Assembly: GCA_018303075.1 (NCBI GenBank)
Contig: JAGVYW010000036.1
Coordinates: 1 to 40,386, forward strand
Length of the DNA: 40,386 nucleotides
Reading direction: 5' to 3'
Source of the DNA: Candidatus Woesearchaeota archaeon
GTDB taxonomy: Archaea; Nanobdellota; Nanobdellia; Woesearchaeales; DSVV01
Numbering within the stretch: the first letter of the stretch is position 1; every line of letters starts with the position of its first letter. The translations under genes were made by a program, and so were the position numbers. Under the pieces are notes generated by a model, which did no database searches, was not told the DNA's origin, and saw only the letters and a program-made list of their open reading frames with translations. Shown here in pieces: positions 1 through 40,386 of the stretch.

Positions 1-1
1 A

Positions 2-514
2 AAGAAAGAGGATGAATTGGGCAATACCAAAAAAGAAGTTGTTGCTGAAGTTTTACCTCAATTGATGATGCAGAGAGCTTCTGTTTCTAAGAAGAGAGTT
101 GCAGAGATGTATGAAGGATTGAATGGGATAAAAGCAATAAGAGAAGAATTAATGCAGACATTCAAAGCAGGAGATACTTTTTTAGTTCTTGGCGCACCTA
201 AAGTTGCTAACGTTAAGTGGGAAGGTTGGTTTTTAGATTTTCATAAGAGAAGAATTAAAAGAAAAGTGAAGATGAAGATTGTTTACAACGCTAATGCTCA
301 AGAATATGGGAAAATTAGAAAGAAAATGGAATTAACAGAAGTTCGTTATCTTCCGAACAAATTAGTTAGTCCTAATTGGATTGATATTTTTCCAGATGCA
401 ATCTCGTTTGTTATGGTCTTAAATAATCCTATCGCATTTGTAGTGAGAGATACAGAATTGGCAAATAGTTTCAGATCTTACTTTGATATAATGTGGAAGA
501 ATTCTATCTCTTGA
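2..514 (+). CDS. TrmB-like transcriptional regulator, C-terminal part (5' end outside window)
   Basis: The frame is open from the first bases of the window (K-K-E-D-E-L-G-N...), so the TTG at 17 is not a real start and the N-terminal part, where the winged-helix DNA-binding domain would lie, is missing. What remains resembles the effector domain of archaeal TrmB-type regulators: a helical lead-in, a segment around G-L-N-G-I-K-A-I-R-E-E-L, strands around T-F-L-V-L-G-A-P, a basic stretch H-K-R-R-I-K-R-K, then R-Y-L-P and a final strand pair (F-V-M-V-L and I-A-F-V-V). TrmB proteins sense sugars or other metabolites and control transcription; the ligand cannot be read from this fragment. It converges on the nucleoside hydrolase gene with only about 30 nt between stops. 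Family assignment rests on pattern memory. Confidence 0.65.
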   Translation, partial: KKEDELGNTKKEVVAEVLPQLMMQRASVSKKRVAEMYEGLNGIKAIREELMQTFKAGDTFLVLGAPKVANVKWEGWFLDFHKRRIKRKVKMKIVYNANAQEYGKIRKKMELTEVRYLPNKLVSPNWIDIFPDAISFVMVLNNPIAFVVRDTELANSFRSYFDIMWKNSIS

Positions 515-543
515 CTTGTTTTTGTATGGGTAAATATCTCAGT

Positions 544-1488
544 TCAATACTCTTTTCTCAATATAGTTCCAAAGAAAATCTCTCTAAACTTATCATAATC
601 AACACTTGTAGCAACTTTAATATTTTTTCCATTAGCTTTATCTAATCTAGTTATACCATTTCGAGAAATATCTACATGAACCATCTGAGTTCTAACTAAT
701 TCTGGATGTACAACTGCAGCAAGTGTCAGTGGATCATGCATGCAAGTGTATTCACATCTTCTTCCAAAAATAGTATCACGATAGTCAAACCAAACGTCAA
801 CAAGCGCTTTTACAGATCGGCTAACTTCAGATTCTTGCATTTGTTCAAAATCATCGCGCAATATTGGAACTTGTGCGGTAATATTTAATGGAAAAAGTGT
901 AATTGGTATTTTTGAATTAAGTACAATTTGTGCTCCTTTAATATCATTGTAAATATTATGTTCAGGTTCTCTTCCATAATCATTTCCAAACACTCCTCCC
1001 ATAATATATAATTGTTTTACATTATCTTGAAATCGCGGCTCTTTCAGCAATGCTCTTGCAATATTTGTCAATGAACCAATTGCGACGATTGTATATTCTT
1101 TTGAGCTTCCCATGATTTTTTCAATAAGATAATCAACAGCTTGTTCTCCAATTTTCATCTCATGCAGTGGTTTGGAAAATTCTTCTTCTGTTAATATACC
1201 TTCACCTTCTCGTCCAGTATGCCAGATTCTTGGTGTATGTAATCCAATCTGTTCTCCTGCATGAATTTCTATATCTCTTCCTGTATAATCAACTATCTTT
1301 CGCGAGATCTTTGCGCGAACATCAGTGGTTCCATACACTGTTGTAATTCCATCTAAAGAAATATATGGTGATTTTAACCCAAATAATAATGCTAGTGCGT
1401 CATCAACATCAGAGCCTATGTCTGTGTCTAAGATAATTTTTTCTTTTTTTTGTTTTCCAAACAGAAATGAAAAAGGTTTAAATACCAT
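544..1488 (-). CDS. Inosine-uridine-type nucleoside N-ribohydrolase
   Basis: Nucleoside hydrolases split ribonucleosides into base and ribose for salvage. The protein (314 aa from the chosen start) carries the calcium-binding signature D-T-D-I-G-S-D-V-D-D (residues 21-30), the conserved A-I-G-S-L-T-N-I-A strand-turn (about 136-144), I-M-G-G (162-165), the E-x-N-I-Y-N-D region (176-182) and the catalytic-type M-H-D-P (250-253). Length fits the family. The frame extends upstream to a TTG at 1527, but a strong Shine-Dalgarno GGAGG (1497-1501) lies 8 nt before the ATG at 1488, so I start there. The gene overlaps the 3' end of the HAD gene by 11 nt on the same strand, so the two are probably cotranscribed and translationally coupled. 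Confidence 0.9.
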   Translation of the reverse strand: MVFKPFSFLFGKQKKEKIILDTDIGSDVDDALALLFGLKSPYISLDGITTVYGTTDVRAKISRKIVDYTGRDIEIHAGEQIGLHTPRIWHTGREGEGILTEEEFSKPLHEMKIGEQAVDYLIEKIMGSSKEYTIVAIGSLTNIARALLKEPRFQDNVKQLYIMGGVFGNDYGREPEHNIYNDIKGAQIVLNSKIPITLFPLNITAQVPILRDDFEQMQESEVSRSVKALVDVWFDYRDTIFGRRCEYTCMHDPLTLAAVVHPELVRTQMVHVDISRNGITRLDKANGKNIKVATSVDYDKFREIFFGTILRKEY

Positions 1489-2419
1489 TTTCTTCTCCTC
1501 CAAAACCTTTTCCATAGATTTCTTCAATAATATCTATCCCAGTAAGTGGTTTTAATTCCCTCTGCAATGCTTTCATCACAAGATATTTTTGTATCATTCC
1601 TTCTCCAAGAATTTCTCCATATATAGACTTCGCAAGTCCATCTGATTCCACAAATTGATGTGAGATCTGTGTTGTTTGCTGCATAAGACTACTATCTATA
1701 CAATCTATACTATTTATAGGATTATCTAAAGCTAATCTCTGCAATATTTTAAATGATTTCAATGCATTGAATCCTTTATAAAAATTCTCATTACCAACAA
1801 GATACATTTGTTCAAGAAAATCAATAACAGAAAGCATATCAATAGTTACTAATTCTGTTTTAGTATTTAGAGTATATGCTTGCGGCAAAACAACATAAAT
1901 TGGAATATTAAATTTTTTTTGAGCAGATTTAGATTTCACAGGACAAGGATGATCAATTAGTTTATCTCCGTTCCATAATTGCTCTGGGTTTTGTTCAAAA
2001 TCAAATCTAAGATAATCTTCAATTGTGAAAGCTCCTGTAGAGAATCGATTGAATCCTAAAAAATCTCCAATCATAACAGTTTCTCTTTCAGGATCAGTTA
2101 CACCTTGTTCTTTATAGACAGCAGCAAGATTTTTATATGGAAACAATTTTTGTTCAGGGAAATTAACATCATTCTTTGAATAAATTTTACCTCTCCATTC
2201 TATACCTATATCTTTCCAACATTTAACAATTTGTTCAGCATATCCTTTAGCAGCACGTGTTGCAATTACACTGTTTATCCGATTATTATTAAGAAAGTCA
2301 ATAGCTTTTTTTAGCCCAGGTCGTAAAAACATTGTGTCAACCTCTCTCTTCCCATTTCTTTCTCTAAATAAATATGTGCCTGTTGTGCCGTCTAAATCAA
2401 GGATATATAGCTTAGTCAT
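1478..2419 (-). CDS. HAD-superfamily hydrolase (phosphatase-like)
   Basis: The N-terminal half is a HAD fold: motif I D-L-D-G-T (residues 8-12, with nucleophile and acid/base aspartates D8 and D10), motif II A-T-R (53-55), a lysine near 96 as motif III candidate, and motif IV G-D-F (118-120). The C-terminal about 180 residues are helical and I do not recognise them; they may form the substrate-binding part. Coupling to the nucleoside hydrolase suggests nucleotide or sugar-phosphate turnover (for example a nucleotidase feeding the hydrolase), which is inference. The ATG at 2419 lies about 28 nt from the centre of a TATA box (2443-2452), so the transcript is probably leaderless and this is the first gene of a two-gene operon. 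Confidence 0.75.
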   Translation of the reverse strand: MTKLYILDLDGTTGTYLFRERNGKREVDTMFLRPGLKKAIDFLNNNRINSVIATRAAKGYAEQIVKCWKDIGIEWRGKIYSKNDVNFPEQKLFPYKNLAAVYKEQGVTDPERETVMIGDFLGFNRFSTGAFTIEDYLRFDFEQNPEQLWNGDKLIDHPCPVKSKSAQKKFNIPIYVVLPQAYTLNTKTELVTIDMLSVIDFLEQMYLVGNENFYKGFNALKSFKILQRLALDNPINSIDCIDSSLMQQTTQISHQFVESDGLAKSIYGEILGEGMIQKYLVMKALQRELKPLTGIDIIEEIYGKGFGGEENGI

Positions 2420-2442
2420 ATTAGTCTAATGATAAGTTCTCT

Positions 2443-2452
2443 ATTTATAAAT
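2443..2452 (-). promoter_or_regulatory. TATA box of the HAD / nucleoside hydrolase operon
   Basis: Read on the minus strand this is ATTTATAAAT. Its centre is about 28 nt upstream of the ATG at 2419, the spacing expected if transcription starts at or next to the start codon. Confidence 0.6.
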
Positions 2453-2808
2453 GTTTGGGATAATTATTACTAACAAGTTGCTACATACTTTTTATATTCT
2501 TATTACGTACAAGCAAATAGATAAATTTATAAATAAGTCTTTCCAAGAAACTGATTGTTGGAATAAAATATTGATTAATACAGTTGGATATATTAGTCTA
2601 GTTATTGTATTGGTGAATATATTGTATTGGTGAATAAAAGAGGTTATAGAATCCTAGTTGGATTGAGAGCATTTCTATAATTCTCTGAAGAATTGATACT
2701 GTAGAAGATAGTTTATAGTATTGATACTATCTATAATACTATCTATGCTAATATTGATTCAAGAAATAAGATGCATCAATATCTGCAACATTTTATAGGT
2801 AGTTTCAA
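2453..2808. other. AT-rich intergenic region upstream of the membrane protein gene
   Basis: About 350 nt with no convincing gene. A 60-codon open frame (2451-2633) starts inside the opposing promoter and has low-complexity composition; I do not call it. The only structure seen is the repeat cluster at 2706-2746. A TTTTATAGG element at 2791-2799 is TATA-like but only about 15 nt from the downstream ATG. Confidence 0.5.
2706..2746. promoter_or_regulatory. Palindrome plus direct repeats, possible operator
   Basis: Perfect inverted repeat ATAGTAT-TG-ATACTAT at 2715-2730, followed by two copies of the 11-mer ATACTATCTAT (2724-2734 and 2736-2746). The cluster sits 60-100 nt upstream of the ATG of the membrane protein gene, where a regulator site could be expected. 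AT-rich sequence yields such repeats fairly often by chance, so function is inference. Confidence 0.3.
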
Positions 2809-4014
2809 ATGGAGTTGGAAGTAAAAAAAAGGGGCTGCACATCTAGCACTATGTGTGTGTTGAATAATAATTCTTATAATTATACTGCTTATAGTTATAC
2901 TGCTGTTCAAACTAATAATAATACAATTCATACAATTGCTAGCCATTCTCATAATTCATATTCATTATTCTCGTCTAAAAAATCACAGATAACTTTATTT
3001 ATCATTTTAGGAGTTGTTATACTCGCGCTTGTTCTAAGCTACCTTTATTTCACCCAGATGAAAAAAGAGAATTTGATTCCAACACAAACTCTTTCTGAAG
3101 ATATTAAGCCAATAAAAACATTTGTTGACCAATGTTTGTTTGATACATCACTTAAAGCAGTGATGCTTACTGCAATACAAGGTGGTTCAATATCATTAAG
3201 CCAGAAAAATATGTATACAGAGTCAGAAACAGGCAAAATTACATACGGCTTAAAGCTCAAAGCAAAAACATTGCCAACTAAAATTGACATGCAGAATGAA
3301 ATTGAAAGCTATATCAATACAATTCTTCCAGAATGTACAAGCAACTTCAGCAAATTCAACAAAGATGTCTCTGCTGGAAAATTAAAATCAACTGTCAAGA
3401 TTGCAGATGACAAAGTTGCTGTAACACTTGATTATCCAATCACTGTCAATTCAAATACAGACAACAATGCAAAGATTGACAAGTTTCAAGCAAATATTCC
3501 ATTGCGTTTAGGTCATCTTCATACAATTGCAGAAAAAATTATTGATGACCAAATAAGCTATGGAATCTTAATAAATCTAGACAAACTGCATGAATACGAT
3601 GTAAAAGTTGATATTTCTCCATTAGACGATAAAACAATGATATTTTTGATATCAGACGTGAAGAATGCAAACATCGCTAATATGAATAAAGCTAATGCAG
3701 ATAACCAACAGCCAGAAACAGACTTATTGTTCATGACAGCAATACAATTCCAAAAGAATAATCCACCAACAATTACAATCGATAAAGAATTTGTTGTAAA
3801 AGACGGAATGTCATTCTCAACAAAAGCAATCATTGGTGACGAAGAAGCTGCAACTGTCAAGTTGTCAGACGACACTGCATTATTTGGCATTGAACAAGAT
3901 GGAACAATTTCATTTACTCCAGAGATTCCAGGAGAATATGACGTAACAATCACAGCTCAGGACAAAGAAGGAATGATTGCAACAAAAAATGTGAAATTTT
4001 TTGTTGTAAAATAA
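2809..4014 (+). CDS. Membrane-anchored protein with N-terminal SQITLF-type segment and Ig-like C-terminus
   Basis: Hypothetical protein of 401 aa. After a polar, Asn/Ser/Tyr/His-rich 57-residue extension comes K-K-S-Q-I-T-L-F-I-I-L-G, starting one membrane helix (about 61-81). DPANN genomes carry many small surface proteins in which a similar K-G-Q-x-T-x-F-I-I segment lies near the start and is followed by a V-x-x-C ... Q-G-G motif; here that is F-V-D-Q-C-L and I-Q-G-G-S. The last about 90 residues look like an Ig/cadherin-like beta sandwich (starting N-N-P-P-T-I-T-I, ending F-F-V-V-K). Function is unknown; an exported, membrane-anchored protein is expected. The long N-terminal extension is unusual: translation could begin at the second Met (2851). 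It lies 135 nt upstream of the giant gene on the same strand. Confidence 0.7.
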   Translation: MELEVKKRGCTSSTMCVLNNNSYNYTAYSYTAVQTNNNTIHTIASHSHNSYSLFSSKKSQITLFIILGVVILALVLSYLYFTQMKKENLIPTQTLSEDIKPIKTFVDQCLFDTSLKAVMLTAIQGGSISLSQKNMYTESETGKITYGLKLKAKTLPTKIDMQNEIESYINTILPECTSNFSKFNKDVSAGKLKSTVKIADDKVAVTLDYPITVNSNTDNNAKIDKFQANIPLRLGHLHTIAEKIIDDQISYGILINLDKLHEYDVKVDISPLDDKTMIFLISDVKNANIANMNKANADNQQPETDLLFMTAIQFQKNNPPTITIDKEFVVKDGMSFSTKAIIGDEEAATVKLSDDTALFGIEQDGTISFTPEIPGEYDVTITAQDKEGMIATKNVKFFVVK

Positions 4015-4140
4015 TGCTTCCATCGTCGGCATTATTTTAAACAAGACGAATTCCACTTGTCTATTGACAGGTGGTGGAATTCGTAAGCGTCAAGAACCAC
4101 CTTAGGTGTTATCGATAAGCATGCCACTGGTCAAGGGGCA
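4010..4140 (+). ncRNA. Structured intergenic segment: three hairpins before the giant gene
   Basis: This gap is visibly richer in G+C than its surroundings and holds three inverted repeats. Hairpin 1 is a perfect 8-bp stem (4010-4017 with 4029-4036) overlapping the upstream stop codon and followed by a T-rich stretch, so it could be a terminator. Hairpin 2 has a perfect 11-bp stem (4046-4056 with 4074-4084) and an inner 4-bp stem TGTC/GACA around a TATT loop. Hairpin 3 is CACC-TTA-GGTG (4098-4108), next to the palindrome TTATCGATAA (4109-4118). It could be a small RNA or a structured 5' leader of the giant mRNA. I found no tRNA, known ribozyme core or kink-turn motif. Confidence 0.45.
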
Positions 4141-4149
4141 AGGGTTTAA

Positions 4150-7100
4150 TTGAATAAGAAAAAAATAGGGATAAGAAATAGATTGATCAGAAAAAAATTC
4201 ATCTGCCTTAGTTTTATCTATCTTATGATCTCAAGTGTATTTGCTATTAGTTTAAATGCACAGGAAGATAATCAATTAAATTATGAAGATCCGCAGATTT
4301 ACAATAAACCAACATTCTGGACAAATGATAATGTAGACTTTAGCAAAGTACAATGGGGAAGTGTTGACTTTACTAAGATCCCATACAATACTATGACAGC
4401 AAAAAAACTGGCAGATTTCTACAAATATCTTCCAGAATATCAAATTGCAAAGGTTCCTGCAAAGGATGTAGATGTTACATTAGTTACAGACAAGTCAAAA
4501 TTAACAGCTGCGCAATTAGCATTTGGAACAAACCTTGAGAAATCAGGAGATTTAAAAAAACTTAATGGTGGTGCAGCAAATGAAGCAATCAGCACGAGAT
4601 TCAAATTAACAGCTGTTAGCTTTGTATTTTTGGAAAGCGCAACAATCAATGCAGAAGGTAAATTAGTGGTTGCAGGAAACTGTCCAAGCAATTCAGCATT
4701 GCCAAGCAACTTCAAATGCCAGATTGATTTAGATCTAAAAAATAAAGATCTTAAAGACTCAGTGATAACAGCAACAAAACGAACAATTGAAGGTGCTGAA
4801 TACCAAGGATTTCTTGTCTGTAAAGCAGGTGCAAAAGAATGCATCACAATCAAAGGTACAACAAATGTTGCAATGAATTCTGCAGGAGACTTAACAATCA
4901 CAGACAAATCAGGAAAGCAGCATGTTGTTAAAAAAGGAGAAGTTGGTGTTGTGTTTGACAACAAAGGCAACAGCCATATTATCATGAATGATGGCACAAT
5001 AGTGAATATTAATGGTTATGATTTTACTGGATTTAAAGAGGGTGTTACAATTGATCTTAATGGAAACAAAGCAAAAGTAAATGGCGCTGCAACAATTAAA
5101 GGAAAAGGTTTAGACGCGAAATTGATGACTGCTGAATCAAAAGCTGACATCACATTTGACAAAAATGATAATATTATACAATTCAATGCAGAAAAAGCAG
5201 AATTGACATTTGGTGGTGAAAAAGGCGATAAAGCTGTTGGCAACTTCGAGATGGCAATTGGCTATTTTGCTGGGAACCCGCAGCCAGAGAAAGTCAAATT
5301 GATTGGCAAAGGCAGTTATTTTTACTTAGATGGCGATGTCAGCAAGAAAAAAGTAAGTATCAGAAAAGGCGAAGAAATAACTGTAACAATACAAGATGGA
5401 GAACTTAAGGGAGATGGACTTATATTTGCATCACTTGTGCATTTGCGTGAAGGAAGAAAAGTGGATATTGCATTTTTGGAAGGATTAGCAGATAAAAGCG
5501 ATGATGAAGCAGTAAAAGCAATCAAAGAAAAATATGGGACTGCCGTAGATTATAAAAATTGCAAAACATATGACAACTGTATTGCAGCAATTATGAAACA
5601 GAATTATCACATTGATTGTAAAAATTGGCAAAGCTGTAAAACAAATTTTGATAAAGAATTAGAAAAAATGACAGCTTTCTATGAAAAGGCAGACTCACAG
5701 CAAGTATTTTTATTAAGAGATGGTTCACAGCAAGTTGCTAAAGGTATTGCAACTCTTACTTCAACAGATAAACACACGCAGAAAGAATTAGTTAGAGATG
5801 AGACAGGAGCTCTTGTACAAAAAGAGTTTACAGCAGATGTTGATACAATTTTTGAACAAGATGATTCACAAACATTAGTTTTCTATGATTCAAAGAATTC
5901 AGATACAAATAAAAAAGTAATTCTTGTTGACAACACAGCAAAAGCAGGAAAAGAAGTAGATGATTTTGCAACAGTTAAAGTTGGTCAGAAAGTTTTTGGC
6001 AGAGACGGCAAAGCAGTTGAAATTGAAGGCATTCCTCAATTCTATGTTTCAACAACATTTGGCAAGAAAGCAGACGGCAATGTAGAAACAAATGTTAATG
6101 CACAGGATATTCTAAACATCAATGCATTTATAGTCAAGCAGATTGAAGCAAAAGGTCTGAAAGGAGGCAACACAGATGCAAACAGAAAGAAAGTTGCTGA
6201 AGAATTCTTCTTTGTAGGCGGCGCTGAAATAAAACCAGTATCTGAAGAAGGAAGAAAAGGATTTTTTACAGTCAACACAGACTTTACTCAGGCATCATTA
6301 GTTTACTTATCTGAGAATTTGAATGAAAAAACTCAATTAATTATTGATGGAAAACAATCGTCAGTATTCCCATTAAGCACTGTAAAAAATCAAATAGACA
6401 AATTCAAGATTGGCAGAGATACTGCATCGGGTAAATTAGAAATAATGCAGCAGGAATTTGCAAATCTTAATGCAGATTGTGAAAAAAGACAAGATACAGC
6501 TGCTGCATGCGGTGATGCTGAAGGAAAACAATTGCAGCTGCTTCAGGCAAAGATAAAGAGTTTACATGAGACAGACAAAATAGACGACAAGGAATTGCTC
6601 GTTAAATACGGTTCGTTAGAAGAGATTAATACTCATTTAGAAGAAAAAATGAAAGAAGGCGTTGAAGCTGCAAAACAATCTGTATATGATAAATTAATTG
6701 CAGCAAACACAAAATTAGTTGAAGGCCAAGTCAAAGAAGAACCAGCATTATCAAAACAGGCAATTGAAATTTACAGCACAATTGATGATCCAGTATTAAA
6801 GCGATTTGCACAGACAAAGATTGGAGATATCTATTTAGATTCAGGAGATTATCAGCAGTCAATTGCTAAATTCAGAGAAATCAAAGAAAAATATGGACTT
6901 GATGATCATGCAAAATCACAGTTGGCAAAAGCATTGATTGCTAATGAAGGAGAATATGATAAAATATATCAAAAAGAGCCTGCAGCAATATTAGAAGCAA
7001 GAACATTATTGGAAGAATTAAGTAAGTCAGAAACAGCTCAAATTTCAGGAAATGCTTTTCAAAGTTTATCAGATATTGCTAAGACAGATAAAGAAAAAAT

Positions 7101-10100
7101 TGAACTAAAAGTTAAGGCGTTCCAGAAATTAAAAGCAGAATCTCCTGATGCAGCAGTTCAGATTGCTCAGCAGATATTTGATATAAGCGCAAAAGGAACA
7201 GATGTTGAAGCTAAATTAAAATTCAAACAAGAAGAATCTGCTGAAGATTATGCTGCAAGATTATTCTCAACAGTTGCTGAGATTAAAGCAAGACTTACAG
7301 AATCAGGCATTGACGTAAAAGATATTGAGGATGTAGCAAATGCAGTTATGGCAAGCAAATTGATAGAAGCAGCAGGCGAAGCAAAAACAAAAAATGTCAA
7401 GAATAAAGAAATTGCTGATGTTCCAAAACAAGAGCAATTATTATTAAAAGCTCTTGAATTGGCAGGTAAAGCTGATACAGTTATTGGTTTGCAGACAAAA
7501 GTGCAGGTTCTCGGCCAATTGTCACAATTATATTTAGGCAAAAAAGATATACAAAAAGCAAAATATTACTCAACACTGCAGGAAAATACAATCAATGATC
7601 TGCAGAGAAAGTCAGACTTTACTGCAAATGTCGAACAAAACAGATTGTCAAATAAACAAATTAACTTACAGATAACATTAGCAGAAAAAGCAACGACTGC
7701 AGAGAAAGTTCAAGCAGCAAAAGAAGTGTTAGTGTTTGATAAAGGGGATAAATATGCTAATAAAATATTAAGCGATATCTATAAACAGCAAAGGGCAAAA
7801 AAAGTTCATGATGAATATAAAAGATTACAGGAGGAATTAGAATCGGTTGAGGCAGCAGCTGGTCAGCTTGCTGAATCAAGTGACATACCCACTATCAGCA
7901 AAGAAGAATTGGAAGAATACCAAATAAACGAATTGAATAAATACAAGGAGAAAAACAAGGATAGGATAATAAATTTAGCATTAGATTTAGCTAAATTAGG
8001 CGACAAATTTTCTAAAGAATTAGCTGCTCAGTTATACTTAACTCATCAGGATTTACTGGAAGAATTAAATGATGACACAAAGTTTATGACTACAATTCAT
8101 AGTACAACTCTTTATCAATATAATGATTTAGTTAATACAATCTCTAAAGCTCCTGCTCCAGATGAACTGGATACTGATTATTCAGAATGGTATTATGAGC
8201 AGATTCAGAGGCTTTCAGTAGGGTATTCTGATGATGGTTTCGAAGGAGATAAGATTGCATTCCAAATAGCTGTTAATAATAAGCTTGATGATGATAATTT
8301 GATGAGTATGTTTGGCAGCAATATAATTAATCCAGAAGCAGATTATAGAGAACAGATTACTTATAAAGAATATGTAATAGATATTCCAAAATTAGATGAG
8401 TTAAATAAATTATTTAGTAAGCCAGATTTAACATTTGAGGAGCAGGAAAAAGCTGCACAAATAATTGATAGTCTAAAAGTTAATCTGATTAAAGACAATG
8501 TAATCAGTGATAATTTAAAGCAAATAGTTTTACAAAAACCAGAGCTTCTTATTTTGCTTCCACAAAATTCAGGTATTAAAGAGCTACTAGGTTCATCTTT
8601 TATGACAGGTGATGGTGAATCTATTGATGTAGAAAAATTAGCAGATGAAAGATTAAATGTTCGTCAAGAAAAAGATAAAATGATGAATCTGTTAATTGGA
8701 GGTAAAACAACTCCAAGACAAGTTTATAACTTTCTAAGTTCAGATATAATAAAGAAAATGACAAGTGATGAAGCTGCTCAGTTCTCAGAGATTTTGGCAG
8801 CAACATACAATGATTTAGAGAGAAACAAACCGCTTAAAACTTATTTAAATTTATTCAAAAGTGATTTAGATAACTATCAAAAAATAATAAATGATGGCGG
8901 CAGTTTAACAGAACTGCAAAGATCATCTGCAGCAGAATTTGATGATGTTGAATCTGCACATTTAGGAGTGCTTGGTTTTATTAAAGAATCTAAGGAATTA
9001 CAGCTAAATCAACTAGATTCACAATTATCTCAAGGAATTATTAATCAGAAACAATATGATAATTTACGCAGCAAACTTAATTTAGATTTAAAACAAATAG
9101 AGTCAGATATTGATAATTTTGTTCTTAATAAGGCATATGCAGCTAATCAAATAGATACAGCAGGTTCACAGATAATCAAGCATGGATTTAATCTATTAAG
9201 CAATGAAGGAAAACAAGATGCAATTGCTCTAGTTTATGGTGAAGCACAGACATTATTAGACGGTGGAAAATTAGAAAGTGGAAGAAATAATAATCTTGTT
9301 TTAGATGATTCTGAAAAACTAAGAAAGATGTCAGCTCTTAAAATTGCAGTTGATACAATCCGCCAAGAATCTGATCTAGCAAGCTTCTCCATTGAGGATG
9401 CCTCTCTTTTTGAAGTTTTAGAGAAAGATATTGATAAGCAGATTTATGCAGCTGTTGTTAGTAATAGCAATAGATTAAAAAGCTTATTTGTTGAAGTAAA
9501 ATGTGCTAAAATAACTATGGCATCTATTGACTGTCCAGGTGGTTATAGTGATGTTGATGAGCTTTCTAAAGAGTTTGATCTGAAGAATGGAGATTCTATA
9601 GCACAGACAAAATCACAAATGATAAATCAGGCAAATTCAAGGTTAAGAAGATTACAAGAAGAAATAGATGATTTAAAAAAAGGACAATTATATGATAAAG
9701 CTGCTTCATTTGAGGGGGTATATAATAATTTAATAGGAAATGTTGATGAAGAAACAGAGAAATTATTTCAGATGATTGATGAGAAAGAAAAAGAGATTGA
9801 AGGATTAGAAACTGATATAGAGGGATATAACCAAAAACCATATCTTTTATTTTTAGAGCAACAAGGAGAAAAGCTTCAAAATATGTACTCTTATCTTTCT
9901 CCATATGATTTAAGGAAAATGTCAGATGAATTTGAAGGTTTAAGTCATGGTATGCCTATTTCCGAGGATTATGAAAAGATGGCAGAAAACAATCCAGAAT
10001 TTATCAGCATTTACAAAAAAGTCAATCTTGATATTGCAGTTTCTGCATTAGAATCCGCAAAACTAAAAGAAATATTGGCAAGCGGGTGGACAAAGGATGT

Positions 10101-13100
10101 TGATGCAGCAAGATTAAAAGCGCAGATTGAAGCAAGGCAAGAGATTAATAATAAATATACAGGATATATTAATAGAGTAATCAATAATCAAGAGAAATTA
10201 GGTTTTTTTGAGCCGCTTGATTTTGATGTTGGTTTTAAACAAAGTCTTTTAATAGATTCACATAGAGGTTATAAGTCAGCAGTCGCAGAATTAGCTGTAT
10301 CTCTTGATAGTTATAAAGGTACTGCAGATTATGATAAATTATTTGAATTATATCATACAGCAAACAAACTTGCAGCACAGAAAGATATACATATCTCAAA
10401 ATTATTTATTAGAGAATTCGCAAGTTCAAAACAAACTGTTGAAGGAGTTTTAGGCGGGAAAGGTGGTCTTTTAAGCTCAGTCAAAGCAATTACAGGAAGT
10501 TATGATGATGATTTTGATTATTTAAGCAGTGCACAGAAACAATTGGGAGATATTGATATTGCGTTTGATTGGCTAAAACAATTTCATGACGAATCAGGAA
10601 TAGGATATGAAGAATTATCAAAGGTTAAAACAGCAGCTGAACTTATCGCTTTATACAGACAAAAAGGTAAATCGATTGAACAGAGTTATGCAGAAGACAG
10701 ATTAAAGATAATTAATAAAGCAAGAGATATTAATGGTCAGAATCTTTTTGTTCATTCATCAATAAGAGATGATTATGCACTTGAAGGATATAAAGGCTCA
10801 TTTAAACCTGTTGAGGTTCTTGGTGTAGATATAGATGCTTTGACATCAGTAGATTCAACTATAATTATGGCTGGCTATTCAAAAGCAATAGGAGCAGCAA
10901 TGAAATCAGGAAGTATTGGGCTGACTAAATTATCAACAGCTGCAGGAAAAGCAAGTGTCGCTGCTCAAAGCACATTTGGAAACTTTGCATTAAAACAAGC
11001 TTCAAAGATTGCAATTGCTCCAGTTAAAGCAGTTCAATCAATAGTTACAGGGAAATTACGTTTTCTTAATCCGTTTACTTATACACAGACAATAGAAACA
11101 GGATTAACAAAGGTTATTGGAAGCAGCATACCAGCAAATATTGTTAAATATTATGCTTCTGAAATTGCAGGTGAAGAAGTATTAATGCCTGCTGCAATAA
11201 AAGGTTTAGGAAAAACAACAGGAGCAGGAGCAATAGATGAATTTCTTGATCCATTAGAGACTGTATTAGGAGCGCATCACGCAAGTTTAGGGATAGGTGA
11301 AATAAAAATCACTAATGATGGAACTAGATATAGGACTGTTTCAAATCACTTAGGTAATGTAATTACAGCACTTGGTCTAAAAACACAAGATTCTGCAGGA
11401 TTAAATAAACCTTATTATACAGTTCTTGAGAAAAACAAGTTTGGAGATGCAGTTGCTATTGAAGTTCATTATCCACAGATTAATACGCAGCAAAATGCGC
11501 AACAAAAAGATTCAGTTGTTTTTGGTGTTGAAGGTACAACATTTGACAATGAAAAGAAAAGCAAAGGTCTGCTTGAACAAACCAAATTAGGTTTAAAGTT
11601 TAATACACCTCAACCTATAAAGCTGGGTAATGTTGTTCTAACTACAGCTCAGCAAACTCAGCAAAGTGGAAACTCATTAAATATCTTGGCAGCTACAAAC
11701 TTTAGAGGATATGTTGAAGACTATGAAAAAAAGAATAATAAGCAATTAGAAAGATTTAAAGTTGTTACAAAAGATGGATTGGAAATAAATGCAGTATTTC
11801 AGGATAACAATCCTTCTAAAGGATTAATCCTTGATATTAATCCATCAGAATTAACAAAAATAAAAATGGAGGCTATTTCTCAAATAAAAGAGATTAGAGG
11901 TGTTTCAAAAGAAGGCTTGCCTGTAACCTATAAATTAGATGAAGCTCAAATTATATCTCCTATTGCAAGTCTTGCAGCAAGTATTAATCAAGGTTCAGAA
12001 AAAGACAAGCAGCTTGATAATTTATTAAAAAAATTAAGTCCAATCGCTTCTGAAGGTGATATTTTCAGCAAAGACTTTTGGAAATATAAATCTACAGATG
12101 ACAGAAAAAATGAAGGCGCACAGATGCTTGCAGAAACCTTATTTGAAGATAACGCAGAACCATCGGAATTTTTGTTAAAACTGCGTGATGTTTATCATGT
12201 TGTAGATGAGAAATACCAGCAGAAGTTTTCTAATTATTATTTAGGCTTAAAGATTGAAAACACAAAACAATCGATAGCTTTTGAGATAACTTCGCTTCAA
12301 AGAGAGATAGAAGCGCTAAAAGAGCTAAAAAAAGATACATTAAAACTAGATTCATACAAAGGCGCGTCATTTGTACAAAGCGCAATTAAACAGAAGATAA
12401 TAAATCAAGGTATGGACCCTGAAACAGCAGTCGCAGCAATTGAAAAAGAGATACAAAATTCAATAAACGAAAAACAAGATTTAATAAATAAATTCACACC
12501 AGAGATTTCTTTTGTAGAAGCAACTAAACAACCAGCTGCAGAACAAGTTCTAACTGCAAAACAATCAGCATCAACACCTGTTGAAGTTGCAGCAGTAGAG
12601 ACAGTAGAAGCAATTGCTGCAGTTGTCAACAATAAGCCAGATGCGCAGCAGCAAGTCAAAGAAGCACAAGAAGCAGTTCAAACAATAGCTGAGGAAAAAG
12701 CAGAAGAAACAGCTGCAAAAGTATTATCATTTAAACCAACAGTTGCTCCATCTGTTGTTCCAGAAGCACAGCCTGCTAAAGTAAAACAAGCTCAGCATCT
12801 TGCAGAAGTAATTCCTATAGAACAGCTGCAACAAGCTCGACGAGAACGGCAAAAGCTTGAGAAAATCTTAATAGAAGAAACTGCACAACAAAAGAAAGCT
12901 TGTGGAGGAGCAGGTGCAGCTATCTCAGTTGTTGGCAGCTGTGCAGCACAAGTGCAAGCAGCTGAAACAGTAGCAGCTGAAGTTGCAGAAGTAATTGATC
13001 TAGAACAGACAGTTGCAGCACTTCAAACAAGGGCAGTTACTGTTGTATTAGATGATACACAATTAAGACAAGCGCAAGCAGACTTAGCTGATTCATTTGA

Positions 13101-13317
13101 TAAAGCAGAGCAAACTCTAGCAGAACTCAAACCACAGCTCACTCCAGCAGTAGAGGTTCCAGCAACAGTTGTTCTTCAATCAACAAAAGCAATACAAGCA
13201 ATTGAAGGAAAACATCCAAATGCAAAAGCAATTGTTGATTCTGCAGTTGAACAGATAAGTGCAGCAAGCTACTGCAAAATTATCTTCTGCAATCACTATT
13301 GCAAGTGGCATAAGTGA
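4150..13317 (+). CDS. Giant secreted protein, N-terminal portion (frame ends at probable frameshift)
   Basis: Starts at TTG 4150, directly after an in-frame stop, giving a typical signal peptide: basic n-region (K-K-K-I-G-I-R-N-R), hydrophobic core (about 17-35) and a cleavage-like L-N-A before Q38. Residues about 40-780 are beta-rich with many short repeated strands, opening with the motif V-D-F-S-K-V-Q-W-G-S-V-D-F-T-K. Residues about 850-1220 are helical and TPR-like (D-S-G-D-Y-Q-Q-S-I-A-K-F). Long helical/coiled-coil stretches follow to about 2210. Residues 2220-2380 are small-residue-rich and partly hydrophobic, and a further mixed region leads to an Ala/Gln-rich tail (2790-3055). The last about 15 residues (S-Y-C-K-I-I-F-C-N-H-Y-C-K-W-H-K) are Cys/His/Trp-rich, unlike everything before, while the +1 frame continues the Ala/Gln-rich character. 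I infer that this frame and the next are one gene of about 9,318 codons. Confidence 0.85.
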   Translation: MNKKKIGIRNRLIRKKFICLSFIYLMISSVFAISLNAQEDNQLNYEDPQIYNKPTFWTNDNVDFSKVQWGSVDFTKIPYNTMTAKKLADFYKYLPEYQIAKVPAKDVDVTLVTDKSKLTAAQLAFGTNLEKSGDLKKLNGGAANEAISTRFKLTAVSFVFLESATINAEGKLVVAGNCPSNSALPSNFKCQIDLDLKNKDLKDSVITATKRTIEGAEYQGFLVCKAGAKECITIKGTTNVAMNSAGDLTITDKSGKQHVVKKGEVGVVFDNKGNSHIIMNDGTIVNINGYDFTGFKEGVTIDLNGNKAKVNGAATIKGKGLDAKLMTAESKADITFDKNDNIIQFNAEKAELTFGGEKGDKAVGNFEMAIGYFAGNPQPEKVKLIGKGSYFYLDGDVSKKKVSIRKGEEITVTIQDGELKGDGLIFASLVHLREGRKVDIAFLEGLADKSDDEAVKAIKEKYGTAVDYKNCKTYDNCIAAIMKQNYHIDCKNWQSCKTNFDKELEKMTAFYEKADSQQVFLLRDGSQQVAKGIATLTSTDKHTQKELVRDETGALVQKEFTADVDTIFEQDDSQTLVFYDSKNSDTNKKVILVDNTAKAGKEVDDFATVKVGQKVFGRDGKAVEIEGIPQFYVSTTFGKKADGNVETNVNAQDILNINAFIVKQIEAKGLKGGNTDANRKKVAEEFFFVGGAEIKPVSEEGRKGFFTVNTDFTQASLVYLSENLNEKTQLIIDGKQSSVFPLSTVKNQIDKFKIGRDTASGKLEIMQQEFANLNADCEKRQDTAAACGDAEGKQLQLLQAKIKSLHETDKIDDKELLVKYGSLEEINTHLEEKMKEGVEAAKQSVYDKLIAANTKLVEGQVKEEPALSKQAIEIYSTIDDPVLKRFAQTKIGDIYLDSGDYQQSIAKFREIKEKYGLDDHAKSQLAKALIANEGEYDKIYQKEPAAILEARTLLEELSKSETAQISGNAFQSLSDIAKTDKEKIELKVKAFQKLKAESPDAAVQIAQQIFDISAKGTDVEAKLKFKQEESAEDYAARLFSTVAEIKARLTESGIDVKDIEDVANAVMASKLIEAAGEAKTKNVKNKEIADVPKQEQLLLKALELAGKADTVIGLQTKVQVLGQLSQLYLGKKDIQKAKYYSTLQENTINDLQRKSDFTANVEQNRLSNKQINLQITLAEKATTAEKVQAAKEVLVFDKGDKYANKILSDIYKQQRAKKVHDEYKRLQEELESVEAAAGQLAESSDIPTISKEELEEYQINELNKYKEKNKDRIINLALDLAKLGDKFSKELAAQLYLTHQDLLEELNDDTKFMTTIHSTTLYQYNDLVNTISKAPAPDELDTDYSEWYYEQIQRLSVGYSDDGFEGDKIAFQIAVNNKLDDDNLMSMFGSNIINPEADYREQITYKEYVIDIPKLDELNKLFSKPDLTFEEQEKAAQIIDSLKVNLIKDNVISDNLKQIVLQKPELLILLPQNSGIKELLGSSFMTGDGESIDVEKLADERLNVRQEKDKMMNLLIGGKTTPRQVYNFLSSDIIKKMTSDEAAQFSEILAATYNDLERNKPLKTYLNLFKSDLDNYQKIINDGGSLTELQRSSAAEFDDVESAHLGVLGFIKESKELQLNQLDSQLSQGIINQKQYDNLRSKLNLDLKQIESDIDNFVLNKAYAANQIDTAGSQIIKHGFNLLSNEGKQDAIALVYGEAQTLLDGGKLESGRNNNLVLDDSEKLRKMSALKIAVDTIRQESDLASFSIEDASLFEVLEKDIDKQIYAAVVSNSNRLKSLFVEVKCAKITMASIDCPGGYSDVDELSKEFDLKNGDSIAQTKSQMINQANSRLRRLQEEIDDLKKGQLYDKAASFEGVYNNLIGNVDEETEKLFQMIDEKEKEIEGLETDIEGYNQKPYLLFLEQQGEKLQNMYSYLSPYDLRKMSDEFEGLSHGMPISEDYEKMAENNPEFISIYKKVNLDIAVSALESAKLKEILASGWTKDVDAARLKAQIEARQEINNKYTGYINRVINNQEKLGFFEPLDFDVGFKQSLLIDSHRGYKSAVAELAVSLDSYKGTADYDKLFELYHTANKLAAQKDIHISKLFIREFASSKQTVEGVLGGKGGLLSSVKAITGSYDDDFDYLSSAQKQLGDIDIAFDWLKQFHDESGIGYEELSKVKTAAELIALYRQKGKSIEQSYAEDRLKIINKARDINGQNLFVHSSIRDDYALEGYKGSFKPVEVLGVDIDALTSVDSTIIMAGYSKAIGAAMKSGSIGLTKLSTAAGKASVAAQSTFGNFALKQASKIAIAPVKAVQSIVTGKLRFLNPFTYTQTIETGLTKVIGSSIPANIVKYYASEIAGEEVLMPAAIKGLGKTTGAGAIDEFLDPLETVLGAHHASLGIGEIKITNDGTRYRTVSNHLGNVITALGLKTQDSAGLNKPYYTVLEKNKFGDAVAIEVHYPQINTQQNAQQKDSVVFGVEGTTFDNEKKSKGLLEQTKLGLKFNTPQPIKLGNVVLTTAQQTQQSGNSLNILAATNFRGYVEDYEKKNNKQLERFKVVTKDGLEINAVFQDNNPSKGLILDINPSELTKIKMEAISQIKEIRGVSKEGLPVTYKLDEAQIISPIASLAASINQGSEKDKQLDNLLKKLSPIASEGDIFSKDFWKYKSTDDRKNEGAQMLAETLFEDNAEPSEFLLKLRDVYHVVDEKYQQKFSNYYLGLKIENTKQSIAFEITSLQREIEALKELKKDTLKLDSYKGASFVQSAIKQKIINQGMDPETAVAAIEKEIQNSINEKQDLINKFTPEISFVEATKQPAAEQVLTAKQSASTPVEVAAVETVEAIAAVVNNKPDAQQQVKEAQEAVQTIAEEKAEETAAKVLSFKPTVAPSVVPEAQPAKVKQAQHLAEVIPIEQLQQARRERQKLEKILIEETAQQKKACGGAGAAISVVGSCAAQVQAAETVAAEVAEVIDLEQTVAALQTRAVTVVLDDTQLRQAQADLADSFDKAEQTLAELKPQLTPAVEVPATVVLQSTKAIQAIEGKHPNAKAIVDSAVEQISAASYCKIIFCNHYCKWHK

Positions 13318-13320
13318 AGT
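13255..13320 (+). other. Frame junction between the two giant reading frames
   Basis: The upstream frame (codons starting at 4150) must skip one base to enter the downstream frame. The Ala/Gln-rich sequence continues smoothly across the switch (I-S-A-A then A-T-A-K-L-S-S-A), whereas the unshifted frame turns into Cys/His/Trp-rich sequence and stops at 13317. No heptameric slippery site or strong hairpin is evident. A single-base sequencing or assembly error, a real inactivating mutation, or two coupled genes are all possible; I favour the first. Confidence 0.6.
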
Positions 13321-16300
13321 TAATGTTGCTGCAGAAAAAGCAGCTGATGATATTATTGCATTATTTGAACAACAAGGTATACATATTGATTCAGCTTATC
13401 ATAATGATATAAGAAAGATTTTGCAGGATACAGCAATATATCATCAGCAGAAGGTGTTAGATATATTTAGTCTAATACAATCTGAGATAGCAGATGCAGC
13501 TAAATCTTTTGCAATTGAACCATTAATAACTCAACATGTTATCAGTTTAGAAGATAAGATTGATGAAGCATTAAAAGATGATGTTTCCAAGAGAAAAGAA
13601 AGAATCAATAGAAAGCTTCAAAGAACAATTGCTGAAAGAAGCCAGAAATTAGCAGATGTACTGCCAGATGCAGTAACAAACTATGGAAAAAATAAATTAC
13701 GATATGCAACAATTGATGATATTGTAAAAGAATTGCAGATTGATGCAGCATCAGCAAAAAGTTTAATGGAAACAGTTTCTGATACAAAAGGTCTCCAAAC
13801 ATCTTCAGGATTAAAACAGAATTATCCTGGAACATCAATAAACACATTATTATTATCAGTACCTCAGTTTGTTATTGAAGAAGATTCAGCAGGAAATAGA
13901 AAATTATATATCATGAAATTGACTAACAATTATAGAACAAAAGATTCATACGGCCAGGCATTAGCATCTGATTCTGGCTTTAGAGAACAGACTGCATCAC
14001 AAGCAATTGGTCCTTTAGCAAAACAGTTTGGCGTTGCAATTCCTGAAGGAAGAACCTATGAATTAAAAGATGGCTTTTCTGTATTTATGTCAGAATTCAA
14101 GCCAGGTATAAAAACATTAGGAAAGACCTCAGAATCAAGGATAAATATAGATTATATCATATCAACAAAAGGAACAACAGCACAACAGCAGCAGTTCAAA
14201 GAAAAGATAAGAAAACAGCTGCTTGCTGCTGCAATCTTCCAAAGGATGTTTGAGATTCCAGATCTGGAAATATTCTATGACAATGATGGCAATATCTATG
14301 CGCTTGACTTTGAATTCTTATTTTATAATGTTAATGTGTTGAGTTTATATTTAGATGAGAAGTCATATGCAGAAAGAACAGATGCAGATAAAGTAGAACT
14401 AGAAGAGGCAAAAACCAAAGCAAGACAGCTTTATACTGAGATTGATTCTATTATGAATGCTCCAAACTTCAGGTTAAGTACATTATTCTCTGAGGAGTAT
14501 TACAAAGATGCAGCTGGAGTTGTAGACAAGCAGGCATATGAAGACGACAAACAAGAGATAATTGCATCACTAAAAAAAATAACAAGTTCGCAGTTAAAGA
14601 AAATGCTTGGTTTAGACATTGCTTTTGTTCAAACTCAATGGAATCAGCATAGTGGATTAATCAAACAAGACATTATTGAGGGAAAAGATGGAAAAAGAAC
14701 AGATGTAGTTGAAAACTATCTAACTGAAATTCTATCTGCATCTGAAGGATTTGTATCAACAAGCGATAGTTCAATAGAAGAAGCATCAAAAAAAGTTGAA
14801 AAAACAAAACAGAGTATTGTTGATCTTTATGGTTCAGCAATAAAACAGGATTTAAACAGCTTTGAGCAGGAAGTAAAAGCTGATCTCATTGAAAGATTAA
14901 AAAGATTATTTGAAAATGCTGATGAAGCAGGAAAAGATAGATTAAATAGTTTAATAGCACTTATTGAAAAAAATAAATATCAATTTACAGCAGATCGTGA
15001 GAAAATAACTGATATACTAAATGATCTACTGAGTGATTATGATCATGTTATTACAGATGAACAGATTACGCATGTTAAATTTGTCAACAATCATTTTGCA
15101 GCACTAGGCAATATTGTTGTTCTTAGACGAAAACAAACAAATTCAGCTAAAGATTTCTTTGGAAGGAATTATTATAAGGATATTGCAAAACTAGGAGATA
15201 CACAATTCCTTTCAGAAAGTGGAGAGATAGCAAAAGCAGGATTGCTGCAAAAGCAGGATAATTTACAAAAAATCTTAAGTGATCTTTCATTCTTTGCAGA
15301 ACGAGGAGAAATGTACAAACGATTGATTGATAATAAATTTGCTATTCAAGGATTATTTGAAGAATATGTTAACTCTGGCTTAAATATGGCAGTTGATAAG
15401 AAAGGTAAATTAGTTCCAATTGAGAAATTGATGAAGCCATTAATTGACGATGGCTCAATAACATTTGATAAAGCTACTGGAAAGATTAGCCAGCCGACAG
15501 TTGAAGAGATTGAGCAGGAGATAATGAATACTCAAGCAATTGCTGTATCACTGCAGCCATTACAGCCAACTGCTGCATTACCTAAGCCAACAATAGCTAC
15601 GCAACGAGCAAAACAATTGCTTCCAGCACAATCATTGTCCCAGAAAGTAGCAGCTGAAATGGCAGCAATTGCAGCTGCTACAGAAAAAGTTGGAAAATTA
15701 TTGCCTTTCCCAGCTTCAAAAGTAACACAACAGTTAGCATTAGAAGCTACAAGGAGAGCAGAAACACAACATGAGCCAGCTATTTCTGAATTAACTCCAC
15801 AACAGCTCGACAAACTAGTCCGCGACGGGATCACAATAATAACAAATCTCGACGGCACTCACATACTCAAGATCCACATCTTAATTGCTCTCACAGATGA
15901 ACAGCGGGAAGCAATCAATAAAGCAGTAAATGATTACATCGATGATTACGAAGGTTTAGTCGAAAGGATAATAGAAGCATTAGCTGGAAAAGATGATTTC
16001 AAATGCCTAGCTGGCAGCTGTGAAGGCAAAGCACAATTACCAGCAGCTGCACAACAAATAGCAGAAACAGGTATAGAAGAAGTCGTCATAAATTCATTAG
16101 AAAAATACACACTCTATGAAGAGCAAACTGCATCACAAAAAACACAACCTCAACAGCGAGTATTATTTGGTGAAGATCATGTTGCAACTGTTGGAAAAAT
16201 AGAAGGTTCAATGAGCTCTGGAAAATACTATGGTTATATTGACAAAGGAACAAGAGATTACAACCAAGATTCTTTAGCTATTGATGAAGAAACAGGATTA

Positions 16301-19300
16301 ATTGTTGTTTCTGATGGTATGGGTGGAGTAAAAGATGGAGAAAAGGCAAGCAGATTCATAACAGAAAATATAATCAAATATTATAAACAAGAGAAAACTG
16401 CCGGAAAAACAACAGAGCATGCTTTAAATATAGCTTTAGCAAATACATATATTGCATTACAAGATTCAGCACAATACATTGGAGCAGCAGGCTCTGGTGC
16501 AACTTTAGTTGTTGGAATTGTTGAGAATAATGAATTGCTTGTAAGAACAATTGGTGATTCAAGAATTTCAGTGCACGATAGTGCTGGAAATATTGTTGCA
16601 ATTTCAGAGGATCAATCATTAATACAGAGTTATATTAAAGAGATTGATGCTGATAATGTTGCACTGGCTGAGAAAAACTTCCTTCAAAAGAATATTATTG
16701 AAGGAGTTATTAAAAAAGAAAAAACAGAAGCTCAATTAAAAGCACCAAAACCAAGAAATGCATTGCATATTATAGGTGATGCGTCAAAAGAATTGACTCC
16801 AGAAGGAAGATTGATTGGCAAAAACAGAGTTCTTCAGCAAAGAGTTCCATTAAAAAAAGGATACAGAGTTCTTTTCCACAGTGATGGAGTTAATGATTAT
16901 GTTCCATCCCAGAACTTTATCAACAGCAAAGTAAAAGCTGCAAAAACACCTCAAGAAGTTATTGATACTATTGTTGGCGGTATTACAGCAAAAGGAGATA
17001 ATATTGGAATCTTTGTCTATGAACATACAGCAGAAGCAAAAGCAGAAAAAGCGCAATCGCAGCAACCTCAACAGCCACAACCACAAAAGCAAGGATTGTT
17101 AGATAGTTTAGGTAAGTTTATCAGAAGACAGCCAGCTGCAGCATTTGCATTCCAATTGTTTGCATTTATTCCAGGCGTACCAGCAGTTGCAGGTATTGCT
17201 GCAATTGTAGGTTTAGCTGGCTATGGTGTTTACAGATTAGCCCAGAGATTAGGAAGCTCAAGAGAGCCAGAAACTGCAAAACAATCTGAATCAACACAAA
17301 CTTCAGTACAAGCTCCAACAGCACAACAACAGCAAATAATTATCACAGTTAATGGTATACAATTCACAAAAGAACAGCTTGAACAAGGTATAACTATTGG
17401 AAGGGCAAAATCAAATGATGTTGTTATAGCTTTAAATCAAGTTTCCAGGCTGCATGCACGATTATTCTTACAAGATGGAGATTTCTATATTATTGATCTT
17501 GGCAGTAAAAATGGTATTAAAGTTGCTGATAATCGTATACCTCAAAATCAACCTGTTAAGATAGAAACTATTAATGAAATACTTTTTGGAAATCAAAGAT
17601 TAAATATAGATTATACTAATGAAGTAGCTGCTCTCTTAAATAAAGAAAAGATAATTTATGATATTACAAGGAGAATAAATCTACTTGAAAAAGATGTTTT
17701 ATACTTATCAGATTATGAAGATAAGACAATAGAAGCATTGGGGGAAGAAATAGATAAGCTTAATGAATTAATCTTAAGAGATATAACTGACCATAATTTT
17801 ATCACTGCTGTTAATATTCGTTCTGAGCTGCTCGGAAGACTAGGTCCAGTACAGATGTCTTATGAAACAGAACTCAGTAAAAGAGCAATTGGTATTACAA
17901 GAACAAAATTAAGCAGCAGTTTAGATTCTATAATATTAGGTCAAACAGAACTTCCTGCTGCTGAAGTTGTAAAGAGAAGTAAAGCTCTAGAACAAGCAGT
18001 TGGCAGCTCTTCGTTAACAGATACAGAAGCAGTTCTTCTTGCAAGGAATTATAAAGATACACTTGTTCAAAGAGGAGTACAAAGTCCATTAGGTGATTCT
18101 ATACATTTAGATTACCAAATAAGTAGAGTGGATGATTATAGAAGAGCAGTATCAATGGACAGAGGATATCTTGATTATATCGATGAGCTTGACCATATAT
18201 TTCCAGAAACAACTCAAAAAGTATTTCTTGGTACAGATGGTATTGAATACAGCAGTTATGCGTATTCATTGTCAACAGATAATGCTGATTCAAATGTTAG
18301 AACACATTATATCAGCAGAAGAACATTAGCTACAAGAACAGAATTAGAGGATATATTAGCACAGAACAGAAATGTAGAAGAACTTGTAAATATCAAAGAA
18401 AAAAGAATAAAGTTATACACAGATATGGATGAGATAATCAAATATTCTCATGATGTGCAAGTAACTACAGGCAAGCCATTTGATGAAGCATTGCATAAAC
18501 GATTCAATGAATTTATCATGGGAGATGCACAAAACAGGCAGAAAGTAATTGATTTAGTTAGATCATTAATGAAAGACGCTGATTTAACACAACAATTAGT
18601 TTTAATTGATTTTGCTGGAAGAGCGCATGTACAAGCATTTACTTTACGTGAAGCAATATTATGGTTAGGAAAAGAAGAAAACTGGAACAGTATATCTTCT
18701 GAACAGCAAGCACAGCTTGGCAATGACAGAGTGTTATTTACAAATGCAGATGTACAATTGCATATTGGAGTTGTTGCGCATACTCAACCTGATTATTTGG
18801 TAGAAGCTAATACTCCATGGGTTAAAAACCCACTTGCATATATGCAGATTCCTGGGGTGTATGAACAGAGATATGATTTTCAAGATATTGTAGAAGGTTA
18901 CAGAACAGTAGCTGTTGATGATAATTCATTATTAACATCAACACCATTATTTGCACAACGAACTGCTTCTGAACAAGCATCAACAATTTTGCGAAAGTTA
19001 ATTATTGCAGATGAAATAACAAAGAGAAGGCAGCAAAGAGCTGCGCAATTCCAATTACATAATATTAGAGACAGTGAACGTTACCAAAAACAGATGGAGC
19101 ATGAATATGCAGGAGTAATGTTAGATATAGACGGTACAATTACACTTGAAAATGGAATGATTAATAAAGAGATATTTGATAAGATATATCAATTACTTTC
19201 AGAAGGCATACCTGTAACAATTGTAACAGGAAGAACTATAAATGGAGTTATGCCATTAATAAATCTGTTAAGAAATTATCATGAAAATTTATACGGCAAT

Positions 19301-22300
19301 GGTAAAGAACAACAGCAAGCATTAGAAGAACGTTTACAAAATCTATTCTTTTTTGTAGAAAATGGCGCTTATGGAATAAAAGCAGATTCATTAGAAACAA
19401 TTGCTGACAATAAATTTCCAACAGAAACAATTACACATGAAGAAGTTAGAGAAGAAATAGCAAGATTGTCTTTATCCTTTGATAGGATACCAATTACAGA
19501 TCATTCTGTTATTATTGTTCCAACAGATGAAGCAAATCTCCAAAGTTATACAGAAGCAATTAATGATTATTTAAAACAAAAAGGTTATCCATTGCATGCC
19601 ATCAACACAGGTCATACTATAAATATACTACCACAAGGCGTGCATAAAGGCGCAGCAGTTAAAGCAATGGCAGAGTTTATAAAACAGCAGAAAGGAGTTG
19701 ACATTACAACAGATGACCTTCTTAAAATAGGTGATAGTGGACAAGAAACAGGCAATGATTATGAAATGTTAAGCTCATTTGGAGGATTTTCAGTTAACAA
19801 GTTTGGAAAGGATGTTCTTCCTATTGTAGATGAACAAGGCAGGCAAAGAAAAGGCTACAAAACAACATTATGGTTATTAAATAATCTTAAGCTAAGCAAA
19901 AAGCCAGCAAAAAAAATTCAATCATCTTCAGAAGATATTCCAACTGCTATAACAGCTGAACTTCCTGCTATACAATTTGGTCCAGGTGCGCAGGAAGTAG
20001 TTGAAGCATATTATAAAAAACTTGAAGCTATAAAAACTGCGCTTGATAGCAATCAGCGTGATACAACAATTCAATTATTGCAAGAGCTTCAGACAGGAGT
20101 AGAAGTTGATGAAGATGGAGAGTCTTATTCAGTACCAACACTTGAACAATTAATTCAAGATGGAACATTTTCTGGATTGCAATTAGAGAAAGCAAAAAAG
20201 ATAAAAGCTGCAGTTGAACAATTTGCAGATGCTATTGCATCAAATGAACTGCAATTCGCAGATAAGATTATCAAAAAGATGGATGAATCTTTAACTGTAG
20301 GTGATTATCAAAAAGCATCACAATTATATCAAAAGATTCTTGATGGCCATTCATATGGAGCACAATCTACAAACAAAGCAGCTCTTGGTTTAAAAGAAAT
20401 ACAATCTAATCCATTATTTGCAGCAGAGCGTCAAGCAACAGCAGAAAGCAAGATCAAGTATATAGAAGGCAGATTAATAGAAGCAAAACTTATAGAAATA
20501 CAAAACCTTCTCGATAAAAAAGATATAGAAGCTGTTGTTCAATCATTTCAAAAACTTCAGCAAGAGCCATATTCAGTACAAGATTTCTTAACAGCAGATA
20601 ATGATGTTTCATCAAGAAAGCCAATTGCAGATAAGATCAGCGCTATAAGCAGCTATCTTACACAACAGATTAAAGATGCACAAGATGCTACAGCAGAAAA
20701 GCGCGAGCAAGCAAAGAAACAAAGAGCATTAGGTAATAAGCAGCAAGCAGATAGATTAGAATTACAAGCAGAAGAAGGTACTCCAGTATATAGTGCAAAT
20801 GGCAGGATTATCAGTACAACATTTGGCAGCAAAGCTCTTGCACAATTACAGCAAATTGCAGATGCATTAACAAAAATTAGCAAAGATTATGCAGAAGCTA
20901 AAGATGAACAAGAAAAAGCTAGAATTCAAGAGTTAGATGAAAGAATTAATTCAATCACTAATGCAAAAGCAGCAGCACAAAAAATAAAGAATAAATCAAA
21001 ATTATTAGGCGGTATGATCACTGCATCTAGTCTTGTTGCTCTTGCAGCAGGTTTTGTCAGCAGTAATCCTTTACTTATTGTATTTGGTGGTATTTCCTCA
21101 ATAATCTTTAGTTTAAGCAAATTCTTTCCTCAGCCAAAAAACAGATATGCTAAAAAAATACTCAATTCTGCAATTATTTTAGGAGCATTATTTATAGGAT
21201 ATAAATCACTACCTGTAATTGCAGAAAAACAAAAAAATATGCCTGCAGAAGCTTCAGAAACGATTGTACATCAACAAAATCAACAAGAGATTTTAACTGA
21301 AAAAGATAATGCAATAATAAAAATAGTAGTTAAAAGGTTAGAGAGTGAGATTAAAAAGAAAAACAAATATAACTCATTTTCTGATTACATTATACATCTA
21401 TCTACAAAAGTATCTAAGTCATCAGTATTTTATATAAAAATAGGAGAAAAACAAGTTTACTTTACTCTAAATGGAGAAAGAATAACAACTCCTAAAGAAA
21501 TAGAAATGGCAAGAGAATTAGATCCTTCTCTTAAAATAAGATTAGGTTATGTTGATGGGAATAATTTTAAAGGTTCTCGATCCATTCAAGATTTAAACGG
21601 TATTAATTTTAGAATAAGCGAGGAGGATGAATCACAGCGAGAATTGCAGCAGCTCGCCCTCTCAGTCCTAAACCCACAATCCGCAACAGACGCATTCATC
21701 GACGCTAATTTCAAAGAATTATCACAAGAGCAATTAGCAGAATTAAAATCATTGCCAACAGCAGAACAACGATATGATTATCTAACAAAACTAGGCTGGA
21801 GCGATGATAAGATTGCGATAAGAGCAGGCGGTGCAGTTGATAGTGAAGTAGATGAAATTGCCCAACCACAAACAGCAGAATTAGAAGAAACAGAAATCGC
21901 TCAACTAACTGAATACACCATCCAAGATGAAACAACACAGCAAGGTCTTCCAGCCAAAGAAGGACCACCTACAGAACAATTCACTCAATTAGAACAATCA
22001 TGGTTTAGTTTAGGCGATAATTATTATGATTCGCTTTCAGTTGATATTGACGGAACTGCAAGATTAACACTTGGCGGGGAAACATATACAATAATTTCAG
22101 ATGATGACTCACCTTTAATTCTCGATCAAGAATCATTAGAAATTGCAAGACAAAAAGCAATTGCTGAAACAGAAGCAGCAAGATTATCAGAAGAATCAGC
22201 TAAAAAAGTTTCACAAGCAGCAGCACAGCAGCCTAAACAAGAGCTTCCTTTGGCAGAAACATCATTTGAACAGCAATGGTTTGCTTTAGGAGATGATTAT

Positions 22301-25300
22301 CAAGAAGCGTTGCAGGCAGATAAAGACGGCACAGCATTCTTAATAGTAGATGGACAGAAATATAAAATAAATTATGAAGATGAAACACATGTTGAAGTAG
22401 ATGTAGAGCAATCGCAGGAATCAGCAGAAATAACCTCTCCAATAGCAGCTGAGAAAATTGCATCAGCAGAAACATTAATCTTACCAACTGCAAAAGAAAT
22501 ACAATCAGCAAAACAAACATTCTTGCAGCGCTTGCGTAATCTTGCAGGAAATAGATTCGCACGGGCAATCTCAACAGTATCATTGTTAATTGCATTGGTG
22601 TTGCCTGCTGTAAGTATGGCAAAGCCACCTGAACCACCTAAAAAGACAGGAATTGAGAAAGTTGAAAAAAGCACACAAAAAAGATTTGAAGGTTATGAAC
22701 TAAAATATCTAAAAAATGTTCCTCTTGATATTGCTTTGCAATACGAGGAATTTAGTTATTATGATATTGTCTCTCTTTATGGAAAAGGAATATTGCCAGC
22801 TGAAGCAAATAAAAAGAGAAAGGAGTATCTTGATAGATACGGTATATCAACAATTGCAACAATGATAGTTAAAGGAATTTCTCCAGAGCTTGCTATGGAA
22901 TATCCTGAAGAATTAGACGGTTTTGACATTATCAAATTAAATGAAAAAGCTATTACACCAGAACTTTTGCAAGAACAGCTTAAACCTTATGCTGGAATTG
23001 AAGTAGATGATGCAGTTAATATGTTATTAAAGAACATTCCTCCTGAATATTCGTTTTTATTAAGTTATGATAAAGATTTCTCTATTGATGAACTCGTTAA
23101 ATTGTCTCAGGCTAAAATACCACCTGATTATTTTAAGACTTATACAGATAATGTAGGAAAACTGTTTAATATCAACGAAGTGATAGAATATCATAAACAA
23201 GATTATACTGCAGAGCAAGCAGCTGCATTATCCTCAGGAAAAGCGCTGATTGTCTTTGAAAGATATGTTCCTAATATAACATTATATGCAATTGCATTTG
23301 CTGCAATATTTGGAATTGCAGGTTTTGCATATGGATTTTTGCGAAAGTTATACAATAATCGTTCAGAAAGTGGAGGTTTAACTGCTGGAATTGGATCTGC
23401 TGGAGCTATTGTTATAGGAATTACTGCTGCAATTGGTGTGCCAGTGTTATTAGTAACCGCGCCTTCATTATTATTAGGAAGTGGCATTGCATATTCATTG
23501 AGCTCAATTATTCAACGTAGAAACATGAGGAAGATATTTGTTTCAAATGATTATACTAAGATTAACACTTTATTAAGTAATCTAAACTATGCAAATTTAA
23601 AGAATAATTATCAAGATAAAACTTATGCAATTGCAAAAGATAATTCAGTCCCTGCTTCAACAAGAATAGCAGCAATAAGATCATTGAACAAGAAATATCA
23701 ACAAGAAAAAGAAGAGTTGCTTATCGAATTATATACTAAGAATCCAACAACAGATAATGAAAAAAGTCAAAATACTAATATTATAAGAATATTAGCTGAA
23801 ATAAAAACAATATCTGCTCTGCAATTTATCTTAAATTATTTCTTTGAGAACGGATATCATAATTCTTATTATGAGGATGAAATAATAATAAAATCATTTA
23901 ATGAAGATTCAACTGCATCTTTATTAGACTTTTTAGATAAACTTAGCTCAAGTGATAAAGTTGTTAATAGATTAGAATTATTTAAACAAATTGATTATAA
24001 TAAATTCTCTAAAAAAAGCAGGGCATTATTAGAGCAGAAATTAACAGCTATCTATCAGTCGTATGTTTCTCAGCAAAAAGAAGAACAAGCACTTGCTGTG
24101 CTTAATGTTTTAGCTGTTATCAATTTTAATGGCACATTTTCTTTGCTTATGAAACAAATAGAAGAAGCAGAAAATAAGCAGTTTTATCAATCCCTATTAA
24201 TTAATTTATTACAAAATCTAAAAAGCAGTCGTATCAAAAAGATTTCAGCTGATAATAAAGAAAAAATAAAACAAAATATGAAACAAATATTGGATTCAAA
24301 AGAATTGAATAACAATCTTTTTGGCAAATCTAATTATGGGCGTTTTATTGATATAATCCCATTAATAACAGACAAGTTATCCATTGACTTTTCTTATAAT
24401 TATTATCAGAACTTATATTTGCAGCAGAATAATCCAGATGTTAAGAAACAAGTTCTGAATTATATTGCTGTAAAGTATAAAACAAAAGCTGCACGAGAGT
24501 TTGTCGAAGAGCATTTGTTTGATATAGATAAATCAATTGATAAATATAATAATCCTGCAGCTAAAAATTATAAACAATCATTATCATTATCTGAACTTAA
24601 AGAAAAAAGTATCTTATTTATCCAAAGTGATGATCAACTCAAAAAACAATTTGGAATAACACTTGCTGAAGAATATTTTTCAAGAGTATATTATAAAAAA
24701 CTCACTACAAAAGCTTCACGAAGAGCTTTTGTTAAAAAGATTATTCAGACTATTATGGATAATCCTCCAGAAGTAATCTATAATAAAGATAGAAATTATT
24801 ATGGTTCAAATTCTGCAGGAGAGCTATATAGTTTTATTAGTATTGGTTATGTTTATAATCTTTTTGGCTCTCCAGATTATTTGAAGACATTATTAAAATC
24901 ATATTCTTCTTCCAAAAATCCTAAGACAAGAGCATTTGTTGCAGTATTAACTGACCGTTCTAATGAGGATAATAAAGAATTTTTGTTGCAGATGTTAGAG
25001 CAAGAGACAGATGAAACAGTTGTTCCAATTATTCTTCAAAAACTGCAGAGATTTATTGTTGACAGCACAATCAAAGTTAAGATCTATGAAATGATTACAA
25101 CAAAAACTACAGCTATCCAAGAAAAATTCTTTCAATCATTTAATGAGGATCAACTTATTGAATATCTCACTGATTACCTTCCAAAAGATAATAAAGAGAC
25201 TCAGAGAGTATTTTATTCAGCTGCTGTGCAGAGATTAGATACAAACAATAAGGAAGTTATACCTAGTCTTAAGATCTATGCAGAAGTTCAAGCCAAATTA

Positions 25301-28300
25301 TTCACAGTTTCATCAGAAGTAGATAACATAATTCTTACAGCATTGTTTAAGAATCTGCTTTTTACAGGAGCAGATGCATCTTTTAAAATAGATGAAAAGC
25401 TATTTTTGCAGCCAAAAGATATACAAATACTTGCAATAAGATATCTTTTAAGATTTGAGCCACAGCAATTAAGTAATGCACTTAGTATAGAAACAGTAGA
25501 AATAGAAAAAATAATAGAGCAGACAACAAGCGAGGAACTGCTGTTTTATTATAAATTATTATTAGTTAAAAGATTAAGTATTAATCCCTTACCTGAACAA
25601 ACACAATATGATATTCTTATTAAACAACTACTTGATGCTCTCAAAAGCAATAACAAAGAATTTGCGTATGAATCAGCTGTTCTTCTGTCAAAGATAGATA
25701 TTGGAGATTTAGCAGCAATTATTGATATACTTATACAATATAATAAACCCGAAGACCAAAAGTATGTCATTTCTAAAATAAGCAGGATAACTAATCACAA
25801 TTATAATGATTTCCTTCTATCTATTATTAAGGATAAAAACAGCAGAGCTCGTGCAGAAGCAGTATCTGCTGTCTTTTTTGATCAAGATGCTTTAGATAAA
25901 TTAGTTGCAATTTTAAGAGCAGAAACAGATGTCAAGATAAAAAGGCATCTCTTTTCAATTATTAGCTTAAGGGTTGAAGAAAGCAGAAAAGGAGGAGAAA
26001 CACTTAATCTTAAATCATTTATTGATGCAATCATTGATAATCTGGTATTTGTAAAAGAATACATCGAACAAACATCTGCAGATTATATACAAAATGCTAT
26101 TTTACAATATCGTGCTTTATTAAGAGCAGATTTGATTAGAAAATTAGATGACGAAGATATAAAAACAAGAATTGCAGCAATCTTGTTTTTAAGAACTACA
26201 ATTGTGCAAGAAGATGATCTTACAGAGATTATTAATGCTCTGCTTAAGAAAATTGAAGATAAATCATCTGAAGTAAAGATTACTGCAGCACAAGCTTTAG
26301 GAATTATTGCAGAGAATATTCCCGACAAAAGCAAGTTAGAGCCAGCCATCTTACCATTAATCACAGCATTAGGCGATAAAGATGAATCTGTAAGAAATCG
26401 TGCAGTACAAGCTTTAGTAAATATTGGCGAGCCAGCCATCTTACCATTAATCGCAGCATTAAGTGATGAAGATGCGAATGTAAGATTAGGTGCAGTACAA
26501 GTTTTAATTATTATAATACAAACTAAATATAAGAGAGGAATAATTTCAGAAATCTGGAAGTTAATATCTAGCGATATTTCAGATGATGAAAGATTAACAT
26601 TAAGCAAAGAATTAGCAAAATTAGATGCAAAATATTTATCAATTGAATTAAGGATAAATATCAAGTTAGCAAGATATTTAAAGAATCATCCAGAGAACTT
26701 TAAAAGATTATTAAATCATACATTTAGAGAACAAATAAATGAATTAGCATATCATCTTAGTAGAGAACAAACAGTTCATCCAACAGAACACAGGTTGGAA
26801 GAAGATGAAAAAACTAATTTGTTTGATTTACTTTTTTCTAAAGACGATATAAGCAAGGAAAAAGCTATATTTGATGAATTCTTTAAGAACAATCCGCAAG
26901 ATTATAGTGTTGATGTAGAAAGTTTAACAGAGCTTTTGAGTTATATGAATTTAGATGAAATTTCGCAGATGATAAAATTAATGAGGGATGATCCTAAATT
27001 AACAGTTGATGAAATATTCACTAAATTAGAGATAGCAGTTCAGCAAAAACATTCTGCAATGAACGCAGCAGATAGATTTAGATTAAATCAGCGTTTAAAA
27101 TGGCTGATTCAAAACAGTTTTATTATAGAATCACAATTATCTACAATTAATGATATGCTTAGTTCAGATTCTTCTGTTATAATTAGTAATGAAGATTTAA
27201 TTAAATTTCTTAAACAAATTGATAAAACAAAATCTTTAGAAGATTTACTAGATATATCAAAAAAATCTGGTATTTCATTAGAAAATATTTTACAATTTAA
27301 GATGGATACTATTTCAATATTAGCAAGAGAAGAGTTAATTATCTCAATTCTTCAGAACATTGCAAAAGTTGAAGAATCATTTAGAGATACATTATATAAT
27401 ATAGCTTTGCAGAACTTTGGATTTCTTTCAATAGAAAGCAGAAGAAGAGTTTATATGAATCTATTATTTAATCAAAACACAGATAATGCATATATTACTA
27501 ACGCAATTTCACAAATTTTGACAGGAAACCAGATTAAGATTAAGAATGAATATCTTAATAAATTCTTTTTAGAAGAAAGTAATCTCTTGAGAGACTATTC
27601 AACAATAGTAGATTTATTTTCTACAATTCCGCAAGAACAAACAATAAGAGCAGATTATTTAAAGTCAAATAAAGAATTATTTAGTGGTTTAAGAAGCATT
27701 TATTCAAGAAAGAAATTCAAACAACAAAAGGGAGACGATGAATTTAATAATCGATTATTGACAGTTGAAGGAGAAATTGCTATAAAACAAAGTACAATAG
27801 AACAGATCCCTCATTTGTTTTATGAACATCTTCTAAGGAACACTTTTAATACAGAATTAGATAAATATGATACTGATTCAATTGATTACTTTAGAAGCAT
27901 TGTTTCACGAGTTAAGATTGCAAAATTAAAGAATGATTTAAGGACAGTATTTTTAGTTTGGAATATTAAGACCCATACAGAAAGATCAAAGATATTTATC
28001 TCATTATTAACTTATCTTAAAAATAAATATGCTTTAGTTGAAGATGGAGAAGCAAAGTCAAATGAGATAATTATAGAACTTACAAAAAGACTAAGTGAAT
28101 TAGAGCAAGTTTTAGATTCTCATATAAAAGCAACAAACAATGACTATAAAGATAGTGATGGAAAACTTTTAGCAGAGAATGCGCAACTTTTAGGATTATC
28201 TACAATTGTATTAAACAATTTAGCACAGAAAAAAGAAATAGAACAATCTTCAATAGATAAGATTTTAGAAATTAGAGGTAAATTAAGATCAGTTGATTTA

Positions 28301-31300
28301 TTATTAACATTCAAAAAAGTTATTCAAGTAGAGAACGAAGAGGCAGTATTAAAAAAGCTTACAGAATTTACACAAACTCAAAAATTCAAGAGGAGAGATC
28401 ATCAAAACAGAGATATGTTTCAATTAATAAGTTTATTTCTTGCAGCACAAGGTTCAGATAAGCATTTTTATGATGTTATGTTGAGAGCATTAATCCATGA
28501 AATAGATGGTAGTTTTGAAGATTGGAAATTTTCAAGCCCAGATTATATTGCAACATTAAATGAGATTATTGATATAGAACTTAAAAAACTTCCTGATGAA
28601 CAGCGTGAAGCTTTTGCAAAGATTGATGGAGAATCTAATCTTGAGAAATTAGAAAATGCAGATCAAAGTATTGAAAGTTATACTGCAATTAAAGATAGGG
28701 TTGAAAGGATTAGAAACTGGGAAAGACAAATAATATATCCATTAAATTTAGGAGGAGATTTACATACAATAGAATACGTAACTAATTTCTTTGATTTGTT
28801 TAATATTGGTAATTACCCTGGTTCAACAGCATGTCAAAGCTGTGTTTATGGTAATTCACTTAATGCTGGATTATTAGGATATGTAAATAATGGTGCAATA
28901 ACATCAGTTGCTTTAATGCATCCGAATGGATATGTTGAGACGAGAAGGATAATAAAATTAAGAATCATAGAGCGAGCAGATGGAGAGAAATTACCTGTTA
29001 TTTATGTTGAAGAAAATACACAGTTTGGTTCAAGAGAATTAGAGAAGCTCTATAAAATATTAGAAATTCTCTCAGTAAAGACAGGATTACCAGTTGCATC
29101 TTCTATCAAAAGAACAACTAATGGAGAATCTTTTAAATTATATACATTTAAAGGAACAAGTGAGTGGGAGTATTCTGATACTTATGGAGGAAGATTACAT
29201 CAAACAGAAAAGAAAGTAGAAAGACAAGCACATGCATCAATAGAACCAGTTCCTGAAAAAACAATACAAGAAATAGAGCAAGAAACAGGGCTTAATAAAG
29301 TAGAGCCAAATCTATCAGAGCTAACAAAAATTCAGTTCGACAAACTAGTCCGCAACGGAATCACAATCACATCAAATCCAGACAGTACAAAAACAGTTGA
29401 TGTCCACATCTTAATAGATTTCACAGAAGAACAGCGAAAAGCAATCGATAAAGCAGTAAACGATTACATCGACGATTACGAAGGTTTAGTCGAAAGAATT
29501 AAAGAGTTGTTGACGAGAACAGATGACTTCACTTGTAAAATAGGAAGCTGCAGCGGCAAAGCACAATTACCATCAGCTGCATCAACAACAGCAGAAGTAG
29601 AGCTAGAAGAAGTTGTGATTGGTAGATTAGATAAATACACTCTGCCAGAAACAATCGAGCAAGGTCTTCCAGCCAAAGAAGGTCCTCCTGCTGAGATTAA
29701 ACAATCTAAAAACATGTTTTCCAGATTATTCACAGCAGCAAAATCATTTATAAAGAATAAATTTGTAGATTCATATATTAAATCAAATAGATTAGAGAAA
29801 GTAATCTTTCTTGCAAGTTTAGCATCACCTATCCCATTTTTATCATTGATTCCTGCAGTATATATTGTCCTAAGATATACAAAAAGTAAGACTGAATCTC
29901 CTGCTCAATCCAACATAGAGAGTAACAATGAAAGGCAGCTTCCAACTCCAAATGAAGCAAATTTAGCAGCTGCAGCAGTTGCACCAACAACAACTGCTGC
30001 AGAAGCGCCTTTCTCTGTTTCTTCTGATGAAGAATTTCCTCAAACAATTTCAAGAAGGGATATTCTTAAATTCTTAGGTATTGGCGCAATCACAGCAGCT
30101 GTTCCATTATTACAGAGAACATTTAATTATTTCAAAAGAAAGTCAATATTAAGTGATATTGATGAAGCATATACTTTTATTACAGATGATAAAGCACTTT
30201 CTTCACTTCCATTATACCAGCAAATAAATCTATTTTTAGAACAATTAAAGCAGCAAGGAATTATTACAGAGAATGATAAGGTTAGTATTAGTATCCACAA
30301 TCCTGAAACAGATACAACTTTAGTTAATCATAAATCTGATGATCAGCATTTATCTGGTTCAATAATTAAATTATTTATTATGGCAGCAGTTTTCAATAAA
30401 CTCCAAACAGCTTCTCTTTCAGAAGAAGAAACAGCAGAAGTAAACTTTCATCTCAAGAAAATGATGGAAAACAGCAGCAATCAAAGCGCAGATTACTTAA
30501 TCAATTTCGTTGGAGGATTAGAAGCAGTACAACAATTTATCAAAACAACTGAAATATTTACAGAAACAGAACTTTTAGAATACATTGCAGAATTAGACGG
30601 AAAAACATATAAAAATAAAACTTCAGCAGCAGACTTAACGATAATCCTGCAATTATTATATCAAAATAAACTTATCTCAGAAACTGCATCAGAAAGAATG
30701 CTTGATTTAATTGCAGGCTATAAAACAAGTGTCATCGAAGCGCAAGAATCAATTACAAAAAGAGATAGCGTAACTAAAATTGTAGGTAAAACAGGTCATG
30801 TCAATGGATTGTCAGCAGAAACAGCAATAATTTATTACAAAGATAAAGATGGTGCAATCAAACCATTTATTGTTTCAGTAATGATTGAAAACGATAATAT
30901 GCGTTCAAATGATGAACAAACAGCAGCATGGCGTCAATACACAGATAAAATCATTGCAAAGATTGCATTACTTTCTGTAAATGCTCATGAACAAGATTTA
31001 ACTGGAACTGAAGAAACACAAAAACTAACCAAATACAAATCAATCAAAACTGCATTGGAAAAAGAAGTTGGCAATCTCAATGGAGTATCATCTTGTATAT
31101 CTGGTTCAATTAATTGTATAATTGTATTCACGTTTGAACAGAAAGAATCAGAAACAGAAGAAAATTATCAAGTAAAAGTAAAACAAACAAAAGAATTGAT
31201 TGAATTGACAATAGAAGAAATAATCGCAAAACACGTAGGCATTGATTCAAATGATAAATCAATAACAACAAAAGTTTATTTCAATGAAGATGGTACAATT

Positions 31301-32107
31301 ACAGTTGATGTTGAGCATGATTTTATTGGCGATATTAAACCTGAAGAAGTAACCAAAGAAATTGAAAGTGTTGTTGAAGCAAAGATTGAAGTGAATGTGG
31401 TGAGTGAAAGAGAATTCATTGAGTTAATTTTATCAAAAGAAATAGAACAGCTATCTGAAGATGAAATCAACTTTATCTTAAACCTAGACTTAGATGAATT
31501 AAAAAGAAGATTATCACCAAAAGTATTCAAGAAATTAAGTAAAGTTAATCAGAAGCTAAATAAACTGATAGATAATCAAGAAGAGATTGAATATGGACTT
31601 GGACCAAAAATTGAAGAGCAAGAATATTCAGTAATAACAAAAAAGATTCAATCTTTTCTGACTAACTACCATTCTAATATAGATCAAAGAGCTTATTCAG
31701 AGATTGGAATGGCATTTATTGTTGAGGGAAGTTTAGTTACAGGTTGGTCTCCTGAGAAAAATAGACCTTCTGATTCAGATCTATTTGGAAAAGAACATTT
31801 CTCAGATCTTGATCTGTTAATACTTGTTGATGATGCATATTGGGAATCTATCCCTGATCACATAAAACTTAAGAACCATGTTATAAGAACACTTGCTGTT
31901 GATATTGATAGTGTTTGGCTCATTGATTTTGGATTGAAAGAATTAATATTGCAGTTAGGTCAAATAAAAATTGCTGGCAAAGTCTCAAGAGAGATAAACA
32001 TAGTCTTAATTCCAATGTCTGTTGAATCATTAAAAGTTTCAGATAGACATCTTATTTACCAGAACAAAATTGATGTTAGTCAACTTATTAACAAATACTC
32101 ACCCTAA
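13259..32107 (+). CDS. Giant multidomain protein, C-terminal portion; polymorphic toxin-like carrier
   Basis: 6282 codons from a GTG that overlaps the previous frame by 59 nt. It has no Shine-Dalgarno and no signal peptide of its own, so it is most likely the continuation of the 4150 gene. Order of blocks (residues here): kinase-like fold (about 190-365), linker module (843-954), PP2C phosphatase (about 985-1258), membrane segments (1290-1335), FHA (1360-1455), HAD phosphatase (1950-2210), membrane segments (2580-2660), second linker module (2790-2904), two W-F-x-L-G-D repeats, membrane segments (3100-3420), long alpha-solenoid with clear HEAT repeats (4284-4420), Cys-containing domain (5161-5315), third linker module (5354-5478), membrane segment, Tat-like motif and beta-lactamase-like domain (5598-5910), terminal conserved module (5918-6054), and a nucleotidyltransferase-like C-terminus (about 6120-6282). 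The mix of export signal, membrane segments and enzymatic blocks suggests a surface or secreted effector-delivery protein; this is inference. Confidence 0.85.
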   Translation: MQQATAKLSSAITIASGISEVNVAAEKAADDIIALFEQQGIHIDSAYHNDIRKILQDTAIYHQQKVLDIFSLIQSEIADAAKSFAIEPLITQHVISLEDKIDEALKDDVSKRKERINRKLQRTIAERSQKLADVLPDAVTNYGKNKLRYATIDDIVKELQIDAASAKSLMETVSDTKGLQTSSGLKQNYPGTSINTLLLSVPQFVIEEDSAGNRKLYIMKLTNNYRTKDSYGQALASDSGFREQTASQAIGPLAKQFGVAIPEGRTYELKDGFSVFMSEFKPGIKTLGKTSESRINIDYIISTKGTTAQQQQFKEKIRKQLLAAAIFQRMFEIPDLEIFYDNDGNIYALDFEFLFYNVNVLSLYLDEKSYAERTDADKVELEEAKTKARQLYTEIDSIMNAPNFRLSTLFSEEYYKDAAGVVDKQAYEDDKQEIIASLKKITSSQLKKMLGLDIAFVQTQWNQHSGLIKQDIIEGKDGKRTDVVENYLTEILSASEGFVSTSDSSIEEASKKVEKTKQSIVDLYGSAIKQDLNSFEQEVKADLIERLKRLFENADEAGKDRLNSLIALIEKNKYQFTADREKITDILNDLLSDYDHVITDEQITHVKFVNNHFAALGNIVVLRRKQTNSAKDFFGRNYYKDIAKLGDTQFLSESGEIAKAGLLQKQDNLQKILSDLSFFAERGEMYKRLIDNKFAIQGLFEEYVNSGLNMAVDKKGKLVPIEKLMKPLIDDGSITFDKATGKISQPTVEEIEQEIMNTQAIAVSLQPLQPTAALPKPTIATQRAKQLLPAQSLSQKVAAEMAAIAAATEKVGKLLPFPASKVTQQLALEATRRAETQHEPAISELTPQQLDKLVRDGITIITNLDGTHILKIHILIALTDEQREAINKAVNDYIDDYEGLVERIIEALAGKDDFKCLAGSCEGKAQLPAAAQQIAETGIEEVVINSLEKYTLYEEQTASQKTQPQQRVLFGEDHVATVGKIEGSMSSGKYYGYIDKGTRDYNQDSLAIDEETGLIVVSDGMGGVKDGEKASRFITENIIKYYKQEKTAGKTTEHALNIALANTYIALQDSAQYIGAAGSGATLVVGIVENNELLVRTIGDSRISVHDSAGNIVAISEDQSLIQSYIKEIDADNVALAEKNFLQKNIIEGVIKKEKTEAQLKAPKPRNALHIIGDASKELTPEGRLIGKNRVLQQRVPLKKGYRVLFHSDGVNDYVPSQNFINSKVKAAKTPQEVIDTIVGGITAKGDNIGIFVYEHTAEAKAEKAQSQQPQQPQPQKQGLLDSLGKFIRRQPAAAFAFQLFAFIPGVPAVAGIAAIVGLAGYGVYRLAQRLGSSREPETAKQSESTQTSVQAPTAQQQQIIITVNGIQFTKEQLEQGITIGRAKSNDVVIALNQVSRLHARLFLQDGDFYIIDLGSKNGIKVADNRIPQNQPVKIETINEILFGNQRLNIDYTNEVAALLNKEKIIYDITRRINLLEKDVLYLSDYEDKTIEALGEEIDKLNELILRDITDHNFITAVNIRSELLGRLGPVQMSYETELSKRAIGITRTKLSSSLDSIILGQTELPAAEVVKRSKALEQAVGSSSLTDTEAVLLARNYKDTLVQRGVQSPLGDSIHLDYQISRVDDYRRAVSMDRGYLDYIDELDHIFPETTQKVFLGTDGIEYSSYAYSLSTDNADSNVRTHYISRRTLATRTELEDILAQNRNVEELVNIKEKRIKLYTDMDEIIKYSHDVQVTTGKPFDEALHKRFNEFIMGDAQNRQKVIDLVRSLMKDADLTQQLVLIDFAGRAHVQAFTLREAILWLGKEENWNSISSEQQAQLGNDRVLFTNADVQLHIGVVAHTQPDYLVEANTPWVKNPLAYMQIPGVYEQRYDFQDIVEGYRTVAVDDNSLLTSTPLFAQRTASEQASTILRKLIIADEITKRRQQRAAQFQLHNIRDSERYQKQMEHEYAGVMLDIDGTITLENGMINKEIFDKIYQLLSEGIPVTIVTGRTINGVMPLINLLRNYHENLYGNGKEQQQALEERLQNLFFFVENGAYGIKADSLETIADNKFPTETITHEEVREEIARLSLSFDRIPITDHSVIIVPTDEANLQSYTEAINDYLKQKGYPLHAINTGHTINILPQGVHKGAAVKAMAEFIKQQKGVDITTDDLLKIGDSGQETGNDYEMLSSFGGFSVNKFGKDVLPIVDEQGRQRKGYKTTLWLLNNLKLSKKPAKKIQSSSEDIPTAITAELPAIQFGPGAQEVVEAYYKKLEAIKTALDSNQRDTTIQLLQELQTGVEVDEDGESYSVPTLEQLIQDGTFSGLQLEKAKKIKAAVEQFADAIASNELQFADKIIKKMDESLTVGDYQKASQLYQKILDGHSYGAQSTNKAALGLKEIQSNPLFAAERQATAESKIKYIEGRLIEAKLIEIQNLLDKKDIEAVVQSFQKLQQEPYSVQDFLTADNDVSSRKPIADKISAISSYLTQQIKDAQDATAEKREQAKKQRALGNKQQADRLELQAEEGTPVYSANGRIISTTFGSKALAQLQQIADALTKISKDYAEAKDEQEKARIQELDERINSITNAKAAAQKIKNKSKLLGGMITASSLVALAAGFVSSNPLLIVFGGISSIIFSLSKFFPQPKNRYAKKILNSAIILGALFIGYKSLPVIAEKQKNMPAEASETIVHQQNQQEILTEKDNAIIKIVVKRLESEIKKKNKYNSFSDYIIHLSTKVSKSSVFYIKIGEKQVYFTLNGERITTPKEIEMARELDPSLKIRLGYVDGNNFKGSRSIQDLNGINFRISEEDESQRELQQLALSVLNPQSATDAFIDANFKELSQEQLAELKSLPTAEQRYDYLTKLGWSDDKIAIRAGGAVDSEVDEIAQPQTAELEETEIAQLTEYTIQDETTQQGLPAKEGPPTEQFTQLEQSWFSLGDNYYDSLSVDIDGTARLTLGGETYTIISDDDSPLILDQESLEIARQKAIAETEAARLSEESAKKVSQAAAQQPKQELPLAETSFEQQWFALGDDYQEALQADKDGTAFLIVDGQKYKINYEDETHVEVDVEQSQESAEITSPIAAEKIASAETLILPTAKEIQSAKQTFLQRLRNLAGNRFARAISTVSLLIALVLPAVSMAKPPEPPKKTGIEKVEKSTQKRFEGYELKYLKNVPLDIALQYEEFSYYDIVSLYGKGILPAEANKKRKEYLDRYGISTIATMIVKGISPELAMEYPEELDGFDIIKLNEKAITPELLQEQLKPYAGIEVDDAVNMLLKNIPPEYSFLLSYDKDFSIDELVKLSQAKIPPDYFKTYTDNVGKLFNINEVIEYHKQDYTAEQAAALSSGKALIVFERYVPNITLYAIAFAAIFGIAGFAYGFLRKLYNNRSESGGLTAGIGSAGAIVIGITAAIGVPVLLVTAPSLLLGSGIAYSLSSIIQRRNMRKIFVSNDYTKINTLLSNLNYANLKNNYQDKTYAIAKDNSVPASTRIAAIRSLNKKYQQEKEELLIELYTKNPTTDNEKSQNTNIIRILAEIKTISALQFILNYFFENGYHNSYYEDEIIIKSFNEDSTASLLDFLDKLSSSDKVVNRLELFKQIDYNKFSKKSRALLEQKLTAIYQSYVSQQKEEQALAVLNVLAVINFNGTFSLLMKQIEEAENKQFYQSLLINLLQNLKSSRIKKISADNKEKIKQNMKQILDSKELNNNLFGKSNYGRFIDIIPLITDKLSIDFSYNYYQNLYLQQNNPDVKKQVLNYIAVKYKTKAAREFVEEHLFDIDKSIDKYNNPAAKNYKQSLSLSELKEKSILFIQSDDQLKKQFGITLAEEYFSRVYYKKLTTKASRRAFVKKIIQTIMDNPPEVIYNKDRNYYGSNSAGELYSFISIGYVYNLFGSPDYLKTLLKSYSSSKNPKTRAFVAVLTDRSNEDNKEFLLQMLEQETDETVVPIILQKLQRFIVDSTIKVKIYEMITTKTTAIQEKFFQSFNEDQLIEYLTDYLPKDNKETQRVFYSAAVQRLDTNNKEVIPSLKIYAEVQAKLFTVSSEVDNIILTALFKNLLFTGADASFKIDEKLFLQPKDIQILAIRYLLRFEPQQLSNALSIETVEIEKIIEQTTSEELLFYYKLLLVKRLSINPLPEQTQYDILIKQLLDALKSNNKEFAYESAVLLSKIDIGDLAAIIDILIQYNKPEDQKYVISKISRITNHNYNDFLLSIIKDKNSRARAEAVSAVFFDQDALDKLVAILRAETDVKIKRHLFSIISLRVEESRKGGETLNLKSFIDAIIDNLVFVKEYIEQTSADYIQNAILQYRALLRADLIRKLDDEDIKTRIAAILFLRTTIVQEDDLTEIINALLKKIEDKSSEVKITAAQALGIIAENIPDKSKLEPAILPLITALGDKDESVRNRAVQALVNIGEPAILPLIAALSDEDANVRLGAVQVLIIIIQTKYKRGIISEIWKLISSDISDDERLTLSKELAKLDAKYLSIELRINIKLARYLKNHPENFKRLLNHTFREQINELAYHLSREQTVHPTEHRLEEDEKTNLFDLLFSKDDISKEKAIFDEFFKNNPQDYSVDVESLTELLSYMNLDEISQMIKLMRDDPKLTVDEIFTKLEIAVQQKHSAMNAADRFRLNQRLKWLIQNSFIIESQLSTINDMLSSDSSVIISNEDLIKFLKQIDKTKSLEDLLDISKKSGISLENILQFKMDTISILAREELIISILQNIAKVEESFRDTLYNIALQNFGFLSIESRRRVYMNLLFNQNTDNAYITNAISQILTGNQIKIKNEYLNKFFLEESNLLRDYSTIVDLFSTIPQEQTIRADYLKSNKELFSGLRSIYSRKKFKQQKGDDEFNNRLLTVEGEIAIKQSTIEQIPHLFYEHLLRNTFNTELDKYDTDSIDYFRSIVSRVKIAKLKNDLRTVFLVWNIKTHTERSKIFISLLTYLKNKYALVEDGEAKSNEIIIELTKRLSELEQVLDSHIKATNNDYKDSDGKLLAENAQLLGLSTIVLNNLAQKKEIEQSSIDKILEIRGKLRSVDLLLTFKKVIQVENEEAVLKKLTEFTQTQKFKRRDHQNRDMFQLISLFLAAQGSDKHFYDVMLRALIHEIDGSFEDWKFSSPDYIATLNEIIDIELKKLPDEQREAFAKIDGESNLEKLENADQSIESYTAIKDRVERIRNWERQIIYPLNLGGDLHTIEYVTNFFDLFNIGNYPGSTACQSCVYGNSLNAGLLGYVNNGAITSVALMHPNGYVETRRIIKLRIIERADGEKLPVIYVEENTQFGSRELEKLYKILEILSVKTGLPVASSIKRTTNGESFKLYTFKGTSEWEYSDTYGGRLHQTEKKVERQAHASIEPVPEKTIQEIEQETGLNKVEPNLSELTKIQFDKLVRNGITITSNPDSTKTVDVHILIDFTEEQRKAIDKAVNDYIDDYEGLVERIKELLTRTDDFTCKIGSCSGKAQLPSAASTTAEVELEEVVIGRLDKYTLPETIEQGLPAKEGPPAEIKQSKNMFSRLFTAAKSFIKNKFVDSYIKSNRLEKVIFLASLASPIPFLSLIPAVYIVLRYTKSKTESPAQSNIESNNERQLPTPNEANLAAAAVAPTTTAAEAPFSVSSDEEFPQTISRRDILKFLGIGAITAAVPLLQRTFNYFKRKSILSDIDEAYTFITDDKALSSLPLYQQINLFLEQLKQQGIITENDKVSISIHNPETDTTLVNHKSDDQHLSGSIIKLFIMAAVFNKLQTASLSEEETAEVNFHLKKMMENSSNQSADYLINFVGGLEAVQQFIKTTEIFTETELLEYIAELDGKTYKNKTSAADLTIILQLLYQNKLISETASERMLDLIAGYKTSVIEAQESITKRDSVTKIVGKTGHVNGLSAETAIIYYKDKDGAIKPFIVSVMIENDNMRSNDEQTAAWRQYTDKIIAKIALLSVNAHEQDLTGTEETQKLTKYKSIKTALEKEVGNLNGVSSCISGSINCIIVFTFEQKESETEENYQVKVKQTKELIELTIEEIIAKHVGIDSNDKSITTKVYFNEDGTITVDVEHDFIGDIKPEEVTKEIESVVEAKIEVNVVSEREFIELILSKEIEQLSEDEINFILNLDLDELKRRLSPKVFKKLSKVNQKLNKLIDNQEEIEYGLGPKIEEQEYSVITKKIQSFLTNYHSNIDQRAYSEIGMAFIVEGSLVTGWSPEKNRPSDSDLFGKEHFSDLDLLILVDDAYWESIPDHIKLKNHVIRTLAVDIDSVWLIDFGLKELILQLGQIKIAGKVSREINIVLIPMSVESLKVSDRHLIYQNKIDVSQLINKYSP
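13830..14360 (+). other. Kinase-like domain within the giant protein
   Basis: Strand pattern K-L-Y-I-M-K-L (possible ATP-binding lysine), a following helix, a hinge-like F-S-V-F-M-S-E-F, then D-L-E-I-F-Y-D-N-D-G-N-I-Y-A-L-D-F-E (about residues 338-355), resembling catalytic and metal-binding loops of atypical (HipA-like or aminoglycoside-kinase-like) kinases. The canonical H-R-D is absent, so activity is uncertain. Confidence 0.35.
15787..16122 (+). repeat. Junction module copy A1 inside the giant gene
   Basis: Encodes L-D-K-L-V-R-D-G-I-T-I ... A-V-N-D-Y-I-D-D-Y-E-G-L-V-E-R-I ... C-L-A-G-S-C-E-G-K-A-Q-L-P, ending near L-E-K-Y-T-L. A close relative in both protein and DNA lies at 29320-29650. 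Part of the segment uses many C-ending codons (CTC, GAC, ATC, GTC), unlike the A/T-ending codons around it. It separates the kinase-like part from the PP2C part. Confidence 0.8.
16205..17031 (+). other. PP2C (PPM) Ser/Thr phosphatase domain within the giant protein
   Basis: Motifs in order: R-D-Y-N-Q-D-S (metal-binding D at residue 1004), S-D-G-M-G-G (1018-1023, D1019), G-S-G-A-T-L-V-V, I-G-D-S-R-I, E-D-Q-S-L, L-F-H-S-D-G-V-N-D and G-D-N-I-G-I. The metal-binding aspartates and glycines are all present, so it should be active. It is followed by hydrophobic segments (17125-17250) and an FHA domain, a combination common in bacterial signalling proteins. Confidence 0.85.
17335..17620 (+). other. 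FHA (phosphothreonine-binding) domain within the giant protein
   Basis: Shows I-T-I-G-R-A-K-S-N-D-V-V-I (G1381, R1382), V-S-R-L-H-A-R-L (S1396, H1399) and I-I-D-L-G-S-K-N-G-I, the complete FHA signature. FHA domains bind phosphothreonine peptides; with the adjacent PP2C and the upstream kinase-like fold it suggests a built-in phospho-switch, which is inference. Confidence 0.88.
19110..19888 (+). other. HAD (Cof/type IIB-like) phosphatase domain within the giant protein
   Basis: L-D-I-D-G-T-I-T (nucleophile D1956, D1958), V-T-G-R, H-K-G-A-A-V as the lysine motif and G-D-S-G-Q-E-T-G-N-D-Y (D2159) as motif IV. Size and motif spacing fit Cof-like or sugar-phosphate phosphatases. All catalytic residues look intact. 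Confidence 0.8.
21001..21225 (+). other. Membrane-spanning cluster in the giant protein
   Basis: About three hydrophobic stretches (residues about 2582-2655) separated by a short basic/polar linker (F-F-P-Q-P-K-N-R-Y-A-K-K), consistent with transmembrane helices. Further hydrophobic stretches lie at 22558-22620, 23268-23510 and 29790-29880. Confidence 0.6.
21630..21970 (+). repeat. Junction module B plus Q-G-L-P-A-K-E-G-P-P linker
   Basis: Encodes E-L-Q-Q-L-A-L-S-V-L-N ... then Y-T-I-Q-D-E-T-T-Q-Q-G-L-P-A-K-E-G-P-P. The first part has C-rich codons (CTC GCC CTC TCA GTC CTA) unlike its AT-rich neighbours. The linker DNA at 21941-21963 is identical over 23 nt to 29660-29682. Two W-F-x-L-G-D-(N/D)-Y repeats follow at 21983-22110 and 22261-22375. 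Confidence 0.7.
21983..22375 (+). repeat. Two W-F-x-L-G-D-type repeats in the giant protein
   Basis: Two related units: S-W-F-S-L-G-D-N-Y-Y-D-S-L ... D-G-T-A-R-L ... G-G-E-T-Y-T-I and Q-W-F-A-L-G-D-D-Y-Q-E-A-L ... D-G-T-A-F-L ... D-G-Q-K-Y-K-I. About 45 residues each; a small repeated module of unknown function. Confidence 0.7.
23530..28700 (+). other. Alpha-solenoid with HEAT repeats in the giant protein
   Basis: About 1,700 residues of predicted helices. Clear HEAT/PBS-type repeats occur at 26110-26515: L-I-T-A-L-G-D-K-D-E-S-V-R-N-R-A-V-Q-A-L and the near-identical L-I-A-A-L-S-D-E-D-A-N-V-R-L-G-A-V-Q-V-L, with E-P-A-I-L-P-L repeated at the DNA level. This would be a protein-binding scaffold. 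Confidence 0.75.
28740..29200 (+). other. Cys-containing domain (C-Q-S-C) in the giant protein, function unknown
   Basis: Mixed alpha/beta segment with Y-P-G-S-T-A-C-Q-S-C-V-Y-G-N-S-L-N, I-T-S-V-A-L-M-H-P-N-G-Y-V-E-T-R-R-I-I-K-L-R-I and P-V-I-Y-V-E-E-N. I recall similar C-Q-S / R-x-I-x-R-L / Y-x-E patterns in large repeat proteins but cannot name the family. Its position right after the solenoid suggests a functional head domain. Confidence 0.35.
29317..29690 (+). repeat. Junction module copy A2 plus Q-G-L-P-A-K-E-G-P-P linker
   Basis: Relative of the 15787-16122 module: F-D-K-L-V-R-N-G-I-T-I, then A-V-N-D-Y-I-D-D-Y-E-G-L-V-E-R-I, C-K-I-G-S-C-S-G-K-A-Q-L-P and L-D-K-Y-T-L, followed by the 23-nt linker (29660-29682) shared with 21941-21963. 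DNA similarity is high, with stretches such as GTCCACATCTTAAT and ACGAAGGTTTAGTCGAAAG nearly unchanged. Confidence 0.8.
30046..30985 (+). other. Class A beta-lactamase / DD-peptidase-like domain preceded by a Tat-like motif
   Basis: An internal S-R-R-D-I-L-K-F-L-G-I-G followed by A-I-T-A-A-V-P-L-L looks like a twin-arginine signal core. After it, S-G-S-I-I-K-L-F supplies the S-x-x-K box (S5701, K5704), S-N-Q-S-A-D stands where S-D-N is expected, and V-G-K-T-G-H gives the K-T-G box (5844-5846). Order and spacing match class A serine beta-lactamases. Substrate is unknown; archaea generally lack murein, so it may act on a partner's or neighbour's cell wall, or be an esterase or peptidase. Confidence 0.7.
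31010..31418 (+). repeat. Terminal conserved module C (copy 1, in the giant gene)
   Basis: Encodes S-C-I-S-G-S-I-N-C-I-I-V-F-T-F-E-Q-K-E-S, then V-K-Q-T-K-E-L-I-E-L-T-I-E-E-I, Y-F-N-E-D-G-T-I-T-V-D-V-E-H-D-F-I and E-A-K-I-E-V-N-V-V-S. Homology with the downstream copies stops right after N-V-V-S, where the variable C-terminus begins. 31275-31307 is identical over 33 nt to 33273-33305. Confidence 0.85.
31620..32104 (+). other. Nucleotidyltransferase-like C-terminal effector domain of the giant protein
   Basis: Carries the Pol-beta nucleotidyltransferase pattern: E-G-S-L-V-T-G-W-S (G6157, S6158) followed by S-D-L-D-L-L-I (D6183, D6185), with E-I-N-I-V-L-I (E6245) as candidate third acidic residue. 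It lies directly after module C and a short helical spacer, the position of a toxin domain in polymorphic toxins. Target unknown. Confidence 0.55.
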
Positions 32108-32173
32108 CTAAGAATATCAAGTGCAGCAAACTTCGTGTCATTGAACACACTTTTTTAGTAAATCTGTATTATT
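32108..32173 (+). terminator. Region between giant gene and convergent TIM-barrel gene; possible T-tract terminator
   Basis: Only 66 nt separate the two stop codons. A run ACACTTTTTTAG near 32145-32156 could end the giant transcript by the usual archaeal U-tract mechanism. No strong hairpin seen. Confidence 0.35.
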
Positions 32174-33073
32174 CTATGAAAAAAAGTCTTGCAGACGTTT
32201 TAAATCATCTATTTCTTGCTCTTTAAATTCAGGCGCATATTCTAATACTAAATCTCCATTATATCCATTTGACTTCAAAACAGAAAGTAATCCTTGAACA
32301 TTCATTTCTCCTTCTCTATATGGTAAGTCTTTTCTGTTACCTGATTTATTGCTTATTTGAACAACAAATAATTTCTGAAATATTCTTTCTACAAGATCAA
32401 AGAGGTCTGAATCTTGATTAAGATGTGAAACATCTAGTGTTAAGCCAACTTGAGGGGATGAAATATCCATAATCTGTTCTGGATAATTTAACCAACGATC
32501 ATCAGTTACATCTAAATTTTCAAAAGCAAGTCTAACGCCTAAACAGGGAAAAACTTTATTTTTTTCAAAATATTCATTAATAACGGAAACAGTTCCTTTA
32601 GCTGGGTGTAATGTAATAGTATCAACCCCATAATTACCTCTTATATAAGCAATTACTCCAAGAAATTCATCTTTTTGCACATCTATATAAGGCGCATGAA
32701 CTAATCTTACATCAATACCATCTTCTTTAAAATATTTTCGTAAGACTTTGTGTTCTATTTGATATAATTCTCTTTCTCTAGGTAAAAGTAAGTGAACAGA
32801 TTCTCCTTTAAGATCATTAAATGTTTTATAATAATCGAGATCTAAACCAATTCTTCTATTAGCCAAAACTTTACTTTTTCTCCTTAAAGAAGGATTTGTT
32901 GCTATTGGATAAATAACATTACCTTTGCCATTAAATATAACGGCAATATCACTATTATTACCATCTACTGAGAAATTATATTTCACAAAATTAATGGTAT
33001 TATCTTGTGAGTAAATAATTGTCTCTAATGCATTAGGTAATTTTCTATTTTGTATGCAATAACTACTGTCCAT
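32174..33073 (-). CDS. Xylose isomerase-like TIM-barrel protein (sugar isomerase / AP endonuclease fold)
   Basis: 299 aa from ATG 33073, which lies about 26 nt from a TATA box (33095-33103), so a leaderless start. The frame remains open to 33184 but the upstream part runs antisense into a degraded module copy and is not expected to be coding. Features: H-P-A-K-G-T-V in the centre, R-L-A-F-E-N-L with a candidate metal-binding Glu, L-T-L-D-V-S-H-L with a metal-ligand-type Asp/His, and a terminal G-Y-N-G-D-L-V-L-E-Y-A, the order seen in the sugar isomerase/epimerase and endonuclease IV superfamily. The first about 80 residues are beta-rich and not recognised. It ends tail-to-tail with the giant gene's nucleotidyltransferase-like C-terminus. 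By position it would be the matching immunity gene, but no reaction linking it to such a toxin is known to me. Confidence 0.65.
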   Translation of the reverse strand: MDSSYCIQNRKLPNALETIIYSQDNTINFVKYNFSVDGNNSDIAVIFNGKGNVIYPIATNPSLRRKSKVLANRRIGLDLDYYKTFNDLKGESVHLLLPRERELYQIEHKVLRKYFKEDGIDVRLVHAPYIDVQKDEFLGVIAYIRGNYGVDTITLHPAKGTVSVINEYFEKNKVFPCLGVRLAFENLDVTDDRWLNYPEQIMDISSPQVGLTLDVSHLNQDSDLFDLVERIFQKLFVVQISNKSGNRKDLPYREGEMNVQGLLSVLKSNGYNGDLVLEYAPEFKEQEIDDLKRLQDFFS

Positions 33074-33094
33074 AAGCTCAGTATTCGTTAAGGG

Positions 33095-33103
33095 TATATA
33101 AAT
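33095..33103 (-). promoter_or_regulatory. TATA box of the TIM-barrel gene
   Basis: ATTTATATA on the minus strand, centre about 26 nt before ATG 33073. This sets the start and shows the gene has its own promoter beside the module copy beginning near 33118. Confidence 0.6.
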
Positions 33104-33117
33104 CTGGTCATTATCGG

Positions 33118-33408
33118 GTAGTAATATTTGAATTGAAAAGAAAGAATCAGAAACAAAAGAGATTATCAAGTAAGAGTAAAACAAACAAAAGAATTGATTG
33201 AATTAACAATTGAAGAAATCATAGCAAGACACGTAGGCATTGATCCGAGTGACAAATCAATAACAACAAAAATTTATTTCAATGAAGATGGTACAATTAC
33301 AGTTGTGTTGAGCATGATTTGATTGGCGAGATTAAACCAGATGAAGTAACCAAAGAGATTGAAGAAGTTATTGAAGCAAAGATTGAAGTTAACGTGGTTA
33401 GTGATGAT
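33118..33408 (+). repeat. Degraded copy 2 of module C
   Basis: Aligns with 31120-31412 along its length with a long exact match (33273-33305), but at least two single-base deletions break the frame: one near 33150 and one near 33306 (ACAGTTGTGTTGAGC where the giant gene has ACAGTTGATGTTGAGC). It has no promoter or start codon of its own. The frame is restored before E-A-K-I-E-V-N-V-V-S and then continues into a different C-terminal tail. It looks like a homologous leader for a silent cassette. Confidence 0.8.
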
Positions 33409-34395
33409 GATACAAAAGAAATTCTTAAACAACTTCTATCTGAAAAAGAGAGTGAAATTGATGAAAATCTTAAACATATTATTACACCATATACTAAGAA
33501 GAAGGATATCCTTCATTTCATTGCTGACTATAAAACATTAGAAGAAGAAGCAAAGCAAATAAATAATAATATATATAGAAGAATCAGATTGAAAAGAATC
33601 ATGCTTGATAGTAAATTTGATGATCTAATTATAAATCCTTTCGTTGAAGTAAGTCATGATGATAGAGAAATAGCATCTAAGTTTCTCCCGAATCATAAAC
33701 TTTCAGGATTAGAAACACTTGTAAAAATAATCGCAAATGGTAAACTATCATCTTCAAAGGCTCTAGGAATACTTCCACTTGAAGAAAGAGTAAAGCGTGG
33801 GCAAGAAGATTCTATTTTTATTTCTGCAGGTGCGCCTTATAGTCACCTAAAAATTATGAGAGAATCAGGAGACATGAATTTTAATAGACATAATCTTCCA
33901 CTAATTGTTTTTACAAATGATCTTTACGAAAGATCTTCTTTTAAAGCAACACCAAGAGATAGTTTTTCTTATGATGATGAGATGGAAATAAGAGAATATA
34001 CCTTAAGTCATGAAGATCTAGAGACATATATCAAACAAATGGTTGCAGATAACAAAGTTTTAGCTGAACAAAAACAATTTAGAATTAGATCAGATCGTAT
34101 GAGTGAGTATGGTACTTTTTTCCCAGAAATAACAATTGATGGAGAAATCTCACTAAATGAAATGAAAATGATTATACTTACAAGAGATGACAAAGCAGCA
34201 TTATTAAAAAATTTGTTTGAGAGTAATAATTTCAGGAATTTAATTGGTAAGAAAGTAAAGTCCATTACTGAGTTAGAAAATATCTTAACCGAAAAATTTG
34301 GTTTTAAACTAGTAATTCCAGATGACGAATTATCAGTTGACCAAATGTATTGGAGAATAATAGGATTTGATATACCAGAATACGCTGAAATATAA
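33319..34395 (+). pseudogene. Silent C-terminal cassette: ADP-ribosyltransferase-like toxin domain
   Basis: The open frame from TTG 33319 (I-G-E-I-K-P-D-E-V-T-K-E) is the last third of module C, then a new 330-residue tail. There is no plausible promoter, RBS or signal peptide, so it is probably not expressed in place. The tail has features of DarT-like or toxin-type ADP-ribosyltransferases: L-S-G-L-E-T-L-V-K-I-I-A-N-G-K-L-S resembles the NAD-binding H-x-T/N-L-x-x-I-L-x-x-G-x-L region, followed by S-I-F-I-S-A-G-A-P-Y and a late F-F-P-E-I-T-I-D-G-E-I-S with the candidate catalytic Glu. Its stop is 2 nt from the stop of a convergent ADP-ribosylglycohydrolase gene, which would reverse such a modification. 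I class it as a stored toxin cassette; a free-standing gene with an unseen start is the alternative. Confidence 0.6.
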
Positions 34396-34397
34396 AT

Positions 34398-35345
34398 CTA
34401 ACTATCAATTATATGCTTATAAAATTGTTTCCCAATTAATCTTATATTTTGATTATTCTCCAAATGTTTTACCAAATATTCTGGTATCACATTAACTCCA
34501 TTATAAACACCGCTTAATTGTCCAGCTACAAATGCAATAGTATCAGTATCTCCTCCTAAGTTAACAGCACGAGATACAGTATGTAAATAATTTTCGGGTG
34601 ATTTTAAAAAGCAGAATAAAGCTGCAGATAATACATCAATACAACTCCCATTTGTTGATAATGTATAATTCTCTTCACCAGTTGATATGATTCTCTTTAT
34701 AGCTATTAAGTTATTAATGAAGTCAGAATGTTTTTTACTTTTTGGATTCATTATAAATCTATCCATGATTGAAGTATCAATCAGATTATCATGTGAATAG
34801 ACATTTTGTAATAAAGAGTAATAAATAAATGAGAAACGTACTGCATCATTATTATTATGTGTCATTCTAATTGCATCTTCCACTATTGTATCAAAATGAG
34901 GGTCGCCATACAATTGAAATAAAAAAGCCAGTGGACTTGTACGTGTTAAACAGCCACTTCCTAAAGAATCATCTCCTGAATGTTTATAAGAAACTTTTTT
35001 ATCTAATTTATTTAATGCTGACCATGTTACAGAACCAACACCACGTAATTCATCTGATTTATGCATTAAAAGGTATTCCTGAACAAAGTTATTAACATCA
35101 AATCTATTATAATTTACAATCGCTTTTGTCGTTGCAAGCATTAATTGGGTATCATCAGTATATTGTCCAGGTAATAAACCACGAATTCTCGTTCTTTCAT
35201 CGGCTTTTAGAAAATAGTGTATAGAGCCATATCTATTATTAATTTCTTCTTTTGATAAACCTTCAACAGGCATACCTAATGCATCACCAATAGCTCCGCC
35301 TAAGAAAAAACCGATTATTTTTTCTAAATTACGAGTCATTTCCAT
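34398..35345 (-). CDS. ADP-ribosylglycohydrolase (DraG/ARH family) 1
   Basis: 315 aa from ATG 35345, about 29 nt from the centre of a TATA box (35370-35378); an upstream TTG (35354) and an inner ATG (35339) are alternatives. It has the family's magnesium-site motifs: G-G-A-I-G-D-A-L-G (16-24), Y-T-D-D-T-Q (62-67) and the C-terminal L-G-G-D-T-D-T-I-A. The family removes ADP-ribose from protein side chains or other acceptors. All metal-binding aspartates are present, so it should be active. It sits tail-to-tail, 2 nt from the ADP-ribosyltransferase-like cassette, exactly as an immunity gene would. It appears to be singly transcribed and leaderless. Confidence 0.9.
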   Translation of the reverse strand: MEMTRNLEKIIGFFLGGAIGDALGMPVEGLSKEEINNRYGSIHYFLKADERTRIRGLLPGQYTDDTQLMLATTKAIVNYNRFDVNNFVQEYLLMHKSDELRGVGSVTWSALNKLDKKVSYKHSGDDSLGSGCLTRTSPLAFLFQLYGDPHFDTIVEDAIRMTHNNNDAVRFSFIYYSLLQNVYSHDNLIDTSIMDRFIMNPKSKKHSDFINNLIAIKRIISTGEENYTLSTNGSCIDVLSAALFCFLKSPENYLHTVSRAVNLGGDTDTIAFVAGQLSGVYNGVNVIPEYLVKHLENNQNIRLIGKQFYKHIIDS

Positions 35346-35369
35346 AATAAACAAAGTGATTGTTGCGAG

Positions 35370-35378
35370 TATATAAAT
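35370..35378 (-). promoter_or_regulatory. TATA box of ADP-ribosylglycohydrolase gene 1
   Basis: ATTTATATA on the minus strand, centre about 29 nt before ATG 35345; nearly the same element as at 33095-33103. Confidence 0.55.
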
Positions 35379-35429
35379 CTTTCGGAAATGTTGTCCCTAT
35401 GTGATGAATAATCTATGTATATCATATAA

Positions 35430-35727
35430 ATTGAAGAGCTCTACCAATTATCAGAAACAAGATTCATTGCAGATGAAGATGTATTGGATTTAAGAAAACA
35501 AAGCAAGAGAGCAGAAGACAAATATTATAATACACAAAAACTGCGAATAGTCAAAGAGCGAATGAGTTCATTAATAGAAAGAACCTCAAATTATAACAAA
35601 ATCAAAGATATTCTGAAACCATACGAATTAAAGTTGGTATCAACTCAATTTGCACCAATTAAACAAAGTCTTTGATCCAAATAATGCAGATTATGGTTCA
35701 AAAAGAAAAGTATATGATGGAACATAA
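35430..35727 (+). pseudogene. Remnant of a C-terminal cassette
   Basis: An open stretch with no start (E-E-L-Y-Q-L-S-E-T-R-F-I-A-D-E-D-V-L ... L-V-S-T-Q-F-A-P-I-K-Q) stops at 35675. One frame change later the reading continues as K-V-F-D-P-N-N-A-D-Y-G-S-K-R-K and ends at 35727, overlapping the 3' end of the next convergent gene. It is helical and charged, lacks promoter and RBS, and repeats the tail-to-tail arrangement of the other cassettes. I do not recognise the domain. Confidence 0.4.
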
Positions 35728-36125
35728 ATTAAATGTCTTGCCGTAACTAGATCGATTATATTTCTTTCAAATAGAAAAATTGAGTTTTCATAAATAAAAT
35801 CTGACTTATTCTTCCTTTGGTTTTTTGAAGGTCTTTTTTCAGGTTTTCTATCAAACATTCTTAAATCTATTTCACCATTAACTAATTTTAGTCCTTGCCA
35901 GATTGCTTCAACAGAATGTGAAAATAAGTTAGGAAAACCAGGAACAGGAATGTGGTAATTCTCTTGATAATGAAATGGATTTAGAAAAGCATATCCTTTT
36001 TTTGATGCTGCATTGTATAAAACTATTTTTCCATCTCCTCTATTCCTCAATTGTCTAGCTTCTTCTTGAGTAATAAACATTGCAAGATTGCTTGAAGGTT
36101 TAATATCCTTAAAATTTCCACTCAT
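35691..36125 (-). CDS. Small protein resembling DUF6939 / NADAR-like proteins
   Basis: 144 aa from ATG 36125, with a TATA box at 36157-36164. Recognisable features are I-P-V-P-G-F-P-N-L-F, S-H-S-V-E-A-I-W-Q-G-L-K-L-V (60s-70s), a basic R-K-P-E-K-R-P-S-K segment and a closing Y-V-P-S-Y-T-F-L. From memory this order matches DUF6939 proteins of actinobacteria, and the S-V-E-x-x-W-Q-G-L-K helix resembles the T-V-E-H-x-x-Q-A-x-K helix of NADAR enzymes, which remove ADP-ribose from guanine in nucleic acid. Its place between two ADP-ribosylglycohydrolases and beside an ADP-ribosyltransferase-like cassette supports a role in reversing ADP-ribosylation, but this is inference. It ends inside the preceding toxin remnant, as an immunity gene would. 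Confidence 0.5.
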   Translation of the reverse strand: MSGNFKDIKPSSNLAMFITQEEARQLRNRGDGKIVLYNAASKKGYAFLNPFHYQENYHIPVPGFPNLFSHSVEAIWQGLKLVNGEIDLRMFDRKPEKRPSKNQRKNKSDFIYENSIFLFERNIIDLVTARHLIYVPSYTFLFEP

Positions 36126-36156
36126 ATTATCACTTTTTATTAGGAGAGATAGACTA

Positions 36157-36164
36157 TTTATAAA
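36157..36164 (-). promoter_or_regulatory. TATA box of the DUF6939/NADAR-like gene
   Basis: TTTATAAA, about 35 nt before ATG 36125, implying a leader of only a few bases. A second TTTATAA lies about 13 nt further upstream (36173-36179). Confidence 0.5.
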
Positions 36165-36249
36165 TTTTATTATTTATAAGTGACAAACAGAACTGCGTGA
36201 AGAAAACAAACTGTCTTAAAAAACGAATGTGTTTAAATATAAGTTAATT

Positions 36250-36418
36250 CTTAAACATTTCAATAAAGATTCTGTGAATTGGATGTTTTGTTAGAAAAAC
36301 AAGGAATTTTGCAAAAAGAAGAAAATTAATTATTAATCAATTGCATATTACACAAACAAATCATAATTTGATAGAACATAAAGCAGGAACAACTCCTGCA
36401 TGCTTATTTGTAAAGTAG
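36250..36418 (+). pseudogene. Possible short remnant of another C-terminal cassette
   Basis: Two short open pieces in different frames: E-L-D-V-L-L-E-K-Q-G-I-L-Q-K-E-E-N, then I-N-Q-L-H-I-T-Q-T-N-H-N-L-I-E-H-K-A-G-T followed by T-P-A-C-L-F-V-K, stopping at 36418. It overlaps the 3' end of the next convergent gene by about 15 nt, repeating the layout of the neighbouring units. Too short to assign; it could be chance. Confidence 0.25.
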
Positions 36419-37414
36419 AGCTGATATATTTTCCATTCCTTGTAATGCAACTTTATATAATTTTTGTGTAATTTCATTTAAATATTGATAATTCTCAAGA
36501 CCAACTTTAAATCGCATTGGTATGTTATTTATTCCCAAATATGCTCCTGACATGAAACCAGTAATTGCTGCTATACTATCTGAATCATAAGAATTATTAA
36601 CAGCAGTTAATACCGCTTTTTCAAAATCATCTCTATGTTTAAGAAAGCAATAAAGAGCTGTTTGGACTGTATCAAGCATATATCCTGTTGTTTGTAGATG
36701 AGAAAACGCAATACTTTCACTTTCACCAATAATCTCTTTAAGTTTAATTATTCTCTTTTTCATAGTGTCTATTTCATTGTCTTCAAAGCAAAGAGCAGAA
36801 AGCCCATCAAGAAAATCTTCATTACTTTTATTTGAAAAATAATCTGGTTCTTTTATAAGTGTTCTAATTACATATAAAACAACTTTCGTACCATCTATTG
36901 CTTTAGGATCAGCATGCGTGATTATTGGAGTATAAAAAATATAATCAGAAAGTTCATTCAATGATGCATATAAACTATACAATGCTACTGGAGCTACACG
37001 TGTTGCTGGACCATTTCCAGCACCATCTTTAATCCCACTATCTTTCCAAGAAACACCTCTAGATAATTGTTTTAATGAGTTTCTTGTTGTTCTTCCCAAT
37101 AATCGTAATTGTCCCTCTTTATAAGCACTAGTGAATCTGGATGCAATGTCTGAAAAGTCAACGCAACATTTCTCAACAATTGATTCTATTGTTAAAATTG
37201 TTAGTTGCGTATCATCAGTATAATAACCTCGTCTTAAACCATTTTTTTTTGCTAATGAACCTGGGAAAGGCAACATAAATTGTGTTACTTGTCTATATTC
37301 ATCTGTCCTATCTATAGGCATTATTCCCTCAACAGGCATTCCTAACGCATCACCTATTGCTCCTCCTATGATACAACCTAAGAATTTTGAGTTCAATTGG
37401 TTATTTTCAATCAT
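36404..37414 (-). CDS. ADP-ribosylglycohydrolase (DraG/ARH family) 2
   Basis: 336 aa from ATG 37414, about 29 nt from the TATA box at 37439-37446; the frame stays open to a TTG at 37438 that lies within the promoter spacing and is unlikely. Motifs are I-G-G-A-I-G-D-A-L-G (16-25) and Y-Y-T-D-D-T-Q (64-70), as in the first copy. The C-terminal site reads N-N-S-Y-D-S-D-S-I-A rather than the usual G-G-D-T-D-T-I-A: both aspartates survive but the glycines do not. The two proteins are clearly divergent paralogues rather than a recent duplication, so they probably serve different substrates or toxins. Confidence 0.88.
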   Translation of the reverse strand: MIENNQLNSKFLGCIIGGAIGDALGMPVEGIMPIDRTDEYRQVTQFMLPFPGSLAKKNGLRRGYYTDDTQLTILTIESIVEKCCVDFSDIASRFTSAYKEGQLRLLGRTTRNSLKQLSRGVSWKDSGIKDGAGNGPATRVAPVALYSLYASLNELSDYIFYTPIITHADPKAIDGTKVVLYVIRTLIKEPDYFSNKSNEDFLDGLSALCFEDNEIDTMKKRIIKLKEIIGESESIAFSHLQTTGYMLDTVQTALYCFLKHRDDFEKAVLTAVNNSYDSDSIAAITGFMSGAYLGINNIPMRFKVGLENYQYLNEITQKLYKVALQGMENISALLYK

Positions 37415-37438
37415 AATTACAAAAAGAATAATTATCAA

Positions 37439-37446
37439 TTTATAAA
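37439..37446 (-). promoter_or_regulatory. TATA box of ADP-ribosylglycohydrolase gene 2
   Basis: TTTATAAA, centre about 29 nt before ATG 37414; it decides that start. Confidence 0.6.
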
Positions 37447-37477
37447 TTTTGTCTTTTGTAAGTAATAAAAAATAGTC

Positions 37478-37729
37478 ATTGTCCTAAGATATGGATTATT
37501 TACAAAAAGTCAGACTGAATCTCCTGCTCAATCCAACATAGAGAGTAACATGGAGAATTGCATTTCTTTCTGAAACAAAGAATACTCATCATAGGCACGC
37601 ACTTGGAACAATAATCTCTGAAGAAAACACAGAAATAGGCAAAGCTATGTATATGATTCTTTCTTCGATAAACCTATTGGCAAATGGATAGATAGAATTA
37701 ATTTATTAGGTGTTGGAAATCCTATCTAA
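37478..37729 (+). pseudogene. Silent cassette remnant joined to a copy of a giant-gene linker
   Basis: 37512-37550 is identical over 39 nt to 29889-29927 of the giant gene (linker T-E-S-P-A-Q-S-N-I-E-S-N), and 37478-37492 matches 29864-29878 exactly, with an 8-nt insertion between. Directly after the shared part a different tail follows in a shifted frame: W-R-I-A-F-L-S-E-T-K-N-T-H-H-R-H-A-L-G-T, then after another frame change F-F-D-K-P-I-G-K-W-I-D-R-I-N-L-L-G-V-G-N, stopping at 37729. The tail overlaps the 3' end of the next convergent gene by 8 nt. No promoter or start is present. The near-perfect linker points to a recent exchange. Confidence 0.65.
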
Positions 37730-38192
37730 TAACATCTTTTGCTATTTTTAGCCCAGTTCGATTTCTTTGATATTCTGTCGATGTAATTTTATATAGAAAT
37801 TTAACAGGGTCAAAATCAACAAATTCAAAAGATTGTAATAGATGTTTATACATTATTGCAAGTTTTACAGCTAAATTAATTTGATATTCAATTTTCATAT
37901 CTTGATTATCCTTACTATAACCAGAAAAGTCAATGGATTCTAATTCTTTTTTAAGAATTGACAGATGTTGATATCTATTAACTTCAGTATTATTTAATCT
38001 TTCTTTATGTTTCTGATAACTCTGAATTAATTTATCAATAAACAAAATGTCATTGCTTACATATCCCTCCATCCATGAAAATGACATGTGTATAGTAAAG
38101 AATTCAGAGAGTTGGTCAATACAAATAGATTTCAATCTTTCGTAAATTTTTCTTTCATCATAAATAATGTTATCAATTGTTACCTTTAACAT
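37722..38192 (-). CDS. Hypothetical protein, candidate immunity gene
   Basis: 156 aa from ATG 38192, chosen because AGGTGAT, a good Shine-Dalgarno, lies 4 nt upstream; a GTG at 38201 is the alternative. Charged, helical and with no signal peptide. Notable bits are the start M-L-K-V-T-I-D-N-I-I-Y-D-E-R-K, a Trp/Met-rich F-S-W-M-E-G-Y and the end T-E-Y-Q-R-N-R-T-G-L-K-I-A-K. I do not recognise the family. It overlaps the end of the Dbr1-like gene by 20 nt on the same strand, so the two form an operon. Its 3' end overlaps the toxin-tail remnant at 37478-37729, suggesting it was that tail's immunity gene; this rests on position only. Confidence 0.65.
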   Translation of the reverse strand: MLKVTIDNIIYDERKIYERLKSICIDQLSEFFTIHMSFSWMEGYVSNDILFIDKLIQSYQKHKERLNNTEVNRYQHLSILKKELESIDFSGYSKDNQDMKIEYQINLAVKLAIMYKHLLQSFEFVDFDPVKFLYKITSTEYQRNRTGLKIAKDVIR

Positions 38193-38921
38193 TAGTATCA
38201 CCTAAAATCTCAATAATCTCAAACCATTTCTTCATTGATGGAACATCTGTAGGAGATTTCATCATTGTTTGCAATCCAATTACTTTTATGTTGTGATATT
38301 CTATCGAAATAGAAATATCATGATGACCAAAAAAATGATAGCGTGGTGATTTTATATCAAGGATTCTTCTAAATTCTTCAACAACATTTACACTACCAAG
38401 TAATTTAAGAGTTTCTGTAAGTGCAGGAGCTTGATGCGTAAGCAAAATATCTAATCGTTGCTGATAATTTATAACAGTAGCTACATCTTCTAAAGTAAAA
38501 TTTCTCCTTCTATTGCCTTTTAATCGTGGGTCATCTTTTTGAAGAGTATATCTTTGTTGAGAATAAACTCCACCAACAACAGCAACAGAAATACCTAATA
38601 CATTATGTATCCTCCCATTAGATAAATAATATAAATTTTCAGCAATTTGTAGGTTGCTTTCAAATCTTCCAATTAAATCAAAATCTTCATGATTACCATG
38701 AATAAAATAAGTTGGAATAGGAACTTTTTGTTTTCCGGAATAAAAAGCAGCAAATTCATTTACCCAACCTCTTTTTTTTGTTGCTTTATCCAAATTTTCA
38801 TCAGAAATAAACGCTCCAAAATCACCTACCTGTAAAATTACATCATGTGTTTATCTATCAAAGAAGCATACATCATATCTAAATGCCCCTCAATATCTCC
38901 AACTACAGCAATACGCACCAT
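38173..38921 (-). pseudogene. Dbr1-like metallophosphoesterase, frame broken near its N-terminus
   Basis: ATG 38921 opens M-V-R-I-A-V-V-G-D-I-E-G-H-L-D-M-M-Y and stops at 38838 after a frame change. The next frame supplies D-V-I-L-Q-V-G-D-F-G-A-F and continues uninterrupted to 38173. Joined, it is a calcineurin-like phosphoesterase: G-D-I-E-G-H, G-D-F, F-I-H-G-N-H-E, L-L-T-H-Q-A-P and F-F-G-H-H-D. The layout F-A-A-F-Y-S-G-K-Q-K-V-P-I-P-T-Y-F-I-H-G followed by a short N-L-Y-Y-L-S-N-G segment closely resembles the RNA lariat-debranching enzyme Dbr1, which cuts 2'-5' phosphodiesters. One base separates it from an intact gene of about 240 codons, so sequencing error or recent inactivation are both possible. 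A TATA box precedes it; it overlaps the 156-aa gene downstream. Confidence 0.65.
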
Positions 38922-38943
38922 TATCTGAAGGTATCACACCACC

Positions 38944-38955
38944 TATTTAAATATT
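38944..38955 (-). promoter_or_regulatory. TATA box of the Dbr1-like gene and its downstream partner
   Basis: AATATTTAAATA, centre about 29 nt before ATG 38921, the same spacing as the other immunity-type genes. It would drive the two-gene unit. Confidence 0.55.
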
Positions 38956-38989
38956 ACTAGTTAGTTATGACAAATGAGCCTTAACATAG

Positions 38990-39087
38990 CTACAATCATA
39001 TTTACAATTGAGAAGAAGGTATCAGAAACAGAACAACAATATCAAGAGAGAGTTAAACAAACAAAAGAATTGATGAGAGAGATTTAA
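38990..39087 (+). repeat. Degraded copy 3 of module C
   Basis: Reads A-T-I-I-F-T-I-E-K-K-V-S-E-T-E-Q-Q-Y-Q-E, then R-V-K-Q-T-K-E-L-M, matching I-I-V-F-T-F-E-Q-K-E-S-E-T-E-E-N-Y-Q of the giant protein (about 31105-31205), including a 20-nt exact match ending in AAAGAATTGAT. Homology is lost where transposase-like sequence begins (about 39076), so an insertion may have cut off the cassette that once followed. Confidence 0.65.
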
Positions 39088-39612
39088 GAAAAATTGTCCG
39101 TGAAAATTTCAAGAAAAAAGACAAAACAAAAATCAAGCAAAAGATTGCCAGTGCCAGAGAAGAGCTTTAGCAAAATAATCTTGAGAAAGTTTCTTTGTCT
39201 GATCCAGAATGTCGCATGATGCAGAGAATATCAAATTTGCTCTCGACAACGAAATTAATCTCTATGTGCCTTTTTACTTTCGTGAACGATTGTGGATGAA
39301 AGAAAAAAAGAACACTAACGAAAGCAGAAAAATTTATTCTTTGAGAACAATTCCAGTTGAACCAGTATACGGACACATGAAACAAAACCTAGGATTTAGA
39401 GAATTTTTGCTTAGAGGACTTGAAAAAGTAAAAATTGAGATGAATTTGATATCAATTGCTCACAATTTAGGGAAAATACATCGAATGATGAGAAAAAATA
39501 AAGAAATATGGTATGGGGAAAAGTTTCTCATATTTTACTTTATTCAGAAATTTCTGTGTTTACGAAATTTAATTGTGGGACGGCTTCGCCTGTTATACGT
39601 AGAGAGCCTTTG
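39076..39612 (+). mobile_element. IS1182-like transposase remnant
   Basis: Frame 1 reads R-D-L-R-K-I-V-R-E-N-F-K-K-K ... A-S-A-R-E-E-L, a stop at 39168, then L-E-K-V-S-L-S-D-P-E-C-R-M-M, resembling the S-x-T-D-P-D/E-x-x-M region of IS1182-family DDE transposases. A frame change (with probable internal loss) leads to D-A-E-N-I-K-F-A-L-D-N-E-I-N-L-Y-V-P and the C-terminal signature S-L-R-T-I-P-V-E-P-V-Y-G-H-M-K-Q, L-R-G-L-E-K-V-K-I-E-M-N, A-H-N-L-G-K-I. The N-terminal half is absent, so it is dead. A GGCTTCGCC hairpin (39581-39589) lies near the 3' end; no clear terminal inverted repeats could be identified. Confidence 0.7.
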
Positions 39613-39756
39613 ATGGCGAACGGAGTTTTTTTGTCATCGAAAATGCTGTTACTGACGTAGTTTTTACTTTCTTAATTGATATAATTTCCTGCGTAGCAGA
39701 CTAAGTTATGGGGGTTCCATTTTATCGTTTAAGTTTAAGGTGAAAATGGTGGGCAT
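39613..39756. other. Intergenic region between IS remnant and Lrp-like gene
   Basis: About 140 nt with a TTTTTTT tract near 39628, which could terminate sense transcription. No gene seen. Confidence 0.4.
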
Positions 39757-40386
39757 CTAGAATGGATAGTAGTTAAGTTTATGTTCTTGGTGAATGAGTA
39801 AAGTGTCGTAATCTCTTATGATCTCCGAGAAATTGTTCCGAATTTCTAATAAAATATTGTGCAGTTGTTCGTCGTCTTTAATTTCAAATTCTAATTCTAC
39901 ATCCCACGAGCCAACAAGTTTTAAGTATTGTATCCCGTAAAGATGAGAAGCAATATAAGTGATAAGCTGTTTTTCTTTTTCAGGAGTTAGGGAATGAAGA
40001 CGAAGAATTATTTTGTATAGTTTATGATTAATTTTGTCAAGATTAATTAAAATTCGATATTGGGAAATAATATTATCTTTGGTTAATTTTCTCATTCTGT
40101 AACTTATTACATCTCTGGTTAAGTTTAATTTGTCAATCATTTCCAAAATTGCCAGGCGGGCATTTGTTGAAAGAGTTCTAAGAATTTTCTTGTCAATATC
40201 ATCTAATTCATAATGCCCTATTTTTCCGCCATAAGAAAACTTCTTTTTCTCTTTTTTCTCAGTTAGATATGCTTTTGTAAAAACTGAGCTTATTTGAGTA
40301 ATCAAAACATCTTTTTCTAATACAAAAAGTCCGTATTGATTAATAAAATTGCCCAATATTTCTCCGAAATCATTAATATCTTTAGC
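39757..40386 (-). CDS. Lrp/AsnC-like two-domain transcriptional regulator (5' end outside window)
   Basis: The frame runs off the right edge (A-K-D-I-N-D-F-G-E-I-L before the first possible TTG start), so the beginning is missing. The visible part starts with the end of what looks like a ligand-sensing domain (F-V-L-E-K-D-V-L-I-T). A winged-helix segment follows: L-D-D-I-D-K-K-I-L-R-T-L-S-T-N-A-R, then V-I-S-Y-R-M-R-K-L as recognition helix and D-N-I-I-S-Q-Y-R-I as wing. A second sensor domain ends the protein, with V-G-S-W-D-V-E-L-E-F-E-I near its middle. This tandem arrangement of two Lrp-like units is common in DPANN archaea. Ligand and targets are unknown. It seems unrelated to the cassette array. 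Confidence 0.8.
   Translation of the reverse strand, partial: AKDINDFGEILGNFINQYGLFVLEKDVLITQISSVFTKAYLTEKKEKKKFSYGGKIGHYELDDIDKKILRTLSTNARLAILEMIDKLNLTRDVISYRMRKLTKDNIISQYRILINLDKINHKLYKIILRLHSLTPEKEKQLITYIASHLYGIQYLKLVGSWDVELEFEIKDDEQLHNILLEIRNNFSEIIRDYDTLLIHQEHKLNYYPF

What the first reader, a model, noticed from the sequence alone, without database searches (positions are those of the whole stretch)
31010..39612. Polymorphic toxin-like locus: one giant carrier gene plus an array of silent C-terminal cassettes with antisense immunity genes
Seen: the giant gene's last conserved module (31010-31418) recurs in damaged form at 33118-33408 and 38990-39087, and a second giant-gene linker recurs at 37478-37550. 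Two of these copies (33118, 37478) are fused to different downstream tails, and none has a start or promoter. Convergent genes end within -37 to +66 nt of these tails: TIM barrel, ADP-ribosylglycohydrolase 1, DUF6939/NADAR-like, ADP-ribosylglycohydrolase 2, unknown 156 aa. Known: polymorphic toxins (Rhs, CDI, MafB) keep orphan toxin tips and immunity genes downstream and swap tips by recombination in shared sequence. Inference: this DPANN archaeon uses the same logic on a secreted protein of about 9,300 aa. I know of no described archaeal system of this form.
Basis: partly seen in the sequence, partly recalled or inferred. Interest (0 to 1): 0.93.

Follow-up and report, generated by a model that had tools for sequence, protein, structure and literature searches.

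The report
Archaeal giant protein with swappable toxin-like tips
A tiny uncultured archaeon (Woesearchaeota) carries a giant gene for a secreted protein whose last segment looks like an exchangeable toxin tip, backed by spare tip cassettes and oppositely oriented antidote-like genes, an arrangement well known in bacteria but rarely reported in archaea and not known to me in this form.

Summary
The repeats are real. The giant gene's last module (31117-31407) recurs at 33118-33404 (90% DNA identity) and, truncated, at 38991-39074 (82%); a linker recurs at 37498-37550 (96%). One displaced cassette is intact: its open frame is in codon register with the carrier module and ends 2 nt from a convergent ADP-ribosylglycohydrolase gene. 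The others are remnants. Relatives (Woesearchaeota) support the polymorphic-toxin reading. Giant carriers in six genomes (four genera) end in different tails shortly after a shared C-x-GS-x-C signature (10 hits, 0.01 expected), each followed by a convergent gene within 93 nt that changes with the tail: nucleotidyltransferase (NTase)/TIM barrel, unknown/phosphoesterase, unknown/149-aa gene. The orthologous carrier in G003 has another tail and partner. NTase and TIM barrel co-occur (4 and 5 of 288 genomes, 4 shared; P about 2e-8), also on an unrelated small carrier. ADP-ribosylglycohydrolases occur in none of ten other family genomes. Best explanation: an archaeal polymorphic toxin system with self-promoted antisense immunity genes, probably 'erasers' of the tip's modification. 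Toxicity, delivery and swapping are inferred; the spare tail's ART identity is unproven; the '9,300 aa' gene has a frame break.

The parts
4150..13317 (+). N-terminal part of the giant carrier (3055 aa); hydrophobic signal-peptide-like N-terminus
   Evidence: orthologous to G003 giant (24-32% identity)
13259..32107 (+). C-terminal part of the giant carrier (6282 aa, different frame): PP2C, FHA, HAD hydrolase, HEAT repeats, beta-lactamase-like domain, then the terminal tail
15677..16132 (+). C-x-GS-C module, copy 1
29210..29659 (+). C-x-GS-C module, copy 2
31094..31117 (+). CISGSINC signature directly upstream of the terminal module; the displaced copies begin just after it
31117..31408 (+). 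terminal carrier module (recombination homology)
31409..32107 (+). active tail: Pol-beta-type nucleotidyltransferase-like domain (GS...SDxD), presumed toxin tip
32174..33073 (-). xylose-isomerase/AP-endonuclease-like TIM barrel, presumed immunity gene; likely ATG at 33073, TATA box TTTATATA about 24 nt upstream
33118..33404 (+). displaced copy of the terminal module; frame broken at about 33305, downstream part in register
33306..34395 (+). intact displaced tail 2 (no detectable family; ADP-ribosyltransferase suspected)
34398..35342 (-). ADP-ribosylglycohydrolase 1, presumed immunity gene, own TATA box
35430..35675 (+). tail remnant (81 codons, no start)
35691..36125 (-). DUF6939 gene, C-terminally truncated, own TATA box
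36404..37413 (-). ADP-ribosylglycohydrolase 2, own TATA box
37478..37690 (+). linker copy (37498-37550) with decayed tail
37722..38192 (-). unknown 156-aa gene, convergent to the decayed tail
38173..38850 (-). calcineurin-like phosphoesterase, 5' end in another frame
38991..39074 (+). third module copy, truncated by transposase remnant
39203..39613 (+). DDE transposase remnant (DDE_Tnp_1_6)

Best explanation
A polymorphic toxin system in a Woesearchaeota archaeon. A very large secreted carrier made of reusable modules ends in an exchangeable C-terminal effector domain, currently a Pol-beta-type nucleotidyltransferase. The cognate immunity gene sits tail to tail with the effector and has its own archaeal promoter, so it can be expressed whatever the carrier does. 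Older or alternative tips remain downstream as carrier-module + tail + antisense immunity cassettes. A crossover in the 99-nt in-register module segment (33306-33404) would put tail 2 on the carrier in frame. Shown: repeats, register, tail and partner turnover in relatives, co-occurrence, promoter-like TATA boxes. Inferred: the tips are toxic, the giant delivers them into neighbouring cells, the antisense genes neutralise them (probably by removing the modification the tip writes), and swapping occurs in nature.
For: Same carrier type, different tails and partners: G001 NTase/TIM, G002 unknown tail/phosphoesterase 4 nt away, G003 orthologous carrier with unknown tail/149-aa gene overlapping 11 nt, G004 and G005 TM-HEAT tail/TIM. 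Same tail on different carriers: NTase on giants and on a 528-aa secreted protein in G161, with TIM convergent. NTase in 4/288 and TIM in 5/288 genomes, 4 shared (P 1.8e-8). G005 has a module-NTase-module unit where congener G004 has one module. Signature 10 hits vs 0.01 expected. Register and dN/dS 0.26 between module copies (binomial p 0.005). ADPRGH only in this array within the family. DUF6939 elsewhere in the order is convergent to an ART-motif gene (L082) and lies beside a macrodomain (L084). TATA boxes 24-40 nt upstream of the partner genes in the window and in six relatives.
Against: No toxicity data. Tail 2 has no detectable homolog and a useless single-sequence model, so its ART nature is a guess from its partner. 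NTase identity rests on motif and a moderate model whose PDB matches are not significant. No known delivery machinery or pre-toxin domain was found. G004 and G005 keep TIM next to a tail that does not look like a toxin. The chimera test on the G004 module was not significant within the repeat (p 0.3). No orphan cassettes were found downstream of the carrier in the other genomes. The carrier frame breaks at 13259-13317.
Confidence: 0.74

Rival explanations
1. C-terminal antigenic or receptor variation: the tails are swapped surface domains without toxicity, and the antisense genes are regulators or hitch-hikers.
For: Silent cassettes with carrier homology also fit gene-conversion systems; several tails (G002, G003, G004/G005 ends) have no recognisable toxic fold.
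Against: Partners are enzymes (ADPRGH, TIM barrel, phosphoesterase) tied to specific tails; NTase and TIM co-occur across unrelated carriers.
Confidence: 0.1
2. A degenerating accessory island: ordinary toxin-antitoxin and NAD-related genes and transposon debris accumulated next to a repeat-rich giant gene, and the module copies are passive segmental duplications.
For: Decayed remnants, transposase remnant, frame-broken phosphoesterase; NTase relatives occur as standalone genes next to phosphoesterases in G007, G050, G090.
Against: Intact in-register tail 2, tight tail-to-tail packing, repeated carrier/tail/partner turnover in relatives, TATA box at each partner tested.
Confidence: 0.1
3. The giant protein is a fixed multi-domain machine and the C-terminal NTase with its TIM barrel is a conserved regulatory pair, not a weapon.
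For: NTase/TIM recur in four genomes; the giant holds signalling-type domains (PP2C, FHA, HAD).
Against: Other family members carry different tails and partners; the same-genus genome G006 shows none of the searched parts.
Confidence: 0.06

Closest known systems
Polymorphic toxin systems (Zhang et al. 2012, PMC3482391), including the Rhs type in Methanosarcina acetivorans
   Same: Large secreted carrier, variable C-terminal domain, adjacent cognate gene, downstream cassettes with carrier homology; ADP-ribosylglycohydrolase is a known enzymatic immunity type (Imm-ARG)
   Different: No Rhs, filamentous-haemagglutinin, VENN or HINT domain found by Pfam; partners are convergent with their own promoters; NTase/TIM and NTase/phosphoesterase pairs are not named in the passages I read; DPANN host
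CdiA/CdiI with orphan modules (PMC4927057)
   Same: Orphan tip + immunity arrays downstream that keep carrier homology; transposase debris
   Different: Orphan pairs there lie in the same orientation as cdiBAI; no CdiB or CdiA domains here
Tre1/Tri1 and DarT/DarG-NADAR (ADP-ribosylation toxin plus eraser; PMC11543638 for NADAR)
   Same: Eraser-type partners: ADPRGH, macrodomain
   Different: Tail 2 is not shown to be an ART; DUF6939 showed no sequence link to NADAR or any solved structure

Membership tests
Polymorphic toxin system | Conserved carrier with variable C-terminal domain | tested here: met
Polymorphic toxin system | Cognate gene adjacent to the variable tip, exchanged with it | tested here: met
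Polymorphic toxin system | Displaced cassettes with carrier homology downstream | tested here: met
   (one intact, others decayed)
Polymorphic toxin system | Secretion signal or trafficking domains on the carrier | tested here: inconclusive
   signal-like N-terminus; no known trafficking domain in Pfam; frame break at 13259
Polymorphic toxin system | C-terminal domain is a toxin | not testable with these tools
   NTase motif only; needs expression assay
Polymorphic toxin system | Partner neutralises the toxin | not testable with these tools
   genetic linkage only
CDI/CdiA or Rhs | FHA-type haemagglutinin or Rhs repeats, VENN or other known pre-toxin domain | tested here: not met
   Pfam scan of both giant frames
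CDI orphan modules | Orphan pairs in the same orientation as the main gene | tested here: not met
   all partners convergent
Toxin-antitoxin (type II/IV) module | Free-standing small toxin gene co-directional with antitoxin | tested here: not met
   NTase fused to carrier, partner convergent
Imm-ARG / ADPRGH immunity | ADP_ribosyl_GH domain | tested here: met
   E 2e-54 and 2e-59
Imm-ARG / ADPRGH immunity | Paired with R-S-E type ART toxin | tested here: inconclusive
   tail 2 has no family match

The most novel reading that the evidence does not exclude
A DPANN-specific class of polymorphic toxin in which every immunity gene is an antisense, self-promoted 'eraser' enzyme that removes the group written by its tip: a TIM-barrel or calcineurin-like phosphodiesterase against a nucleotidyltransferase tip, ADP-ribosylglycohydrolase, DUF6939 or macrodomain against ADP-ribosyltransferase tips, with a C-x-GS-x-C module as the swap joint.
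Probability: 0.35. Interest if true: 0.9.

Novelty: new variant of a known kind. Interest (0 to 1): 0.8.

Why it matters
Polymorphic toxins are reported as generally absent from most archaeal lineages (PMC3482391), and weapons of DPANN archaea are almost unknown. A modular giant carrier with swappable tips gives a concrete, testable mechanism for how small, probably host-dependent archaea attack or police hosts and kin, names candidate new toxin/immunity pairs (NTase/TIM barrel, tail 2/ADPRGH), and offers a function for giant genes in Woesearchaeota.

Tried and rejected
Tail 2 homologs: none in 288 genomes of the order, 264 of the class, viral contigs, plasmids or phages; no pairwise match to the DUF6939-associated ART-like proteins; AlphaFold model without alignment unusable. 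G004 module as a chimera of the two G005 modules: the first test looked significant but counted columns outside the repeat; restricted to the repeat p = 0.3, rejected. Orphan cassettes downstream of other giants: none. Foldseek of the NTase model: no significant match, though several weak hits are Rel and DNA polymerase beta. Makarova et al. 2019 (mBio) on archaeal polymorphic toxins is not held, so overlap with its catalogue could not be checked.

Full report
Setting. The window is a whole contig (G000:C25, 40,386 nt) of a 1.24-Mb, 44-contig archaeal genome. Named relatives of the locus are Candidatus Woesearchaeota MAGs (JAGVYH010000014.1, JABHXF010000031.1) and an unclassified archaeon MAG, DeMMO1_7.

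Observation. Displaced copies of the terminal module start just after the carrier's CISGSINC signature (31094-31117). The carrier is two overlapping frames (3055 and 6282 aa), not one protein of about 9,300 aa; whether this is a sequencing error or real is open. A similar frame break with a 35-nt overlap is seen in the G003 giant.

The intact spare tip. In 33306-33404 the carrier's codon phase maps exactly onto the open frame of tail 2, while a one-base shift near 33305 breaks the frame upstream; a crossover inside this 99-nt segment would give an in-frame carrier-tail 2 fusion (plus arithmetic from the coordinates). Substitutions between module copies are biased to silent ones (dN/dS 0.26; binomial p 0.005), so both copies were probably coding for most of their divergence. 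An open frame of this size is not expected by chance. Tail 2 itself has no recognisable family.

Convergent partners. TIM barrel, ADPRGH1, DUF6939 and ADPRGH2 each have a TTTATATA or TTTATAAAT box about 24-40 nt upstream of an ATG; a similar box stands before the convergent partner in G001, G002, G003, G004, G005 and G161. ADPRGH1 and 2 are the only two ADP-ribosylglycohydrolases in the genome and none of the ten other family genomes has one.

Relatives. The NTase tail (Pol-beta-like hGS...SDxD motif; model pLDDT 77) is found in close form in four genomes, and the TIM barrel at full length in five, four of them the same (hypergeometric P 1.8e-8). They are convergent within 1-66 nt in G000, G001 and G161; in G005 a module and a TM-HEAT tail lie between them; in G004 the NTase is missing and TIM remains. 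G161's carrier is an unrelated 528-aa protein with a signal-like N-terminus. G002, same genus as G001, has the same carrier module but another tail and a convergent phosphoesterase. G003 has an orthologous carrier N-terminus (E 1e-108) and a similar gene just upstream, yet another tail and a convergent 149-aa gene. The C-x(1,3)-GS-x(0,2)-C signature occurs 10 times in these giants against 0.01 expected, and sits shortly before the terminal tail in all six giants. A second NTase branch stands alone next to calcineurin-like phosphoesterases in G007, G050 and G090, so the same toxin-like fold pairs with two phosphoesterase-type folds.

Eraser idea. DUF6939 in other Woesearchaeota lies tail-to-tail with a gene bearing ART-like motifs (L082, my reading of the sequence, no Pfam support) and, in L084, beside a macrodomain (Pfam E 5e-11). 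Together with the ADPRGHs this suggests partners that reverse the tip's modification. Zhang et al. (PMC3482391) call Imm-ARG, an ADP-ribosylglycohydrolase, the only enzymatic immunity protein known then. The step from 'AP-endonuclease-like TIM barrel' to 'removes a nucleotide' is inference.

Known background. Zhang et al. describe carriers with recombining 3' cassettes, general rarity in archaea, and a Methanosarcina acetivorans exception. CDI orphan modules lie in the same orientation as cdiBAI (PMC4927057). The convergent orientation, the partners and the DPANN host set the present case apart. I therefore call it a new variant of a known kind.

What is not shown. Toxicity, secretion of the tail, neutralisation, actual swapping, and the ART nature of tail 2.

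Noticed in passing
13259-13317: Giant gene splits into two overlapping frames; a similar break is seen in the orthologous giant of G003 (L093 16744-16778).
   Followed up: partly
L022:1228-2583 (G000:C35): Separate secreted protein with Tat-like signal; part of it matches the giant's beta-lactamase-like region, and its C-terminal half resembles a lytic transglycosylase by eye.
   Followed up: no
window 13259-32107: The giant combines PP2C, FHA, HAD, HEAT and beta-lactamase-like domains; a Tat-like motif (SRRDILKFLG) lies inside the protein before the beta-lactamase domain.
   Followed up: no
39203-39613: DDE transposase remnant truncating the third module copy.
   Followed up: partly
L036, L037, L021: Standalone NTase genes next to calcineurin-like phosphoesterases in other genomes of the order: candidate toxin-antitoxin pairs.
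   Followed up: partly
L083:2173-3186 and L084:1-825: Homologous unknown proteins (27% identity) convergent to DUF6939 or a macrodomain: candidate new ART-like toxins.
   Followed up: partly
2809-4014: Gene upstream of the giant (membrane-anchored, Ig-like end) has a similar counterpart upstream of the G003 giant.
   Followed up: no
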